NCBI GenBank assembly: GCA_021824175.1
Contig: JAKALP010000002.1
Location: 50,005 to 114,004 of the forward strand
Reading direction: 5' to 3'
Length of the DNA: 64,000 nt
DNA from: Deltaproteobacteria bacterium
GTDB lineage: Bacteria > Desulfobacterota > Desulfobacteria > Desulfobacterales > Desulfosarcinaceae
The notes below the pieces were generated by a model. The model made no database searches, had not been told where the DNA came from, and saw only the letters and a list, made by a program, of their open reading frames with translations. This document shows positions 1 through 64,000 of the stretch, in pieces (the stretch's first letter is position 1; each line of letters opens with the position of its first letter). Made by a program: the position numbers and the translations under genes.

Positions 1-679
1 TGTGGTGGGTCAGGGGGGTGGGTTCGGGATTGATTTCGATGATAAACGCGCCGGCCCGTTTGGCGATTACCGGCAGATAGGCGGCCGGTTCCACGGTGGC
101 CGAGGTGCCCACCACGAACATCAGGTCGCACTGCGAGGCCAGCATTTGGGAGCGTTGCAACAGGCTCATGTCGATGAGCTCGCCGAACATGACTACATCG
201 GGCCGTAGATAGCCGTTGCAGGGACAGCGGGGCGGAATCTCGGTTATGGTGATCTCCTGCCACTCGTAGCGCCGCTGGCAAGTCATGCAGCGCAACACCG
301 CATGGGTGCCGTGAAACTCGATCACGTCGCGGCTGCCGGCCTTTTGATGCAGGCCATCCACATTCTGGGTGATGATGGTTTGGAGTACTCCCAGTTCTTC
401 CAGGCGCCGCAACTCCTTGTGACCGTCGTTGGGCGCCGCGGTTCCCAGCAGTTCACCGATGCCGAGAAAAAGTACTTTCCACACTTCTGCTGGATCACGC
501 TCCAGAGCGTCAATGTGGGCGTACTTCATGGGATCGATCTTCTCCCACAGCCCGCCCTTGCCGCGGAAGGGAGGAATACCGCTTTCAACGGAAATGCCGG
601 CGCCGGTAAGGGCAATGCCCTTGCGCGCCTTGGCGCAGGCAGTGGCGGCTTGGTCAAGGAGGGAAGTAATGGATGGCAT
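1..679 (-). CDS. Sir2-family NAD-dependent protein deacylase (sirtuin), C-terminus cut by window edge
   Basis: About 226 residues are visible from an ATG at 679; the frame stays open past the left edge, so the C-terminus is missing. Sirtuins remove acyl groups from lysines using NAD+. The NAD-binding motif GAGIS is at residues 26-30 followed by PFRG, the QNVDG segment is at 105-109, the catalytic His of EFHG is about residue 123, and a zinc-binding set (C131, C134, C152, C154) follows. The GTSATVEPAA segment matches the family late motif. It is the last gene of a same-strand run that also contains an AcuC-like deacetylase. Family assignment is firm; the target protein (acetyl-CoA synthetase would be the classical one) is inference. 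Confidence 0.9.
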   Translation of the reverse strand, partial: MPSITSLLDQAATACAKARKGIALTGAGISVESGIPPFRGKGGLWEKIDPMKYAHIDALERDPAEVWKVLFLGIGELLGTAAPNDGHKELRRLEELGVLQTIITQNVDGLHQKAGSRDVIEFHGTHAVLRCMTCQRRYEWQEITITEIPPRCPCNGYLRPDVVMFGELIDMSLLQRSQMLASQCDLMFVVGTSATVEPAAYLPVIAKRAGAFIIEINPEPTPLTHH

Positions 680-726
680 GGCCTAAGGGCCCTCTAATAA
701 AACCGGTGGCGGTAGTATAAAAATTC

Positions 727-866
727 AGGAGTCAGAAGCCTGAAAGTAGAATCAATGTAGTAAAACCGAAAGCCTGAAAGTATATCGATTTCCTTTCGAG
801 AATATTCCTTAACTTTACTACTTTAAACTTTTTGACTTTAAACTCTAAGCCTCAAACCTCAAACTC
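727..866. repeat. Degenerate AAAGTTTAAA-type word arrays facing each other
   Basis: The gap between the sirtuin start and the MBL gene holds a sentence of degenerate words (TCAGAAGCCTGAAAG, TGAAAGTA) at 727-785 and a T-rich complementary set (CTTTACTACTTTAAAC and similar) at 818-866 that runs into the end of the MBL gene. The same word family recurs near 22.7 kb and 25.5 kb. Confidence 0.5.
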
Positions 867-1691
867 CATCCCCGCCCCCACCGCGAAGCACTCCATCTGC
901 TGCTTGCGGCCGTTGATGATCTTGCGGCAGGCCTCCACCATCTCATCTACTTCCTGGTCGGTGCGTTCCTGGTTGAGATGGAAGAGGCCCAGGCGTTTGA
1001 CGCCGGCCTTGAAAGCCAGTTCCAGCACATCTAGGTAAGAGGAGTGGCCCCACTCGATGAGCAGCTTGTACTCCTGGGGGGTGTATTCGGCGTCATGCAT
1101 CAGCAGGTCGGCGCCTTCGCAATACTTGAGGTAATCAACGGCGGCCAGACCGCCGGGATGCACGAACCCCAACTCGTTGTCGGTCAAAAAAACAAAGGAT
1201 TTGCCGTCTTCGATGAACTTGTAGCCCTTGCCGGTGTTGGGGTGGCTGATCTGGATGGGCACCACCGTGACCGATCCGATTTGAAATTGATCCGGGTTGC
1301 CTTCGGCGTAAACAATTTTGGCTTTGAGGTCGGAGAAGCGCACCGGGAAATTGGGCGGGGCCATCACCTTGGAGAACATGCTCTCCATGAATTTTTTATG
1401 AAACGGCCCTCGGTGCAGATGAATCCTGGGGTGCTCCAGAAACAGGGGTTTGAAATAGGGAAACCCCATGAGATGGTCCCAGTGGCCGTGGGTGAGCAGG
1501 AAATTGTATTGGTAGCGGCCTTCCTTGAGCAATTGGTTGCCCAGCCGCCGGATGCCGGTGCCCGCGTCCACGATGATGATGTCATCGCTCTGGGTGCGGA
1601 TCTCCAGGCAGGTGGTGTCCCCGCCGTACTTGATATACTCCTTACCCGATACCGGTATGGAGCCCCGTGATCCCCAACAGCGTATCCGCAT
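852..1691 (-). CDS. MBL-fold metallohydrolase (RNase Z / PhnP-like)
   Basis: A 279-residue cytosolic metallo-beta-lactamase-fold protein. The metal-binding motif HGHWDH is at residues 68-73 (H68, H70, D72, H73), preceded by the VDAGTG strand-turn, and a later HDAEYT segment supplies the bridging Asp region. The N-terminus (RCWGSRGSIPV) is typical of the branch annotated as phosphoribosyl-cyclic-phosphate phosphodiesterase or RNase Z-like proteins. It lies between the sirtuin and the PrmA-like gene on the same strand, separated from the latter by a structured repeat. The substrate cannot be told from sequence. Length is normal and the frame is intact. Confidence 0.85.
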   Translation of the reverse strand: MRIRCWGSRGSIPVSGKEYIKYGGDTTCLEIRTQSDDIIIVDAGTGIRRLGNQLLKEGRYQYNFLLTHGHWDHLMGFPYFKPLFLEHPRIHLHRGPFHKKFMESMFSKVMAPPNFPVRFSDLKAKIVYAEGNPDQFQIGSVTVVPIQISHPNTGKGYKFIEDGKSFVFLTDNELGFVHPGGLAAVDYLKYCEGADLLMHDAEYTPQEYKLLIEWGHSSYLDVLELAFKAGVKRLGLFHLNQERTDQEVDEMVEACRKIINGRKQQMECFAVGAGMEFEV

Positions 1692-1706
1692 GCGATGCCT
1701 CTAAAG

Positions 1707-1904
1707 AGTGCATGAAGGAAAAGCCCCTATTTTCCCAATTTCAGCGTTGGGGCAAAATTTTAATCCTCGAAATACTACGAGTATGTCTGCGGTTAAAATT
1801 TTGCCTCCGCCTTCGACACACCTAAAAAAGTTATATTGATGTGTCGTCCCGTCTGGTCTTTGGCGGGAGAACTTGGAAAAAATATGGGCTTTTATTCATG
1901 CACT
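1707..1904 (+). repeat. Structured intergenic element, copy A (about 198 nt, multi-branched fold)
   Basis: The whole gap can fold: an outer stem AGTGCATGAA (1707-1716) with TTCATGCACT (1895-1904) continues through AAAGCCC/GGGCTTT and CCAA/TTGG. Inside are a long hairpin with arms GGCAAAATTTTAA and TTAAAATTTTGCC around a conserved loop (CCTCGAAATAC...GTATGTCTGCGG), a CGACACA/TGTGTCG hairpin, and a CCCGTC/GGCGGG hairpin. A second full copy lies inverted at 37685-37876 and a core copy at 13339-13409. No protein is encoded. Confidence 0.75.
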
Positions 1905-1908
1905 CACA

Positions 1909-2739
1909 TTAAACGCGACGACCATAAAAAGTGAACCAAGTCGCATCCCGTTCCCATTTGCGAATGATCTCGACCGGTTGCCGTCGTAACAGATCTTCGA
2001 TCTCCCGCGCCTGGCTCCTGAGCAATCCCGATAAGATGAATTGCTGATGGCGGCTAAAACCGTCTTGGGCCAGCATCGGCCGCATCACGGCATAATGTAT
2101 ATTGGATACCATAAGGTCGCTGGATATGTCTATAAAATCCATGGCATTGCCTTGTGCCGTGAGGATGCGGGACGCCAACTGGTTGTAGATGACATTGCGC
2201 CGGGCGGTCTCCACGGCCAGACGGTTGAGATCCACGGCCAGCACGCGCCTGGCCCCCAACCGCGCCGCGGCCAGGGCCAGCAAACCAGTGCCGGTACCGA
2301 GATCAAGCACCATGTCCACCGGCTCGGCCTCTAAAGCCAGTTCCAAAGCGCTCAGGCAATCGTGCGTGGTGGGATGGGTGCCGGTACCGAACACCACGCC
2401 AGGGTCAAGGAGAATGCCCATCTCATCGAGTTCCGCTGCTTCGGGGTGCCAGGGCGGCACCACCTTCAACCGGCCTACTTGCAGAGGCGTCAACCGGTCC
2501 CCCTGCCACTGCTCGTAGGTCATCTGAAATTGGTCCTGAAGCGATAGATGAGGCTGGGCGCGCAACAGCGCCTGGACGCATTCATCAGCAGGCTCTTTGA
2601 AGAAGAGAAAGGAATCGCCCTCTTCTTCCCAGTTGCCGATGAAATGGTCGTTGCCGGTGATGGGATTTCCGCTGACACGACCGTGGAGGTAGTAAATGTG
2701 AAGATCTTGATAAGGTGGCTGGTATTTCAGGCGAGGCAT
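1909..2739 (-). CDS. prmA: PrmA-like ribosomal protein L11 methyltransferase family protein
   Basis: A 276-residue SAM-dependent methyltransferase. The PrmA signature around DPGVVFGTGTHPTTHDCL is at residues 112-129 and the SAM-binding DLGTGTG motif at 146-152, followed by LAVDLN (acidic residue for ribose binding). The NIHYAVM segment near residue 215 replaces the usual NI/NPxY motif. PrmA trimethylates ribosomal protein L11. The N-terminal 100 residues diverge from enterobacterial PrmA, so a different methylation target is possible. It sits between the AcuB-like gene and the MBL gene on the same strand. Confidence 0.8.
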   Translation of the reverse strand: MPRLKYQPPYQDLHIYYLHGRVSGNPITGNDHFIGNWEEEGDSFLFFKEPADECVQALLRAQPHLSLQDQFQMTYEQWQGDRLTPLQVGRLKVVPPWHPEAAELDEMGILLDPGVVFGTGTHPTTHDCLSALELALEAEPVDMVLDLGTGTGLLALAAARLGARRVLAVDLNRLAVETARRNVIYNQLASRILTAQGNAMDFIDISSDLMVSNIHYAVMRPMLAQDGFSRHQQFILSGLLRSQAREIEDLLRRQPVEIIRKWERDATWFTFYGRRV

Positions 2740-2766
2740 TTATTGCGGTCCGGAACAAGTCGTAAA

Positions 2767-2851
2767 TCGTTGATTGGTTGATGCGTTGATTCGTGCAGAG
2801 GGGTTCAAAAACTCAACCACAAATCAACGAATCAACGAATTGACCAATCAA
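2767..2851. repeat. TTGATTCG-type octamer arrays, inverted pair
   Basis: Left array (2767-2794) reads in words such as TTGATTGG and TTGATTCG; right array (2819-2851) reads in complementary words AATCAACG, CAATCAAC. The two can pair across about 25 nt. The right arm ends at the stop codon of the AcuB-like gene. The same words occur at 16.9, 28.3-28.5 and 30.8-31.0 kb. Confidence 0.75.
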
Positions 2852-3529
2852 CTACTCACTCTTGGGCAATTGATCCATATACCACTTCATCGGATCCAGC
2901 AGGGTATAGCCCATGTCCTTTAATTTCTTCTTGATGCGGATGACGTTGTTGGTCAGCAAATAGGGGAAGACCGCCCGCTTGCCCTCTTCCCAATAGCGGG
3001 CCACCAGCACGCTGCCAAAGGAGATGCCCTCCTCGGTAATGGCATCAACGATGCATTTGAGCTGGCCCACTTGGTTCTCCACGATGATGCACAGCAGGGT
3101 GCCGGGCTCGCCGATACCGAGCACATTGATAAAGGCCCGCAGCAGGTCGCGCACGGAAATAATGCCCTTGAGCCGGCCCAACTCATCCACCACCGGGAAG
3201 GCGCCCACGCGTTTTTCCTGGATGAGAAGTAAAGCGTCCTGGAGCGTGTGGGTGGGCATGATGGTCGCCGGGGTCACTGACATGACATCAGCGACTCGCA
3301 AGTGGGCGTATTTGGCCCGCTCCTGGGGATCGCTCTGGCCCATGGCTAATCGGTAGGGCAGGGCGCTGCGGATATCGCGGTCCGTGATGATGCCCACCAA
3401 CAGGTTGTCGGCCTCCACCACCGGCAGATGGCGGATGCTGTTCTCATACATCAGGGCCTGTGCTTCCAAAACCGTCATCTCTTTGGAGACCGTAATGACT
3501 TTGCGCGTCATTGATTGGCTGACAAACAT
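2852..3529 (-). CDS. AcuB-like CBS-pair plus ACT-domain protein
   Basis: I choose the ATG at 3529 (MFVSQSMTRKV) because a strong GGAGGAAG ribosome site precedes it, giving 225 residues; an upstream in-frame start lacks one. Two CBS motifs occupy roughly residues 1-135 (each with an HLPVV or AFPVVD strand followed by GIITDRD or GIISVRD), then an ACT-like domain from about 145. CBS pairs bind adenine nucleotides, and the CBS+ACT layout is that of AcuB, encoded beside the AcuC deacetylase in Bacillus acetoin operons. Here too a class I HDAC-type gene lies directly upstream. A role in sensing energy state for the acetylation switch is inference. Confidence 0.8.
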   Translation of the reverse strand: MFVSQSMTRKVITVSKEMTVLEAQALMYENSIRHLPVVEADNLLVGIITDRDIRSALPYRLAMGQSDPQERAKYAHLRVADVMSVTPATIMPTHTLQDALLLIQEKRVGAFPVVDELGRLKGIISVRDLLRAFINVLGIGEPGTLLCIIVENQVGQLKCIVDAITEEGISFGSVLVARYWEEGKRAVFPYLLTNNVIRIKKKLKDMGYTLLDPMKWYMDQLPKSE

Positions 3530-3687
3530 CTCTCTTCCTCCTTGAGCCCGGCGCTGCAAGAGCCGGAACTTTGCCGCATGTGCTTATTGGAACTGATCAG
3601 AGTTCCCGCTGTCGAAATTCTACCGCCAATTCCTACAACCGGCCATGCTTTGCAGGCATCGGCGCATACAGTTCGCCCTGATCCGGA

Positions 3688-4638
3688 TCAGGCATCCAAC
3701 AATACTTTGACATGGTCGGCGGCCAGCTCAGGCAATCGCTCCAGGCAATAGCCACCCTCCAGCACTGAGAGCAGTCGACCCTTGGCGTGTTGCTCCGCCA
3801 TCTTCATCAGGGTGCGCATGATCCAGCTAAACCCGTCATTGCTCAGGCTCATATCGGCCATTTCATCGTCCTTGTGGGCATCGAAACCCGTGGAGACAAT
3901 GATCACCTGGGGTTCAAAGGTTTGAAAGGCCGGCACCAGATCCTTCTGAATCAGGCGCTGATAGGTCTCATCGCCTTGCCCCGGCAACACCGGCGAGTTC
4001 TTGGTATAACCGTAACCAGCCTCCGTTCCCAGCTCAAATTCCCGCCCCGTGCCTGGATAGGCAAAGGAGGGGTGTTGGTGGATGGAGTAGTAAAAGACAG
4101 AGGCATCTTTTTCAAATGTGTGCTGGGTGCCATTGCCGTGGTGGACGTCGAAATCAACGATGCCCACCCGTTCGACCTTCCACTCCATCTGCAGGTACTT
4201 GGCCGCGATGGCCACATTGTTGAAATAGCAAAACCCCATGGCTTCGCCGCGTTCGGCATGGTGCCCGGGCGGGCGCACGGCGCAAAAGGCATTATCGATC
4301 TCATCGGTCATGATCATGCGCGCGGCCTCTAAAACCCCGCCCACGGCCAGATTGGCCGCCTCCCAAGTGTCAGGGCTCATCTGATTGTCATCGCAATCCA
4401 GGGTGCGCCGGCCGCTCAGACTGAACTCTTCAAAGCGGTGGATATACTCCGGCGCATGTACTGTTTCGATCCAGCGCTGATCGGCCCTTCGGGCTTTGAT
4501 TTTGGTTAAATGGGGCATCAAGCCCGCATCCGTGATGCCCTTGACGATGGCCTCCAGACGTTCGGATCTTTCGGGGTGATATGGGCCGGTATCATGCAGC
4601 AGGTAACGTGGATCGTAAAGAAATCCCGTTCGTTTCAT
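3688..4638 (-). CDS. Histone-deacetylase-family protein, AcuC-like
   Basis: 316 residues, the normal single-domain length for the arginase/deacetylase fold. Visible catalytic elements: the His pair in RPPGHHAERG (H126, H127), zinc ligands D164 and H166 in VDFDVHHGNG, D253 in GFDAH, and the EGGY tyrosine near residue 297. Bacterial members deacetylate proteins (AcuC acts on acetyl-CoA synthetase) or small acetylated amines. The gene is upstream of the AcuB-like CBS gene on the same strand, and a sirtuin is 3 kb downstream, so a role in protein deacetylation is favoured over polyamine deacetylation. The ribosome site is weak. Confidence 0.87.
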   Translation of the reverse strand: MKRTGFLYDPRYLLHDTGPYHPERSERLEAIVKGITDAGLMPHLTKIKARRADQRWIETVHAPEYIHRFEEFSLSGRRTLDCDDNQMSPDTWEAANLAVGGVLEAARMIMTDEIDNAFCAVRPPGHHAERGEAMGFCYFNNVAIAAKYLQMEWKVERVGIVDFDVHHGNGTQHTFEKDASVFYYSIHQHPSFAYPGTGREFELGTEAGYGYTKNSPVLPGQGDETYQRLIQKDLVPAFQTFEPQVIIVSTGFDAHKDDEMADMSLSNDGFSWIMRTLMKMAEQHAKGRLLSVLEGGYCLERLPELAADHVKVLLDA

Positions 4639-4756
4639 GATCTGTTTCCACTTTCTTTCAGGCGAGAATGGTTTTGTAAGCGATGGACCGGCGCCAACTC
4701 AAAGTTGCCCCAACTACGGGAGAAAGGCAATAAAATCTTTAGAGTCGCGGGATGAG

Positions 4757-4805
4757 TCAGGAGCCAGAAGGGTCAATCGAAATGATTCTGAAATCTGGCT
4801 CCTGA
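4757..4805. repeat. Perfect 12-bp inverted repeat (TCAGGAGCCAGA type)
   Basis: TCAGGAGCCAGA at 4757-4768 faces TCTGGCTCCTGA at 4794-4805, with further partial words around (ATTCTGA, GACCTGAG). It sits just after the 3' end of cooC and before the 5' end of the deacetylase gene. A related TCAGGAGTCAGAA word occurs at 727. Confidence 0.7.
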
Positions 4806-4830
4806 ATTCTGATGACCTGAGCCATTAGCC

Positions 4831-5580
4831 TCATGCCAGGATCTTGTCGAAAATGGCAAAGGCGGCTTTGACGGCCGGATTGTCCGGGCCGATTTCGATG
4901 GTGGCTTTGCCGTTGAGGTCGAAGCGATACACGGTTTCGTCATCGGGAATGACACCGGCCAGTTCCAGGCCGTCCTGGTTGATCATGTCGAGCACTTCGT
5001 CATCGGGCTGGGTTTTGGCCCGATTGATGATCAGGTAGCTTTTTTTGACGCCGATGTTCAACTCTTTGGCCAAAGCATTAATACGCAGGCCAGCCTGCAA
5101 CCCACGACGGGAAGTGTCGGTGACGATCAGCAGCACATCCACGTTGTTGGTGGTCAGGCGGCTGATATGCTCCATGCCGGCCTCGTTATCCATCACCACG
5201 AAGTTGTAGTTCTTCACCAGGCGTTCCAGCAGATTGGTCAGCAAAGTATTGGCGGCACAGTAACAGCCAGCCCCTTCGGGCTGGCCCATGACCACCAGGT
5301 CAAAGCCATGCTCCTCGGCCACTGCTTCCTCCAGGCGCATGGACATGAATATGTCTTTGGTCATGCCGGCCGGTACATTGCCTTTTTTCATATCTTCGCG
5401 GGCCTGGCCCAGCGTATCCTTGACTTCCAGGCCCAACACTTCGTTGAGGTTGGCGTTGGCGTCGGCATCCACCGCCAGAATGGGCGTCTTGCCCTTGGTC
5501 ACCAGATATTTGATCAACAACCCGGCCGTGGTGGTCTTGCCGGTGCCGCCTTTGCCTGCCAACGCGATGGTAAATGCCAT
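4831..5580 (-). CDS. cooC: CooC-type nickel-insertion ATPase for CO dehydrogenase
   Basis: Start set at the ATG at 5580, preceded by AGAGAGGA; an upstream in-frame ATG falls in repeat DNA. The 249-residue protein has a deviant Walker A GKGGTGKTT (residues 9-17), the DADAN switch near 38-42, and a CYC motif (C106, C108) matching the CxC nickel site of CooC dimers. CooC binds nickel and hydrolyses ATP to mature the C-cluster of carbon monoxide dehydrogenase; it is a cytosolic MinD/NifH-type ATPase. No CO dehydrogenase gene is in this window, so the client is presumably elsewhere. The intact CxC motif separates it from generic ParA/MinD proteins. Confidence 0.87.
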   Translation of the reverse strand: MAFTIALAGKGGTGKTTTAGLLIKYLVTKGKTPILAVDADANANLNEVLGLEVKDTLGQAREDMKKGNVPAGMTKDIFMSMRLEEAVAEEHGFDLVVMGQPEGAGCYCAANTLLTNLLERLVKNYNFVVMDNEAGMEHISRLTTNNVDVLLIVTDTSRRGLQAGLRINALAKELNIGVKKSYLIINRAKTQPDDEVLDMINQDGLELAGVIPDDETVYRFDLNGKATIEIGPDNPAVKAAFAIFDKILA

Positions 5581-5678
5581 AATAATTTGGTCCTCTCTAT
5601 CCAATTGAATTTGAAATCCGCAACGCCATTTGAGCGGGCACAAATTAGGGAAGATAATGGTTGGCGTCAAGGGGGATC

Positions 5679-5812
5679 GTTGGCCCGTTGGCCCGTTGGC
5701 CCGTTGGCCCGTCAAACACCTTAATTTAATCAATCAGATGTTTGATCCCGCCGTTTTTTGGCGGGGTTGCCCGTTAGTCCATTAGCCCGTTAGCCCGTTG
5801 GCCCGTGACACG
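5679..5812. repeat. GCCCGTTG octamer arrays flanking a hairpin unit that recurs at 43.8 kb
   Basis: GCCCGTTG words fill 5679-5707 and 5768-5806 in the same orientation. Between them is a unit starting GTCAAACACCTTAATTT (5708-) and ending CAGATGTTTGATCCCGCCG, which forms a hairpin (TCAAACACCT with AGATGTTTGA). The same unit lies inverted at 43835-43880, again beside GGGCCAAC words. Here it is upstream of cooC. Confidence 0.75.
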
Positions 5813-6012
5813 TTTGTCCGTTGATCTGGTTACGCCCGCAGTATTGCTCCGGGCCGCTATCCGCGCATTCACGCAAAATCTTTTTACGGTGCACGGCATT
5901 TCCCCAACCTTTCACCTTCAGCCTTCCCAACTCCCTTGCATTATGCCCCAGCCCTATGTTACCTAAGGATAACCTACCAACAACAATGGCTTTTTCCCAA
6001 GGAGGGAACCCC

Positions 6013-6327
6013 ATGTTCGATTTAATGAAAAAAAGTCTGTTGACCGGCATCGGTTTGGCGCTCAAAACCAAAGACGAGATGGAAGATCTGATCAAGGAGC
6101 TCCAGAACAAGGGCGAGATGTCCGAGACCGAAGGCCGCAAGTTCCTCGATGAAGCCCGCGAGCACTATGAAGAGGCCCAGGAGAAGCTCGAAAGACGCAT
6201 CGAGAAAACGGTCAAGGAGTTTCTGAAAAAGACCAACATCGTCACCACCGATGAGCTCAAGGATCTCAAAAAAGAGATTCGCGAACTCAAAAGCATCATC
6301 AACACCCTGACCACCAAACCCGAGTAA
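6013..6327 (+). CDS. Phasin-like coiled-coil protein
   Basis: A 104-residue protein starting at 6013 after an AAGGAGGG ribosome site; the longer upstream reading is non-coding. The N-terminus has a short hydrophobic-amphipathic stretch (LLTGIGLALKT), then a charged helix rich in E and K through most of its length, as in PhaF/phasin-type polyhydroxyalkanoate granule or membrane-associated proteins. It is followed within 90 bp by a UbiB-like kinase on the same strand, suggesting one transcript. Phasin assignment rests on length and helix pattern; a role in quinone or lipid handling with the kinase is equally possible. Confidence 0.6.
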   Translation: MFDLMKKSLLTGIGLALKTKDEMEDLIKELQNKGEMSETEGRKFLDEAREHYEEAQEKLERRIEKTVKEFLKKTNIVTTDELKDLKKEIRELKSIINTLTTKPE

Positions 6328-6413
6328 CCTCGTCTCGGGCCCAATTCCGTTCCAGCGGCTCTTTGAACACGACTGGCAGTGAGCTGCATTGACGCCTTGC
6401 GGGCGGACCGACC

Positions 6414-8111
6414 ATGATCAGCATTCGCAAAATCGGGGTCATCGGGCGCACCTATCGCCATTTGAACCGCTATCGCCAAATTCTGGGCGTGCTGTTCAAA
6501 TACGGCTTCGGCGATTTAGTCGAGACTCTGAAAATCGAGCAGTACATCGAAATCGGATTACAGATGATCTCCCGCAAGCGCCGGGAACGCATCGAGCGGT
6601 TGACTCGCGCCGAGCGGCTGCGCATGACCCTCGAAGAGCTGGGCCCCACTTACATCAAGCTGGGTCAGGTGCTTTCCACCCGCCCGGACCTGGTGTCGGT
6701 GGAGTTCGTCAACGAATTCGCCAAACTGCAAGACATGGTGCCGCCCTTTGGGTTTGAAGAATTTGCCAAAACCCTCACGGAGGAATTGGGGCGGCCTCAT
6801 GAGTTTTTGTTCGCCGAGCTGGATCCCACACCCCTGGCCTCGGCCTCCATCGGCCAGGTGCACCGGGCCCGATTGCACAACGGCGACCAGGTGGTCATTA
6901 AGGTCCAGCGGCCGGGCATAGAAAAGATCGTGGAAGTCGATCTGGAGATCATGCTGCATCTGGCCACCCTGGCCGAGCGGCACATCGAAGAACTCTCCTT
7001 TCATCGGCCGGTCAAGATCGTCGAAGAATTTGCCCGCACCCTGGAAAAGGAGATGGATTACACCATCGAAGCCTCCAGCATGGAACGTGTGGCCGTGCAG
7101 TTCCTGGGCAGCACCACGGTCTATGTGCCCAAGGTGTACCGCGATCACTCCACCAAGCGGGTGCTGACCATCGAGTTTGTGGATGGCATCAAAGTGTCGG
7201 ATGTCGAACGGCTCCGGACAGCCGGGCTCGACCCCAAGCTCATTACCGAGCGGGGGGCCGATATCTTGTTCAAGCAGATTTTCAATTTCGGTTTTTTCCA
7301 TGCCGACCCCCACCCCGGCAATATTTTCGTGCTGCCGGACAATGTGATCTGCCTGTTGGATTTCGGCATGATGGGGGCCGTGGACCGCGGCACCCGCGAG
7401 AATTTCGTGCGCCTGGTGGATGCGGTCATCCGCCGCGACGAGCCGCGCACGGCCGAAGTGCTGCTGTGGATCTCCGAGTGGGATGATGAGCCGGACCGCA
7501 TCCGCCTGGAAAAAGATGTGGCTGACTTCATCGGCCAGCATCTGTACCGGCCTCTCAGCGAAATCCATCTGAGTAAACTGCTGCAGCATTTGCTGGAGAT
7601 CGCCACCAAAAACCGCATGCGGGTGCCGCCCGACACCTTCCTGATGTTCAAAGCGCTCTCCCAGGTAGAAAACATCGCCCGGCAACTTGACCCGCAATTC
7701 GATATCATCGAAGCAGCCGCGCCTTTTGTACGCGATATCAAGCTTTCGCGATTAACACCCTCGCGTCTGATGGACGACGTGGCGCGCCTGGTGGAGCAAT
7801 CCTATCGCTTTTTCACCGACTTTCCGCGGGACCTGCTGGAGATCAGCCACTCCCTGCGCCAGAAGAAGATGTCCTTTACCCTGATTCTCAAGGATCTGGA
7901 CAAAATGCTGATCACCCACGACCAGATCAGCAACCGCATCTCCTTTTCCATCATCATTGCCGCGCTGATCATCGGCTCGGCCCTGATCGTCATCTCCAAC
8001 ATGCCGCCGATTATCTACGGTATCTCCCTCATCGGCCTGATCGGCTTTCTGGCCGCCGGCTTCATGGGTATTTGGCTGCTGGTGGCGATTATTAAGAAGG
8101 GAAGGTTGTAG
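6414..8111 (+). CDS. UbiB/AarF (ABC1/ADCK) atypical kinase-like protein
   Basis: 565 residues. The family-specific KxGQ motif (KLGQVLSTRPDL) is near residues 82-93, the nucleotide-binding ASIGQVHRA A-rich loop near 135-143, VIKVQRPG carries the ATP-binding Lys, and HADPHPGN with LLDFGMMG provide the catalytic and metal-binding acids. Two predicted membrane helices end the protein (ISFSIIIAALIIGSALIV and the IGFLAAGFMGIWLLVAII segment). UbiB proteins are ATPases supporting isoprenoid quinone synthesis and lipid movement at the membrane. The preceding phasin-like gene is likely co-transcribed. In an anaerobe the quinone would probably be menaquinone (inference). Confidence 0.9.
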   Translation: MISIRKIGVIGRTYRHLNRYRQILGVLFKYGFGDLVETLKIEQYIEIGLQMISRKRRERIERLTRAERLRMTLEELGPTYIKLGQVLSTRPDLVSVEFVNEFAKLQDMVPPFGFEEFAKTLTEELGRPHEFLFAELDPTPLASASIGQVHRARLHNGDQVVIKVQRPGIEKIVEVDLEIMLHLATLAERHIEELSFHRPVKIVEEFARTLEKEMDYTIEASSMERVAVQFLGSTTVYVPKVYRDHSTKRVLTIEFVDGIKVSDVERLRTAGLDPKLITERGADILFKQIFNFGFFHADPHPGNIFVLPDNVICLLDFGMMGAVDRGTRENFVRLVDAVIRRDEPRTAEVLLWISEWDDEPDRIRLEKDVADFIGQHLYRPLSEIHLSKLLQHLLEIATKNRMRVPPDTFLMFKALSQVENIARQLDPQFDIIEAAAPFVRDIKLSRLTPSRLMDDVARLVEQSYRFFTDFPRDLLEISHSLRQKKMSFTLILKDLDKMLITHDQISNRISFSIIIAALIIGSALIVISNMPPIIYGISLIGLIGFLAAGFMGIWLLVAIIKKGRL

Positions 8112-8117
8112 GGGGGG

Positions 8118-8440
8118 AAAGGGACCGAGGGACAAAGGGACTAAGGGACTGAGGAACTGAGGCACAAAGTTGCAAAGGCACAAAGGCACAGAGAAGTAAA
8201 GGTAGTACGATTTACTCTTTTAGGTCCATGGGCAGCTGAGGTTCTATCTTAGATGGTTTTTAGTTGCACCTTACCACGAAAAATGCTCCTCTTTTGTCCC
8301 TCAGTCCCTCAGTCCCTCAGTCCCTCAGTCCCTCAGTCCCTCAGTCCCTCAGTCCCTCAGTCCCTCAGTCCCTCAGTCCCTCAGTCCCTCAGTCCCTTTG
8401 TCCCTTAGTCCCTTTGTCCCTTAGTTCCTTTGTCTCTTTG
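8118..8440. repeat. TCCCTCAG octamer tandem array with inverted partner array
   Basis: 8297-8392 holds twelve perfect TCCCTCAG units, continued to 8440 by six variant octamers (TCCCTTTG, TCCCTTAG, TTCCTTTG). On the other side, 8118-8200 reads in reverse-complement octamers (AAAGGGAC, TAAGGGAC, TGAGGAAC, AAAGGCAC) with the same 8-bp period. It lies between the convergent 3' ends of the UbiB-like gene and thiD and could fold into a large hairpin. Confidence 0.9.
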
Positions 8441-8458
8441 TGCCTTCTTCCAAAGCAA

Positions 8459-9301
8459 TCACCGCGTAACCCCCAACCCAGCCCGCGCATAAAGATCAAA
8501 GAAGTGGTGGGTCGGGCCGTGGCCTTGGCCAATGGACAAGGCATGGGCAATGGCGCCGGTCACATAGGTTTTGGCTTTTTGGACCGCCTCGAAAAAGGGA
8601 AATCCCAAAGCCAGATGGGCCGCGATGGCCGATGAGAAAGTGCAGCCCGTGCCGTGGGTGTTGGTCGTGGCGATGCGCGGCGCGGTTAAAGCCTGAAAGG
8701 TCGCGCCGTCAAAAAGAATATCGGTGGCGGGGGCGCCGGACAGATGGCCGCCCTTGACCACCACTTTGCGCGCACCCAGGCTAAGGATTTTGCGAGCCGC
8801 GACCCGCATCTCTTCTTCGGTGGAGATTTTACTTCCAATCAATGTTTCGGCTTCAAGGATATTGGGAGTCACCACCTCGGCCAGAGGGAAGAGTTTGGCA
8901 GTCAATGCCTGGCGCGCATCGGCGTTGAGCAGGGCATAGCCGCTCTTGGAAACCATCACCGGGTCGAGCACCACCGGCGGCCGGGAGACATTTGCCAGGG
9001 CCGCGGCAATGGCTTCGATGAGGGGTACACTGGAGACCATGCCGATTTTGACCGCATCGATGGGGATATCATCAAACAGGCAACGGATCTGATCATGGAC
9101 GATTTGGGACGGAACTTCATGCACCGCGAAGACCTTCTGGGTGTTTTGAACGGTCACGGCCGTGATGGCGCTCATGCCGAATACGCCCAGGGCCTGAAAG
9201 GTCTTCAGATCAGCCTGGATGCCGGCCCCGCCCGAACTGTCCGAACCGGCGATGGTCAGGGCCACGGGCAGTGTATGGGGAGTAGTATTTATTGCTGGCA
9301 T
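8459..9301 (-). CDS. thiD: Hydroxymethylpyrimidine/phosphomethylpyrimidine kinase
   Basis: 280 residues of ribokinase fold. The N-terminal [14 protein letters not shown] motif (about residues 18-31) binds the pyrimidine, DPVMVSKSG is mid-protein, and the anion-hole/catalytic [15 protein letters not shown] motif is near the C-terminus. ThiD phosphorylates HMP and HMP-P for thiamine synthesis. No other thiamine gene is adjacent and I saw no TPP riboswitch in the 230 bp upstream, so regulation is unclear. Length and frame are normal. Confidence 0.93.
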
Positions 9302-9387
9302 TGTTACCTCATTTAAGTCGAAGTTAATTTCCCCCGCACTTCCATAAGCGTTAACTTAAATAGACAACTAAATTCTGTTGAAGAAAG

Positions 9388-9485
9388 AATATCGAATATT
9401 GAACAACAAATATCGAATTACAAAGTTTTCTTTCTGTCTATGTTCCTTCGGCATTTTACTGTTCCTTGTTCGATATTCGATATTC
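9388..9485. repeat. AATATCGAAT-type inverted repeat
   Basis: The arm starting GAATATCGAATATTG (9388-9407) faces TTGTTCGATATTCG... (9466-9485), complementary over 20 bp with one mismatch. The gap 9302-9534 between thiD and the HD gene otherwise shows nothing coding. Confidence 0.7.
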
Positions 9486-9534
9486 AATCAGGATAGCGCC
9501 TATGGGGGTAAGGGGACGACCTGAAGTACTCTTC

Positions 9535-10077
9535 TCATGCGCCAAACCGGCGATGCCAGGCCATAAAAATTTCTACCTTTTGCGGACCGTAGCGTCTAAC
9601 CTGTTGAAGTACTTCTTCCAAAGATAACTCCCGGTTGCCATTGCTTTTGGAGAAGAACTTATCCGCGTAGCAGATGATGATCTCTTCCAGGCTTTGGGGA
9701 GTCATGTCCCGCAAGGGCAGGGGCAATCGGCGTTGCTCGATCTCTTCCACGGTCAATCCCGTGCCCACGTGGCGCTCGCACACCAGGGCATGCCGGGGTA
9801 GCGCGTGGCCCTCCAAAATCTCACGTCCGATGATGCCGTGACACACATAAGGCTTTTCACCACGGCAGTGAATGCGGGGCGCATCGGTTTGAAAAATGCC
9901 GATATCGTGCAACAAAGCCGCCTCGGCGATGAACGCCAAGTCCAATCCAGGCTCGCCGATTCTCTTGGCCACCACCAAAGCCTTATCTCGCACCCGGCCC
10001 CCATGCTCCCACAGCAGCACGCTCAAGGGTTCACCGGGCGGGTAGTACTTGTCTATGATGGTTTTAGGATCGATCAT
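9535..10077 (-). CDS. HD-domain (HDIG) phosphohydrolase-like protein
   Basis: 180 residues. The HD dyad lies in ALLHDIGIF (H57, D58), followed by HCRGE, a CHGIIG turn and ERHVGTGLT, and a final CYADKFFSKS, the arrangement of HDIG-type metal-dependent phosphohydrolases. The substrate is unknown. No clear ribosome site precedes the ATG at 10077; instead a perfect 12-bp hairpin (10097-10124) lies 20 bp upstream, between this gene and the hypothetical gene before it. Probably a soluble enzyme; membership of the same transcript as the upstream genes is likely but the hairpin may reduce read-through. Confidence 0.8.
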   Translation of the reverse strand: MIDPKTIIDKYYPPGEPLSVLLWEHGGRVRDKALVVAKRIGEPGLDLAFIAEAALLHDIGIFQTDAPRIHCRGEKPYVCHGIIGREILEGHALPRHALVCERHVGTGLTVEEIEQRRLPLPLRDMTPQSLEEIIICYADKFFSKSNGNRELSLEEVLQQVRRYGPQKVEIFMAWHRRFGA

Positions 10078-10096
10078 GAACGGGTTCTATAACAAT

Positions 10097-10124
10097 AATT
10101 TCAATTTGGATTCAAATTGAAATT
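10097..10124. other. Perfect 12-bp AT-rich hairpin between two minus-strand genes
   Basis: AATTTCAATTTG (10097-10108), loop GATT, CAAATTGAAATT (10113-10124). It overlaps the stop codon of the upstream hypothetical gene and precedes the HD gene. It lacks a GC-rich stem and T-run, so it is not a classical terminator; operator or RNA-processing site are alternatives. Confidence 0.6.
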
Positions 10125-10746
10125 AAAGCCGGGCTTCCAACGCATCGGCCCGGGCCTTCATGGACGCTTTCAGGCCGGGGATGCGCTCCAAATGGCGATA
10201 CAAAGCCAGGGCGTGGCGGTTATGCTGGCGAGCTTCCATGTGTTTGGTCATTTCCAGTTGCATGGCCAGGATGGCTTTGCGGGGTTGTTGGGTGGCCTGG
10301 GTCCATTTTTCGATGGGGTCGCAAATGGCCTCGGGTGGATGCAGCTGGACAAAACAATCGGCCGCGGCGGTCAGATAGATCTTCTTAAGACAGCCTTGAC
10401 TCAGCAATTTATGCAACTCGGCCAGGGCTTCGGCGTGGGCTTCGATCTGGATAAAGGCTTGGGCGCACACCAGCATATCCGCTTCAGTGGCGCATTGCCC
10501 CCAGCCGTCGCGGATGCGCCCAATCTCCTGGGCGCTCAAGGTCCGCGGCGGTTGCTGGTCGGAATCAGCTAGTTCAGATTTGATATGCTGAATTTGATTT
10601 TCAACGGCTGCTTTGAGGTGCGGGTCGATATGCGGCGAGGAGGCGAGCAGATCCGTGTAGAGGTGGACCGCCTCCTGGTGCAATCCCTGGGAACGGTAGG
10701 TTTCCGCCTCTTTTTTAGTCAGCACGGTGGTGATTTTGCCCGCCAT
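10123..10746 (-). CDS. Hypothetical protein with TPR-like N-terminus
   Basis: 207 residues, no enzyme motif recognised. Residues 10-35 (YRSQGLHQEAVHLYTDLL) look like one TPR helix pair, and the rest is mostly helical with scattered Cys residues. It follows nrdJ on the same strand after a 6-bp gap, so it is almost certainly in the nrdJ transcript. Soluble, no signal peptide. Function not assigned; co-transcription with ribonucleotide reductase is the only contextual clue. Confidence 0.65.
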   Translation of the reverse strand: MAGKITTVLTKKEAETYRSQGLHQEAVHLYTDLLASSPHIDPHLKAAVENQIQHIKSELADSDQQPPRTLSAQEIGRIRDGWGQCATEADMLVCAQAFIQIEAHAEALAELHKLLSQGCLKKIYLTAAADCFVQLHPPEAICDPIEKWTQATQQPRKAILAMQLEMTKHMEARQHNRHALALYRHLERIPGLKASMKARADALEARL

Positions 10747-10752
10747 GGCCTC

Positions 10753-13251
10753 CTATCCGCATTTGGTAAACCCGCAAAAGTGGCAGGTTTGGCATCCTTC
10801 TTCAAAACTGATGGTCTGGCCACACTCGGGGCAAACCCCGCCCAGCAAAGAATTGACCTGGTTGCTCTTGGCGGCGCTCTCTTTGGTCAAATAGCGCCGT
10901 TCCAGCACCCGCGCAATGGCGTCCGGGATGGAGAGCACCAGGCCCCCTTCCTGGAAGATGGGGTGCTCGCCGCTGATGCCCTTGAGCTGATTGACGATCT
11001 CGGTGACTTCCACGCCGGTGCGCAAGGCCAGGGAGACCAGCCGGCCGATGGCCTCGGTCTTGGCCGTGGTGGAGCGACCTGATTTGCCGATGGTGGCAAA
11101 TACTTCAAAGGGCCGGCCGTTGAATTCGGTCACGGTCACGTAGAGCTGGCCGTATCCGGTGCGGATTTTGGTAGTAAAGCCCTCCAGGGTCTCAGGCCGC
11201 TCGCGCACGGAGGGGCGCGGACTTTCTTTGGCTGCGCCCTCGGCCTTGGTACCTGCCGTGGCCAATACCTGGTTTTCCTTGCTGCCATCGCGGTAAATGG
11301 TCACGCCCTTGCATCCCAACTGATATGACAGGTCGTAGATTTTGCGCACATCTTCCACCGTGGCATCATGGGGCAGATTCACGGTTTTGGAGACCGCGTT
11401 ATCGGTATGCTTCTGAAAGGCCGACTGCATGCGCACATGCCACTCGGGGGAGATGTCGTGGGCCGTGACAAATACTTTTTTGACATCTTCGGGGATTACT
11501 TCGATTCCCTGGATCGATCCTTTGGCGGCACTGGTTTCCATCAAGGCCGGGGAGTAAAACCCGCGCGCCCGGGCCACGGCTTCGAAGATGGGGTTGACTT
11601 CGATGAGCCGGTCATTGTCCATCACCGTGCGCACGAAACTCAAAGCAAACAAAGGCTCGATGCCGCTGGAGCAGTTGGCGATGATGCTCAACGTGCCGGT
11701 GGGCGCGATGGTGGTCAGGGTGGCGTTGCGCAGGGGCGGCTGGTTTTGCTTCTTGTAAATGCTGCTCTCGAAATTGAGGAAGGGACCACGCTTTTTGGCC
11801 AGCTCCACGGAGGCCGCATGGGCTTCGGTCTGGATGAAGGCCATCAGCTCTTCGGCCAGTTTCAGGGCCGCCTCGGAGTTGTAAGGAATTTTGAGCAAAT
11901 AGAGCAGATCGGCAAAACCCATGACCCCCAAACCCACCTTGCGGTTGCCTTTGACCATGGCATCGATGGCCGGCAGGGGGTAGAGCGACATCTCGATAGT
12001 GTTGTCCAGGAAATGCACGCTGGTGTGCACCACCTGGCGCAGGGCCTCATAGTCCATGGCCACGCTATCATTGTCCACGCTGGTCAAGCAGCGCGCCAGA
12101 TTGATGGAGCCCAGATTGCACGCCTCCATGGGCAGCAGGGGCTGCTCGCCGCAGGGGTTGGTGCTTTCGATGGCCCCGATTTCGGGGGTGGGGTTGTCCT
12201 GGTTCATGCGGTCCAGAAAGACAATGCCGGGGTCTCCGTTTTTCCAGGCCTGCTGCACCAGGGCGCCATATACTTCCCGGGCATCGAGCGTAGTTACCGT
12301 TTTTTTGGAGGCCGGGTCGATCAAGGGGTAGGTTTCGCCTTTGACCACGGCCCCCATGAAGGGTTCGGTCAACCCCACGGAGATGTTGAAGTTGTTCAAC
12401 TCGTCATTGTTCTGCTTGCAGAAGATGAACTCCATAATGTCGGGATGATCCACCTTCAAGATGCCCATGTTGGCGCCCCGCCGGGTGCCGCCCTGCTTGA
12501 CCTGCTCGGTGGCGGTGTTGAAGATCTTCATGAAGGAGACCGGCCCAGAGGCCACGCCGCCCGTGGTGCCCACGGTGGCGTTCTTGGGCCGCAGGCGCGA
12601 AAAGGAGAAACCCGTGCCGCCGCCCGATTTGTGAATGATGGCCGCGTTTTTCAAGGTCTCGAAAATGGCTTCCATGCTGTCTTCCACCGGCAGCACGAAG
12701 CAGGCCGCCAGTTGGCCCAGGCGGCGACCGGCATTCATCAGGGTGGGCGAGTTGGGCAGGAATTTCAGGTCGGTCATCAATTCGTAAAAAGATTCTTCCA
12801 CGGCGTGCACATCCGCGTCGGAGTTGAATTTCAACTCGGCCTGGGCAATGTGCCGGGCCACGCGGCGGAACATCTGGGAGGGATTTTCCAGCGGCTTGCC
12901 GTCGGCGTCCTTGCGCAGATAGCGGCGTTCGAGCACCTTCTTGGCGTTATCTGAAAGATTGAGGCCGTTGCGGGTGAAGAGCGATTTGTCCAGGGGCACA
13001 TGGACGACCTTGGGTACGCCGTGCTCTTCCAGGGTGGCCTTGACCACCGCCTCCACGATGGGTGGCGTGATGCGGTATACCTTGAGCTCCTCCAAAGCTT
13101 CGCGCACAAAGCGGCTGATGGCGTGGGCCTTGTCGTCGTCCATGGGGTGCTGCTGTTTCAAGGCGCGGGAGAATCGGTCATCATCCCAGCTGTAAGTAGC
13201 CAGATCGATGACGCCTTCCTTGGTTTCAATGAGTTTGGCTTTGCGACCCAA
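10753..13251 (-). CDS. nrdJ: Adenosylcobalamin-dependent (class II) ribonucleotide reductase
   Basis: 832 residues reducing ribonucleotides to deoxyribonucleotides with B12 as radical source. Seen: an N-terminal ATP-cone-like start, GGGTGFSFSRLRP in the barrel, NPCGEQPLLPMEACNLGS with the conserved NPCGE loop, and APTGTLSIIANCSSGIEP. A TSCPD-type domain (TGYGQLYVTVTEFNGRP) precedes a C-terminal zinc-ribbon/redox tail with CPECG and CHFCG pairs. The start is TTG at 13251, supported by AGGAG eight bases upstream. A promoter with an NrdR-box-like palindrome lies about 350 bp upstream. It links the cell to B12 supply, as does the methylmalonyl-CoA mutase. No intein or frameshift. Confidence 0.95.
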   Translation of the reverse strand: MGRKAKLIETKEGVIDLATYSWDDDRFSRALKQQHPMDDDKAHAISRFVREALEELKVYRITPPIVEAVVKATLEEHGVPKVVHVPLDKSLFTRNGLNLSDNAKKVLERRYLRKDADGKPLENPSQMFRRVARHIAQAELKFNSDADVHAVEESFYELMTDLKFLPNSPTLMNAGRRLGQLAACFVLPVEDSMEAIFETLKNAAIIHKSGGGTGFSFSRLRPKNATVGTTGGVASGPVSFMKIFNTATEQVKQGGTRRGANMGILKVDHPDIMEFIFCKQNNDELNNFNISVGLTEPFMGAVVKGETYPLIDPASKKTVTTLDAREVYGALVQQAWKNGDPGIVFLDRMNQDNPTPEIGAIESTNPCGEQPLLPMEACNLGSINLARCLTSVDNDSVAMDYEALRQVVHTSVHFLDNTIEMSLYPLPAIDAMVKGNRKVGLGVMGFADLLYLLKIPYNSEAALKLAEELMAFIQTEAHAASVELAKKRGPFLNFESSIYKKQNQPPLRNATLTTIAPTGTLSIIANCSSGIEPLFALSFVRTVMDNDRLIEVNPIFEAVARARGFYSPALMETSAAKGSIQGIEVIPEDVKKVFVTAHDISPEWHVRMQSAFQKHTDNAVSKTVNLPHDATVEDVRKIYDLSYQLGCKGVTIYRDGSKENQVLATAGTKAEGAAKESPRPSVRERPETLEGFTTKIRTGYGQLYVTVTEFNGRPFEVFATIGKSGRSTTAKTEAIGRLVSLALRTGVEVTEIVNQLKGISGEHPIFQEGGLVLSIPDAIARVLERRYLTKESAAKSNQVNSLLGGVCPECGQTISFEEGCQTCHFCGFTKCG

Positions 13252-13338
13252 GGGCTATGCTCCTGTTTGGATGAGGTGATTTAAAAACGTCCCCTCCCCG
13301 CTAAAGATCAGCGGGATCTGCGACGGGCTTTCCAATAT

Positions 13339-13409
13339 CGGCGTTGGGGCGAGGTGTCCAATCCTCGAAATACTCCGTGTATGTCTGCGGTTGGCCACCT
13401 CACCCCGCC
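13339..13409 (+). repeat. Structured intergenic element, core copy C
   Basis: Shares the GCGTTGGGG entry (13341-) and the loop words CCTCGAAATAC and GTATGTCTGCGG with copies A and B, but its stem is different: GAGGTG pairs with CACCTC instead of CAAAATTTT with AAAATTTTG. A CCCGCT/AGCGGG hairpin lies 5' of it (13298-13316) and GGGCT/AGCCC can close the core. It is in the long 5' leader of nrdJ, in antisense orientation. Confidence 0.7.
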
Positions 13410-13599
13410 TTGATCTTGAGCCCGATTGAACATTTTGAATTCACCTCAGGGTTAGAATTGGTAAATGCTGCCGCCGGCGAAAATCATTCCCTGCGGCGAA
13501 AAAGGTCTTGAGGAATGCCGGTCGGTCAGTTGCTGGATGACCTGATTCACGCCGTTAAGGGAGCGGTGGAGAGATCCGAAAGTATTGATGCTGTTTTTG

Positions 13600-13625
13600 T
13601 AAACTCACAATATATTGTGTGTCAA
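13600..13625 (-). promoter_or_regulatory. nrdJ promoter with NrdR-box-like palindrome
   Basis: On the minus strand a perfect -35 TTGACA (13619-13624) is followed, 17 bases on, by TTACAA as a possible -10. The spacer is the palindrome CACAATATATTGTG (13606-13619), close to the known NrdR-box consensus (ACACwATATwTTGTGT-like). NrdR represses ribonucleotide reductase genes. Only one box is seen, whereas pairs are usual. The resulting leader would be about 340 nt. Confidence 0.6.
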
Positions 13626-13737
13626 TAGGAATTATTCCCAATATGAAGGGGAGGGAAGGGGGCAGATTGGAGAGTGAAGGAGGGAAGGTATTTGGCTGAG
13701 GGAAGGTATTTGGCTGTATGAAAGGATGATAAGTTTT

Positions 13738-15078
<1,341 letters not shown>

Positions 15079-15108
15079 ACCCAGGTCATATTTCGAATTG
15101 GTTTCACG

Positions 15109-15140
15109 CGAAGGCGCGAAGACGCGAAGAGAGAGACCCT
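15109..15140. repeat. GCGAAGAC octamer array
   Basis: Three to four octamers (GCGAAGGC, GCGAAGAC, GCGAAGAG) in tandem after tgt. No inverted partner is seen in this gap. Confidence 0.6.
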
Positions 15141-15256
15141 CATGGGCTGGTTTTTCATTTGTCAAAGCGTCCGATTATGGCTATTTTGCCATCGTGAACC
15201 CGGACGATGTTTTATCTGGACCATGACACCATGAAATTTGAAGGGAAACAACACCC

Positions 15257-15481
15257 ATGAAAGAAAAAGTCGAAGCAGCCATCAATAAAATCCGTCCCAT
15301 GCTCCAGGCCGACGGCGGCAATGTGGAGCTGGTCAGCATCAGCCACGAGGGCGTGGTTCAGGTGCGCCTGAAGGGGGCCTGCTCGGGCTGCCCCATGTCG
15401 CAGATGACGTTGAAAAACGGCATCGAACGCATCATCAAAAAAGAGGTGCCGGAAGTAAAGAGCGTGGAAGCGGTAAAATAG
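15257..15481 (+). CDS. Nfu-type iron-sulfur scaffold (NifU C-terminal domain protein)
   Basis: 74 residues forming a single NifU C-terminal domain. IRPMLQADGGNVELV opens the domain and the cluster-ligating CxxC is in GACSGCPMSQMTL. Such proteins carry and deliver [4Fe-4S] clusters in the cytosol. It stands alone, separate from the full NifU at 42.4 kb whose last domain it resembles. The frame is intact and an AAGGGAA stretch precedes the ATG. Confidence 0.92.
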   Translation: MKEKVEAAINKIRPMLQADGGNVELVSISHEGVVQVRLKGACSGCPMSQMTLKNGIERIIKKEVPEVKSVEAVK

Positions 15482-15487
15482 AAAACC

Positions 15488-15690
15488 GTTAGCCCGTTGC
15501 CCGTTTGCCCGTTAGCCCGTAGGTCGTGAACGGTTTGGGAACTGACAAGGAACTAAAACCGAAGGCCCATAAAAAATATTGACTTGGGCAGGTTCGCAGA
15601 CTCGTTCGCAAGCTTCATCTTGCCCCCATGAAGGCAAGGTCATCGAGGAGCCGACACACGGGCCAACGGGCAACGGGCAAACGGGATAAC
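15488..15690. repeat. GCCCGTTG-type octamer arrays, inverted pair
   Basis: GCCCGTTGCCCGTTTGCCCG-type words at 15488-15525 face CGGGCCAACGGGCAACGGGC-type words at 15658-15690. The spacer contains TTGACT (15582-15587) as a possible -35 and a TTGCC/GGCAA hairpin. The right arm ends 20 bp before the aminotransferase start. Confidence 0.8.
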
Positions 15691-15711
15691 GAATAACACA
15701 AAGGTACCTCC

Positions 15712-16899
15712 ATGGCCGTAGCCCAAAAGATCAGCGCCATAATGAGCCAGGCCTCCTGGATTCGAAAAATGTTTGAAGAGGGCGCCCGGCTCAAGGCCCG
15801 GCATGGCGCTGATAAGGTGTTTGATTTCAGTCTGGGAAATCCCAATGTGGCGCCGCCGGAAAAGTTTCACGAAACCCTGCGGGACGCGGTGAGCAGTTGC
15901 GGTCTGGGCGACCACTGTTACATGCCCCAGACCGGTTTTCCCCAGGTGTGCGATGCCGTGGCCGCCTACCTCTCCCAGGAACAGGGGGTGACGGCCGAGT
16001 GTGGCGACATTGTCATGACCTGCGGCGCGGCCGGAGCCCTCAATGTGATCTTCAAGGCCCTGCTCGATCCCGGCGATGAAGTGATCGTGCCCACGCCCTG
16101 TTTCGTGGAGTACCGTTTTTATGTGGACAACCACGGCGGCGTGATCCGCATGGTGCCCACCCGCGGGGATTTCAGCCTGGACCTGAAAGCCGTCGAAGCC
16201 GCCATCAATCCCAAGACCAAGGCGGTTCTGATCAACTCGCCCAACAACCCCACCGGCCAGATCTATTCGGCCGAGAGCCTCAAGCAGCTCGGCACCCTGC
16301 TGTCGGCCAAAAGTCGGGAAGGGGAAGTAAATCGGATTATCTACCTCATCTCCGACGAGCCCTATCGCAAAATTGTGTTTGATGGACATCAGGTGCCCAG
16401 CATCTTCCAGGCGTATAACGACAGCCTGATCGCCACCTCCTACTCCAAAGACCTCTCCATACCCGGCGAGCGCATTGGTTTTGCGGCCGTCAATCCGGCC
16501 GCTGCCTTCAAAATGGATATCCGCGCCGGTCTCACCCTGGCCAACCGCATCCTGGGGTTCGTCAATGCCCCGGCCTTGATGCAGCGGGTCATCGCCTGCC
16601 TGCAGGGCGCCAGCGTGGATATGAACGAATACAAACGCAAACGGGATCTGCTGTGCGACGGCCTGGCCCAAGCCGGCTATGAATTTGTGCGGCCGCCGGG
16701 AGCCTTTTATCTCTTCCCTAAAACCCCCATCGCCGACGATGTGGCATTTGTGCGCGAACTCCAGCAGGAGCTAATCCTCACCGTTCCCGGCTCGGGTTTC
16801 GCCGGCCCCGGCCACTTCCGCATTGCCTTCTGCGTGGAGGACCGGACCATCATCAATGCTTTGCCGGGGTTTGGGCGGGTCATGGCGAAGTATCGTTGA
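15712..16899 (+). CDS. PLP-dependent class I/II aminotransferase
   Basis: 395 residues, fold type I. The substrate/PLP loop GLGDHCYMPQTGFPQV lies near residue 65, NSPNNPTGQIYS gives the PLP-binding Asn, SDEPYRK the Asp/Tyr pair, and SYSKDLSIPGERIGF the Schiff-base Lys. The C-terminal FRIAFCVE supplies the carboxylate-binding Arg. Similar to aspartate/branched-chain type aminotransferases found in anaerobes; the exact amino acid is not decidable. Followed by the methylmalonyl-CoA epimerase across an octamer hairpin, which may be positional only. Confidence 0.88.
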   Translation: MAVAQKISAIMSQASWIRKMFEEGARLKARHGADKVFDFSLGNPNVAPPEKFHETLRDAVSSCGLGDHCYMPQTGFPQVCDAVAAYLSQEQGVTAECGDIVMTCGAAGALNVIFKALLDPGDEVIVPTPCFVEYRFYVDNHGGVIRMVPTRGDFSLDLKAVEAAINPKTKAVLINSPNNPTGQIYSAESLKQLGTLLSAKSREGEVNRIIYLISDEPYRKIVFDGHQVPSIFQAYNDSLIATSYSKDLSIPGERIGFAAVNPAAAFKMDIRAGLTLANRILGFVNAPALMQRVIACLQGASVDMNEYKRKRDLLCDGLAQAGYEFVRPPGAFYLFPKTPIADDVAFVRELQQELILTVPGSGFAGPGHFRIAFCVEDRTIINALPGFGRVMAKYR

Positions 16900-16986
16900 T
16901 TCGTTGATTAGTTGATTGGTTGATTCGTTTATTGGGAAGCAGTTGTGGCTTAAATACCAATCAACAAATCAACCAATCAACCAACC
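16893..16986. repeat. TTGATTCG octamer arrays, inverted pair
   Basis: Left array 16893-16935 (TTGATTCG, TTGATTAG, TTGATTGG words) overlaps the aminotransferase stop codon; right array 16957-16986 (AATCAACA, AATCAACC words) ends just before the epimerase ribosome site. Confidence 0.85.
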
Positions 16987-16999
16987 CGAAAGGAGTCCT

Positions 17000-17404
17000 A
17001 TGAAAATCCTAAAAATCGACCACCTCGGTATCGCCGTCAACAGCATCGATCAGGCCAAGTCCTTCTGGAGCACTGTTCTGGGGCTGCATTTCGAAGGCAG
17101 TGAAACCGTGGCGGAGCAGAAGGTGACCACGGCCTTTTTCCCGGTGGGCGAAAGCGAGGTGGAGCTGCTGGAATCCACGGCCCCCGACGGCCCGGTGGCC
17201 AAGTTCATCGAAAAAAAGGGCGAGGGCATTCAACACATCGCGTTCCGCGTGGCGAACATCGAGGAGGCCCTGGCTGAGCTCAAAGCCAAAGGTGTGCGCC
17301 TCATCGATGAAAAACCGCGCATCGGCGCGGGCGGCGCCAAAATCGCCTTCCTGCACCCCAAGGAGACCGGCGGCGTGCTGGTGGAGTTGTGCCAGCGGGA
17401 TTGA
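17000..17404 (+). CDS. mce: Methylmalonyl-CoA epimerase
   Basis: 134 residues from the ATG at 17000 (ribosome site AAAGGAG). It interconverts the R and S forms of methylmalonyl-CoA, joining the carboxyltransferase to the B12 mutase. Vicinal-oxygen-chelate fold: DHLGIAV with metal-ligand His near residue 7, then HIAFRV and a GVLVELCQ ending with the Glu ligand. It is the first pathway gene in the window; the others continue at 20.4 kb beyond an opposite-strand glycosyltransferase pair. Confidence 0.95.
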
Positions 17405-17427
17405 TTCTGGCTGCCCCTATTTTGAAA

Positions 17428-19617
17428 TCAAACCAGGTTTGGGGAGGCCTGCGAGGAGGTCCCGGGAGGCAGCATTTGCCGCCATTGTTCGCGGAAGCGG
17501 GTCATATTGCAATTAATGAGAAAAGGTCTGCTTTTTACCAACAGTAGCGATTTGGCTGCCGGTTCACAGAGCGCCAGCCGCAGTAGCGCGGCAATGCTTC
17601 TCGCCCCCATAGCTGGGGAGATAAAGTAAAAATGAGAACCGAAGCACACCTCCGGAGAATTGCTTTTACGGACTAGAAAAGCAGGAACGGAGTGTCTGAT
17701 CAGAAAAAGCAGTTTATTCAGGATATCCTCGGAAGAAATATCCAGCAAAGCAGCCTGGGAAGAAATGGCTGCCGACCGGAAATTGCGCGCAGGCTGAAAC
17801 CGGCTGGCGCGCGTCCGCACTTTTTCAATAATGAAATCGTTTCGATCTATAATAGTTCCGCCAATGAGAAATCGAATGCCCAAAGCAGCGTAGTTGGCGG
17901 CAAAGTCATCGGCCAAAGTCATTAAGAACTCCCGGCCGAAAATTTCCGACTCCACATAGATATTGAAACGGCGATCATTGAATTCGTCGAAAAGAGAGAA
18001 ATCAAGCAGCCCTTCCTCCGTTGGAGGCTTAAGTGCAGCCAATGAGGGGACTGTTATGGCTGAGTGGTGGGTTGTCTCGTCACGGACAAAGCAATGGTCG
18101 AACGGGGAAAGATCCAACCCTTGAAGGGCTTCGGCGCGCCCCAACCATCTGAAATACTTTTTGCCAACCTCGGCCTTTGAAAGCCTGGTAAAAAGATCGT
18201 CGGATGGCGGTTGATAGAAAACCATCCGCTCCACTTTGGATTGGAAGAGATCCATGCACCGGCCGGAGATCAAATCAAAACTTAGGTCTTCGGCCTTAAA
18301 AAAAACACATCTGGCCATACGCGGGTGCAACAACCGGCAAAGATTTTGGAAATCTGAAATTTCTTCGGGGCAGGGGTCAACGCTGATTCCCACAGCCACC
18401 TCGGCGGCTTCAATTTTCTCAAAGACCGTCTGATAACGCGCCATCACCGCGTCCCAGCCGGTCCGGTCTAACGCATATTGCTGGCCCCTGCGCCCCAAAG
18501 TGCCATGTATCGATTCCGGTGCCGTCGTGAGTTCCTGGAGTGCGCTGTTGAATTCGGTTTGGGTGGAGACCCCCCATCCGGCAAATCCGCTCTCTTCCAG
18601 AGCACTCATGGTCGCCAGGCACTCTTTGTGGATTATCACCGGCCGCTGGGCTATCCACGCTTCATGGATCACCCTTGAAAAACTCTCGTTGAGACTCAGA
18701 TTGACGAGCGCCAAGGTGTTTACCAGAAGATTTTCCTTCAATCCTTCATCGACCATGCCGAGATCAACGATATCATCGCACGGATCACCCGGACCCAGCT
18801 CCCCCGGTCCGGCAAGCACCAGGCAGAGGTTCACATCTGGATAAGCGGTCTTAAACGATCGGAAAAAATCGATCAACAACGGAGTATTTTTCACCGTTCC
18901 GCGTTTGCCCAAGCACAACAGATATGGCCGGGGCACGGCTCTTGCGGAAATAGAAGCATTCTGGAAAGAGATTTCGATCCCTTCACCAACCAGCACCGAC
19001 TTCTTTTCGATGGCCCCGCCAAAAAGCCTCCGCGCCAGATGATACTCGCCTGCGGAGTTGAACAAGATCCGGGCTGCTTGATGCATCATGATCTGAACGG
19101 CTCGCAGGTACGCATATGGCTCATCATGTAAGCACGGCTGTATGAGACTCTTATGGGGCACCGCGGCGACCCCTCGGATGCAAAGGGTAAACAAGTAGGG
19201 AAGAAAGATGAAGTAATCGTATTCGCTTTCCTGCCGCGCTAAATAGTCCACCAATGCCTTGGAAGAAATATTGTTTTCCCAATAATCGGCTTCATCCAGT
19301 GCGGGAATGGGCGCGATACCCGGCGTCAAGAAACTGGAGCCCAGTAATTTCGCTACTGCGAGTTCAAATCGGTGCTGGTCCCTTGAGCTGAGGGCAAAGC
19401 GCAGAATTCGCAGGGGGCCGTCGAATACTTCTCCTTGGGGCCAAAAATTTTCACTCCAGGAATCGAAGAAGGATTTGGAGCAAGTGGTGAGCACCGTCAC
19501 GCGATGCCCGCATCCCAAGAGCCGGTGGGCGATCTGGTAGGCCTGTTGTTCGGCACCGCCCTTGAGCGCCCTGCCAAACCAAGGCACGATGACTCCTATA
19601 TGGTAGCTTCCGGCCAC
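17428..19617 (-). CDS. GT4-type glycosyltransferase with unassigned C-terminal region
   Basis: 729 residues from a GTG at 19617, whose AGGAG site lies inside the end of the preceding gene, so the two are translationally coupled. The N-terminal 400 residues are a group 1 glycosyltransferase: VPWFGRALKGGAEQQAYQIA at the start, LGKRGTVKNTPLLIDFF, and the donor-binding SLNESFSRVIHEAW region with its E..R..E acids. The last 330 residues (from about 400) match nothing I recognise. Probably sugar transfer in surface polysaccharide or glycoprotein assembly. It interrupts the methylmalonyl-CoA gene set on the opposite strand. Confidence 0.8.
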   Translation of the reverse strand: MAGSYHIGVIVPWFGRALKGGAEQQAYQIAHRLLGCGHRVTVLTTCSKSFFDSWSENFWPQGEVFDGPLRILRFALSSRDQHRFELAVAKLLGSSFLTPGIAPIPALDEADYWENNISSKALVDYLARQESEYDYFIFLPYLFTLCIRGVAAVPHKSLIQPCLHDEPYAYLRAVQIMMHQAARILFNSAGEYHLARRLFGGAIEKKSVLVGEGIEISFQNASISARAVPRPYLLCLGKRGTVKNTPLLIDFFRSFKTAYPDVNLCLVLAGPGELGPGDPCDDIVDLGMVDEGLKENLLVNTLALVNLSLNESFSRVIHEAWIAQRPVIIHKECLATMSALEESGFAGWGVSTQTEFNSALQELTTAPESIHGTLGRRGQQYALDRTGWDAVMARYQTVFEKIEAAEVAVGISVDPCPEEISDFQNLCRLLHPRMARCVFFKAEDLSFDLISGRCMDLFQSKVERMVFYQPPSDDLFTRLSKAEVGKKYFRWLGRAEALQGLDLSPFDHCFVRDETTHHSAITVPSLAALKPPTEEGLLDFSLFDEFNDRRFNIYVESEIFGREFLMTLADDFAANYAALGIRFLIGGTIIDRNDFIIEKVRTRASRFQPARNFRSAAISSQAALLDISSEDILNKLLFLIRHSVPAFLVRKSNSPEVCFGSHFYFISPAMGARSIAALLRLALCEPAAKSLLLVKSRPFLINCNMTRFREQWRQMLPPGTSSQASPNLV

Positions 19618-19618
19618 G

Positions 19619-20113
19619 TTAACTCCTGCTGCTCTTGAGGCTTAGCAACCACCGTGCTGCTTTGGGATTGTTGCGGATAGAAGCAAACGAAAAAAGCCAC
19701 TCAGCCAATTTCCAAAAATGGGTCGGCCAAGGCAACGTGGCCAGCCTGTCCGGTCGCCAACGGCGGCGCACAATGGGGTTGACCCTACGTCCTTCCGCTG
19801 AATATCGTAGAAGACAGATCACTTCCAATCGGCTTCGCTTCTTGCGTTCCAGGGCCGAATGATGATCCGCCAAAGATTGGGCATCGGCCCTTTTTTTAAG
19901 GACCAAGATATAGATCTGATCGACGAAAAACTCCGCACAATTCAATAACTGCCAGAGATGGTACTCAAGGACATCGCACCCGATCGACTGGTAATAGGCA
20001 TCAATCTTCTCGATTCGATCCAAAATCGGATTTGAGTGATTGCCTGGCGCCGGCGCCGTGGGGCGTAGGGTTTCATTGTGCCAAAGCTGCGCGAAGTCAT
20101 TTTCGGACATCAT
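19619..20113 (-). CDS. DUF4214-containing protein
   Basis: 164 residues. Residues about 62-110 (FVDQIYILVLKKRADAQS through RLEVICLLRYSAEGRR) match the DUF4214 pattern of FVxxLYxxLLxRxADxxG...SRxEVxxxxxxSxEG, often found fused or adjacent to glycosyltransferases. The C-terminus is basic and aromatic. GGGAG precedes the start; the stop is one base before the GTG of the glycosyltransferase. A role in assembling or anchoring the glycosylation machinery is inference. Confidence 0.65.
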   Translation of the reverse strand: MMSENDFAQLWHNETLRPTAPAPGNHSNPILDRIEKIDAYYQSIGCDVLEYHLWQLLNCAEFFVDQIYILVLKKRADAQSLADHHSALERKKRSRLEVICLLRYSAEGRRVNPIVRRRWRPDRLATLPWPTHFWKLAEWLFSFASIRNNPKAARWLLSLKSSRS

Positions 20114-20448
20114 GAGTAGCTGCTCCCACCGCTGGTAGATGTGTCAACCGGATATGCCCGAACCCAGTTCGTGTGTCAAGAATCCCGCATCCAGAATCCC
20201 CTACGCGTACCGCGGGGCCGTGCCGGGGTCCAACATGGTGTGATATCTATCCAATTCGATGCCACGGTGAAAAGATTGGGCCTAAGGATCTTTTTAAAGC
20301 GTGAGGAGCGGCTCCATTGACTACATATATTCGACATGTTACGCCTAATTGCAGTGACTGGCCGGGATTGATCCAATTTTCGTTTTTGCTTCTTGGAAGA
20401 ATGGCGATCACCATCGCTGATGGCGTTTGAAGAGAAAGGAGCACCCCC
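20114..20448. other. 335-bp gap between glycosyltransferase pair and mutase
   Basis: Divergent promoter region, no coding signal. ATTGACT near 20313-20319 could be a -35 for the mutase operon but no good -10 follows at the right spacing. An AAAGGAG ribosome site ends the gap. No riboswitch recognised. Confidence 0.4.
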
Positions 20449-22587
20449 ATGGCTCACAAATCCAATATCGATCAATGGAAGACCCTGGTGGCCAAGCAGC
20501 TTAAAGGCAAATCGGCCGACACGCTGAACTGGGCCACGCCCGAGGGCATCACGGTCAAACCGGTCTATACCGAACAAGACCTGGAAGCGCTGGAGCATCT
20601 GGGGTCCGTGCCCGGCATGCCTCCGTTTGTGCGCGGCCCCATGGCCACCATGTATGCCGGCCGTCCCTGGACCATCCGCCAGTATGCCGGCTTTTCCACG
20701 GCCAAGGCTTCCAATGCTTTTTACCGCCGTAATCTGGCCGCTGGTCAGATGGGGCTGTCGGTGGCCTTTGACCTGGCGACCCACCGGGGCTTTGATTCGG
20801 ACCATCCCCGGGTGGTGGGCGATGTGGGCAAGGCCGGGGTGGCCATTGATTCGGTGGAGGACATGAAGGTCCTCTTTGACCAGATCCCCCTGGACAAGAT
20901 GTCGGTCTCCATGACCATGAACGGCGCCGTCATTCCCATCATGGGCATGTATATCGTGGCGGCCGAAGAGCAAGGGGTAAAGCACGACCAGCTCAACGGC
21001 ACCATCCAAAACGATATTCTCAAGGAGTATTTGACGCGCAACACCTATATCTACCCGCCCGTGCCCTCCATGCGCATCGTGGCCGATATCATCGCCTCCT
21101 GTTCCAAGGAGATGCCCAAGTTCAATACGGTGAGCATCAGCGGCTACCATATGATGGAGGCCGGCGCCAACTCGGTGCTGCAACTGGCTTTTACTCTGGC
21201 TGATGGGTTGGAGTATGTGCGCGCGGCGCTTAAGGCCGGCCTGGACATCGACGATTTCGCGCCCCGGCTCTCCTTCTTCTTCGGCGTGGGCATGAATTTC
21301 TTCATGGAGATCGCCATGCTGCGCGCCGCGCGTTTCCTGTGGCATGAGCTGGTCAGCCGTTTCAATCCCAAGGATGCGCGCTCCACCATGCTGCGCACCC
21401 ACGTGCAGACCTCGGGCTGGAGCCTCACCCAGCAAGATCCATACAATAACGTCATCCGCACTACCTTGGAGGCCCTGGCCGCGGTGCTGGGCGGCACCCA
21501 GTCCCTGCACACCAACTCCTTTGACGAAGCCGTGGGCCTGCCCACCGACTTTTCGGCGCGCATCGCCCGCAATACCCAGTTGATCATCCAGGAGGAGTCC
21601 CAGGTGTGCCACGTGGTGGACCCCCTGGGCGGCTCCTATTACATTGAAGCGCTTACCGCCGCAATGATCGAAGAGGCTCGCAAGATCATCGCGGAAGTAG
21701 AAAAACTGGGCGGCATGGCCAAGGCCATTGAGACCGGCATGCCCAAGATGCGCATCGAGGAGTCGGCGGCCCGGCGCCAGGCGCGCATTGACCAGGGTCT
21801 GGATGTAATCGTGGGGGTCAACAAGTTTCAGATCAAGGAGAACCCGCTGGAAGATGTGCTGGCGGTGAGCGAAGAAGTCCGCATGGAGCAAATCGAACGA
21901 ATCCGGGTGGTCAAATCCCTGCGCGATCAAAAAAAGGTGGACAAAGCGCTGGCCGATCTGAGCGAGGCTGCTAAGGGCAATGGCAATCTGCTGGAAGCTT
22001 GCTTGCCGGCCGTGCGGGCCCGGGCCACGGTGGGCGAGATCTCCGATGCCATGGAAAAGGCCTTTGGCCGCTTTGTGGCCACCACCCAGGTGATCTCCGG
22101 CATCTATGCTTCGGAGTATAAAGACCCGGCTTTGATCGACAGCCTGCGCAAGCGCACCGGAGATTTCATGGAGCGCGAGGGCCGCCGGCCGCGCATCCTC
22201 TTGGCCAAGATGGGCCAGGACGGCCACGACCGCGGCATCAAGGTAGTGGCCACGGCCTTTGCCGATTTTGGCTTTGACGTGGATATCAGCCCCATGTTCC
22301 AGACACCGGAAGAGGTGGCCCGCATGGCCATGGAAAACGACGTGCATGTGGTGGGCATCTCCACCCTGGCCGCCGGGCATAAAACCTTAGTGCCCCAACT
22401 GATCGCCAATTTAAGAAAGAACGGCACCGAAGAGATCAAAGTGGTTGTGGGCGGCGTCATCCCACCGGTTGACTACGAATATCTGCGCATTTCCGGGGTG
22501 GTGGGCATCTTCGGACCGGGCACGCCGTTGATTCAGTCGGCCAATGAGGTGCTCAACGCGCTGGAGAAGAACAATCTTGGGCGGTAG
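20449..22587 (+). CDS. Adenosylcobalamin-dependent methylmalonyl-CoA mutase, single-chain
   Basis: 712 residues, the full catalytic chain. It isomerises succinyl-CoA and (R)-methylmalonyl-CoA. TIM-barrel motifs include [17 protein letters not shown] (CoA channel), MTMNGAVIP and a HTNSFDEA segment; the B12 domain carries the DxHxxG signature as DGHDRG (D591, H593) with later GVIPP. The length suits the homodimeric or large-subunit form; no separate small subunit gene is present here. RBS AAAGGAG. First gene of the eight-gene pathway stretch to SucD. Confidence 0.96.
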
Positions 22588-22621
22588 AAATTTGATCTAT
22601 GGGCACGCACAGAGGAGTTTC

Positions 22622-22783
22622 AAGTAGTAAAGTTTGAAAAAGCAAAGTTTAAAGTATGAAAGTTAAAGGATTCTATCTTTTTAATGGATAGAACCTAATG
22701 GTTTGTATATTGGAGGATGCGTTTCTCAATGGTCAAAGTCCACAACCTAAAACTTCCAACTTTCCTGCTTTAAACTTTTCCCT
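22622..22783. repeat. TAAAGTTT octamer arrays, inverted pair
   Basis: Words AGTAAAGTTTGAAAAAGC, AAAGTATG and AAAGTTAAAG at 22622-22666 face complementary CTAAAACTTCC, AACTTTCC, CTTTAAAC words at 22746-22780. The right array reaches to within a few bases of the MeaB start, leaving no obvious Shine-Dalgarno. Confidence 0.7.
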
Positions 22784-22784
22784 T

Positions 22785-23789
22785 ATGCCCACCCAATCCC
22801 TCAATTACTACCTCGATGGCATCCACGCCGGCGACCGCCGCATCCTGGCCAAAGCCATCACCCTGGTGGAGAGCCGCCGGCCCGACCACCGCGCAATGGG
22901 CCACCAGTTGCTGGATGCCATTCTGCCCAGAACCGGCGGCGCCGTGCGCCTGGGAATTTCCGGCGTGCCAGGCGTGGGCAAAAGCACCTTCATCGAAAGC
23001 TTCGGCATGCGCCTGGTGGACCAGGGCCGGCGCGTGGCGGTGCTTACCGTGGACCCCAGCTCCCGGCGCTCGGGCGGCAGCATCTTGGCCGATAAAACCC
23101 GCATGGAACGTCTGGCGGCTTGTTCATCAGCCTTTATTCGGCCCTCGCCTTCGGGCGGCACCTTGGGCGGTGTGGCCCGCATGACCCGCGAAACCATGCT
23201 GCTGTGCGAGGCGGCCGGTTTTGACGTGGTCATCGTGGAGACCGTGGGCGTGGGCCAAAACGAAGCGGCCGTGGCCGACATGGTGGATTTCTTTTTGCTG
23301 CTGATGATCACGGGCGCTGGCGATGCCTTGCAAGGCATCAAACGCGGCATTCTGGAGCTGGCCCATGCCGTGGCCATCAACAAGGCCGACGGCGACAATA
23401 TCAAGCCCGCCGAGCAGATGCGCAAGGAGTTGGAAAACGCCCTGCATCTGACCCAGCCCGCTTCAGCCGCCTGGAGTGTGCCGGTGGTCACCTGCAGCGC
23501 CATGACCCAAGCCGGTTTGGATCAGATCTGGCAACTGGTTCTGGAGCACCGCCAACGGGTCATGGCCAGCGGCGAACTTGAAGCGCGGCGCAGAGAACAG
23601 GCCTTGCAGTGGATGTGGGCCCTGATCGAAGAGGGATTAAAGGAGCGATTTCAGCGTCATCTGACAGTCCAGTCTATTTTGCCCCAGATGCTCGATCAGG
23701 TACGCCGGGGCGAAACCGCGCCCACTACGGCGGCGCGGGAGCTGCTTTTTTTACTTGACAATCGCGGTTCGGATAAGAAAAACAAGTAA
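22785..23789 (+). CDS. meaB: MeaB/ArgK G3E-type GTPase chaperone of methylmalonyl-CoA mutase
   Basis: 334 residues from the ATG at 22785; the upstream alternative start falls in repeat DNA. P-loop GVPGVGKST near residue 66, switch DPSSRRSGGSILADKTRM, the VETVGVGQNE Walker B region, and NKADGDN for guanine specificity. MeaB loads and protects adenosylcobalamin in the mutase. Its position between mutase and carboxyltransferase genes supports that partner over an arginine-transport role (the old ArgK name). Confidence 0.95.
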   Translation: MPTQSLNYYLDGIHAGDRRILAKAITLVESRRPDHRAMGHQLLDAILPRTGGAVRLGISGVPGVGKSTFIESFGMRLVDQGRRVAVLTVDPSSRRSGGSILADKTRMERLAACSSAFIRPSPSGGTLGGVARMTRETMLLCEAAGFDVVIVETVGVGQNEAAVADMVDFFLLLMITGAGDALQGIKRGILELAHAVAINKADGDNIKPAEQMRKELENALHLTQPASAAWSVPVVTCSAMTQAGLDQIWQLVLEHRQRVMASGELEARRREQALQWMWALIEEGLKERFQRHLTVQSILPQMLDQVRRGETAPTTAARELLFLLDNRGSDKKNK

Positions 23790-23849
23790 AATTTTTCCGC
23801 ATTGGGCGAGCGGCTTTTTACATGAACTGTAAGGGGAAAGGAAGCCAAG

Positions 23850-25403
23850 ATGGGCAGTGGGGAGGAGAAACTCAAGGAACTCCAGGCGCGCCAAGCCAAG
23901 ATCCTGAAAATGGGCGGTACGGACCTGGTGGCCAAGCACAAAGACAAGGGGCGGCTGACCGCCCGGGAACGGCTTGACCGGCTCTTCGACAAGGGCACTT
24001 TCCGTGAAATCGACATGTTCATGCAGCACCGTTGCACCAATTTCGACATGCCGCAGGTGGACATCCCCTCGGACGGCGTGGTCACGGGTCATGGCCTGGT
24101 CAATGGCCGGCCGGTCTTTGCCTATGCCCAGGATTTTACTTCCCGGGCCGGCAGCCTGGGCGAAATGCACGCCCAGAAAATCTGCAAGGTCATGGATCTG
24201 GCCATCAAGGCCGGCACACCCCTGGTGGGCATGAACGACTCGGGCGGCGCGCGCATCCAGGAAGGGGTGGATGCCCTGTGCGGCTACGGCAATATCTTCT
24301 ACCGCAACTCCCTGGCCTCGGGCGTGATCCCCCAGATCTCGGCCATCATGGGACCCACGGCCGGCGGCGCGGTCTACTCTCCCGCCATGACCGACTTTGT
24401 CTTCATGGTGAAAAAGTCCAGCTACATGTTCATCACCGGCCCCGAGGTGATCAAGGCGGTCACGGGCGAGGAGATTACTTTTGAAGATCTCGGCGGCGCC
24501 ATGGCCCACAACGAAAAGAGCGGCGTGGCCCAATTTGCCGGCGAAGACGACGCCGACACCATCGACCGCATCAAGGAGTTGCTCTCCTATCTGCCGGCCA
24601 ACAACATGGAAGACCCGCCGCGCATCGAGGCCCAGGACGACGCCCGGCGGACCGCGCCGGCGCTGGACACCATCGTGCCGGACAATCCCAACGCGGGCTA
24701 CGACATCAAAGCCGTGATCCGGGCCATCGTGGACGAGGGCCGCATCATGGAGCCCCACGAGCATTTCGCCAAAAACATCGTGGTGTGCTTTGCCCGGCTC
24801 AACGGCCGCACCATCGGCATCATCGCCAATCAGCCCAATGTGATGGCCGGCTGCCTGGACATCGACGCCTCGGACAAAGCCACGCGCTTCATCCGCTTCT
24901 GCGATGCCTTCAATATTCCGCTGCTGACCATCGCCGATGTGCCCGGCTATCTGCCCGGCAGCCAGCAGGAGTGGGGCGGCATCATCCGCCACGGCGCCAA
25001 GTTGCTGTGGTGCTATTCCGAGGCCACGGTGCCCAAGCTGCTGCTCATCACGCGCAAGGATTACGGCGGGGCCTATATCGCCATGTCTTCGCGGCATCTG
25101 GGCGCGGATATGGTGTTTGCCTGGCCATCGGCCGAAATCGCGGTCATGGGCGCCGAAGGCGCGGCCAACATCATCCATCGCAAGGAGATCCAGTCAGCCG
25201 CCGATCCCAAGGCCAAGCGCCAGGAGAAGATCAACGAATACCGCGATCTGTTCGCCAATCCCTACCAGGCCGCCGGCCGGGGCTATGTGGATGCGGTCAT
25301 CCGGCCGAGCGAAACGCGGTCGCGGCTCATCGATGCCCTGGAGATCATGTGCACCAAGCGTGAAATCCGGCCGCCTAAGAAGCATGGGAATATACCGGTT
25401 TGA
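23850..25403 (+). CDS. Methylmalonyl-CoA/propionyl-CoA carboxyltransferase (12S or beta-type subunit)
   Basis: 517 residues with paired crotonase-like halves. Oxyanion-hole glycine stretches are at MNDSGGARIQEGVDALCGYG and MGPTAGGAVYSPAMTD in the N half, and DVPGYLPGSQQEWGGIIRHGAK with KDYGGAYIAMSSRHLGAD in the C half. It moves CO2 between carboxybiotin and propionyl-CoA. AAGGAAG precedes the ATG. With the biotinylated 5S-type subunit encoded 500 bp downstream, and no biotin carboxylase or sodium-pump subunit visible, transcarboxylation (methylmalonyl-CoA + pyruvate) is the likeliest reaction; a subunit of a sodium-pumping decarboxylase remains possible. Confidence 0.93.
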   Translation: MGSGEEKLKELQARQAKILKMGGTDLVAKHKDKGRLTARERLDRLFDKGTFREIDMFMQHRCTNFDMPQVDIPSDGVVTGHGLVNGRPVFAYAQDFTSRAGSLGEMHAQKICKVMDLAIKAGTPLVGMNDSGGARIQEGVDALCGYGNIFYRNSLASGVIPQISAIMGPTAGGAVYSPAMTDFVFMVKKSSYMFITGPEVIKAVTGEEITFEDLGGAMAHNEKSGVAQFAGEDDADTIDRIKELLSYLPANNMEDPPRIEAQDDARRTAPALDTIVPDNPNAGYDIKAVIRAIVDEGRIMEPHEHFAKNIVVCFARLNGRTIGIIANQPNVMAGCLDIDASDKATRFIRFCDAFNIPLLTIADVPGYLPGSQQEWGGIIRHGAKLLWCYSEATVPKLLLITRKDYGGAYIAMSSRHLGADMVFAWPSAEIAVMGAEGAANIIHRKEIQSAADPKAKRQEKINEYRDLFANPYQAAGRGYVDAVIRPSETRSRLIDALEIMCTKREIRPPKKHGNIPV

Positions 25404-25404
25404 A

Positions 25405-25533
25405 ATAGTTTAAAGTTTTAAGTGTAAAGTTTTAAGATGGAGGAATGTTATCTTGATTTTCACGGAGACCGGGTCCGAACTTACAAATGACAGAATTCCT
25501 TAACTTTAGACTTTACACTTTAGACTTAAAACT
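25405..25533. repeat. GTTTAAAGTTTTAAGT-type arrays, inverted pair
   Basis: 25405-25438 (GTTTAAAG, TTTTAAGT, GTAAAGTT words) faces 25497-25533 (AACTTTAG, ACTTTACAC, TTTAGACTT words) directly after the carboxyltransferase stop. Confidence 0.75.
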
Positions 25534-25598
25534 CAGCCTTGCAGAAAAGACCGGCGCCACCATCTCCCGAAATGGGCCGGTCCAACAGGAGCAAAGCA

Positions 25599-25874
25599 AT
25601 GAGTGATAAAGAGAAGAAAATGGCCGCGGCGCTGGCCGCCGTGAGCGCGTACCTGCAACAGGAAGAAGAGTATTTGGCGCGGCAGACGGCGGCGGCAGCC
25701 CCCAGTCTATCGCGGGATGAGGACCGTATTCAGCCATTTCCCGCCGCGGCGCCGGCATCATCGCAGAAAACAGCGCCCGCTCCAGCCCTGAATCTATGGG
25801 GTCAGAGTGGCCGCCAGAGCATGATGCAGCTGCGCAATCTGATGCAACTCAGAGGGTTCCATCGCCTTGGATAA
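25599..25874 (+). CDS. Small carboxyltransferase-associated subunit (MmdE/epsilon-like)
   Basis: 91 residues from the ATG at 25599 (AGGA eight bases upstream). An N-terminal helix KKMAAALAAVSAYLQQEEE, an Ala/Pro-rich linker, and a C-terminal basic tail LWGQSGRQSMMQLRNLMQLR. This helix-linker-WxxxGRxxMM layout recalls the tiny epsilon-type subunits that accompany methylmalonyl-CoA decarboxylase or acyl-CoA carboxyltransferases. It sits between the 12S- and 5S-type genes, which supports a structural role in that complex. Assignment is by context and pattern, not by catalytic motif. Confidence 0.55.
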   Translation: MSDKEKKMAAALAAVSAYLQQEEEYLARQTAAAAPSLSRDEDRIQPFPAAAPASSQKTAPAPALNLWGQSGRQSMMQLRNLMQLRGFHRLG

Positions 25875-25913
25875 CTGTACGTTTAACGCCTTATCAGGAG
25901 GAGACGCAAGAAG

Positions 25914-28214
25914 ATGAGCGATCATGATCAAGTCAAAATGACCCCCATGAATTATGATGTGAAGCGGCCCAAGGCGCAAAACCCCATCAAGATCGAAGAC
26001 CTGACCCTGCGCGACGGCCACCAGTCGCTTTTCGCCACCCGCGGCCGCACCGAAGATATGCTGCCCGTGGCTGAAATGATGGACGAGGTGGGCTTCTGGG
26101 CGGTGGAAACCTGGGGTGGAGCCACCTTCGACACCATGCACCGCTTCTTGAACGAAGACCCCTGGGAGCGCATCCGCACCCTGAAACGCTACATGAAGAA
26201 AACCCCTTTCTCCATGCTGCTGCGCGCCCAGAACCTGGTGGGCTACCGCAATTACGCCGACGATACGGCCAAGGCCTTTGTGGAGCGCGCCGCGGCCAAC
26301 GGCATGGATATCTTCCGCACCTTCGACGCCCTCAACGACTACCGCAACTTCGAAACCGTGGTCAAAGGGATCAAGGCGGCCGGCAAGCACTTCCAGGGCT
26401 GCATTTGCTACACCATGACCGAACCCCGCATGGGCGGCGAAGTCTACAACATCGATTACTTCGTCAAGAAGGCCAAGGATCTGGAGTCCATGGGCGCTGA
26501 CTCCATCTGCATCAAAGATATGGCCGGGCTGATCGCACCCTATGACGCCTACAACCTGGTCAAGGCGCTGAAGGCCGCCGTCAAGGCCCCCATTCACCTG
26601 CACAGCCACTTTACTTCCGGCATGTCGCCCATGAGCCACCTCAAGGCCATCGAGGCCGGCGTGGACATCATCGACACCTGCATGACGCCCTATGCTTATC
26701 GTACCTCCCACGCGGCCATCGAGCCCCTGGTGATGACCTTGCTGGGCACCAATCGCGACACGGGCTTCGACATCAAGCTGCTGGCCAAAATCAACGAGAA
26801 GCTCGAAAAAGAGGTCATGCCCAAGTACAAGCATCTGCTGGATGACTCCAAAGTCTCCATCATCGACATCAATGTGCTGCTGCACCAGACCCCGGGCGGC
26901 ATGCTCTCCAACCTGGTCAACCAGCTGCGCGAGATGGACGCCCTGGACAAGATCGGCGAAGTTTACAAAGAGCTGCCCAGGGTGCGCAAAGAATTGGGCC
27001 AGATCCCGCTGGTCACGCCCACCAGCCAGATCGTGGGCATCCAGACAGTCAACAACGTGCTCTTTGATGAGAAGAAAGAGCGCTACAAGATGATCACCGA
27101 CCAGGTCAAGGATCTGTGCTACGGCCTGTATGGCAAGACCGCCGTGCCCATTGACCCGGAAGTACAAAAGAAAGCCCTCAAAGGCTACAGCCGGGGAGAA
27201 AAGCCCATCACCTGCCGGCCGGCAGAAGTGATTGAACCCGAGCTGGAAAGGGCCAAGAAGGAAATCGGCGATTTGGCCATGGACATGGATGATCTGCTTA
27301 TTTATGCCATCTATCCCGTGACCGGTAAAAAGTTCTTGCAGTGGAAGTACGGCAAGGAAGAGGTTCCCGCCAGCGTTAAACCCATCACCCTGGATCAAGT
27401 GAAGAAGCGCGACGCCCTGGTGAAAAAAGCCCTGGCCGGCGAGCTGGTGGAGAAGAAGAAAAACGCGCCCGAAAAGAGCGAGAACGCCCGCGTCTTCAAT
27501 GTCTTCGTGGATAACGAATACTTCGAGGTCAATGTCGATCCGGTGGGCGGACCGGCCATTGTCAGCGCGGCTCCGCAACCTGCGGCCGCGGCCCCCAAGC
27601 TCGCGGCGGTTCCCAAGGCCGCGGCGTCCAAACCAGCGGCCGTTGCCGCGCCGGTGGTGGCTGGCAAGGACACTCCCATGACCGCGCCCATGCCGGGCAT
27701 GGTGGTCAGCTACGCCAAGAAAGTCGGCGATAAAGTCAGCATGGGTGAAACCGTGGTGGTCCTGGAAGCCATGAAGATGGAAAACGCTTTGCCGGCCCCG
27801 GCTAGCGGCGTTATTACCGCCATTTTGCACAAGAGCGGCGACAATGTGCCCAAGGGCGAGGCGCTATGCCTCATCGGCCCGGCCGGAACCGCTGCCCCGG
27901 CCGCCCCCAAGGCCGCAGCTCCGGCCGCCAAGCCCGAGCTGGCCGCCAAGCCCGCTTCCAAGAAAGCGGCCCCCAAACCTGCGCCGGCCGCTGCCGGCAA
28001 AGGTACGCCCTTGACCGCGCCCATGCCGGGCATGATTGTCAAATATGCCAAGAATGTCGGCGATAAAGTCAGCAAAGGCGAGACCGTGGTGATCCTGGAA
28101 GCCATGAAGATGGAAAACGCCTTGCCCGCGCCGGCTGACGGCACCATCACGGCCATTACCCATGCCAGCGGCGACACGGTTAAGAAAGGCGAAGTTCTTT
28201 GCACGATTGAGTAG
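25914..28214 (+). CDS. Pyruvate/oxaloacetate carboxyltransferase (5S/PycB-type) fused to two biotinyl domains
   Basis: 766 residues. Residues 25-300 form the DRE-TIM-like barrel: LTLRDGHQSL, the carbamylated catalytic Lys in CIKDMAG (K201), metal ligands in HLHSH (H228, H230). A conserved PYC/OadA domain follows to about 530, then an Ala/Pro linker, a biotinyl domain with EAMKMEN (biotin Lys K621), another Ala/Pro linker, and a second biotinyl domain with EAMKMEN (K732). Most relatives have one or none. The enzyme transfers CO2 between pyruvate/oxaloacetate and biotin; with the 12S-type subunit it would form a methylmalonyl-CoA:pyruvate transcarboxylase whose carrier is fused in duplicate. 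Confidence 0.93.
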   Translation: MSDHDQVKMTPMNYDVKRPKAQNPIKIEDLTLRDGHQSLFATRGRTEDMLPVAEMMDEVGFWAVETWGGATFDTMHRFLNEDPWERIRTLKRYMKKTPFSMLLRAQNLVGYRNYADDTAKAFVERAAANGMDIFRTFDALNDYRNFETVVKGIKAAGKHFQGCICYTMTEPRMGGEVYNIDYFVKKAKDLESMGADSICIKDMAGLIAPYDAYNLVKALKAAVKAPIHLHSHFTSGMSPMSHLKAIEAGVDIIDTCMTPYAYRTSHAAIEPLVMTLLGTNRDTGFDIKLLAKINEKLEKEVMPKYKHLLDDSKVSIIDINVLLHQTPGGMLSNLVNQLREMDALDKIGEVYKELPRVRKELGQIPLVTPTSQIVGIQTVNNVLFDEKKERYKMITDQVKDLCYGLYGKTAVPIDPEVQKKALKGYSRGEKPITCRPAEVIEPELERAKKEIGDLAMDMDDLLIYAIYPVTGKKFLQWKYGKEEVPASVKPITLDQVKKRDALVKKALAGELVEKKKNAPEKSENARVFNVFVDNEYFEVNVDPVGGPAIVSAAPQPAAAAPKLAAVPKAAASKPAAVAAPVVAGKDTPMTAPMPGMVVSYAKKVGDKVSMGETVVVLEAMKMENALPAPASGVITAILHKSGDNVPKGEALCLIGPAGTAAPAAPKAAAPAAKPELAAKPASKKAAPKPAPAAAGKGTPLTAPMPGMIVKYAKNVGDKVSKGETVVILEAMKMENALPAPADGTITAITHASGDTVKKGEVLCTIE

Positions 28215-28276
28215 CGGCAGTGAAAACAAGAAATCAAAAGCATGGGGGTTGCTTTTAAGGGACCTCCGTGCTTTTT

Positions 28277-28565
28277 TGTTGATTGGTTGATTCGTTGATT
28301 CGTTGATTCGTTGATTGGGGGGCATTGGGTGTGGGTCACGACTGTTGCATGAAGCATGCGGTCTCTCCCTTATCGTACTCGTACTCGTACGCGTACTCGT
28401 ACTCGAATGGTTTTAAAGGTTTTTCGAGTTCACGTACGACCGGCGCGAAAGTCCATATCATGCAACACTGCTCGGGGGCTTCTACCAGTTGACATGCAGT
28501 ACAATTTGAAAAAGGTAGAATTCCGTCCACGAATAAACCAATCCACGAATCAACCAATCAACAAA
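28277..28565. repeat. Nested word arrays between 5S-type gene and sucC
   Basis: Outer pair: TTGATTCG octamers at 28277-28318 and AATCAACC words at 28529-28565. Inside is a TACTCG/TACGCG hexamer array (28372-28407) with a weak partner at 28425-28437. The 368-bp gap holds no gene; the sucC ribosome site GGAAGGAT follows. Confidence 0.8.
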
Positions 28566-28582
28566 AAGGGAAGGATCTTCAA

Positions 28583-29746
28583 ATGAACATTCATGAGTAT
28601 CAAGCCAAGCAGTTATTTCAACGCTTTGGGGTGCCCATCCCCAAAGGCGCGGTGGCCTTTTCACCCGAAGAGGCGCGCCAGGTGGCGCAGACCCTGGGCG
28701 GTTTTCCGGTGGTGGTCAAGGCCCAGATCCATGCCGGCGGGCGCGGCAAGGGCGGCGGTGTGAAACTGGCCCGCTCCCTGGAAGAAGCCGAACAACTGGC
28801 CCGGCAGATCATCGGCATGACCCTGGTGACCCACCAGACCGGCCCCAAGGGGCGCCTGGTAAAGAAAGTGCTGGTGGAGCAGGGCCTCAACATCGCCAAG
28901 GAGCTCTACCTGAGCATTGTGGTGGATCGTTCCAGCGCCAACATCGTGATCATGGCCAGCGAAGCCGGCGGCATGGACATCGAGGCCGTGGCCGAGCAGA
29001 CACCGGAAAAGATCATCAAGGTCTACATCAATCCCCTCATCGGCATTCAGGCCTATCATTGCCAGCAAGCCGCCTACGGCCTCAATCTGCCGCCGGCGGC
29101 CGTCAAACCCTTTGTGCAGATGCTCAACAATCTCTACAAACTCTTCATGGCCTACGATGCCTCCCTGGTGGAGATCAACCCCCTGGTGCTCACGGCCGAA
29201 GAGACCATCCTGGCCTTGGATGCCAAAATCAATTTCGACGACAATGCCCTTTTCCGTCATCAGGATCTCATGGACTTTAGGGATCTGGATGAAGAGGACC
29301 CCCTGGACATTGAAGCCGGCAAGTACCATCTGAACTACATCAACCTGGACGGCAACGTGGGCAACATGGTCAATGGCGCTGGCCTGGCCATGGCCACCAT
29401 GGACATTATTCAGCAAGCCGGCGCGCGGCCCGCCAATTTCCTGGATGTGGGCGGCGGCGCCAATGCCGAAATGGTGGAAAACGGCTTTCGCATCATCAGC
29501 AGCGATCCCAATGTCAAAGGCATCCTGATCAATATCTTCGGCGGCATATTGCGCTGCGACGTGCTGGCCGAAGGCGTGGTCAAGGCGGCCCAGAAGACCG
29601 GCATCAAAGTGCCGGTGGTGGTGCGCATGGAAGGCACCAACGTGGAGGCGGGCCGCAAAATTTTGAAGGATTCAGGATTGAATCTGATTGCCGCCAAGGA
29701 TTTGAAGGATGCGGCGGGGAAGGTGGCGGAGATTGTGGGGAGTTAG
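28583..29746 (+). CDS. sucC: Succinyl-CoA synthetase (ADP-forming) beta subunit
   Basis: 387 residues with an N-terminal ATP-grasp domain ([36 protein letters not shown]) and a C-terminal flavodoxin-like ligase domain ([27 protein letters not shown]). With SucD it makes ATP and succinate from succinyl-CoA, or the reverse. Here it is the final step next to the methylmalonyl-CoA mutase. Length is that of E. coli SucC. Confidence 0.96.
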
Positions 29747-29770
29747 CACATAGAACGATCGCCATCTTGA

Positions 29771-29850
29771 TCGTACGCGTACTCGTACTCGTACGCGTAC
29801 TCGGAAACTTATTTGGTCGAGTACGAGTACGAGTACGCGTACGAGTACGA
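29771..29850. repeat. TCGTAC hexamer arrays, inverted pair between sucC and sucD
   Basis: TCGTACGCGTACTCGTACTC-type left array (29771-29803) and GAGTACGAGTACGAGTACGC-type right array (29818-29850) form long complementary arms with a 14-nt loop. The right arm ends 19 bp before the sucD start, upstream of a CGGAG ribosome site. Confidence 0.9.
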
Positions 29851-29868
29851 AACTCACGGAGCTACAAC

Positions 29869-30750
29869 ATGAGTATATTCGTCAATAAAAATACCAAAGT
29901 CATTGTCCAGGGCATCACCGGCAAAGAGGGCCAGTTCCATGCCCGTCAATGCGTGGCCTATGGCACCCAGGTAGTGGGCGGCGTGACGCCCGGCAAGGGC
30001 GGTCAGAAGATGGACGAGATCCCGGTGTTCAACAGCGTGGCCGATGCCCGCCGGATCACGGGCGCCGACTGCAGCCTGATCTTCGTGCCGCCGGCCTTTG
30101 CCGCCGCGGCCATTCTGGAGGCCATCGACGCCGGCATCGAGATGATCGTGGCCATCACCGAAGGCATTCCGGTGCTGGACATGATGAAAGTCAAAAACTA
30201 CCTGCGGGGCAAGTCTTCGCGCCTGATCGGTCCCAACTGCCCCGGCATCATCACGCCGGGCCAGTGTAAAGTGGGCATCATGCCCGCCCCGATCCATAAA
30301 CCGGGCGGCCCCATCGGCGTGGTCTCGCGCTCCGGGACCTTAACGTACGAAGTGGTGCATCAGCTCACCGGCCAGGGCATTGGCCAGACCACCTGCATCG
30401 GCATCGGCGGCGATCCGGTCAACGGCACCAACTTCATCGACTGCCTGGAAGCATTCAACAACGACCCTGAAACCAAGGGCATCGTCATGGTGGGCGAAAT
30501 CGGCGGCAATGCCGAAGAAGATGCGGCCGCCTTTATCAAGGCCAAGGTGCGCAAGCCAGTGGTGGGCTTCATCGCCGGTCTGACCGCGCCGCCGGGCCGC
30601 CGCATGGGCCATGCCGGCGCCATCATCAGCGGCAAGAGCGGTACGGCCCAGGGAAAGATTGCCGCCATGGAAGCGGCCGGGATCAGGATCTGTAAGGGCC
30701 TGGGGTCGCTGGGAGAGTTGTGTCGGGAAGTGTTTAAGGGGTTGTATTAG
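29869..30750 (+). CDS. sucD: Succinyl-CoA synthetase alpha subunit
   Basis: 293 residues from the ATG at 29869; the longer in-frame reading is repeat DNA. CoA-binding Rossmann start [36 protein letters not shown], and the phosphorylated His in a [11 protein letters not shown] segment. Forms the catalytic pair with SucC. It completes the pathway from propionyl-CoA to succinate in this cluster. Confidence 0.96.
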
Positions 30751-30754
30751 TAAA

Positions 30755-30985
30755 ATCGTTGATTTGTTGATTCGTTGATTCGGTCAAACCGCAAAATCGA
30801 TGGACGGCCGCATCCAAATCAGCAACGGTGTTATCAGTGCCATCCGTGTTATCCGTGGTCAATTGTTCCCACGGATAGCGCGGGCGAAGCTTATAAATTT
30901 AGCCCCGAAAATAAGAAATTCGACAGTGTAGCGCAGCGCGCTGCACCTAACGAATCAACGAATCAACCAATAACGAATCGACGAC
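30755..30985. repeat. Octamer and 9-mer word arrays between sucD and hypA
   Basis: TTGATTCG words (30755-30783) face AATCAACG words (30949-30985). Between them TATCCGTGG/CCACGGATA (30850-30877) gives an ATCCGTG-type hairpin, and GCGCAGCGCGCTGC a short palindrome (30931-30944). The right array abuts the hypA ATG and replaces any recognisable ribosome site. Confidence 0.8.
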
Positions 30986-30989
30986 AATC

Positions 30990-31355
30990 ATGCACGAAAT
31001 GGGCATTGCCACCGAAATCCTCAAGATCGTCCAGGACTCCATTCCGGCCGAAATGGCTGGCGCGCGCGTGCGGCGGGTCAATCTGAGGGTCGGCAAACTC
31101 TCCGCGATAGTCACCGAAAGCTTGCGCTTTTGCTTCACCATCGTGGCGGAGAAAACGCCGGTGGCCGGCGCGGAGTTGGCCGTGGAAGAAGTGGCGGTCA
31201 AGGCCAAGTGCGGTGCCTGCGGCCAGGAATTTACTATAGAAAGCGCGGTATTTCTTTGCCCGGCGTGCAACAGCGGCAATATTCAAATGCTTTCAGGTCG
31301 CGAATTGGACATTGTCTCCATCGAAGTGGAAGAAGAAAGTAAAGACCCTAATTGA
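30990..31355 (+). CDS. hypA: Hydrogenase nickel-insertion protein HypA
   Basis: 121 residues starting MHEMGIA, where the N-terminal Met-His-Glu binds nickel. The zinc site is CGACGQEF and CPACNSG. HypA works with HypB to deliver nickel to [NiFe]-hydrogenase. No structural hydrogenase gene is in the window. It is followed by hypB across a perfect hairpin. No Shine-Dalgarno is visible because a word array occupies the position. Confidence 0.95.
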   Translation: MHEMGIATEILKIVQDSIPAEMAGARVRRVNLRVGKLSAIVTESLRFCFTIVAEKTPVAGAELAVEEVAVKAKCGACGQEFTIESAVFLCPACNSGNIQMLSGRELDIVSIEVEEESKDPN

Positions 31356-31378
31356 AGTAAAAATTAGCTCATCAGTGA

Positions 31379-31435
31379 TATCCGTGTGATCCGTGGTCAA
31401 TATTTTACCACGGATCACACGAATTACACGGATAG
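31379..31435. repeat. ATCCGTG-type hairpin with one extra 9-mer in one arm
   Basis: TATCCGTGTGATCCGTGGT (31379-31397) pairs with ACCACGGATCACAC (31407-31420); the right side then carries an additional GAATTACAC unit before CGGATA. Loop is CAATATTTT, similar to the 13.75-kb hairpin. Confidence 0.85.
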
Positions 31436-31461
31436 GTTAGACAGTGAAAAGGACGGCCACC

Positions 31462-32253
31462 ATGCTGACCAAAGACAAAACCCTGATCTACCGCCACCAC
31501 AAAGAGGGCCACGGCCCCCATGATCATTCACACCCCCACCCGCACCACGACACTCCCATGGAAACCCAGCGCACGGGCGGCCGGGAGATCAAGGTGGTGC
31601 GCCGCGTGCTGGACGCCAACGATATGATGGCCGCCAAAAACAGGGAACTTTTCGCTGCCAAGAATATCTTCGTGCTCAACGTGATGAGCTCGCCCGGCTC
31701 GGGCAAGACTACTCTTTTGCAGCGAACCCTGGCCCACCTGATGCCGACGCTGCGCTGCGCCGTGATCGTGGGCGACATCTGCACCACCATCGACGCCGAC
31801 CGCCTGGCGGCCTCGGGCGCGCCCGTGGTGCAGATCAACACCGACGCTTTCGGCGGCGATTGCCACCTGGCGGCCCATGTGATCGAGCGCGCCCTGGCCG
31901 GCATTGATCTGGATCAGGTCGATCTCCTGATCGTGGAGAACATCGGCAACCTGGTCTGCCCGGCCGAGTTTGACATTGGCGAAGACAAAAGAGTAGTGGT
32001 GCTTTCAGTGACCGAAGGCGAAGACAAACCCGCCAAATATCCCCTCATGTTCCGCGAATGCGACGCCATGCTGCTCAACAAAATCGACCTGCTGCCCTAC
32101 CTGGAGTACGACGTGGCCAAGACATTGCAAAGCGTGGCCCAACTGCATCCCGGCATGCCGGTCTACCAGATCTCGGCTAAGAGCGGCCAAGGTTTCGAAG
32201 CGTGGCTGGATTGGCTCAAGGAGCAGGTGGCCGCCAAAAAACACGCGCATTAA
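31462..32253 (+). CDS. hypB: Hydrogenase/urease nickel-incorporation GTPase HypB
   Basis: 263 residues from the ATG at 31462 (AAAGGACGG upstream); a GTG 18 bp earlier is less likely. The N-terminus is His-rich (HHKEGHGPHDHSHPHPHH), a nickel-storage stretch. G-domain motifs: SSPGSGKTT (P-loop), VVGDICTTIDADR, ENIGNLVCPAEFDIGE with the metal Cys, and NKIDLLPY. It hydrolyses GTP to release nickel to the hydrogenase via HypA. Confidence 0.96.
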   Translation: MLTKDKTLIYRHHKEGHGPHDHSHPHPHHDTPMETQRTGGREIKVVRRVLDANDMMAAKNRELFAAKNIFVLNVMSSPGSGKTTLLQRTLAHLMPTLRCAVIVGDICTTIDADRLAASGAPVVQINTDAFGGDCHLAAHVIERALAGIDLDQVDLLIVENIGNLVCPAEFDIGEDKRVVVLSVTEGEDKPAKYPLMFRECDAMLLNKIDLLPYLEYDVAKTLQSVAQLHPGMPVYQISAKSGQGFEAWLDWLKEQVAAKKHAH

Positions 32254-32287
32254 CCACACAACATTTTTTATACTATCTAAAGATGGG

Positions 32288-32315
32288 GGCAACGGGGACG
32301 GCACATCCCGTTGCC
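32288..32315. terminator. Hairpin between convergent hypB and YcaO gene
   Basis: GGCAACGGG (32288-32296), 10-nt loop, CCCGTTGCC (32307-32315), a 9-bp perfect GC-rich stem after hypB. No long T-run follows, so termination is likely but not proven. Confidence 0.5.
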
Positions 32316-32437
32316 CTTGTGCTACCAGTACTTTTCAAGCGGAGAAGTTCAAGGGGGAGTAGGAATTTGTGCTTCCCAGGGAAAGAAGCGCATTGTCATA
32401 GCCGGCGGCCTGAGCATCCTAACCAGGCGCTCGGAAA

Positions 32438-34150
32438 TCACTTCCTGGCATATTTAAGATAGTGGCCGTACAGCCGTGGATGAACCCGGGAGAAACGGTC
32501 AAAGTCGCCCAGCAACTCCATGCCCGGTACGATGGCGCGCGCCACGGGCAGGGCCAGATCCTGGCGGGTCAGATCGATGTAGATGGGCTCATAGCCGTTG
32601 GTCAGCAGCAATTGCTCCAGCAAACGAAGATTGGCTTCAGGGCCGCCCTGGTCGTAGTCGGGCAGGGCTTCCAGGGGCACGCGCACGGCGGGTCGCGCAA
32701 GAAATTGGGAAGGGTCAGCGTGGGGGTAAGGGTAGGGGGTCTCCGTCAACGCTGAAATCAGGGCCTGGCGGGCGTTCAAGTGGGCGCCGGTGCCGGCCGC
32801 GATGTGGCCGTCCCCATCCTTCACATAGGCTTTGCAGCAGGGCACGCCCAGGGGGCCGGTGAGGTCGACAAATCCCACCCGAATTCCCAGCTCGGCATAA
32901 CTTTGCAGCAAGCGGGCGACACGCACATCCTTGGTTTCCACATCAAAGCAGAGTTCGGGCGTAAAGGGGATGGTGGCCGCGCTATCGCGCTCAATTACTT
33001 CCAGCAGGGCTTTGACCTTGGCCTGGGCCAGGTCACCGCCCGCGCCCAGGCCGTTGGAGCCCAGGCCGGAGAAGAGTTTTACTTCATCCAGATTGCAGAA
33101 GAGAAACACGCATTGGGCCGGCACCAGGATGGGCCCTGGACCGCCGGCGGTCACGATTTGCCCCTCTATCCAATGAAGCGGTTCATCGCGGTAAGGCGCC
33201 TCCAACCCCAGGCGGTTGGGGTCCAGGGCGGCGATACCTTTTGGGGTCAATTCAGAAAGCTTGGCAAGGGTCAGGGGGTAAGGGTTTTGGTATCCCTGAA
33301 CTCTACTTTCATCAACGCTGGCATAGGACGACACGCGCTCCACGATCTCCATGACACAGGCCACGCGGGCCGCCTCCAGTTCCAACCCCCGGCCATAGGA
33401 GATCTGCTCACCGGTCAGGCCATAGTGATGTCGGCCGCAATCCACTTTGAGGGACAATTGCCAGGTGCGCTGCAGGGCAATGGGGCTCAGGGAGGCCTCA
33501 TGGCGCATCTCCGCACCCACCGGGACGCCGGCCTTATTCAGCCGCTCCAAGGCCAGGGCGGTGGTGGCGGTGCGATCCGCGGCTGTCCCGACCCAGGGCT
33601 TGGTCTCGCCCGCGCCGGCCAGGCGTTCCAGCGGCTGGGCAACCAACATGGCTTTGGCCATGGCGTCTTCCTCAACCGGGGCCGGCAAATCGATCTCTTT
33701 GGGATGGGGCAGGGGCGCATGGTCGCTGAAGTTGGGCCGCAGGCGGTCGATCCAGCGGCGGTGCAGGCGGTGATCTTTGAGACGGTGGGCCTTGATGTAA
33801 ATAAACGGCGATGTCTGGGCCAGGCGGGCCAGCTCTTTTTCATCGAATTGGGCGCGCAGCGGAGCGAACGGTTCGACCAGCAGGCAGGCTTCGAAGAAAA
33901 GCGCTTTCAAGAAGAGATCATCATCGGCAATCCCACGGATGCGCGCCTTGAGCGTTTCGGCCGGCCACGATGCGATCAGGCGCAGCAGGTGTTTGCGTAT
34001 GAACTCATCATTGGGCCGGCGGCGGCTGATGGCCAGGGCCTGATCGAAATCGAGATTTTCGGCTGGCGTACAATCAAAGTAGCCGGTGGCCGCTTCGGTT
34101 TTGATGCGGGTGAGATGGTATTGCTGGAAATCCGATGGGTCGGTGCTCAT
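32438..34150 (-). CDS. YcaO-family protein
   Basis: 570 residues. The C-terminal two thirds carry YcaO ATP-binding features: a SYGRGLELEAARVACVMEIV helix with acidic Mg ligands, GLGSNGLGAGGDL, and ALLEVIERDSA with the ExxER-type pattern. YcaO enzymes activate peptide amides with ATP to form azolines, thioamides or amidines. The first 200 residues are an unassigned helical domain. No precursor peptide, dehydrogenase or TfuA partner is adjacent; hypB converges from the left and a chemoreceptor diverges on the right. Substrate unknown; the Pro-rich C-terminal end of many azoline-forming YcaOs is not evident, so methylthiotransferase-accessory or other roles are open. Confidence 0.85.
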   Translation of the reverse strand: MSTDPSDFQQYHLTRIKTEAATGYFDCTPAENLDFDQALAISRRRPNDEFIRKHLLRLIASWPAETLKARIRGIADDDLFLKALFFEACLLVEPFAPLRAQFDEKELARLAQTSPFIYIKAHRLKDHRLHRRWIDRLRPNFSDHAPLPHPKEIDLPAPVEEDAMAKAMLVAQPLERLAGAGETKPWVGTAADRTATTALALERLNKAGVPVGAEMRHEASLSPIALQRTWQLSLKVDCGRHHYGLTGEQISYGRGLELEAARVACVMEIVERVSSYASVDESRVQGYQNPYPLTLAKLSELTPKGIAALDPNRLGLEAPYRDEPLHWIEGQIVTAGGPGPILVPAQCVFLFCNLDEVKLFSGLGSNGLGAGGDLAQAKVKALLEVIERDSAATIPFTPELCFDVETKDVRVARLLQSYAELGIRVGFVDLTGPLGVPCCKAYVKDGDGHIAAGTGAHLNARQALISALTETPYPYPHADPSQFLARPAVRVPLEALPDYDQGGPEANLRLLEQLLLTNGYEPIYIDLTRQDLALPVARAIVPGMELLGDFDRFSRVHPRLYGHYLKYARK

Positions 34151-34233
34151 TTGGTTGCCTTACTATCCATACAAGGGATGCATTCGAGAGGCCTTTTTTC
34201 CCACATACGCTTTGAGGGGTCAAATTCATTCTT

Positions 34234-34308
34234 GTCGTACTCGTACGCGTACTTGAGTTGTCTAAATAGCTTTTCGAGTACGAGTACGCGTACGAGTACG
34301 AGTACGAT
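34234..34308. repeat. TCGTAC hexamer arrays, inverted pair between divergent genes
   Basis: TCGTACTCGTACGCGTAC (34234-34252) faces GAGTACGAGTACGCGTACGA-type words (34276-34308). It lies in the divergent promoter gap between the YcaO and chemoreceptor genes. Confidence 0.85.
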
Positions 34309-34460
34309 TAGAAACCGCAAAAAATCTGTTGGGATATACGCCCTGGCCACCTGGCTATACCAATTTTTTTTCATCCCCCTCAAGCCCCGGATTTTTCGGC
34401 CGATACCAAAGCATCCAGTCCATTTTTGGGAGAGAAGTAACCTTAAAGGTGATGGTGGCG

Positions 34461-36179
34461 ATGAGAATCAAGGATATCAGCATCAGTTGGAAAATATTGT
34501 TTGCGGTAGCCGCGGGACCCCTGATTATGGCGGTCCTTCTGGCGTGGTTGCGCGTCAAGGATATTCGTGAAGGGGCTGAAACAGGCCTGGTGGAAAAGAG
34601 CAAGGCCATCGTGTTGGCGGCCGAAGCGATGCGCGACGAGATGGCGCGCAAGCTGAAAAACGGCATTGTGCCGCCGCTGGATCAGTTGCCGCCGGAAAAA
34701 GTGCTGCAGGCGGTGCCCGTGCTCACGGCCATCAATGTGGCGGCGGTCAATGCCCGGGAGGGCGGCTACCAGTTCCGGGTGCCCAAGCAATCGCCGCGCA
34801 ATCCCAAGAACCAGCCGGATGAATTGGAACTCAAGGTGTTGCAGGAGCTGGCCGCATCGGGCCAGACTGAAAAAGTGTTGTTTGAACCGGATCGCATCCG
34901 CTACTTCAAGACCGTGCGTCTGACCGCTGAATGTCTTTACTGCCATGGCGATCCCAGGGGCGCCACGGATCCCACCGGTGGCATTAAGGAAGGCTGGCGC
35001 GATGGCGAGGTCCACGGGGCCTTCGAAATCATCAGCTCCCTGGAAAACGTGAACGCCTCCGTGGCTTCGGCCCGCTGGCACGTGGCATTGCTGACGCTCG
35101 TGTGTCTTGGCGTGATCCTGAGTACGGTCTGGTTCCTGGTAAAGCGGAACATATTGAGTCCTTTGGCCAGTGCCAAACAACTGATCGGATTCATTTCCAG
35201 GGGCGATCTGACCCATACCCAGGAAAACGATGCCCAGGACGAACTGGGTGAGATGATCCGTCAGATCAATCAAATGGGGGCCAATCTGCGCGTCATGGCC
35301 GGGGATATGGTTCAGGCCAGTGGCTCTATTTTGCAGGCTTCGGACGAGCTGACCGGCATATCGGGCCATCTGTCCGAAGGGGCCGAAGACACGTCGCAAC
35401 GCTCCCATTCCGTGGCCGTGGCAGCCGAAGAGATGAGCACCAATATGAACTCCGTGGCCGCGGCCATGGAGCAGGCCTCCACCAACATGGGGGTGATGAC
35501 CACCTCCATCGAGACGGTCAAAGGCACCATCAACACCATTTCCAATGACACCGAAAAGGCCCGTACGGTCACGAGCGAAGCGGTCGTCCAGGCCCAGTCG
35601 GCCTCCAAACGCGTGAATCTGCTGGGTCAGGCGGCGCGCGAAATTGAAAAGATCACCGATGCCATCGCCGAGATCTCCGAGCAGACCAACCTGCTGGCCT
35701 TGAATGCCACCATCGAGGCGGCCCGGGCCGGCGAAGCGGGCAAAGGCTTTGCCGTGGTGGCCAACGAAATTAAGGAGCTGGCCCGGCAAACGGCGGCCGC
35801 CACCAACGAGATCAATCAGATGGTGGGCAAGATCCAAGGCTCGACCATCGAGACGGTTTCGGAGATCGAGCATGTCACCAAAGTGATCGAGAACGTCAAT
35901 GAGACCGTCAGCGCCATTGCCCTGGCCATGACCGATCAGATCACCTCGACCAATGAAATCGTGTCCAATATCACCCAGGCCACGACGGGCATCAAAGAAG
36001 TAAATTTGAATGTCTCCCAGAGTTCCACGGTTTCCGGGGAGATCGCCCAGGATATCTCCAGGGTCAATCAAGCCACGGTTCAGATTTCCGATAACAGCAA
36101 ACAGCTCTCCCAGAGCGCGGGCGGGCTAAACAGCGTGGCGCGCAAGCTGAAGGAGACCGTGGCGCGTTTTAAAATTTAA
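34461..36179 (+). CDS. Methyl-accepting chemotaxis protein with heme-c-like DUF3365 sensor
   Basis: Start set at 34461 (MRIKDISIS), 572 residues, with AAAGG 11 bases upstream. A membrane helix ([19 protein letters not shown]) precedes a periplasmic domain of about 190 residues with CLYCHGDP, a CxxCH heme-attachment motif in a DUF3365/Tll0287-like context. A second helix ([17 protein letters not shown]) leads to a HAMP domain and the signalling domain with the [20 protein letters not shown] hairpin tip. It probably senses redox state or a gas ligand such as NO or O2 and talks to CheA. No che genes are nearby. Confidence 0.9.
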
Positions 36180-36237
36180 GTCAGCCGCCACTGCCATCCG
36201 CAGGCCTCAAACCTTTGGGGCTGCCTAATAGAATATC

Positions 36238-36270
36238 AAGCCCCCGTGAGAGAATCACGGGGGCTTCAAT
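36238..36270. terminator. Bidirectional rho-independent terminator
   Basis: AAGCCCCCGTGA (36238-36249), loop GAGAA, TCACGGGGGCTT (36255-36266), then CAATTTTTT. It serves the chemoreceptor gene on the plus strand and possibly the convergent barrel gene. Confidence 0.85.
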
Positions 36271-36301
36271 TTTTTCAGCGCGCGGGCGTGCGGGGGACGG
36301 C

Positions 36302-37645
36302 CTAATAGGTGTATTGCAGGCCGATCATCCATTGGTAGTCTACGAGGGTTTTGAACTCCGTATCTTTGCTTCCCGCGCCTACCGTTGCCACCGTAAAGAG
36401 TTGGAAATGATCTCCCAGCATATAGGAAGCAACGGCCGTGGCCTGACCAGACCCGTCATCCAGATTTTGGGTCCAGCGCAAGGTCAGGTCGATGCGGTCC
36501 TTTATGTTAGTCTTGGTGTACTGCAGCAGGGCGTAATTTCTTCTCAGCAGGCGCAGCCCGGTATTGATTGTCTGGGACAGCGTCAGCCGGCTCAACAGGG
36601 AGATGGGGCCGGCGGCTGAATATGCTTCGGCCGCCTTTTGCTTCAGGTCGTTGTAGCGATCCGCCTCGGCCCCGTCGTAGCCGGGACCGTAGTAGGTGTA
36701 TTCCGCGGTCAAGGTGCCGCCGTCTTCGAAGGTATAGGCGCTGCCCATAAGGATCACTGGTTGGATCGCTGGATCATCTTCATAAATGCGCTGCATGGAG
36801 GCGCCGAAAGGCGAAGTGTCCGCCTGGGGATACAAGGCATTGATGCCCTGGACCAGGGCGCCTTCGGCATAGAGCAGCACGGCGTCGGAGGCGGTCAGGC
36901 CGCCGTAAAACCCGAGGCTGTTTTCGCCGTTTTCGCGGTGGCTGAGGATCATTGATTCATAATGGTCGCCGCCCTGGTAGTCTACCTTCAGGGCATAGAC
37001 CTTTTCAAACGGTCCGGGGCCGTTGATCTCGTTGCGGCCCTCATTGGTATTGGCAATGAACGAACCGGTCCAGGCGCTGCCCGCCACCCAGACCACCCGG
37101 CCAAAGTCCATGCCCGGCACCTCCTGATAAGGATTGCGCCGGCCGTTGTACAGGAAAAAAGGATTGGAAGGAGAGTAAAGATACGACGGCCCCCATTGCA
37201 GGTTTTCGCGCCCGTAAGAAGCAAAGAGATCTTCGCGCGCCTTCCAGCGGGCCAGCCACTCGTTGATATACTGCTCGTTGTCCCAGGCCTGGGTCGGGTC
37301 GTGAACGCCTTCTTCCCACGTCTGGTAGGTGAGAAGCAATCGTGGTTTGAGCTGCAAATCCAGCACATCGGTGGTCAGGAAGAGATCGGGGCGAAATTCC
37401 ATATCGGCGCTGTAGCGCGGAATCTGTAAGAATCGGTTGTCCGGATTCTGGCTCGAATCGGACGGCTGCTCGGCCATACCGGAACCCAAGATCCGCAGAT
37501 CAAACCGCAAGGCTTCGGAAAGCTTGGTCAGGGCGGAAGCATTCGCGGGCTCATCTTCAGCCGACCAGGCTGGCCGGGCTGGGCCAACCAATACTGCCAT
37601 ACAGAAGATAATGCTGAATAGCGACAGCCTTTTGGTAAAAATCAT
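36302..37645 (-). CDS. Predicted outer-membrane beta-barrel protein of the exporter cluster
   Basis: 447 residues with a signal peptide (LSLFSIIFCMAVLVGPARPAWSA). The mature part is rich in alternating Tyr/Leu strands and ends with GLQYTY, an aromatic terminus typical of porin-type barrels inserted by BamA. It is the last gene after ABC ATPase, permease and LolA-like protein on the same strand, so it may take part in moving a lipid or lipoprotein to the outer membrane. Separated from the LolA-like gene by structured repeat copy B. No precise family recognised. Confidence 0.65.
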   Translation of the reverse strand: MIFTKRLSLFSIIFCMAVLVGPARPAWSAEDEPANASALTKLSEALRFDLRILGSGMAEQPSDSSQNPDNRFLQIPRYSADMEFRPDLFLTTDVLDLQLKPRLLLTYQTWEEGVHDPTQAWDNEQYINEWLARWKAREDLFASYGRENLQWGPSYLYSPSNPFFLYNGRRNPYQEVPGMDFGRVVWVAGSAWTGSFIANTNEGRNEINGPGPFEKVYALKVDYQGGDHYESMILSHRENGENSLGFYGGLTASDAVLLYAEGALVQGINALYPQADTSPFGASMQRIYEDDPAIQPVILMGSAYTFEDGGTLTAEYTYYGPGYDGAEADRYNDLKQKAAEAYSAAGPISLLSRLTLSQTINTGLRLLRRNYALLQYTKTNIKDRIDLTLRWTQNLDDGSGQATAVASYMLGDHFQLFTVATVGAGSKDTEFKTLVDYQWMIGLQYTY

Positions 37646-37684
37646 TTCTTTTCCAGGGTGCGTCTTTCAGTTGGCATATCTATA

Positions 37685-37876
37685 GCGTGAGCGAAAAGCC
37701 CATATTTTTCCAAGTTCTCCCGCCAAAGACCAGACGGGACGACACATCGATATAACTTTTTTAGGTGTGTCGAAGGCGGAGGCAAAATTTTAACCGCAGA
37801 CATACACGTAGTATTTCGAGGATTAAAATTTTGCCCCAACGCGGAAATTGGGGAAATAGGGGGTTTTCGTTCACGC
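37685..37876 (-). repeat. Structured intergenic element, copy B (about 192 nt)
   Basis: Nearly the same as copy A (1707-1904) in reverse orientation. Loop and inner stems are conserved; in the outer stem copy A GCATG/CATGC is GCGTG/CACGC here, a compensatory A-T to G-C change. It lies between the LolA-like and barrel genes, so it is in sense orientation with their transcript, unlike A and C. Confidence 0.8.
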
Positions 37877-37886
37877 GCTTTTGAAC

Positions 37887-38651
37887 TCATCGCGTCAGCA
37901 GGTTGAGATTGAACACGGCATCCGGCACCGGTTCCACGAGGACCTGGCCATAGTCCATGGTCGTGGCATCGTCTTTGATCAGCGCGCTGGTGATCACCAT
38001 CTGGGAGATGAACTCCCGGGGCTTGCCGTCGATGGTGACGCGGTTGTTGTATTGAAACACGGCGGATTTGAAGAGTTTGCCCGACACCGAAAAAAATTCG
38101 GCCTTGACACCCACCAGGCGCTGCACGGAAACCCAATAGCGGATGCGGTCATAGGTGGCCTTCTTATCCGCGGCCTTGAGATCGAAGCAGTAGCAATTTT
38201 CGTCGTTAATTACTTCCTGGGACATCTTCTCGACATCATAGTCACCCGCATAGTTGGTGGAGGCGATATCGCCGTTGGAGGCGCCGCCGATCAGTTTCTG
38301 GCGGGGAGAAATGGGAACCGGCTTGGAAAGTCCGGGTTTGGCAAACCACATGTTGCGATCAAGCATCAGCAGCTTCTCGCCCTTGACATTGGGCGGGGCC
38401 AGGAATTCGGCCAGCGAGTCAAAACGCCGGGCCCTGACGCGCAATGTTCTTTCCTGCTCGCGTCCCCGCTCCACGGACTTGATGTGGATCTGCCATTCCA
38501 CCCCTTGGGTATTGCCCCTGGCCTGATCCGCTTTGTGAAGAATTTCCTTGGGCGACAGCTCAGGTTCGGCCGATGCCAGGCCAACCCCAAGGCTCAACAC
38601 AAAGGCCATCAAAAGGCCTATTAGCAGTGGTTTGAAAAAGGTGTGGGTCAT
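37887..38651 (-). CDS. LolA-like outer-membrane lipoprotein-sorting protein
   Basis: 254 residues with an N-terminal signal peptide (LLIGLLMAFVLSLGVGLASA). The ILHKADQARGNTQGVEWQI start and central half-barrel strands match the periplasmic lipoprotein-sorting superfamily (a hydrophobic-cavity carrier). AGGAGAAG precedes the ATG. It follows the FtsX-type permease by 18 bp and belongs to one operon with the ABC ATPase. It likely shuttles a lipid or lipoprotein across the periplasm; cargo unknown. Confidence 0.85.
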   Translation of the reverse strand: MTHTFFKPLLIGLLMAFVLSLGVGLASAEPELSPKEILHKADQARGNTQGVEWQIHIKSVERGREQERTLRVRARRFDSLAEFLAPPNVKGEKLLMLDRNMWFAKPGLSKPVPISPRQKLIGGASNGDIASTNYAGDYDVEKMSQEVINDENCYCFDLKAADKKATYDRIRYWVSVQRLVGVKAEFFSVSGKLFKSAVFQYNNRVTIDGKPREFISQMVITSALIKDDATTMDYGQVLVEPVPDAVFNLNLLTR

Positions 38652-38669
38652 TTTCTTCTCCTGTTGTTA

Positions 38670-39908
38670 TTAAACATGGCCGAGGGCCTCCACCACATTT
38701 TGCCGCGCGGCCCGTCTGGCCGGGATGATCGCCGCCAGCCAAGACAGGGCGATCAGGCAGATCACCAGCACCAACAGAAAGTGGGGGACCAGGTCGACCA
38801 CCAGCGGCACGGGCGTCGAGATGCCCGGCGGCGTATAGGTCGGCGCGATGATCTTGATGACGGCCCACACGAGCACATGCAGACCAATGCCGATCAGGCT
38901 GCCGAAAAGTCCCAGAAACCCGCCTTCCAGAGAGAAGATCAGCGACACGCCCCGGCGCTTGAGGCCCAGGGCCCGCAGCGTGCCGATCTCCTTGGTTCTT
39001 TCCAGAACCGCCATGCCCATGGTGTTGACCGTGCTCATGACCACGATCACCAGCACGATGCCGAAGAGAAAAAGAAAGATCATATCCATCATGCTTCTGA
39101 CCTTGGAGTAGAACAACGAGAGTTCATTCCAGGTCTTGATCTCCACGGGGATTCCGGCTTGCGTCAGTATTTTCTGCAATTTCGCGCGGGTGGGTTCGGT
39201 CTGGCGCCAATCCTTGAGCAAAACGACGATGCGCTCCGCGGCGGTGGTGTTGATCAGCGATTGGGCGAACTCAAAGGTACACCGCATGTATTTGTCGTTG
39301 GTCGCATCCGAGCCGGTATCGTAAAGCCCCTGGACGAGAATATCCATGGCGTTCATCTGGCCGTCGAGGGTGGTGGCCATCACCACGCCGTCCGCACCCG
39401 GTTTGAAGCCGAGGTAGGCGCCCAGATCCTGGCCCACTTCAACCCCGTAGGATACATGGTCGTCCAAGGTCTTGCCGTGCACCGGCCGGAATTGGGCCCA
39501 GCCGTCGCGGATGATCATTTCGTCTTTGGGCACCACGCCCTGGGCGATGAATATGGCCGAAGAAGTCCCGTTGGTCACGATGCCGGCCACATGGATCTGC
39601 GGCGTGGCCAGCACCACGCCCTTTTCGGCCGTGACCAGCTTAATGATGCGCGCGGTGTCTTGCTGGGAGAACATGTATTTGTCCGGTTCGAGCTTGCCCT
39701 TCTCATTCCAGCCGGCCTTGAAAATCGTCAGATTGCCCAGCCCCTCGCCGCGGATGGCCGACACCCTCAATCCGAAATAGATGTGACTGACATAGCCGTA
39801 AAAAAGAGCCACGGCCGCAAAGCCCACGCCGATGGCCATCAAGGTGACCAGGGAGCGGCGTTTGTTCCGAAGGACATTGCGAATCGCGAGTTTCAACCAT
39901 TTGATCAT
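38670..39908 (-). CDS. MacB/LolC-type ABC transporter permease (FtsX domain)
   Basis: 412 residues. One N-terminal membrane helix (LVTLMAIGVGFAAVALFYGY), a large periplasmic MacB-PCD-like domain to about residue 270, then three C-terminal helices (FLFLFGIVLVIVVMSTVNTM, GLFGSLIGIGLHVLVWAVIK, FLLVLVICLIALSWLAAIIP). This is the mechanotransmission ABC (type VII) topology. Its ATG overlaps the stop of the ATPase gene (ATGA), showing coupling. Works with the LolA-like carrier downstream. Confidence 0.92.
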   Translation of the reverse strand: MIKWLKLAIRNVLRNKRRSLVTLMAIGVGFAAVALFYGYVSHIYFGLRVSAIRGEGLGNLTIFKAGWNEKGKLEPDKYMFSQQDTARIIKLVTAEKGVVLATPQIHVAGIVTNGTSSAIFIAQGVVPKDEMIIRDGWAQFRPVHGKTLDDHVSYGVEVGQDLGAYLGFKPGADGVVMATTLDGQMNAMDILVQGLYDTGSDATNDKYMRCTFEFAQSLINTTAAERIVVLLKDWRQTEPTRAKLQKILTQAGIPVEIKTWNELSLFYSKVRSMMDMIFLFLFGIVLVIVVMSTVNTMGMAVLERTKEIGTLRALGLKRRGVSLIFSLEGGFLGLFGSLIGIGLHVLVWAVIKIIAPTYTPPGISTPVPLVVDLVPHFLLVLVICLIALSWLAAIIPARRAARQNVVEALGHV

Positions 39909-40591
39909 GGGCGTTGCCCTCCATCGGTGATCAGTCCATCTTCTAAGCGCACCAGGCGCTGGACCCGATCCAGCAGCCGCTGATCGTGGGTGGAGAAGAT
40001 GAAGGTAGTTTTTTCCTTCTCATTTAAATCGCGCATGAGATCGAGGATCATGTGGGCGGTTTGCGAATCCAGGTTGGCCGTCGGTTCATCGGCGATCACC
40101 AGGGCCGGCGCGGTCGCCAGGGCGCGTGCAATGGCCACGCGCTGCTGCTGGCCGCCGGACATCTTGAACGGGCGATGATGCACCAGCTCGGCCAAGCCAA
40201 CCGCGGCCAGCCGTTCCATGGCCCTGGCTTTGGCTTCGGCCGTGGAAGCGCCTTTGATCTGCAGGGGCAGCATTACATTTTCCAGGGCCGAGAAGACCGG
40301 CACCAGGTTGAAGCCTTGGAAGATGAAGCCGATGGAGTGGTTGCGCAGCTCGCTTCTTTGATTGTCCGATAGCGACCGGATCTCCCGGCCGTCGATTTCA
40401 AGATACCCCTCGCTGGGTTCATCAATGGCGCCGATCAGGTTGAGCAAGGTGGTCTTGCCCGAGCCGGATGGTCCCCAGATGGCTACGAATTCGCCCCGCT
40501 GGATCTGCAGGTCGATGCCCCGCAGGGCATGAACCGCGGTCTCGCCCAGGAAATAATCTTTTTTAATGCGTTGCATGTCGATGAGCGCCAT
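39905..40591 (-). CDS. LolD/MacB-type ABC transporter ATP-binding protein
   Basis: 228 residues from the ATG at 40591 with AAGGAG 11 bases upstream; a GTG at 40600 is too close to that site. Walker [14 protein letters not shown]-loop [19 protein letters not shown], signature [15 protein letters not shown], Walker [13 protein letters not shown] and the H-switch FSTHDQR are all intact. Energises lipoprotein/lipid extraction by the FtsX-type permease. Confidence 0.94.
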
Positions 40592-40789
40592 GGCGATCAC
40601 TTCTCCTTTTTATTGAGATGACTGTTACTGGTTTAGCCCAGGCAACGGTTTTTTGAAAGAGCTGAGCGATGAAAGGGCGCGGCAGGGGATGAAGCGGCGA
40701 GAAACGGATTTGAAAGGTTTGCTCTGCAAATACTTGAGGGGTTGGGGCGTTTTTAAAGACACCCCCAACGGTTCGCCGTGCGGCTCGCC

Positions 40790-40973
40790 GGCGTTGGGCC
40801 CCAGCGGCGGTTAGCCCCTGCATCTGCATGTTAAGCGCCGCTAATTGCGCGCTATGGGCTGCCCGCAAACTCGCCTGCGGCTCAAACAGTGTGGGCAGCC
40901 ATTCCTCCGCGCGCAAAAGCGGCGCTAAACGTTGCGATGCAATTGGGTCCAACCACCGCTGAGGCCCAACGCC
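40790..40973. repeat. Long inverted repeat, arms about 75-80 bp
   Basis: Arm 1 (40790-40864, starting GGCGTTGGGCCCCAGCGG) is matched by the reverse complement of arm 2 (40893-40973, reading GGCGTTGGGCCTCAGCGG) through TTAGCGCCGCT-like and GCGCGC words to GGCTGCCC. Loop about 28 nt. It occupies most of the 640-bp gap between the ABC ATPase start and nifS. A smaller GTTGGGG/CCCCAAC hairpin lies just left of it (40741-40769). Confidence 0.75.
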
Positions 40974-41008
40974 TTTTGCCGTGCTAAAAATCGAATCAGA
41001 CGCTGCCG

Positions 41009-41058
41009 AGAAACTCCCCGACTCCTCAACTAATTGAGGGGTCGGAGAGTTTCTCAAA
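41009..41058. other. Strong 22-bp hairpin
   Basis: GAGAAACTCCCCGACTCCTCAA and TTGAGG...GAGTTTCTC pair around a CTAA loop with very few mismatches. It follows the long inverted repeat and resembles a degenerate terminator without a T-run. Confidence 0.6.
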
Positions 41059-41069
41059 CTAAGTCGTGT

Positions 41070-41143
41070 CATTCCCGCGAAGGCGGGAATCCAGTATTCT
41101 TGAATGCTATCCCGCTGGATGCCCGCCTGCGCGGGAATGACGA
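41070..41143. repeat. GTCATTCCCGCG-type palindromic repeat (MITE/REP-like)
   Basis: GTCATTCCCGCG...CGGGAATCCAG at the left is answered by CTGGATGCCCGCC...CGCGGGAATGAC at the right. This CATTCCCGC(G/A)nnnGCGGGAAT pattern is a dispersed repeat known from many proteobacteria. Confidence 0.7.
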
Positions 41144-41179
41144 AAGAAGCACCCCGAGTCCTGAAATACTCAGAAGCAA

Positions 41180-41208
41180 AAGCCCCCACAAGAGTATCAC
41201 GGGGGCTT
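41180..41208 (-). terminator. Terminator downstream of nifS
   Basis: AAGCCCCC (41180-41187) and GGGGGCTT (41201-41208); on the minus strand the stem is followed by a T-rich tract (TTTGCTTC). It closes the nifU-nifS operon and resembles the terminator at 36.24 kb in sequence. Confidence 0.7.
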
Positions 41209-41235
41209 CATTTTTCTCGGCGGGTGGGAGGCGAA

Positions 41236-42420
41236 TCAGCTTGCGATCTGGCAAGCCTTGTCTTTTTGCCCCCAGAAAGGCGACATTTTGCGCAGGCGCT
41301 CGATGATGGGCGGCAGTTTTTCGATCACCAGATCGATTTCCGCCTCGGTGTTGTAGACGCTCAGGCTGAAGCGGATGGAGCCGTGGGCCGCGGTAAAGGG
41401 CACGTCCATGGCGCGCAGCACGTGGGAAGGCTCCAGCGATCCGGAAGTACAGGCCGAACCGGAAGAGGCGCAGACCCTGAACTCATCGAGCATGAGCAGG
41501 ATCGATTCGCCTTCCACGAATTCAAAGGCAATGCTGGTGGTGTTGGGCAGGCGGTTGAGGCGGTCGCCGTTGACCATGGTGTTGGGAATGCGCTCCACCA
41601 GCGCGTTCTCCAGCCGGTCGCGCAGCGCTTTGACGCGTGTGTTTTCTTCTCTCATCTGGGCCGCGGCCAATTCAGCGGCTTTGCCCAGCCCAACAATGGC
41701 GGCCACGTTCTCCGTGCCGCCGCGGCGACCGCGCTCCTGGTGGCCGCCCAGCAGAAAAGGCGCGAACTTGGTGCCTTTGCGGATGTAGAGCGCGCCGATG
41801 CCCTTGGGCGCATGCAGTTTGTGGCCGGAGAGGGAGAGCAGATCGATCTGGTTTTCCGCCATGTTGATGGGCACTTTGCCCACGGCCTGCACAGCATCGG
41901 TGTGGAATACGGCCCCGCGTTTGTGCACCTGGGCGGCGATCTCTTCCACCGGGAAGATCACGCCGGTTTCGTTGTTGGCCCACATGAGGCTGACAATGGC
42001 GGTGTCATCGCTTAAATGGGCGTAGAGATAGTTCAGGTCCAGCCGCCCTTTTTTGTCCACCGGTACAAAGGTGATGCGGTAGCCGTTGCGCCCCAAATAC
42101 TCCACCAGGTTCTTCACCGCCGGATGTTCCACCTTGGAAGTAATCACATGTCTCTTTTCCGGGTAGGAGCGCAGGGTGGCGTAAATGGCGGTGCTGTCGC
42201 TTTCCGTGCCGCAGGAAGTAAAGATGATCTCGTCGGGTTGGGCCCCCAGCAGATCAGCCAGCTTGGCGCGGGCCTCCTTGATCTTCTTGCCCACGTTGCC
42301 GCCGAAGGAGTGCATGCTGGAAGGATTACCGTAATAGGTGGAGAAGTACGGCAGCATCTCTTCCACTACCTCGGGGGCCACCTGGGTGGTGGCATTGTTG
42401 TCCAGATAGACTGGCTTCAT
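41236..42420 (-). CDS. nifS: Cysteine desulfurase (NifS/IscS family)
   Basis: 394 residues from the ATG at 42420, which overlaps the nifU stop (ATGA), so translation is coupled. MKPVYLDNNATTQVAP opens the PLP fold, SLSGHKLHAPKGIGALY holds the Schiff-base Lys, and the mobile-loop Cys is in ASSGSACTSG. It takes sulfur from cysteine for Fe-S assembly on NifU. Length fits the NifS subclass. Confidence 0.96.
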   Translation of the reverse strand: MKPVYLDNNATTQVAPEVVEEMLPYFSTYYGNPSSMHSFGGNVGKKIKEARAKLADLLGAQPDEIIFTSCGTESDSTAIYATLRSYPEKRHVITSKVEHPAVKNLVEYLGRNGYRITFVPVDKKGRLDLNYLYAHLSDDTAIVSLMWANNETGVIFPVEEIAAQVHKRGAVFHTDAVQAVGKVPINMAENQIDLLSLSGHKLHAPKGIGALYIRKGTKFAPFLLGGHQERGRRGGTENVAAIVGLGKAAELAAAQMREENTRVKALRDRLENALVERIPNTMVNGDRLNRLPNTTSIAFEFVEGESILLMLDEFRVCASSGSACTSGSLEPSHVLRAMDVPFTAAHGSIRFSLSVYNTEAEIDLVIEKLPPIIERLRKMSPFWGQKDKACQIAS

Positions 42421-43247
42421 GAGGCCACCTCCTCTACGATGATCTCTTTGGCCACCAACTCTTTGAGTTTGCTCTCCACATAGTCTTTCAGGGTGATTTC
42501 CGACATGGCGCACGAGGCGCAACGGCCTTTGAGTTTGACCATGACGCGGTTGCCGTCCACGTCCACCAGCTGGATATCGCCGCCGTCCTGCATCAGGGCC
42601 GGCTTGATTTCGCGCTCCAGGGTCTCTTCGATGAGCTTGATCTTCTGGATATTGGTCAAGGGCTTGGGTTGGGGCGGCTTGTCGGTGAGCGAGCCGTTGA
42701 CGCGGTCGATGATCTGCTGGATGGCGTCATGGCATTTGCCGCAGCCGCCGCCGGCTTTGATGTAATTGGTGATGTCTTCAATGGTCTTCAAGCGGTTGTC
42801 GGCCACGGCGCGTTCAATCTGAATATCGGTGACGCCGAAACATTCGCACACCAGATTGCCTTCCTTGACCTTGTCCGCCTCGCCGCGGTAGCAGGCAATG
42901 GCTTTTTCCAGGGCCTCGTGGCCCATGACCGAGCAGTGCATCTTTTCCTTGGGCAGGCCGCCCAGGTACTCGGCAATGTGGTCGTTGGTGATTTTTTCAG
43001 CCTCTTCAATGGTCTTGCCCACGAGCAGTTCCGTAAGGGCTGAGGCCGAGGCAATGGCGCTGGCGCAACCAAAGGTTTTGAATTTGGCGTCAACGATGCG
43101 TCCGTCGCCGCCCACCTTGAAGGTGAGCTTCAAGGCGTCGCCGCAGGCCATGGAGCCCACCTCGCCCACGCCGTCGGCATTTTCAACCTCACCCACGTTG
43201 CGCGGGTTGAGGAAGTGTTCTTTGACTTTGTCTGTATATTCCCACAT
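42417..43247 (-). CDS. nifU: Three-domain Fe-S scaffold NifU
   Basis: 276 residues from the ATG at 43247 after GGGGAGGGC. An IscU-type domain with its three Cys (ACGDAL, FGCASAIA, HCSVMG), a BFD-like [2Fe-2S] domain with CECFGV and CGKCHD, and a C-terminal Nfu domain with CASCAMSEITL. It builds clusters with NifS sulfur. Despite the name, no nitrogenase genes are present; in many anaerobes this is the general Fe-S system. Confidence 0.95.
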   Translation of the reverse strand: MWEYTDKVKEHFLNPRNVGEVENADGVGEVGSMACGDALKLTFKVGGDGRIVDAKFKTFGCASAIASASALTELLVGKTIEEAEKITNDHIAEYLGGLPKEKMHCSVMGHEALEKAIACYRGEADKVKEGNLVCECFGVTDIQIERAVADNRLKTIEDITNYIKAGGGCGKCHDAIQQIIDRVNGSLTDKPPQPKPLTNIQKIKLIEETLEREIKPALMQDGGDIQLVDVDGNRVMVKLKGRCASCAMSEITLKDYVESKLKELVAKEIIVEEVAS

Positions 43248-43345
43248 GGTGTGCCCTCCCCGAGGAGTGTCAGTTGCAATCCGGCTGGATTGATCAGTTC
43301 TCAATCACGTAACGGCCATAATAAGCACGATTTTCCGGATGCAAA

Positions 43346-43937
43346 GTGTCTGTTGGCCGTTGCCCGTTGGCCCGTTGCCCGTTGAGCCCGTGTGCCCGTT
43401 GGCCCGTTGAGCCCGTTGAGCCCGTGGCCCGTTGGCTCGTTGGCCCGTTGAGCCCGTTGAGCCCGTGGTCCGTTGAGCCCGTGTGCCCGTTGAGCCCGTT
43501 GAGCCCGTTGGCCCGTTTGCTCGTTTGGCCCGTTGGTCCGTGGGCGCGTGAGACCATGGCCTTATGGGAAAAGCATTTGGTATTTGACTTCGTCTTATGA
43601 TGAAGCCATATTTTGATTATTAATTGCCCGCCTTGTTCAGCTCCGCCTTCCGCCGTTGATGCGCCCCTTCGCTGGATAATAAAAACCAACCCGCGGGCAA
43701 ATAACCACCAACGGGCTCAACGGGCTCAACGGGCCAACGGGCCAACGGGCCACGGACAAACGGGCAACCCCGCTAAAGCCCCCGCTAAAAGGCAGCGGGA
43801 CCCCACATCCGATTAACAATTAAAAGGGGTGGGGACGGCGGGATCAAACATCTGATAGATGAAATTAAGGTGTTTGACGGGCCAACGGGCCAACGGGCCA
43901 CGGGCAAACGGGCCAACGGGCCACGGGCCAACGGACA
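43346..43937. repeat. Large GCCCGTTG/GGGCCAAC word arrays with the 5.7-kb shared unit
   Basis: About 200 bp (43346-43545) of GCCCGTTG, GAGCCCGTT, GCCCGTGT words; complementary CAACGGGCT and GGGCCAAC words at 43708-43765; and a third block (43877-43937) just before the MEMO ribosome site. The unit 43835-43880 (GATCAAACATCTGATAG to GGTGTTTGACGGG) is the inverted counterpart of 5708-5755. The 710-bp gap between nifU and the MEMO gene shows no gene. Confidence 0.85.
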
Positions 43938-43957
43938 ACAAAAAAGGAGGTACCCCC

Positions 43958-44812
43958 ATGGAACTCCGCAAAGCAGTATTTGCCGGTAGCTGGTATCCGG
44001 ACCGGGCCGAAGCCTGCGACCAGGAGATCGAGACCTATCTCTCCTCGGAAGCGGATCTGCCGGCAAGCCATCCCCAATGGGTGGCCGGCATCGTACCTCA
44101 TGCAGGCTGGTATTACAGCGGCCGCATTGCATGTCAGGTGATTCACCAATTGAAGGGCGCGGAACCCATCGATCTGGTGGTGGTGTTCGGCATGCACTTG
44201 CACCCAGGTTCGCCCAACTACATGATGACCCAGGGCGCCTGGGAAACTCCCTATGGCGAACTGCCCGTGGCTGAGCCGCTGGCCCAGGCGCTGTTGGAAC
44301 GATTTGCCTTTCAAGTGGAGACCCCGCGGCGATTCAACCGCGATAACACCGTGGAGTTGCAGCTGCCCTTTATCAAGCGGCTGCTCGATCCGGCGGCGAT
44401 TCTGGCCATCGGCGTGCCGCCCACGGCGCGATCCTTGGAGATCGGACGGGCCGTGGCCGACTGGGCCAAGGCAAACAAGCAGCGGCTGCGTATCGTCGGT
44501 TCCACGGACCTGACCCATTATGGTGAAAATTACGGCTTTTCACCCCATGGCCGCGCTGCCAAGGCCGTGGCCTGGGTGCGCGATGAAAATGACCGCCGGG
44601 TCATCGACGCCATGCTGGCCATGGCGCCCGAACAGGTGCTCGAAGAGGGTTTGAGCCAGCAAAATGCCTGTTGCAGCGGCGCGGCCGCCACGGCCATTGC
44701 GGCCGCCAAACAGCTCGGCGCCACCCAGGCCAAAACCATTGCCTATGCGACCAGCTATGACAAAAGTCCGGGGGATAGTTTCGTGGGGTATGCGGGGGTG
44801 GTGTTTGGATAA
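43958..44812 (+). CDS. MEMO-family protein (AmmeMemoRadiSam system protein B-like)
   Basis: 284 residues from the ATG at 43958 (AAAGGAGG). MELRKAVFAGSWYP and PHAGWYYSGRIA open the dioxygenase-like fold, VVVFGMHLHPG carries metal-type His residues, and STDLTHYGENYGF is the family signature. Relatives occur with AMMECR1 and radical SAM proteins, which are not adjacent here. Biochemical role of bacterial MEMO proteins is unsettled; metal-dependent redox chemistry is suspected. Confidence 0.88.
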   Translation: MELRKAVFAGSWYPDRAEACDQEIETYLSSEADLPASHPQWVAGIVPHAGWYYSGRIACQVIHQLKGAEPIDLVVVFGMHLHPGSPNYMMTQGAWETPYGELPVAEPLAQALLERFAFQVETPRRFNRDNTVELQLPFIKRLLDPAAILAIGVPPTARSLEIGRAVADWAKANKQRLRIVGSTDLTHYGENYGFSPHGRAAKAVAWVRDENDRRVIDAMLAMAPEQVLEEGLSQQNACCSGAAATAIAAAKQLGATQAKTIAYATSYDKSPGDSFVGYAGVVFG

Positions 44813-44867
44813 CGCCAGCGATACCTTCGGCTTTTTCGGATAGGCTCAAAACGTTCGTCCTTCCTCT

Positions 44868-44891
44868 ATCGTACTCGGACTCGTACTCGAA
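44868..44891. repeat. Short TCGTACTCGGACTCGTACTC hexamer array
   Basis: Four TACTCG-type units after the MEMO gene, no inverted partner. The rest of the gap to 45015 shows nothing coding. Confidence 0.65.
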
Positions 44892-45015
44892 ACCAACCCA
44901 GCAGCCATTCCCTGCCCCCCAAACAGACGGATATTCAGTAATATCAGCCATTCTGACCAATTATCGCAGTTTATCCCGTATTGAGCACTTGCAGTGCCGG
45001 CAAAAACGATGAGCC

Positions 45016-45660
45016 TCATTTCCGATCGTTTGATCCTGCTCCCCCCGCCGCCATCACGCCCGCCAATGAAAATTCCGCGATATGGTCGGCTATCCGCTGA
45101 ATCACTTCCGGAGTCAGGGGCTGGCCCAGCATATATTCCAAATCGTTGCGCTTTAGGGTCACAAAAACCCGGCACTGGCTGATGATGGTCAACTCGCAAA
45201 GCCTCAGGCTCAGCTCATCGGCCTGGGTGCCGATAATGTCGCGGATGATGGCATGCAGCCGCTGCCGGCGGGAGTCGAGCTGCTCCCGCCAGGTGTCCTG
45301 AATCAAGCCCGTGGGGTTGACCATCTCCATCTGGTAGAGACGGCTGAAGCGCTGCATCTTATCTTCTCCGGTGAAGTTTTGAATCATATTGTAAATATAG
45401 TCCCGCAAGCGCTGCTGGGGCGTACCGGCATTGGATTCGGTGGGATCGCGCTCCATGAAATGCCGCAGGCTATGGAGCCACGATTCACGATAGAGGTTTT
45501 CCTTGTCCCTGAAGTAGTAATTTACGGCCGCCACATTGGCGCCGGCCTCCTGGCAGATCTCGGCCACCTTGGCATCCCGAAACCCCTTCTGGGCAAACAC
45601 CTCGCAGGCCGCATCCAGCAGCTTGCGTTTGGTCTCTTTGCCATCTTCGCGTTTGGTCAC
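45016..45660 (-). CDS. TetR-family regulator (CecR-like)
   Basis: 214 residues. The N-terminal helix-turn-helix (KRKLLDAACEVFAQKGF through GANVAAVNYYFRDKENLY) is a standard TetR head; the ligand domain resembles CecR/DUF1956 proteins. It is divergent from the RND pump genes, the usual place for a local repressor. A 9-bp inverted repeat in the shared promoter gap (45709-45728) could be its operator. Inducer unknown. Confidence 0.9.
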   Translation of the reverse strand: MTKREDGKETKRKLLDAACEVFAQKGFRDAKVAEICQEAGANVAAVNYYFRDKENLYRESWLHSLRHFMERDPTESNAGTPQQRLRDYIYNMIQNFTGEDKMQRFSRLYQMEMVNPTGLIQDTWREQLDSRRQRLHAIIRDIIGTQADELSLRLCELTIISQCRVFVTLKRNDLEYMLGQPLTPEVIQRIADHIAEFSLAGVMAAGGAGSNDRK

Positions 45661-45708
45661 CGCAATACTCCGAAAATGGGTTACAAAAAATTCTGCTCAT
45701 TCCACCTA

Positions 45709-45728
45709 TTTGAAATCACGATTTAAAA
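45709..45728. promoter_or_regulatory. Candidate TetR operator
   Basis: TTTGAAATC AC GATTTAAAA, an inverted repeat with one mismatch, in the AT-rich 180-bp region between the TetR gene and the RND adaptor. Assignment by position only. Confidence 0.35.
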
Positions 45729-45840
45729 TAAATAACTACGCAGCCCAATTGCAAATGTCAAAAATTTATTTTAATTTCCAATTTAACTTAGCGACCATTC
45801 GTCTATTACTAAATTATCCGCCCGATAGGAGGCCGAAATA

Positions 45841-47058
45841 GTGATGCGTGCGCATACTTCCTGGAATCTGTTGACGCTCTGGTTCATCATTTTATCTTTT
45901 ACCTTTGGCGCCACTGCCTGTGGCAAGGGGTCGCAACCCAAATCCCAGGGGCCGCCCACCCCCGAGGTGGTCACCCTGACCGTTGAGCCGCGGCAGGTGG
46001 TTTTGACCACCGAATTGACGGGCCGCACCTCGGCCTTCCGGGTGGCTGAAATCAGACCCCAGGTCAATGGCCTGATCCAGAAGCGGCTTTTTGTGGAAGG
46101 CTCGGACGTCAAGGCGGGCAGCCTGCTCTACCAGATCGACCCATCCTCCTTCCAGGCCGCCCTGGACAATGCCAAGGCGGCCCTGGGCCGGGCCGAAGCC
46201 AATCTGCCGGCCGTGGCCGCCAAGGCCAAGCGCTCCAAGCAGTTGCTCGCCGAGCAGGTGGTGAGCCAGCAAAATTATGATGATACCGACGCCGCCCTCA
46301 AGCAGGCCGAAGCCGATGTGCTTTATTGGAAAGCCTCGGTGGCGGCCGCCGAAATCAACCTGGCCCATACCCGGATCACCGCGCCCATTTCGGGACGCAT
46401 CGGCCGCTCCGAAGTCACCGAAGGGGCCCTGGTCACCGCCTATCAACCCGTGGCCCTGGCCACCATCCAACAGATGGACCCCATTTATGTGGATGTGAAC
46501 CAATCCACCACCGAACTGCTGCGCTTGAAGCAGCGCATGGAAGAAGGACGCCTGGACCAAAACGGCCGGAGCCAGAACAAGGTCAAGCTGCTCCTGGAAA
46601 ACGGCTCGGTCTACCCCCAGGAGGGTGCCCTGCAATTCCGGGATGTGACCGTGGAGCAGAGTACTGGGTCAGTGGTTCTGCGAGTGGTCTTTCCCAATCC
46701 CCAAGGGCTGCTGCTGCCGGGAATGTTCGTGCGGGCCGTGATCCAGGAGGGGGTCAACAACCAGGCGATCCTGATCCCCCAGCAGGCGGTGTCGCGCGAT
46801 CCCAAGGGCAATCCCGTGGTGTTGGTAGTGGATGCTGAAAGCAAAGCCCAACAGCGCCTGCTTAAGCTGGATCGGGCCATTGACGACCAGTGGCTCGTCA
46901 GCTCGGGCCTGGCGCCCGGAGACGCCATCGTCATCGAAGGGTTGCAGAAAGTGCGTCCCGGCATGGCGGTCAAGGTCGCTTCCGCGGCCGCCAGTCAAAC
47001 ACCCGCCCCAGGCGCCAAGCCAGCCAGCACGGCCCCGGCCGCCCCTGAAAAGAAGTAA
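45841..47058 (+). CDS. RND efflux periplasmic adaptor, lipoprotein
   Basis: 405 residues (GTG at 45841 or ATG at 45844 after AGGAGG). An N-terminal lipoprotein signal ends in the lipobox TAC-G (Cys about residue 27). Barrel-sandwich and alpha-hairpin regions follow: ELTGRTSAFRVAEIRPQV, a coiled coil with SKQLLAEQVVSQQNYDD, and AHTRITAPISGRIGRSEVTE. The C-terminus is an Ala/Pro linker. It couples the inner-membrane pump encoded next to a TolC-type channel, which is not in the window. Confidence 0.94.
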   Translation: MMRAHTSWNLLTLWFIILSFTFGATACGKGSQPKSQGPPTPEVVTLTVEPRQVVLTTELTGRTSAFRVAEIRPQVNGLIQKRLFVEGSDVKAGSLLYQIDPSSFQAALDNAKAALGRAEANLPAVAAKAKRSKQLLAEQVVSQQNYDDTDAALKQAEADVLYWKASVAAAEINLAHTRITAPISGRIGRSEVTEGALVTAYQPVALATIQQMDPIYVDVNQSTTELLRLKQRMEEGRLDQNGRSQNKVKLLLENGSVYPQEGALQFRDVTVEQSTGSVVLRVVFPNPQGLLLPGMFVRAVIQEGVNNQAILIPQQAVSRDPKGNPVVLVVDAESKAQQRLLKLDRAIDDQWLVSSGLAPGDAIVIEGLQKVRPGMAVKVASAAASQTPAPGAKPASTAPAAPEKK

Positions 47059-47068
47059 GGGAGGCGCC

Positions 47069-50000
47069 ATGCTATCTAAATTCTTTTTGGAACGGCCCGT
47101 TTTTGCCTGGGTGATCGCCATCGTCATCATGATCGCTGGCGGCCTGGCCATTTACAATCTCCCCATCTCCCAATATCCGCCCATTGCGCCGCCCTCCATC
47201 GCCATCGACTCCTACTATCCGGGCGCATCGGCTGAAACCGTTGAAAACAGCGTGACCCAGATCATCGAACAGAAGATGACCGGGTTCGACAAGCTGCTCT
47301 ATATCTCGGCCACCAGCGACTCCTCGGGCGCCTCGCGCATCGAGCTGACCTTTGCCGCCGGCACCGATCCGGACTTGGCCTGGGCCCAGGTGCAGAACAA
47401 ACTGCAACTGGCCATGGCCAGTCTGCCCGATGTGGTGCAGCGCGGCGGCGTCACGGTGAGCAAATCCACCCGCAACTACCTGGTGATCGTGGCCTTGGTG
47501 TCCGAGGACGGCAGCATGGACGGCAACGATCTGCGCGACTACGCCCGCTCCAATCTGGAAAAAGTGCTGGCGCGCGTGCCGGGCGTGGGCGAAGTGACCA
47601 TCTTCGGTACCCAGTACGCCATGCGGGTGTGGATCAATCCCGATAAGCTGACCCAGTACCAACTGACCTATGACGATGTGATCACCGCCATGCGATCGTA
47701 CAATGTGGAGATCTCCGCCGGGCAATTCGGCGGCGCGCCGGCTGTTCCCGGTCAGCGCATGAATGCTTCCATCATTGTCCAGAACTTGCTCAAAACACCC
47801 GAAGAGTTCGCCAATATCCCTTTGCGGATCAATGCCGACGGCTCGGTGGTGCGCATCAAGGATGTGGGCCAAACCGAACTGGGTTCCGAAACCTATGACA
47901 ACATCCCCATGTACAATGGCCGGCCGGCCGGCGGCATCGCCGTGCGCCAGGCGGCCGGCGCCAATGCCCTGGCCACAGCCGACGCCATCAAGGCCAAACT
48001 CCAGGAGATGAGCCCCTTCTTTCCGCCCGGCATGCGGGTGGTCTATCCCTACGACACCACCCCCTTTGTGCGGGTGGCTATCTGGGAGGTGTTCAAGACC
48101 CTCTTGGAAGCGGTGCTGCTGGTGTTTCTGGTGATGTACCTCTTCATGGGAAATATCCGCGCCACCTTGATTCCCACCATTGCCGTGCCGGTAGTACTTC
48201 TGGGCACCTTCGGGGTGCTGGGACTGTTTGATTTCTCCATCAACATGCTGACCATGTTCGCCATGGTGTTGGCCATCGGCTTGCTGGTGGACGACGCCAT
48301 CGTGGTGGTGGAAAACGTGGAGCGCATCATGAGCGAGGAGGGCTTGCCGCCCAAGGAGGCCACGGCCAAATCCATGGTGCAGATCACCAGCGCCCTGATC
48401 GGCATTGGTCTGGTGCTGGCGGCCGTGTTCGGGCCCATGGCCTTTTTCCCCGGCTCCACCGGCGTCATCTACCGCCAGTTTTCCATCACCATCATCTCCG
48501 CCATGCTGCTCTCCGTGGTGGTGGCCCTGATTCTGACGCCCGTGCTGTGCGCGGCCCTGCTTAAGCCCGTGCCCGCGGGGCATAGCCCGGCCGACAACGC
48601 CATCTTCTTCATGCGGCCTTTTTTCCATTGGTTTGACCGCTTCTTCAACCGCTCCAGGGATAACTACCTGCGGCTGGTGGCGCGCTCCCTGGCGCGCAAA
48701 GGGATCTTCATCGTTTTATTTCTGGTCATTGTGGCCGGCATGGCCTATCTTTTCAAGAAAATGCCCACCGCTTATCTGCCGGACGAAGATCAAGGCACAC
48801 TCATGATCCAGGCCATTTTGCCGGCCAACTCGACTTTGGAACAGACCCAGAACGTGCTCAAGCGCGTGCAGCAGTACTTCCTGGAAAACGAAAAAGAAGC
48901 GGCCGAGGCAATTCTGACGGTGGCCGGCTTCAGCTTCAGCGGCCGGGGACAGAATGCCGCCTTTGCCTTCGTGCGTCTCAGGGATTGGGACCTGCGTCAG
49001 CGCAAAGACCTCAAGGTGGGCGCCGTAGTCAACCGGGCCATGCGCACCTTTTCCAAATACCGCGACGCCATGGTATTCGCCTTTGCGCCGCCGGCCGTGA
49101 CCGAGCTGGGCCGGGCTAATGGCTTTGACTTCCAGTTGCTCGACCGCGGCGGCCTGGGCCACCAAAAACTGGTGGCGGCGCGCAACCAATTGATGGGCAT
49201 CGTTTCCAAAGACACACGGCTGATGCGGGTGCGGCCCAACGATCTAGAAGATGTGCCCCAATATCGCATCGATGTGGATTGGGAAAAGGCCGGCGCCCTG
49301 GGCGTGCCCATTTCCGCCATCCACAGCGCCATCACCACCGCCTTTGGCAGCTCCTATGTCAATGACTTCATTCACAACGGGCGGGTCAAGCGGGTCTATG
49401 TCCAGGCCGACGCCCCCTTCCGGCGGCTGCCCAGCGACCTGGAGAAACTTTACGTGCGCAATACTTCCGGCAAGATGGTGCCTTTTTCCACCCTGGCCAC
49501 CGGGAGTTGGGATTCCGGCGCCCCGGCCCTGAGCCGCTTCAACGGTTTTCCCTCCATTAACTTCTGGGGTGAGCCGGCCGCGGGCCACAGCTCGGGCGAA
49601 GCCATGCAGGCCATGGAAGAGGCCGTCACCCAACTGCCCCAGGGCATCGGCTTTGACTGGACCGGACTCTCCTTCCAGGAACGCATGGCCAGTTCCCAGG
49701 CGCCGCTGCTCTATACTTTTTCCGTTCTGGTCATCTTCCTCTGCCTGGCGGCCCTGTATGAAAGCTGGCCCATTCCCATTTCCATCCTGCTGACCCTGCC
49801 CCTGGGGGCCATCGGCGGCGTGCTGGCCTGCAAGCTGATGAAGATGCCCAACGACATCTATTTTCAGATCGGTCTGCTCACCATCCTGGGCCTGACCACC
49901 AAGAACGCCATTCTGATTGTGCAATTCGCCAAGGCCCGCGTCGATGAAGGCATGGCTCTGATCGCGGCCACCATTGAAGGCGCCAAGCTGCGTCTGCGGC

Positions 50001-50260
50001 CCATCATCATGACCTCTTTGGCCTTTGGCTTCGGCGTGCTGCCCCTGGCCCTGGCCCGCGGCGCCGGCGCCGGCGCCCAGCAAGCCATCGGCATCGGCGT
50101 GGTGGGCGGCGTGGTGACCTCCACTTTCCTGGTGACCCTGTTCGCGCCCCTGTTCTACGTGATCATCTACCGGACCGTGGGCAAACACCGCAAGCGGGAA
50201 GAAGAAATGCTCTTCTCCCTGGCCGAGAAGAAAAAGGAGCATTCAGATTCCGCGAGTTGA
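47069..50260 (+). CDS. HAE1-type RND multidrug efflux permease
   Basis: 1063 residues from the ATG at 47069 (GGGAGG upstream), ten bases after the adaptor stop. MLSKFFLERPVFAWVIAI is the first of twelve membrane helices; GLLVDDAIVVVENVERIMSE holds the proton-relay Asp pair in helix 4, and AILIVQFAKA is in the second half. Large periplasmic porter loops are of normal size. It exports drugs or solvents by proton motive force, AcrB-like. Intact and co-transcribed with the adaptor. Confidence 0.96.
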   Translation: MLSKFFLERPVFAWVIAIVIMIAGGLAIYNLPISQYPPIAPPSIAIDSYYPGASAETVENSVTQIIEQKMTGFDKLLYISATSDSSGASRIELTFAAGTDPDLAWAQVQNKLQLAMASLPDVVQRGGVTVSKSTRNYLVIVALVSEDGSMDGNDLRDYARSNLEKVLARVPGVGEVTIFGTQYAMRVWINPDKLTQYQLTYDDVITAMRSYNVEISAGQFGGAPAVPGQRMNASIIVQNLLKTPEEFANIPLRINADGSVVRIKDVGQTELGSETYDNIPMYNGRPAGGIAVRQAAGANALATADAIKAKLQEMSPFFPPGMRVVYPYDTTPFVRVAIWEVFKTLLEAVLLVFLVMYLFMGNIRATLIPTIAVPVVLLGTFGVLGLFDFSINMLTMFAMVLAIGLLVDDAIVVVENVERIMSEEGLPPKEATAKSMVQITSALIGIGLVLAAVFGPMAFFPGSTGVIYRQFSITIISAMLLSVVVALILTPVLCAALLKPVPAGHSPADNAIFFMRPFFHWFDRFFNRSRDNYLRLVARSLARKGIFIVLFLVIVAGMAYLFKKMPTAYLPDEDQGTLMIQAILPANSTLEQTQNVLKRVQQYFLENEKEAAEAILTVAGFSFSGRGQNAAFAFVRLRDWDLRQRKDLKVGAVVNRAMRTFSKYRDAMVFAFAPPAVTELGRANGFDFQLLDRGGLGHQKLVAARNQLMGIVSKDTRLMRVRPNDLEDVPQYRIDVDWEKAGALGVPISAIHSAITTAFGSSYVNDFIHNGRVKRVYVQADAPFRRLPSDLEKLYVRNTSGKMVPFSTLATGSWDSGAPALSRFNGFPSINFWGEPAAGHSSGEAMQAMEEAVTQLPQGIGFDWTGLSFQERMASSQAPLLYTFSVLVIFLCLAALYESWPIPISILLTLPLGAIGGVLACKLMKMPNDIYFQIGLLTILGLTTKNAILIVQFAKARVDEGMALIAATIEGAKLRLRPIIMTSLAFGFGVLPLALARGAGAGAQQAIGIGVVGGVVTSTFLVTLFAPLFYVIIYRTVGKHRKREEEMLFSLAEKKKEHSDSAS

Positions 50261-50359
50261 TCCGGAATTGTTTATCTACTGGGCATAAAGATGCTCCTTC
50301 ACTTCGCGCATGTTGTAGTATTTGAAGCCGATAACGCATGCGGATATAATGGAGACAAA

Positions 50360-51526
50360 ATGCGCTCAACAGACAATGACTATCGCACCATGGGAATTAC
50401 GCTCAGGATTCTGGCCGTCGTTATGTTTGCTTCCGGGCTTTACAATCACTTCCCGTTCTTTGCCGCCATCGGCTGCGGGTACTGGCTGGCGGCCGGCAAC
50501 CCCTGGCGCTACAGGATCATGATCAATGTTGGCATTATCCTGCATTCCCTTCAATTTGCCCGGGCAATATACTGTCTCGCGTCCGCCGGCTTAACCGTGC
50601 CCTATTTCGAGCTGCTTGCATCTCCGGTCATGGTGTTTGCGCTGATTAAGTACTACCCATCGCCCTATCCGGTATCTTCAAATCTACTCGGGTTTCTTTT
50701 TCCGGTCGCATGGACGGTGCCGGTGATCGATGCCTTTCCTGAGTTATTTAAAAAGCTGGCGGGCAAAGGAATTGTCGGCACGGTGGAAGGTCTATATTTC
50801 AACTCGGACGCATTTAATATCGTGCAGGAAGAGGGATTCCTGGGATTCACACCCACCCGAGATATCGTTGAAACAGCTAAAAATGCAGAAGTTCGGAGCG
50901 GCGGAAAGCTGCTCGATGTCGGATGCGGCATCGGCGGGCCTGCCTGTCTGCTTGCGGCCGAGTTCGGCCTTAATGTTACGGGCGTGGATCTTCTGGAATG
51001 GAATGTCGCGGCAGCATCGTCTCTGGCGGCTCGCCGGGGCATCAGCGATCAATGTCGTTTTGTGCAGTCAAACGCTCTTTCTCTTCCCTTTGACGATGGC
51101 GATTTTGATTATGTCTTCGGAATGGATGCCTGGTGCCATATACCGGGCCGTGACAAATTGCTGCGGGAATGCCACCGGGTCATGAAAAAAGGCGGTACGA
51201 TCTTATTCCACGATTGGACCATGAATAAAAGGGACTCCGAAGGATTCCGATTTATCTATGCTTTTCCGCCCCTGGAAACCGTTGACAGCTATTCGGAGAA
51301 ATTGCGCGCCGCCGGTTTTGAAGTACTTCACGCCCAAGCCAGAAATGAGGCTTTCAGAAGGCATGTCGCCACCCTCAGGGATACCCTTCGCGCCAATAAG
51401 CGCCGCATGATCGATACCTGCGGCAGAGAACTTTACGATAACTGGGATCTTGTGAGCGCCTATACTTTGAAAATGATTGAAACGGAAAGACTTGGCTCCG
51501 GACTCTTTATTGCCCGCAAAATTTGA
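50360..51526 (+). CDS. Membrane-domain fused class I SAM methyltransferase
   Basis: 388 residues from the ATG at 50360 (GGAG five bases upstream). Residues 10-150 contain about four membrane helices (ITLRILAVVMFASGLY, MINVGIILHSLQFARAIY and others). From about 185 comes a UbiE-like methyltransferase: LLDVGCGIGGPACLLA binds SAM, then VTGVDL and HIPGRDKLLRECHRVMKKGG. Methylation of a lipid or quinone-like membrane substrate is plausible. The SMR transporter gene follows after 12 bp. Precise function unknown. Confidence 0.8.
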   Translation: MRSTDNDYRTMGITLRILAVVMFASGLYNHFPFFAAIGCGYWLAAGNPWRYRIMINVGIILHSLQFARAIYCLASAGLTVPYFELLASPVMVFALIKYYPSPYPVSSNLLGFLFPVAWTVPVIDAFPELFKKLAGKGIVGTVEGLYFNSDAFNIVQEEGFLGFTPTRDIVETAKNAEVRSGGKLLDVGCGIGGPACLLAAEFGLNVTGVDLLEWNVAAASSLAARRGISDQCRFVQSNALSLPFDDGDFDYVFGMDAWCHIPGRDKLLRECHRVMKKGGTILFHDWTMNKRDSEGFRFIYAFPPLETVDSYSEKLRAAGFEVLHAQARNEAFRRHVATLRDTLRANKRRMIDTCGRELYDNWDLVSAYTLKMIETERLGSGLFIARKI

Positions 51527-51538
51527 GGAGAGTGTGCC

Positions 51539-51865
51539 ATGAACCACTGGCTGTTTCTGATCTGCGCGATCCTCTTTGAGGTATCCGGTACGACCTGTAT
51601 GAAACTATCCTCCGGTTTTACCCGGATGGCGCCTTCCATCCTCATGTTCTTCTTTTATGGCATGTCCTTTGTCGCGTTGACATTTGCAATCAAGAAGTTT
51701 GATGTCAGCATGGCCTATGCCGTCTGGTCCGGGCTAGGCACCGCCCTGATCGCGGCCATCGGCATTTTCTACTTCAAGGAACCGCTGACCGCCCTGAAAG
51801 TACTCTGCACCCTCCTGATCATCGCCGGGGTCGTGGGGCTGAATTACGGTGGCTCGGGACACTGA
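51539..51865 (+). CDS. Small multidrug resistance (SMR/EmrE-like) transporter
   Basis: 108 residues, four membrane helices, the family length. The substrate/proton Glu is E14 in LICAILFEVSGTTCMKLS; the SMAYAVWSGLGTALIAAIG motif is present. SMR proteins antiport cationic drugs, guanidinium or polyamines. Co-transcribed with the membrane methyltransferase (12-bp gap), hinting that the pair handles one compound. Confidence 0.92.
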   Translation: MNHWLFLICAILFEVSGTTCMKLSSGFTRMAPSILMFFFYGMSFVALTFAIKKFDVSMAYAVWSGLGTALIAAIGIFYFKEPLTALKVLCTLLIIAGVVGLNYGGSGH

Positions 51866-51877
51866 AGTGAGAAAGCG

Positions 51878-51912
51878 GGCTGATCCCGGTAGAAATCAAA
51901 TCCGGCCAAAAA
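51878..51912 (+). pseudogene. Short DUF4143-type remnant
   Basis: Thirty-five bases encode LIPVEIKSGQK, matching the nuclease-like motif of DUF4143 proteins and closely resembling the DNA of the larger broken copy at 62.1 kb (IVPVEVKSGQT). Nothing else of the gene remains. The gap 51866-52268 otherwise holds only the fragment below. Confidence 0.5.
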
Positions 51913-52038
51913 CCATCTGATGACCATAAAGTGCACAGGCGTAATTACCAAATAGACGCTTCCGGCGGTTTCATCTCCCCTGGCCATGCGCCGCCGGCTC
52001 ACCAACGGCCGGAATAAGGGTCATGGCCATCGCTCTAA

Positions 52039-52230
52039 AACCGGTGCGGCGCGTCTCTCCGCTATACCCGAACTGTATTCCAAAGATTTGTAATCATTAA
52101 ATATGGACCTCGAATGGCGTTCCCGGCCGATGACCTTCTCCAACATTCAGAGCAAACATACTATTTTTTCATTGAGCTGCCCGTTACAGTGGCCTGGGGC
52201 TTGCTTGGCTTTACATCGAAAGAACAATAG
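52039..52230 (+). pseudogene. Possible 3' gene fragment
   Basis: An open frame without a good ribosome site ends YYFFIELPVTVAWGLLGF...TSKEQ and then TAG. The protein-like end suggests the 3' remnant of an unknown gene; it could also be chance. An ATG at 52114 would give 38 residues. Confidence 0.25.
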
Positions 52231-52268
52231 TGACCTGATAGTGAAGACTAGGAAAGAAGGAGTGCAGC

Positions 52269-53432
52269 TTGAAAACATCAACTCGCCAACGGTTTGGGGC
52301 ATTGTGCATCATCGCGGTATTGATTCTGATGTTCGGATGTGGTTCCGGCGGCCAAGCACCGGCCGCGTCACCCGGGCCAGCCCCTGGACCGCAACCCGGA
52401 CCGCCCGTACAATATCCTCCCGTCAACCCCGATGGCGGTCCGGCCGCCGGCAACCCGGATGGCAAAGCTGCGGTGCCGGCTGAAGCGAATCTGGAAGATA
52501 GCTCCGACCCCGACACCATCATCGGCGACGGCACACCGGAGAACTGTACGGCCGATGCGTTCATCGATGCCGTGGCCCTGGGGGGAATCATTGTATTTGA
52601 TTGCGGCCCGGACCCTATCACCATCACCCTGACCCAGCCGGCCAAAGTGTTCAATAACGCCAACCCGGAAATCATCATCGACGGCGGCGGCCTGGTCTCC
52701 CTCAGCGGCAATGGACAAACCCGGATTCTCTATATGAACACCTGTGACCCGGACCAGGTGTGGACCACGTCTCACTGCCAGGACCAGGACCACCCCCGCC
52801 TCACAGTGCAAAACATCACCTTTGTCAACGGCAACTCCTCGGCTGAAACCGAATATGACGGCGGCGGCGCCATCTGGGCGCGCGGCGGGCGATTCAAGGC
52901 AGTCAACTGCCGCTTCTTTAACAATGCGTGCGCGGCCACTGGCCCTGATGTGGGCGGCGCGGCCATCCGGGTGTTCAGCCAGTACCAGGGGCGGCCCGTC
53001 TATATCACCCACTGCACCTTCGGCGGCGCCCAAGGGTACGGCAACGTAGGTTCCAACGGCGGGGCCATCAGCAGCATCGGTGTGTCATGGACCATCCTCA
53101 ACAGCCTCTTTTCCTATAACCGGGCCATTGGGAACGGCGCTAATCCGGCTGATCCCGGAACCCCCGGTGGCGGCAGCGGCGGCGCCATATACAACGACGG
53201 CAACACCATGACCCTGACCATTCGCGGCAGCCTCATCGAGTACAATGAGGTCAACGAACACGGCTCGGCCATCTTCTTTGTCACCAATGATCACTCCGGC
53301 AATATCGTCATCGAGGACTCGGTGATCACCAATAATATCGGCGGCTCCTGGTACCCGGCCTATGACGGCATCTCCATGCACAGCGACACGCGGATTTCGG
53401 TGAGCAACTCGGTCATCAAATCCAATTCGTAA
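52269..53432 (+). CDS. Secreted lipoprotein with polymorphic-repeat / right-handed beta-helix region
   Basis: 387 residues from a TTG at 52269, supported by AAGGAG. A lipoprotein signal (LCIIAVLILMFGCGSGG; Cys about 24) and a Pro/Gly-rich linker lead to GDGTPENCTADAFIDAV, an opening common in beta-helix surface proteins, followed by repeated short strands with GGAI and NS turns (GGGAIWARGGRF, SNGGAISSIG, GSGGAIYNDG). It ends abruptly at VIKSNS, short for the class, and a broken-gene zone begins directly after, so a lost C-terminus is possible. Likely cell-surface; ligand unknown. Confidence 0.7.
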   Translation: MKTSTRQRFGALCIIAVLILMFGCGSGGQAPAASPGPAPGPQPGPPVQYPPVNPDGGPAAGNPDGKAAVPAEANLEDSSDPDTIIGDGTPENCTADAFIDAVALGGIIVFDCGPDPITITLTQPAKVFNNANPEIIIDGGGLVSLSGNGQTRILYMNTCDPDQVWTTSHCQDQDHPRLTVQNITFVNGNSSAETEYDGGGAIWARGGRFKAVNCRFFNNACAATGPDVGGAAIRVFSQYQGRPVYITHCTFGGAQGYGNVGSNGGAISSIGVSWTILNSLFSYNRAIGNGANPADPGTPGGGSGGAIYNDGNTMTLTIRGSLIEYNEVNEHGSAIFFVTNDHSGNIVIEDSVITNNIGGSWYPAYDGISMHSDTRISVSNSVIKSNS

Positions 53433-53498
53433 ACCACGCTGCAAGCCTAATCTTTGCCCTGTTCAGTGAAAGAACGGCTGGTAAGTTCTTCTCGGTTT

Positions 53499-53618
53499 TT
53501 ATGGCGCGCTCCACACCGGGGCCGGCGTAATGACGCCGCCATTGGCCGTTCCTTTGACCACAGGGCCGGAATGAATATTTGCAGCCGGATTGAAGGTCGG
53601 CACGGGGCCGGTGCCAAG
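53499..53618 (-). pseudogene. Truncated 3' copy (F1) of the secreted-protein gene at 62.3 kb
   Basis: Read on the minus strand it encodes LGTGPVPTFNPAANIHSGPV followed by KGTANGGVITPAPVWS-AP and TAA, the same ending as the intact gene at 62283-63080. The 5' part is missing; the break is within a few bases of MITE copy E1. It shares its 33-bp 3' flank with fragment F2. Confidence 0.85.
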
Positions 53619-53626
53619 TGGTGTTT

Positions 53627-53745
53627 GGAGACGCCCTTAATTCTTTAACTTTAATCTAAAACCACTCCTTTATATTTTCTAATAACCAAAGATTAGGGCT
53701 TTTTGGTTAAACAGGCATGAAAGTTAAAATGTTAAGGGCGTCCCC
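53627..53745. mobile_element. MITE-like element, copy E1
   Basis: About 119 bp with terminal inverted repeats: GGAGACGCCCTTAATTCTTT on the left and AAAATGTTAAGGGCGTCCCC on the right. The interior shares AATAACCAAAGATTAG with E2. No coding capacity; probably mobilised by a transposase elsewhere. Confidence 0.75.
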
Positions 53746-53956
53746 ATTTTCCCATTTTCCAGTGGCGCACCTTATTGATGACGCTGATGGACTTGGCGAA
53801 GGATTCAATCCCTTTTTCAATATTGCCCTCGCCCAAGGCTTTGAACCGGTCGAACAGATGTTCGACGTGCTCCTGGTGACCGCATAGGCACCCATCGGCC
53901 ATGGCTTTGCGCACCACGTCCGCAATGTCGCCTTTTTCTTCTTCGGTAAGCGCCAT
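53732..53956 (-). CDS. Small hypothetical protein whose end lies in a MITE
   Basis: 74 residues from the ATG at 53956 with a G-rich ribosome site (GGGAGGGGGG). Sequence MALTEEEKGDIADVVRKAMA, then CLCGHQEHVEHLFDRFKALG. Helical, soluble, a CxCxxH cluster that might bind metal. The last residues (KWGRP) and the TAA stop are supplied by the terminal repeat of E1, so the original C-terminus was probably longer or different. Family unknown. Confidence 0.55.
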   Translation of the reverse strand: MALTEEEKGDIADVVRKAMADGCLCGHQEHVEHLFDRFKALGEGNIEKGIESFAKSISVINKVRHWKMGKWGRP

Positions 53957-53991
53957 CCCCCCCTCCCTATGCTGTTGGATTGCTCTTCTGT

Positions 53992-54051
53992 TCAATGCGG
54001 GCCGCAAATACTGCATGCCCGGTATCCGGCCGCCGGGGCCGCTTGCCTGGA
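53992..54051 (-). pseudogene. 3' remnant of an Ada-like metal-binding domain (left copy)
   Basis: Encodes SRQAAPAAGYRACSICGPH and TGA, the C-terminal end of an Ada-type zinc-binding domain. It parallels the longer remnant at 54959-55189. The two flank the PEP-CTERM gene as imperfect direct repeats. Confidence 0.65.
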
Positions 54052-54150
54052 TGGTTCCGTCGTAGAAAATTATTTCCCAGGCATTGAGTAATTATCTTCA
54101 CAATCAACCCACATATTGATTGCTCAACCGCTGGATTACGCTACATCTTG

Positions 54151-54170
54151 ACGGCACGCTTCTTGATTGC
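54151..54170 (+). promoter_or_regulatory. Sigma-54-like promoter for the PEP-CTERM gene
   Basis: GGCACG at 54153-54158, four bases, then TTGA, so GG and the -12 position are ten bases apart as required; the -12 GC is GA here. PEP-CTERM genes in several proteobacteria are known to be driven by sigma-54 with PrsK/PrsR. The start codon is 64 bp downstream. Confidence 0.35.
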
Positions 54171-54233
54171 GCGCGGTAATATCCGCACTATCCACCCCGA
54201 CAACCATAGAATCATAGTCAAAGGAGAGCTCGT

Positions 54234-54935
54234 ATGAGACACCCATGCCTTCCAAAGCTCCTCGTGTTTGCCGCGCTTGTCTTGGCCGTCAGCGCGTCCC
54301 CGACGCAAGCCGCGATGTTCACTTACGCGGGCTTCGGCACCCTCACGCTCAATGGCGTTGCCCACAATATCTACGTGCAAACGGAGATGGACAGCACGCT
54401 GTACGTCCTCGACGATATTCCCGTACTCAGTGAACCTAGTGATTGGCGCGTCGGGGGCGTCCATTTCAATTTTGCAAATTCAACGATATACATCGACGGT
54501 TATGGCCTGTTTTCCGGTGGCTCGGGAGGAACTGGCGGCTACCTTGCGCTAAATCCAGATACTTCCAAATTCGAGATGCATTTTTCAGAGTTTTTTTTAC
54601 AATCGCCCGACACCGTTAAGCTCCACACCTACGCGGATATATTGAGCTTCCTGAACTATGATGGCACCCCTTACGGGGTATCATCGAAATCTATTGGCAA
54701 CCCCTGGGACCTGGAATACGGCTTGTGCGCCCCTCAAATCGTGCTGGATAATGATTGGCTGTATTGGTCGCAAATCCTTGGCGATTCGTTCAGCTCCGAT
54801 GACCCTAATAAGCAAGCTTCCATCAGCTTAACCTTAATCCGCCAGCCACTGCCCGTGCCGGAGCCGTCCATTTTACTTCTGTTGTCATCCGGCCTTGTGT
54901 GCCTTTATCGAAAAATGCGCCCCCGGCTGTCCTGA
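54234..54935 (+). CDS. PEP-CTERM sorting-domain protein
   Basis: 233 residues; AAGGAG precedes the ATG. Signal peptide (LLVFAALVLAVSASPTQAA), a beta-rich mature region of about 180 residues of unknown family, and a C-terminal VPEPSILLLLSSGLVCLY helix followed by RKMRPR: the tripartite PEP-CTERM signal. Exosortase EpsH/XrtA cleaves such proteins for surface or matrix export. No exosortase is in the window. It lies between two Ada-like remnants in the degraded region. Confidence 0.9.
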   Translation: MRHPCLPKLLVFAALVLAVSASPTQAAMFTYAGFGTLTLNGVAHNIYVQTEMDSTLYVLDDIPVLSEPSDWRVGGVHFNFANSTIYIDGYGLFSGGSGGTGGYLALNPDTSKFEMHFSEFFLQSPDTVKLHTYADILSFLNYDGTPYGVSSKSIGNPWDLEYGLCAPQIVLDNDWLYWSQILGDSFSSDDPNKQASISLTLIRQPLPVPEPSILLLLSSGLVCLYRKMRPRLS

Positions 54936-54958
54936 AAATGGTCTCCGGGTGATAGTTC

Positions 54959-55189
54959 TTAGCGGGTGCCGCAAATACCGCATGCCCTATAGCCCGCTGC
55001 TTCGGCCGCTTGCCTGGTTTCAAAATGCGCGGCTTCGGCACCACACCAATGGGATTGCGCGTGATAGATGCGGCTGACCGGATTGCCGCAAAAAGCGGCC
55101 ACGTGCGTTGGTGTGGGCGTGGGCATAACCGCCCCGCCGCTGCCGATGCCTCCGGGGGCGGCCTTTAAAATCGGTGTGTTCGTGTGTTC
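54959..55189 (-). pseudogene. Truncated gene with Ada-like metal-binding C-terminus (right copy)
   Basis: The minus-strand frame reads HVAAFCGNPVSRIYHAQ, then C...HFETRQAAEAAGYRACGICG and TAA. The GN-x-SRIYH...C...AGYRACxxC pattern is that of Ada-type zinc-binding domains, often at the end of secreted nucleases. The frame runs straight into MITE E2 at 55190 with no plausible native start (an internal ATG at 55126 would give 55 residues). Most likely a gene cut by the MITE. Confidence 0.6.
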
Positions 55190-55307
55190 GGGGACGCCCT
55201 TAACTTTTTAACTTAAATCTATAACCACTTCTCTATAATTCATAATAACCAAAGATTAGTGCCCTTCAGTCAGACAGGCACGAAAGTAAAAAGTTAAGGG
55301 CGTCCCC
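55190..55307. mobile_element. MITE-like element, copy E2
   Basis: 118 bp with the best-preserved ends: GGGGACGCCCTTAACTTTTT and AAAAAGTTAAGGGCGTCCCC. The interior AATAACCAAAGATTAG is shared with E1. It separates the Ada-like remnant from fragment F2. Confidence 0.8.
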
Positions 55308-55356
55308 AATTTCCACCTGTTCAGTGAAAGAACGGCTGGTAAGTTCTCCTCGGTTT

Positions 55357-55563
55357 TTATGGTGCGCTCCACACCGGGGCCGGCGCAATAACCCCGCCAT
55401 TGGCGGTTCCTTTGACCACGGGGCCGGAATGAATATTTGCAGCCGGATTGAAGGTCGGCACGGGGCCGGTCCCAAGGACCTCTTTGATGGTGGCAGTGGA
55501 GAGCCAGGTTGAGAACCCTGAATAGAACCAGGCGCAGAACTCCTTGATGGCGGCCTGGGCTAC
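55357..55563 (-). pseudogene. Truncated 3' copy (F2) of the secreted-protein gene at 62.3 kb
   Basis: Encodes about 68 C-terminal residues beginning AQAAIKEFCAWFYSGFSTWL and ending TANGGVIAPAPVWSAP, in frame and closely similar to residues of the intact gene. The 5' side breaks at about 55563, 35 bp before MITE E3. Confidence 0.88.
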
Positions 55564-55597
55564 GCTTGAAGGGAAGGGGATGGGGACGATGGGGCAT

Positions 55598-55711
55598 GGG
55601 GGCGCCCTTAATTCTTTAACTTAAATGTAAAACCGTTTCTCATAAATTACTAACAGACAAAATTAGAGATCTTTTGTCAAACAGGTCTGAAAGTTAAAGT
55701 GTTAAGGGCTC
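55598..55711. mobile_element. MITE-like element, copy E3 (right end degenerate)
   Basis: Left end GGGGGCGCCCTTAATTCTTT; right end TGAAAGTTAAAGTGTTAAGGGCT, where the outer CGTCCCC has decayed. Interior diverged from E1/E2. Confidence 0.65.
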
Positions 55712-55862
55712 AAATTTCCGACGATTTCCCACACACCTCCACATAGGTGTTCTCCGGCGGATTGGCCCGAAGCAGCTCGACCTATTGGCCAGCCCAAAGC
55801 AAACCTGCCGACCCGAAGACCAGCAAAAACATCACAACCGCCATCGAAACTGATTTCCTCAT
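55710..55862 (-). pseudogene. Secreted-protein gene remnant with in-frame TAG, cut by MITE E3
   Basis: From an ATG at 55862 (GGACGGGGTGAGG upstream) the frame reads MRKSVSMAVVMFLLVFGSAG, LLWAGQ, then TAG (55782-55784), then VELLRANPPENTYVEVCGKS and a TGA at the edge of E3. A signal peptide is clear. The amber codon and the MITE join both point to an inactive gene. Confidence 0.6.
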
Positions 55863-55948
55863 TTCCTCACCCCGTCCTTATTCTCGCATCGTCCCTTTTC
55901 AACCCTTCTATCCAACAAACTTTCAGAGGTTTCCCAATACTTCTTCGG

Positions 55949-56078
55949 CTATAATTTTGAAGCCAGCAAAAACACGCCTCCGATAATCATCAAAACAATG
56001 CCCGGCCTTGCAAATACACCCGAGGCCGCTAACCCAATCCAACCGCCACCCTTCGGATAAGACGCATCCCCAATAAAA
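55949..56078 (-). pseudogene. C-terminal half of a small membrane protein gene split by IS66
   Basis: Continues the frame of the N-terminal half at 58531-58630: after removing the IS and one target copy the join reads ELPFIG-DASYPKGGG. This part encodes GDASYPKGGGWIGLAASGVF and a second membrane helix (IVLMIIGGVFLLASKL), stop TAG at 55949. Confidence 0.8.
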
Positions 56079-56106
56079 GTAAGCGTCAAATCAACCCCAC
56101 CAGCAG

Positions 56107-57702
56107 CTACTCCGCAGGCGGGGAGCTGACCAAGCTGCGATCAATATACTGGGGAAGCAGCGCCCGGTAGCCGGCTTGATCTTTGACAAACGGCAGGCGT
56201 TCAAACAGGCAACGCAGATAGGCATAGGGCTCAAGGCCGTTGGCCTTGGCGGTTTCGATCAGGGAGAAAAAGGCGGCCACCGCGTTGGCGCCATTGGGGT
56301 GGCCGGCAAACAGCCAGTTCTTGCGGCCCAGCACAAAGGGGCGAATGGCGTTTTCAGCCACATTGTTGTCCGGCCGCAGTAGGCCATTGGTGGTGTATAC
56401 GATCAGCTTGGGCCAATTCTTCAGCGCATAGCCCATGGCCATGCCCAAGAGTCCCTTGGGCGGCGTCAGGGGATAGGTTGCATCCAGCCAGGTCTTGAAC
56501 TCATCCAATGCAGGGATTGATTGCCGCCGGCGGCGCTCGACAATTTGATCGGGCTTGAGTTGCTCCTGGCGGATCTGCTTTTCGATCAGGTAGAGTTTTG
56601 CGATGTACTCCAGGGCCTCGTCGGCCAATCCCTTGGGGTTGTCGCCACCGCCGCGATGCTTTTTTCGGACTTTGACCACGTCGAAGAACTTGCGCCGGGC
56701 GTGCGCCCAACAGCCCATAAGTACTATGTTCTTTTTGTTGCCCAGATAGTCATAGCCGCCATAGTCATCGCATTGGATAAAGCCCTGGTAGTCGTCCAAA
56801 AACTTTAGGGCCGCATCGCCGCTGCGCGTGGGATGATAGCGGTACAACACGATGGGATGATCGGGCGGACCTCCGCAATACACCCACATATACGATTTGG
56901 CGGTGTTGGCCCGTCCGGGTTCTTGCTGCACCTGCAGCGGCGTTTCATCGATGTTGATCAAGGGACCGTTTTTAAGTTCGGCCTCCAGCAGCTCCAGCAG
57001 CGGTGCGCAGCTCTGAGCGCCTTGAACCATCCAATTGGCCATGGTGGCCCGGGGCAACTCAATGCCCAGGCGGGCAAAGATCTTCTCTTGCCGATACAGA
57101 GGCAAGCCATCAACAAACTTGGCCACCACGATATGGGCCACCAATGCTTCGGTGGCGTTTGCTTTGGGGATCAATTGAACCGGCGCCGGAGCAATCTTTA
57201 CCGTGGGGCCATTGCCTTCCACGCCTTGGCAGCTTTTGCAGGCGTATTTGGGGCGGATATGACGCAGCACTTGCACCTTGGCCGGAACATAGTCGAACTT
57301 TTCGCAAGTATCTTGCCCTATCCGCGTTAGGACAGCGCCGCAGGTACATATCTTTTCTTCTTCGGCGATGTCATGGATCACTTCGATGCGCGGCAGATGC
57401 TCGGGCAGAGGCTTGCGGCCGACCTTGACGCGCTGATGCTGGGCAACCACGATGGTCTTTGCCGGCGCGGGATGCTCGGCATCGGTTGGGTCGGGTGGCT
57501 GCTCAAAGATCGGCAGTTGCTGATGATCGTCGGGATAGCGCTTTTCGCTCTTTCTTCCGAACAGCTCGTTTTGCAACAGCCGGATGCGCTCTTCCAGGTA
57601 GTGGATCTTTTCTTGATAGCAAACCAAAAGCGAAGCGATATCGTCTTTGGTAAAGGTTTGATCGGGCAGGTTGGACAGGTCCAAATTCATGCAACCGGAC
57701 AT
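56107..57702 (-). CDS. tnpC: IS66 transposase TnpC
   Basis: 531 residues, full length. An N-terminal coiled coil (YLEERIRLLQNELFGRKSEK), a zinc-finger region (CTCGAVL...CKSCQG), and a DDE-type core: NIDETPLQVQ, QCDDYGGYDY, and the Glu in NNVAENAIRPFVLGRKNWLF. Catalyses transposition of the element. Frame intact. Confidence 0.95.
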   Translation of the reverse strand: MSGCMNLDLSNLPDQTFTKDDIASLLVCYQEKIHYLEERIRLLQNELFGRKSEKRYPDDHQQLPIFEQPPDPTDAEHPAPAKTIVVAQHQRVKVGRKPLPEHLPRIEVIHDIAEEEKICTCGAVLTRIGQDTCEKFDYVPAKVQVLRHIRPKYACKSCQGVEGNGPTVKIAPAPVQLIPKANATEALVAHIVVAKFVDGLPLYRQEKIFARLGIELPRATMANWMVQGAQSCAPLLELLEAELKNGPLINIDETPLQVQQEPGRANTAKSYMWVYCGGPPDHPIVLYRYHPTRSGDAALKFLDDYQGFIQCDDYGGYDYLGNKKNIVLMGCWAHARRKFFDVVKVRKKHRGGGDNPKGLADEALEYIAKLYLIEKQIRQEQLKPDQIVERRRRQSIPALDEFKTWLDATYPLTPPKGLLGMAMGYALKNWPKLIVYTTNGLLRPDNNVAENAIRPFVLGRKNWLFAGHPNGANAVAAFFSLIETAKANGLEPYAYLRCLFERLPFVKDQAGYRALLPQYIDRSLVSSPPAE

Positions 57703-57755
57703 ACCAAATTACTTCTTATTTGTACAGCAAATTCTTCCGCAAAGAAGTAAAAATA

Positions 57756-58100
57756 TCACGCCGCGATCGAGTACCTAAGCGCTTTGTGGGCGCTTTGAAA
57801 ATCCAATCCGGAAAGCAGCCACCGCAGCTGTTGATGATCGATGCGCAGGATCTCTTTCGGTGTCTTGGGCCACTGGAAGCGATCTTTTTCCAGGCGCTTT
57901 TGCCACAGGCAAAAACCGTTTGTTTGCCAGTACAAGATCTTGAGGATCGTGCGAGCGCGGTTGCTGAAAACGAAGAGATCCCCAGAAAACGGATTAAGCG
58001 CCATGGCCTGCTCGACTAAAATCGACAGCGTGTTGATGGATTTGCGCATATCGGTGGGCCCCAGCGCCAAATAGATCTCGCTTGGCGTTTCATCGAGCAT
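57756..58100 (-). CDS. tnpB: IS66 accessory protein TnpB
   Basis: 114 residues, the standard IS66 Orf2 with YLALGPTDMRKSINTLSILV, LFVFSNRARTILKILYW, and LEKDRFQWP. Required with TnpC for IS66 movement; mechanism unclear. Its ATG overlaps the end of the tnpA reading frame by 11 bases. Confidence 0.95.
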   Translation of the reverse strand: MLDETPSEIYLALGPTDMRKSINTLSILVEQAMALNPFSGDLFVFSNRARTILKILYWQTNGFCLWQKRLEKDRFQWPKTPKEILRIDHQQLRWLLSGLDFQSAHKALRYSIAA

Positions 58101-58449
58101 GCGCCACCTCTCCCAAAACGGTCAGCAGCTTTTTGAGCAGGCCGGGATCAAACCCTTCGTGGATATCGACGCTAAAGCCATTGGGGCAATGCAGATGCAG
58201 TGGGCAATGCTTAATGGGAACCGGCTAATGGGAGGCCAACGGCACGCGAACGAAGCGACCGACAACATCGGTCTTGGCTAACCGGCCCTTCCAGTGGGAG
58301 AAGCGGTACTCTTTGAGATTGTTCTTTTGGCAATAGGCGCGTTGGCTCAAGCCGCTGTCGCGCCAGGCCGCAATGTGATGTCGCCAAAACTCTTGCCCGC
58401 TATTGGGCTTGCCGATCCGCGCCGAAACCAAAACTGCGCCGTCCGTCAT
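58090..58449 (-). pseudogene. tnpA: IS66 TnpA gene with an internal amber codon
   Basis: The frame opens at 58449 (MTDGAVLVSARIGKPNSGQE, with the QEFWRHHIAAWRDSGLSQRA helix-turn-helix typical of TnpA), meets TAG at 58225-58227 after 74 residues, and continues in the same frame with a good TnpA C-terminus (LHLHCPNGFSVDIHEGFDPG, LLKKLLTVL) to TGA at 58090. So the gene is complete except for one stop codon. Either the element is damaged or the codon is read through; other genes here end normally in TAG. Confidence 0.8.
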
Positions 58450-58530
58450 GATGCACCTCCGTGAAAAGTATTTTACGCATCATGCCACCCACGGCTGCTC
58501 TTGTGAAGATGGGGTTAATTTGACGCTTAC

Positions 58531-58630
58531 CAATAAAAGGCAGTTCATGCAAATTGTATAAAGGCAGGCAAAAGTAACCAATAAGACAGAACACAATTCC
58601 AATGCCTGCAAGTATGTTGCCGAGTTTCAT
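58531..58630 (-). pseudogene. N-terminal half of the small membrane protein gene split by IS66
   Basis: Encodes MKLGNILAGIGIVFCLIGYF and CLPLYNLHELPFIG before the IS. Joined to 55949-56078 it gives a 73-residue protein with two membrane helices. The open frame running into the IS is artificial. Exact repair after removing the IS suggests a recent insertion. Confidence 0.8.
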
Positions 58631-58738
58631 TTTTCAAACGTGCTTCTTACGGGGCTTTAGCATAACGGCGGCGTAGTGAAAGCCCCTCTCAAAGCAAAGG
58701 TTAAGAAAACTAATAGCTCACAGATTCCGAAGATTATG

Positions 58739-60073
58739 TTAATTTGTATTGAAATTGCTCATTTTCTTTTCCACTTCTTCTATTGATTTTTTTGATTTCT
58801 TGGCTTCGTTACTTTTTGGTGCTATTTTTATTACTTCTAGAAACTTATTTATTGCCGCAGGATTGTCGCCCAATTCTTCGAGACAGGCACCCCACATGCC
58901 ATAAGAATCCAGCTTAAATGCATGCTCATACTCAGTGGCTTTCTGAAATTTTATGATAGCCTTTTCGCAATCGCCTGCGTTTTTCAATGTTAATCCCCAC
59001 AAAAAATAGGCGAGGCCACATTCAGGATCTAATTCAATTGCTTTTTGATATTTTTCAATTGCACCTTTACTATCATTTTGTAGAGAAAGACATTGCCCCC
59101 ATAAGACAAAAATCTCTGGATGCTTTTCATTGTTAAACCCAGAAATAATTTCAAGAAGTCTAATAGCTTCCTGAAATTTACCTTGTTGCTTTAGAACACC
59201 AGCCAGATTGGTGTAAGGTGGAGCTAATTTTGGATCTGAAGCAATAGCCGCTTCAAATTCTCTTATCGCACAATCTCTTTCATTTAAAAATAAGAGTGCA
59301 ACCCCTTTAGCGTTATGCGCTTTGCCTGAATTTGGATCCTTAATTAGTGCCTTCTCACAGCAGATAAGCGCCTCTTTGTACCTCTTCTGATTCAACATCA
59401 TCCTGGAAGTTTCATGGTAGGTATAGAAATCAAGCTTGTCATTTTGGCATGATATAAAAGGATCAAAATGCAGTATATCAGCAGGCTTTTTGCTACTTCG
59501 ACCTATCTTGAACACAACCTTAGATTTTTCATGCGCTTTATTCGCATTGATTTCCACAATGAATTCCTTTGTTGAGTGGGCATCGATATCATAAACCATA
59601 TTATGTTGCTCGCGCTTGCCTTCTTTTGTTATTGTCACGATAGAATAAACATCAAAAGAAACAATTACTCCTCCAAGATCGAAATTTAGCTTTGCCTCAT
59701 CTTTTGGTTTTAATTTGATGTCATCAACAGACAAGTCACCGCTTTCTATGGCTATTTTGAGGTCAGTTTGATAAACTGGGTAATCTAGATTATTTACCAT
59801 TGATATTTTGCTTGATTTACTGTACCCGGGGGTGACATCTATTGATTCAACATTTATAAAAAAAAGAAGTTTGTTTTTTTCAATCTCGGTCATTACCTGA
59901 TGAATGCCTCCTGTTAATAAGCACACGAAAGTGAGTATGTTAATTACCTTTTTATAATATCGACATTTAGCAGTTTTAGAGCCAAGCCATGTCCATGAGT
60001 CTGTCAACAATTTAGTAGCCTGAATCAAGCCACCAATAACAATATAAAAAAGCAGAATCTTAAAATTCATCAT
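58739..60073 (-). CDS. Membrane-anchored TPR-repeat protein (AT-rich)
   Basis: 444 residues. Two N-terminal hydrophobic segments (ILLFYIVIGGLIQATKLL, VINILTFVCLLTGGIHQV), a beta-type domain to about residue 200, then six or so TPRs (e.g. YKEALICCEKALIKDPNSGK, CAIREFEAAIASDPKLAPPY, AIEKYQKAIELDPECGLAYF). Base composition is visibly AT-richer than the housekeeping genes, suggesting transfer. Role: protein-protein interaction scaffold at the membrane; partner unknown. Confidence 0.75.
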   Translation of the reverse strand: MMNFKILLFYIVIGGLIQATKLLTDSWTWLGSKTAKCRYYKKVINILTFVCLLTGGIHQVMTEIEKNKLLFFINVESIDVTPGYSKSSKISMVNNLDYPVYQTDLKIAIESGDLSVDDIKLKPKDEAKLNFDLGGVIVSFDVYSIVTITKEGKREQHNMVYDIDAHSTKEFIVEINANKAHEKSKVVFKIGRSSKKPADILHFDPFISCQNDKLDFYTYHETSRMMLNQKRYKEALICCEKALIKDPNSGKAHNAKGVALLFLNERDCAIREFEAAIASDPKLAPPYTNLAGVLKQQGKFQEAIRLLEIISGFNNEKHPEIFVLWGQCLSLQNDSKGAIEKYQKAIELDPECGLAYFLWGLTLKNAGDCEKAIIKFQKATEYEHAFKLDSYGMWGACLEELGDNPAAINKFLEVIKIAPKSNEAKKSKKSIEEVEKKMSNFNTN

Positions 60074-60088
60074 ATATTAGTATATTTG

Positions 60089-60152
60089 TGGGCGCCCTTA
60101 ATATTTTAACTATAATCTAAAACTACTTCTCAATAATTTTTTAATAACCAAT
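60089..60152. mobile_element. MITE-like element, left half only (E4)
   Basis: TGGGCGCCCTTAATATTTTA and TAATCTAAAACTACTTCTC match the left half of E1-E3, ending around TTTTAATAACCA. The right half is absent. Confidence 0.6.
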
Positions 60153-60247
60153 GTAGATGGTGTAGATGGAGTCAAACCTTGATTAGTGATTATCCCAATT
60201 TGACTCCTTCCCAAACCCCTCTTCTTTTCTACAACCGTAGTAATAGG

Positions 60248-60892
60248 TTAATCGTTGTTTTTATGTTTGAGCCGGGCAATCCAGTAGCCTATTACACAAA
60301 AAATAACACTTACAATTATATAGGGGCCATAGGTTGAGAAGTGTTTCTGAAGTTGTTCTTGGTTAGAAACCAAGACATCCATAAATGGCACAAACCCCAA
60401 AATGAGCCAAAGTGGAAGGAAAATAAATGGGAACCAATAATACTGAATAGTTACAATAAATTTTGGATCATAACCGCAAATATTAGGATGTTTGCCACAT
60501 TGCCCCATCCCTTTTCCGCCTTTTTCACATCCTATTCTATCCATCCACCACCCTGCAAGGTGCTTGTGTTGATCATAGGCAGCTTTTATACCTCGTGAAA
60601 GATAAAAGCTTACTAATACTCCTGCCAATACAATAGTAAATAATACCCATTGGACACTATGAAGTTTAGATGGGGCAAAATCACTTATTACTGTTGAGGA
60701 AAAAAGTAAAATATATGCGCCTAATAAAAAGCCTTGTGCATAAAGCAGCCAGGTAACGCGAGCATTTGTTAAGGTATTCTCGTGCTCGATTGAAAGTCGA
60801 ATCCGTTTCCAATCAACAATTTCAGGATCATTAAATTCATTCCAGCTATCTTTCGTGTGATCATTATCTGCTTTGGTAGTGTTTGAATTCAT
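60248..60892 (-). CDS. Hypothetical membrane protein (AT-rich)
   Basis: 214 residues with about four membrane helices: ARVTWLLYAQGFLLGAYILL, WVLFTIVLAGVLVSFYL, WFPFIFLPLWLILGFVPF and YIIVSVIFCVIGYWIARL. The hydrophilic loop between pairs contains two Cys (CEKGGKGMGQCGKHPNICGY). Low GC like its neighbour at 58.7 kb. No family recognised. Confidence 0.65.
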   Translation of the reverse strand: MNSNTTKADNDHTKDSWNEFNDPEIVDWKRIRLSIEHENTLTNARVTWLLYAQGFLLGAYILLFSSTVISDFAPSKLHSVQWVLFTIVLAGVLVSFYLSRGIKAAYDQHKHLAGWWMDRIGCEKGGKGMGQCGKHPNICGYDPKFIVTIQYYWFPFIFLPLWLILGFVPFMDVLVSNQEQLQKHFSTYGPYIIVSVIFCVIGYWIARLKHKNND

Positions 60893-61053
60893 TGGCGTTC
60901 AGTTTCCTATAGATAACATAGTTGTTCACCGCAATTCGGATTCTGGATAGTCTCACATAGATCTGTGATTTGCCCACAAACTCATTTATGTCTGGGTTTC
61001 TTCTTGACTATACGCTAATCAAGGATTGACTCCTCGCCCTTCCTCAAAGGGTT

Positions 61054-61218
61054 ATGTCTCGAATCGATGGTTTGAAATTGTTTAAAGCCTGTGCTCACCG
61101 CTATCATATCGTGCTGAAAAATCAACAGATAATTGTTAACGACCATCTGAGCTATCGCCATGATTTCGTCCGAAATTTCGGACTTGGCCTCGGCTTGTTA
61201 TTGCTTCTTGTTATCTAA
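61054..61218 (+). CDS. Possible 54-residue tail-anchored small protein
   Basis: ATG at 61054 after AAAGGG; MSRIDGLKLFKACAHRYHIV and a C-terminal hydrophobic segment (GLGLGLLLLLVI). It fills part of the 450-bp gap between the AT-rich membrane gene and the 61.4-kb fragment; 60893-61053 shows nothing else. Could be a chance frame. Confidence 0.3.
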   Translation: MSRIDGLKLFKACAHRYHIVLKNQQIIVNDHLSYRHDFVRNFGLGLGLLLLLVI

Positions 61219-61255
61219 GGAAAAATTCTAGACATACCGTGGCAGTATGAAATAA

Positions 61256-61333
61256 GTTCAGCCGAAGTCTTGATCGGTTGTCCCGATAGCCGGAAATCGA
61301 GTTGGGCTTCGGCGGTGCAGGATGGGGCTGAAC
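61256..61333. other. Imperfect hairpin with two alternative pairings
   Basis: GTTCAGCCGAAG (61256-61267) can pair either with CTTCGGC (61307-61313) or with GGCTGAAC (61326-61333). Non-coding; meaning unknown. Confidence 0.35.
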
Positions 61334-61358
61334 GCTTCTTAAGAGGCGGCCGGTGGCG

Positions 61359-61745
61359 CTATGCCTCGCAGCGGGTGATTTTCATCCCCAGGGCCGCGTA
61401 AATCTCCAGCATGCGCGTCTGGACTTCGGCTTGCAGGGCGGGGTCCAGGTGGCGCACGCCGTCGGGGCGCAGATAGGAGAAGTCGGCGGCGGCGCGGAAG
61501 CGGATCTCCTGGTAGATGGGGTTGTGGTGGCGGGCCAGGGCAAGCTGGGCGCGGGCGATATCGTGGAAGCCGTCGGCGGCGGTGTAGGCAATGGTGTCCG
61601 CGATGGAGCGGTCGGCGATGATCACGTCATAAATCCGGGCGGCGTCCAGCTCGGCGCGCATCTGTTCGGCGAAGATCCATTGCTGCGCGGACCTGGTGGT
61701 GGCGCTGGCCGCGCCGAGGATGGGGTAGGGGCGGCGGCCGCCTAG
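61359..61745 (-). pseudogene. Truncated AAA-type ATPase / nucleoside-kinase-like gene
   Basis: The C-terminal part QQWIFAEQMRAELDAARIYD, VIIADRSIADTIAY, IYQEIRFRAAADFSYLRPDG resembles the lid and DRS motif of AAA_28-type ATPases. The N-terminal P-loop half is missing: upstream of about 61745 the frame turns into unrelated sequence with no start. The 3' end is intact. Confidence 0.55.
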
Positions 61746-61816
61746 GCTACGTCGCAGATATCGGCCGGGACTACTCCTTTGCCGCCAGCAGTTTGGTCTT
61801 GTCGGCACTGCCCTTG

Positions 61817-62268
61817 AATTGTCTGGATCCTGCGACCGCAACACAAAAAATTCAATGAGCGGCTTGTTAAATCCCCAAGCTCTACTTCGTGAACTCGGGG
61901 CTGCTGTGTTTTCTTTTGCGGATTCGTTCGCCGGAAGAACTATTGCTTCATTCCGCGCGCGGCGCGGTCTTCGAAACCTATGTGATATCGGAGCTGATTA
62001 AACGAAGCCTGCATTTGGGACAAGAATCTTCGATTTACTTCTGGCGCGATTCCGGCGGCAACGAAGTGGATGTCCTGATTGATGGAGAAAAAGGGATAGT
62101 TCCGGTCGAAGTCAAATCCGGCCAAACCGTTGCCGCCGATTTCTTCAAGGGCCTCGACTACTGGAAAAAAAATTGCGGGCCTCAAGTGATTCCGCAGGCT
62201 TGATCTACGGCGGCAACAGCTCTTACTTCCGTCAAGGCGCCACCGTTTACGCCTGGTGGAATTTCTAA
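61817..62268 (+). pseudogene. Frameshifted DUF4143 (AAA_14-type ATPase C-terminal) remnant
   Basis: Three frames are needed: IVWILRPQHKKFNERLVKSP, then after a one-base loss in a C-run near 61873 KLYFVNSGLLCFLLRIRSPE and VYISELIK-like to WRDSGGNEVDVLIDG and VPVEVKSGQTVAADFF; after an A-run near 62164 and another slip, SDSAGLIYGGNSSYFRQGAT...WWNF and TAA at 62266. The N-terminal ATPase half is gone. A dead gene. Confidence 0.8.
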
Positions 62269-62282
62269 GGTGCCTTGGCTTT

Positions 62283-63080
62283 TTAAGGCACGCTCCACAC
62301 CGGGGCCGGCGTAATGACCCCGCCATTGGCTGTTCCTTTGACCACGGGGCCGGAATGAATATTTGCAGCAGGATTGAAGGTCGGCACGGGGCCGGTGCCA
62401 AGGACCTCTTTAATGGTGGCCGTGGAGAGCCAGGTTGAGAACCCTGAATAGAACCAGGTGCAGAACTCCTTGATGGCGGCCTGGGCTTCGGGGGTTGCGG
62501 CCTCTTTGCCAAGACGCGTCTGGATGGTCATGGTCAGCATGGAGGGCTCGAGAAATGCTCTCGTTTGAATCAATGCGGCAAGCGGTGTGGCCGGGCTCTT
62601 GGTGGGCGGGGCGATGGGCGCGGGCACAACGAGAAAGGATGGGTACCAGGGAAGATTCGGCACCCTCACGCTTGAGGCCCAGGAGGTCACGGCTTCGGCC
62701 ACCGGCCCCATGAGCCCGTTGATGATGGAATTGGGAACGCCATCGGCCATCATGGTCGGCGTCAGCATCGCGGACGGCGAGGGACCGGCCAGTGACCCCT
62801 CGGTCACGTTGGCGCCGTTCACGATGCCGTCTTTCAGTCCAACCATATTGACCCATTGGGGGATGCCGGTGCGGATGCTTTTTTTGGCGCTGTTGATCCA
62901 CTGGGGCCATTGGTTTTGCACTACCGGGATTTTTTCCGGCAAAGAGATGGCGCGCTCAGGCGTCAGCGCCGGAGCGATATTTCTGACCGGCTTTTTTAGA
63001 TCGGTTTCGGCCGCCGATACCAAACCGACGCACGCCATCACGAAAAACAGGAAGTATAGGAATGTCTTAACGCGTTTCAT
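62283..63080 (-). CDS. Secreted hypothetical protein, parent type of fragments F1 and F2
   Basis: 265 residues from the ATG at 63080 (GGAGAGG upstream); a longer reading to 63134 lacks a site. Signal peptide (FLYFLFFVMACVGLVSAAE), then a Pro/Ala-rich region and an acidic-aromatic C-terminal part (EFCTWFYSGFSTWLSTATIK) ending GGVITPAPVWSVP. No family recognised. It follows the lipoprotein gene at 63.2 kb on the same strand by about 100 bp. Two broken copies of its 3' end lie 7-9 kb away, showing duplication and loss. Confidence 0.65.
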   Translation of the reverse strand: MKRVKTFLYFLFFVMACVGLVSAAETDLKKPVRNIAPALTPERAISLPEKIPVVQNQWPQWINSAKKSIRTGIPQWVNMVGLKDGIVNGANVTEGSLAGPSPSAMLTPTMMADGVPNSIINGLMGPVAEAVTSWASSVRVPNLPWYPSFLVVPAPIAPPTKSPATPLAALIQTRAFLEPSMLTMTIQTRLGKEAATPEAQAAIKEFCTWFYSGFSTWLSTATIKEVLGTGPVPTFNPAANIHSGPVVKGTANGGVITPAPVWSVP

Positions 63081-63179
63081 ATGGGCCTCTCCAAGGAGTA
63101 ATTTTCGATTACTATCACATAATCCGGGGTCCACGGCTTCGGAAGCATTAATCTCTTCTTTACAAGGTCATAGGCTTTT

Positions 63180-63998
63180 CTAAAAAAGCTTGTATTCCGT
63201 TCCAATCACCAGGGCGGCGATGTAGTACTCTTCGGTGGTCAAGACGATGTCGGTGGGCGCCAGCAGGGAGTCGATGACCATTAAAGAGGCGGTAAACTCC
63301 AAGATTGAGGAAATGCGGGCTTCCGAGGAGGGGCCGGCGGACAATGCCGTTTGGCTGTCCAAGACTTGCAGCAGGCGTTGATAATGAGGGTCGAAGTAAT
63401 CCTGATCGTCCGGTCCCGCGAAGTTCGAGAGGATAATCGAGCTGTTTCGGATGATGCGCATCAAATCATACTCGGTAGTAATCTGAAAACGCTGCATGAA
63501 CTTTTCACTGACATGGAGGGCCTGACCTTCCTGGGTTTGCAGGCCATAGGGGCGGGCCAGCGTGGTGCTGGGTTCGAACCCCGGACCCACGGCGATGAAT
63601 TTGACCTCTTTTCTTTCCTTGGGTGGTGTGTTTTTCAGCATCTGATCATAGGAGCGCATGGTGTCGGCATTGATCTCGCCCTTTTGGAATTTGGCTTTCA
63701 TGGCTGCATGCAACTGTTCGATGGAGGGCAGCATGATGATCAGGTTCAACCCGGACTTCTCCAGATAAGCCAACCCCGGCCCACTCTCTTTTTTGATATC
63801 GAAGGAATGCTTCCTTATAATCTGGTCCGCGGAGTCGGGCAGCAAGCTTTGGCTTTGGGCTTTTTCGGCGGCTTGCGGGCTTATTTGCGAGGGTGTGCCG
63901 CACGCCGTCAATTGAATCGTGGCCGCGAAGATCAGGGCAAGGGTGGCGCAAACGCCAACGAGTTCGGAATAGCATCGTGGGGTGGTTCCGGGGCGCAT
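63180..63998 (-). CDS. Hypothetical lipoprotein at window edge
   Basis: 272 residues from an ATG at 63998, two bases from the edge, so a longer start outside cannot be excluded. A lipobox (IQLTAC-G, Cys about 33) follows a hydrophobic stretch. The mature protein is mixed alpha/beta with no motif I know; FKQ/FIAVGPGFEPSTTLARPYG is mid-protein. Likely in one operon with the secreted protein downstream and anchored in the cell envelope. Confidence 0.6.
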   Translation of the reverse strand: MRPGTTPRCYSELVGVCATLALIFAATIQLTACGTPSQISPQAAEKAQSQSLLPDSADQIIRKHSFDIKKESGPGLAYLEKSGLNLIIMLPSIEQLHAAMKAKFQKGEINADTMRSYDQMLKNTPPKERKEVKFIAVGPGFEPSTTLARPYGLQTQEGQALHVSEKFMQRFQITTEYDLMRIIRNSSIILSNFAGPDDQDYFDPHYQRLLQVLDSQTALSAGPSSEARISSILEFTASLMVIDSLLAPTDIVLTTEEYYIAALVIGTEYKLF

Positions 63999-64000
63999 GG

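Follow-up and report, generated by a model that had tools for sequence, protein, structure and literature searches.

Intergenic arrays of tandem words in a Desulfosarcinaceae genome: probable inverted termini of small mobile elements that form hairpins

Word arrays in the intergenic gaps

The window analysed here is a stretch of 64,000 nucleotides (assembly GCA_021824175.1, contig JAKALP010000002.1, positions 50,005 to 114,004) from a Desulfatitalea-type genome, in which arrays of short, degenerate words repeated in tandem are located in gaps between protein genes and not inside rRNA genes (Table 1). Counting at least two tandem words as an array, 18 of the 45 window gaps of at least 40 bp hold arrays, and across 1.33 Mb of the genome word arrays are found in 137 of 753 such gaps. 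The window families mostly have periods of 8, 6 and 9 bp, while family D has period 7, which is also found in the genomes G002, G003 and G039.

Table 1. Word-array elements of the window (positions counted from its first letter) and their gaps in the same-genus genomes G006 and G002
Element	Position	Strand	Parts and setting	Gap here and in relatives
Family A element, AAGGGACT/AAAGGCAC words	8127..8422	.	left arm 8127-8191, right arm 8294-8422; ~100 bp core between arms, common to other A elements	
Family B element, GTTGATTC words	2768..2837	.	arms 2768-2791, 2822-2837	
Family B hairpin	16894..16982	.	fills aminotransferase / glyoxalase-family gene gap; upstream stop codon inside left arm	100 bp; G006 ~95 bp; G002 328 bp
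Family B arms around nested family E hairpin	28277..28563	.	B 28277-28316, 28548-28563; E left arm 28374-28405	
Family B arms around nested family F hairpin	30757..30968	.	upstream of hypA	G002 ~0 bp; G006 ~244 bp, no such arms by eye
Family C, two left-type arms	5683..5799	.	5683-5705, 5769-5799; right arm not found	
Family C element, GCCCGTTG words	15492..15678	.	NifU-domain gene / aminotransferase gene gap	230 bp; G006 ~57 bp; G002 ~74 bp
Family C element(s)	43362..43921	.	left arms 43362-43458, 43485-43534; right arms 43710-43765, 43884-43921; inserted upstream of Memo gene	710 bp; G006 ~181 bp; G002 ~226 bp
Family D, AAGTTTTAAG, period 7	25411..25530	.	left arm 25411-25431; right partner ~25500-25530 by eye	D-like words in both relatives
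Family E compact hairpin, CGAGTA hexamers	29778..29849	.	between two succinyl-CoA-ligase-type genes	122 bp; ~48 bp in both relatives
Family E hairpin	34235..34306	.	right arm 34275-34306; shortened left arm from 34235 by eye	
Family E right arm + truncated left arm	13853..13878	.		
Family E left arm	44870..44889	.		
Family F compact hairpin, ATCCGTG words	13740..13802	.	GTCAATTTTTTAC loop	
Family F hairpin	31380..31433	.	between hypA and CobW/HypB-type gene	106 bp; genes ~adjacent in G006, ~37 bp apart in G002
Family G single arm, CGCGAAG words	15107..15129	.		
Family H hairpin, AATATCGAA words	9388..9484	.		

The periodicity was assessed by a lag test on 310 intergenic gaps (78.5 kb of gap sequence in 530 kb of genome), which detected 88 arrays with periods of 5-12, spread over 57 of the gaps; 50 of these arrays have period 8 and 21 have period 6. 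Dinucleotide shuffles of the same gaps, five per gap, yielded 0 arrays, and 450 kb of coding sequence yielded 19. The longer arrays are also detected by Tandem Repeats Finder. The words proposed in an earlier sequence-only reading of this DNA were found where it had placed them, and its arrays stand out from shuffled controls. Two of its families, TAAAGTTT and GCGAAGAC, are poorly represented, each with one tandem left arm in the window by a word-pattern search. The same reading had excluded CRISPR, and rightly so, because the array units abut without unique spacers between them. No match in the window, rRNA included, was obtained with Rfam at gathering thresholds, and a literature search by topic and word string returned no named repeat family for the window words.

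Facing arms, polarity and folding

Many arrays face an array of reverse-complement words across a spacer. Summed over families A-H, 63 such facing pairs were counted among 138 array-bearing family-gaps under a strict rule requiring two or more words per arm. The pairing that the sequence-only reading described thus exists, but its "in most gaps" was too strong, since the strict rule finds both arms in just under half. Of the 69 single-arm gaps of families A-F, 35 contain a weak partner on the side where it is expected and 2 on the opposite side. The possibility that single arms are the ends of large cassettes was considered and set aside, as no consistent layout across several genes was seen by eye.

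Polarity is fixed within each family, with one arm type always located 5' (63 of 63 pairs), and the same holds for all 29 pairs in held-out sequence; this regularity was missed in the sequence-only reading. The arms can form stems, as do the complementary ends of 23S rRNA intervening sequences (IVS): five window hairpins each fold better than all 200 of their shuffles (z -4.6 to -7.7), which agrees with the earlier suggestion that the gaps can fold. A fixed polarity would also result if a reverse transcriptase added repeats to both ends of a break in a telomerase-like manner, and DRT10 is reported to produce tandem-repeat DNA in the portion of the account cited here (PMC12632851). This explanation is nonetheless extremely improbable, as the genome has a single RVT_1 match, a fragment at a contig end that is group-II-intron-like judging from its ORF, and more than eight words would require equally many templates.

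Position relative to genes

In families A-D the arms start near stop codons, at median distances of 6.5-15 bp. The arm end of family B lies 13-28 bp upstream of a start codon in 16 of 21 cases, whereas no such stop- or start-codon spacing is seen in families E and F, so that the earlier remark that right arms often end just before start codons applies to family B and fails for E and F. Ten orthologous gaps were compared by eye with those of the same-genus genomes G006 and G002. Several window gaps exceed their orthologues in length, two B gaps are hardly longer, or not longer, than in G006, and in one D gap D-like words also occur in G006 and in G002.

The proximity of the arms to preceding stop codons and following start codons, together with the stable folds, is what would be expected of host regulatory hairpins, i.e., intercistronic RNA structures selected for mRNA stability, attenuation or termination; a role in transcript stability or coupling has been proposed for the cyanobacterial STRR repeats in the part of the account cited (PMC2670836). 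A regulatory origin is nevertheless quite unlikely, given that by eye the B, C, E and F hairpins have no counterpart in the ten orthologous gaps of these two relatives (the D gap apart), that array gaps show no significant bias in gene orientation relative to other gaps (chi-square p 0.12), and that the B pattern is present in just 2 of 345 genomes of the phylum, its own genome included.

Spacers and the search for a transposase

The interiors of the elements are non-coding and bounded by terminal inverted repeats, as in MITEs. A core of ~100 bp is common to 6 of 12 family A spacers, while 4 of the 8 B spacers, 4 of the 6 C spacers and all 3 D spacers are without a match elsewhere. No transposase-like ORF was noticed when the ORFs of the long spacers were read by eye. 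The genome does contain seven Y1_Tnp genes, which would fit arrays of the REP or REPIN kind, mobilised by Y1 (RAYT-type) transposases. However, none of the seven loci is bounded by word arms within 1.5 kb or less on each side: a lone heptamer array lies near one of them (L205) and a short period-9 array near another (L203), and a third (L204) has different inverted ends. Moreover, the arms consist of tandem words and not of one 20-40 bp palindrome, which makes a REP-type origin very unlikely and agrees with the earlier exclusion of REP.

IVP and GxxExxY genes between the arms

The genome encodes three IVP genes (the four-helix bundle of 23S rRNA intervening sequences, PF05635) and three GxxExxY genes (PD-(D/E)XK, PF13366). 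Five of these six genes are clearly located between arms or hairpins: arms of families G, A, C and D enclose L272, L274, L275 and L276, and F hairpins enclose L273, while L271 is bounded weakly, by the further word GCGCAGAG. Words of families A, C, D and G thus also bound IVP or GxxExxY genes of the same genome, and no such gene was found in this genome between B, E or H arms. Three gene-bearing elements of this genome have an IVP ORF between the ends; the GxxExxY elements are without it, and 28 of the 29 paired A-D and H elements with spacers of at least 60 bp have no IVP or GxxExxY remnant, the sole IVP match being the gene-bearing element itself. The presence of these small genes between arms, here and in other phyla, was not part of the earlier reading.

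The association extends across the phylum. When facing arms were required to beat 50 shuffles, they were found around 43 of 51 IVP genes and 35 of 55 GxxExxY genes (the six genes above counted in these sets), leaving 8 and 20 genes, respectively, that fail the test. Among controls, facing arms accompany 1 of the 150 own genes, 2 of the 43 Memo genes and, at the same loci, 5 of 99 further ORFs. Of the 11 IVP genes on cyanobacterial plasmids, 10 have facing arms, mostly of STRR-like heptamers, and of the 5 plasmid GxxExxY genes, 3 fail the test. The similarity of GxxExxY proteins tracks that of their arm words (Mantel rho 0.33, reached by 0 of 999 permutations), and no such correlation is found for IVP proteins (rho -0.02, p 0.59). 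The compact F hairpins run from ATCCGTG to CACGGAT, and GxxExxY elements with related words show the opposite order. The neighbouring genes between which such elements lie include nrdB/nrdA, cas6/cas4 and fabD/fabG.

Empty sites and the origin of the arms

Three IVP inserts have empty sites; these are cyanobacterial elements and not those of the window. L376 carries an insert of 506 bp and L396 one of 417 bp, with flanks 94% and 96% identical to L392, respectively, and in L377 an insert of ~494 bp separates nrdB from nrdA (85% identity to L399). In all three pairs both arms and the interior appear together. In addition, L397 contains a gene-less insert of 182 bp with the same words inside its IVP gene, which is absent from L396. 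No clear target-site duplication was seen by eye at these three filled and empty pairs or at the gene-less insert, all of them cyanobacterial.

The arrays could instead have originated in situ, by slippage growing them at gene borders and template switching mirroring an arm, with IVP and GxxExxY genes landing there later, so that arrays would be targets rather than ends. Perfect runs, e.g., of 12 TCCCTCAG units, suggest slippage, the arms do lie at gene borders, and elements nest, a same-word gene-less element being found inside an IVP copy. In F (p 0.04) the two arms of an element are slightly more alike than arms taken from different elements, and C leans that way (p 0.07). In A, B, D, E and H, by contrast, they are no more alike within than between elements (p 0.67-1.0), and the template-switch (quasipalindrome) correction invoked in the sequence-only reading is thus unsupported and not needed. 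The empty sites compared are array-free by eye, and growth in place does not predict a single polarity per family. An in-situ origin is therefore considered unlikely.

Proposed model

We consider it probable (roughly 0.7) that the arrays form the inverted termini of small mobile elements able to fold into hairpins, of which the window copies would be gene-less, MITE-like relatives. At the level of sequence, this is indicated by the fixed polarity, the link of the arms with IVP and GxxExxY genes relative to controls, the three IVP empty sites and the gene-less copy inside an IVP gene. The ends of such elements would consist of degenerate words of 6-9 bp in tandem, and gene-bearing members would have an IVP four-helix-bundle gene or a GxxExxY PD-(D/E)XK gene between the arms. 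In each copy, arm X, spacer and arm X' would land together as a single unit between genes, in many cases after the stop codon of one operon gene and ahead of the ribosome-binding site of the next, and after arrival the arms may lengthen, shorten and drift one unit at a time. The gene-less window copies would presumably share the movement route of the gene-bearing elements and may be moved by an IVP or GxxExxY protein in cis or trans, with the folded hairpin, and not the word itself, as the putative recognition target.

Comparison with known systems

IVS interrupt 23S rRNA genes, from whose transcripts RNase III removes them. The elements described here resemble them in having hairpin-forming ends around an IVP four-helix-bundle ORF; in the part of the account cited, IVS are described as sporadic, with horizontal spread suggested and function and origin unclear (PMC4990558). 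In contrast, the present elements are intergenic, have ends of tandem-word arrays, occur in many copies and are mostly gene-less.

MITEs are short, dispersed, hairpin-forming and intergenic. REPINs share these features, according to the sections of the source used here (PMC3116915). The present elements differ from both in that their arms are word arrays of variable length, Y1 genes are unlinked, and neither a transposase nor a clear target-site duplication was identified.

Heptamer arrays in print offer further parallels, as far as the cited parts of these accounts describe them. The Beggiatoaceae TAACTGA repeats are mostly intergenic and often end just upstream of start codons, but are nearly all direct, with one inverted repeat only (PMC4679880). 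The Xanthomonas GGGAATC and Nostoc GGGGA(C/T)T repeats likewise form intergenic arrays; for Xanthomonas, counts of 70 and 75 convergent pairs with one array per strand are reported, generally without a link to mobile elements according to the authors (PMC4692102). Xanthomonas also encodes an IVP relative, XCC0516 (2gsc). STRR are intergenic tandem 7-mers able to form hairpins, with a function that is not known, and their account, in the part cited, mentions neither IVP genes nor mobility (PMC2670836). Window words are mostly 8, 6 and 9 bp long; most IVP genes tested on cyanobacterial plasmids carry STRR-like arms. The sequence-only reading knew of no named system that explains the arrays, which holds for the window words but overlooked STRR and the Xanthomonas repeats. 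In the open-licence literature searched, GxxExxY is scarcely covered, and a connection between STRR-like repeats and either IVP or GxxExxY was not found.

For the cyanobacterial, xanthomonad and sulfur-bacterial short intergenic tandem repeats, the accounts cited offer, in the parts used, no settled function or origin, and an origin from mobile elements would give these long-unexplained repeats a testable source. Owing to the shared architecture and the empty sites, the repeats, IVS and GxxExxY become one testable question, namely whether an IVP or GxxExxY protein moves the hairpin. If it does, numerous genes with the annotation "four helix bundle" or "GxxExxY" would be cargo or engines of mobile DNA landing between neighbouring genes. 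A broader view, which we find possible but on balance doubtful, is that IVP and GxxExxY genes serve to mobilise a so far undescribed class of bacterial DNA elements, which would travel as folded hairpins. Their ends would be recognised by shape and would therefore be free in sequence to become any tandem word, and STRR, the Xanthomonas GGGAATC pairs, the 23S rRNA IVS and the window arrays might then represent one phenomenon.

Facing arms around IVP and GxxExxY genes

The best reading of the window arrays makes them the ends of gene-less, MITE-like elements related to those that carry an IVP gene (four-helix bundle, PF05635, the 23S rRNA intervening-sequence family) or a GxxExxY gene (PD-(D/E)XK, PF13366). 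In the own genome, three long spacers between facing arms hold ORFs, namely an IVP (C arms), a GxxExxY (G arms) and an ORF labelled by reading as HNH (C arms). Whole-genome searches yield three PF13366 and three PF05635 genes (L271-L276 in the table). These elements may include a third gene type, suggested by an SRA-HNH-like ORF. No element with B, E or H arms in this genome bears an IVP or GxxExxY gene, and these three families are therefore linked to such elements by architecture only.

Word families, gene loci and other repeats of the own genome (G000)
Feature	Word or ends	Position	Setting	z
Family A	AAGGGACT
Family B	GTTGATTC
Family C	GCCCGTTG
Family D	AAGTTTTA
Family E	CGAGTA
Family F	ATCCGTG
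Family G	CGCGAAG
Family H	AATATCGAA
Family I	GGAGTCAG
Gene locus L271	GCGCAGAG		new word, weaker	3.2
Gene locus L272			family G arms	4.4
Gene locus L273			between family F hairpins	9.2
Gene locus L274			family A arms; flanked by napD- and napA-like genes (labelled by reading)	18.1
Gene locus L275			family C arms	14.9
Gene locus L276			family D arms	9.5
SRA-HNH-looking ORF		G000:C47:55218	between family C arms (label by reading of the ORF)
Chimeric array		G000:C10:92005	B words passing into C words inside one arm
Inverted elements, ~200 bp	TCTCCCGCCAAAGACCAGACGGGACGAC ... CCTCGAAATACT..TGTCTGCGG	window 1692-1908, 37646-37886	near-identical
Variant of the same		near window 13330-13430
E hairpin within larger repeat	TGTTGCATGA / TCATGCAACA	window 28330-28520	within B arms; three-level nesting
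Palindromic repeats	GTAGGGTGCG type	G000:C14:171515-171943, G000:C10:178715-178983	inside two family A elements
Y1 transposase gene (L204)	GGGGACGCCCTTAACTT	G000:C10:86868	own inverted ends; adjoins an apparent PIN/AbrB-type pair (labels by reading)

Of 198 genomes of the phylum, the own one included, 110 have PF05635 and 72 have PF13366. The sampled loci comprise the best matches (29 new IVP, 30 new GxxExxY) and 40 stretches from multi-copy genomes. Among best-match loci, those with cut flanks excluded, 26 of 28 IVP and 21 of 24 GxxExxY genes passed a first test against 30 shuffles. For the full test, genes were located by a purpose-built profile and the pre-start region was aligned to the reverse complement of the post-stop region with 50 shuffles; the duplicated loci L332, L336 and L341 were removed and the six own genes included. 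In this sample, 43 of 51 IVP genes exceed all 50 shuffles (35 with z of at least 5), as do 35 of 55 GxxExxY genes (27 with z of at least 5). Facing arms occur in controls at 1/150 small own genes, 2/43 Memo genes and 5/99 other ORFs of the same loci.

Where a lag is clear, the arm period is 7 in 17 of 21 IVP loci and 8-10 in all ten GxxExxY loci, while 22 and 25 loci, respectively, have no lag above 55%. Arm similarity tracks protein similarity for GxxExxY (rho 0.33; 0/999 permutations) and does not for IVP (rho -0.02). Of 58 GxxExxY ORFs, duplicates included, 56 retain D, 56 retain E and all 58 retain K, the residues taken as the putative PD-(D/E)XK triad.

Word arrays and their polarity

The window corresponds to G000:C14:50005-114004 of the own genome (6.07 Mb, 61 contigs), which was covered over 1.33 Mb, window included, together with portions of relatives. 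The word arrays of the sequence-only reading are present where it placed them, and gap scoring bears them out: a lag test on 310 gaps of 530 kb returns 88 arrays in 57 gaps, mostly of period 8 or 6, against none in five shuffles per gap. Coding sequence (450 kb) holds 19 arrays with periods 6, 7, 9 and 12. Within the genus, the test finds none in 82 gaps of 160 kb of G006 and seven (periods 7 and 6) in 97 gaps of G002. Ten arrays occur in 120 kb of D. alkaliphila (G003), six in 100 kb of a single-contig genome of another family (G039), one in 60 kb of G029, and none in 60 kb each of G023 and G012. The structure type is common to several genomes, with differing words, and because of this recurrence an assembly artefact of one draft is unlikely. 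Allowing one mismatch, 7 of 11 genus genomes, counting the own one, hold a family E arm, and none of 18 others of the family does; the family B pattern is confined to the own genome and G005 among 29 genomes.

Families were defined on 530 kb and arm order was tested on a separate 800 kb, family I being excluded from the count since it lacks a training pair. The order of facing arms is kept in 29/29 held-out pairs (A 6, B 4, C 1, D 2, E 6, F 8, H 2) and in 63/63 pairs over all 1.33 Mb. In 35/69 single-arm gaps a weak partner that exceeds 20 shuffles lies on the expected side; in 2/69 it lies on the wrong side.

The ~200-bp inverted elements seem, by eye, to have inner arms changed in compensating pairs. 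Other E copies have outer flanks resembling the larger repeat around the nested E hairpin.

Do the arms copy each other?

The sequence-only reading proposed that template-switch (quasipalindrome) correction keeps arms matched, in which case arms of the same element should be most alike. Likeness within elements is not raised in families A (n=12, p 0.97), B (n=10, p 0.89), D (n=3, p 1.0), E (n=12, p 0.90) and H (n=3, p 0.67); C (n=6, p 0.07) and F (n=14, p 0.04) lean weakly upward.

Signs of insertion

Gene order is shared with G006 and G002 along most of the 13939-32253 run of the window and again for the genes between 41236 and 44812. Orthologous gap lengths, derived from protein matches with stop codons included, suggest that window elements resemble insertions, several element gaps being longer than in these relatives (own versus G006 and G002): 122 versus about 48 and 48 bp (family E), 230 versus 57 and 74 bp (C), 710 versus 181 and 226 bp (C, before the Memo gene) and 106 versus about 1 and 37 bp (F). 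However, the B gap at 16900 is 100 bp long, its G006 and G002 counterparts 95 and 328 bp; for the B-F gap at 30751 the lengths are 239 bp in the own genome, about 1 bp in G002 and 244 bp in G006, where such arms are absent by eye; and at the D gap at 25404 both relatives have D-like words. At the Memo start, the same place holds C arms in the own genome, B-like arms in G004 and a C-like array in Desulfatitalea sp. BRH_c12 (by eye).

Arms of families A-D lie close to stop codons (medians 6.5-15 bp). Family B arms also end 13-28 bp ahead of start codons in 16/21; E and F arms have no such closeness to gene borders. Residual gap lengths differ from array-free gaps for B pairs (p 0.03) and not significantly for A, C, D, E and F pairs; the border effect thus goes only partly beyond insertion into short operon gaps. 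Family A spacers share one common core in 6/12, a seventh matching via leftover array words. Among spacers of at least 40 bp, 4/8 (B), 4/6 (C) and 3/3 (D) are unmatched in the rest of the 1.33 Mb.

Cyanobacterial plasmids and empty sites

Of 20 plasmid records with an IVP match, 15 bear cyanobacterial names. Loci were examined for 11 of these 15, for none of the five others and for five of seven GxxExxY records. Facing arms flank 10 of 11 cyanobacterial IVP genes (e.g. GGGAGTA, AGGGTGT, AAAAGCT, CAGGAGT), and their words are mostly STRR-like. Two of five GxxExxY genes pass the arm test, one narrowly; in another, which lies between fabD and fabG, the right arm falls within the annotated ORF end, outside the tested part.

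At the Nostoc plasmid locus L376, 506 bp that include an IVP gene are inserted at a point where two ORFs touch in L392 and L393 (flank identity 94% and 93%). A 417-bp insert in L396, also on a Nostoc plasmid, is missing in L392-L394, and in L377 nrdB and nrdA are separated by about 494 bp that have no counterpart in Calothrix (L399). L397 and L396 share one IVP copy, their entire stretches aligning at 94% identity (1963 aligned bases), but inside the IVP gene L397 holds a hairpin of 182 bp, gene-less and made of the same words. No other observation points as directly to movement of gene-less word hairpins. No clear target-site duplication was seen at the empty-site comparisons.

Relation to known systems

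Intergenic short tandem repeats (PMC2670836, PMC4692102, PMC4679880) and the IVS (PMC4990558) are both in print, and in the parts of the open-licence literature consulted none was found that joins them. Location sets the window elements apart from the 23S rRNA IVS, and the lack of a clear target-site duplication at the compared sites would set them apart from MITEs.
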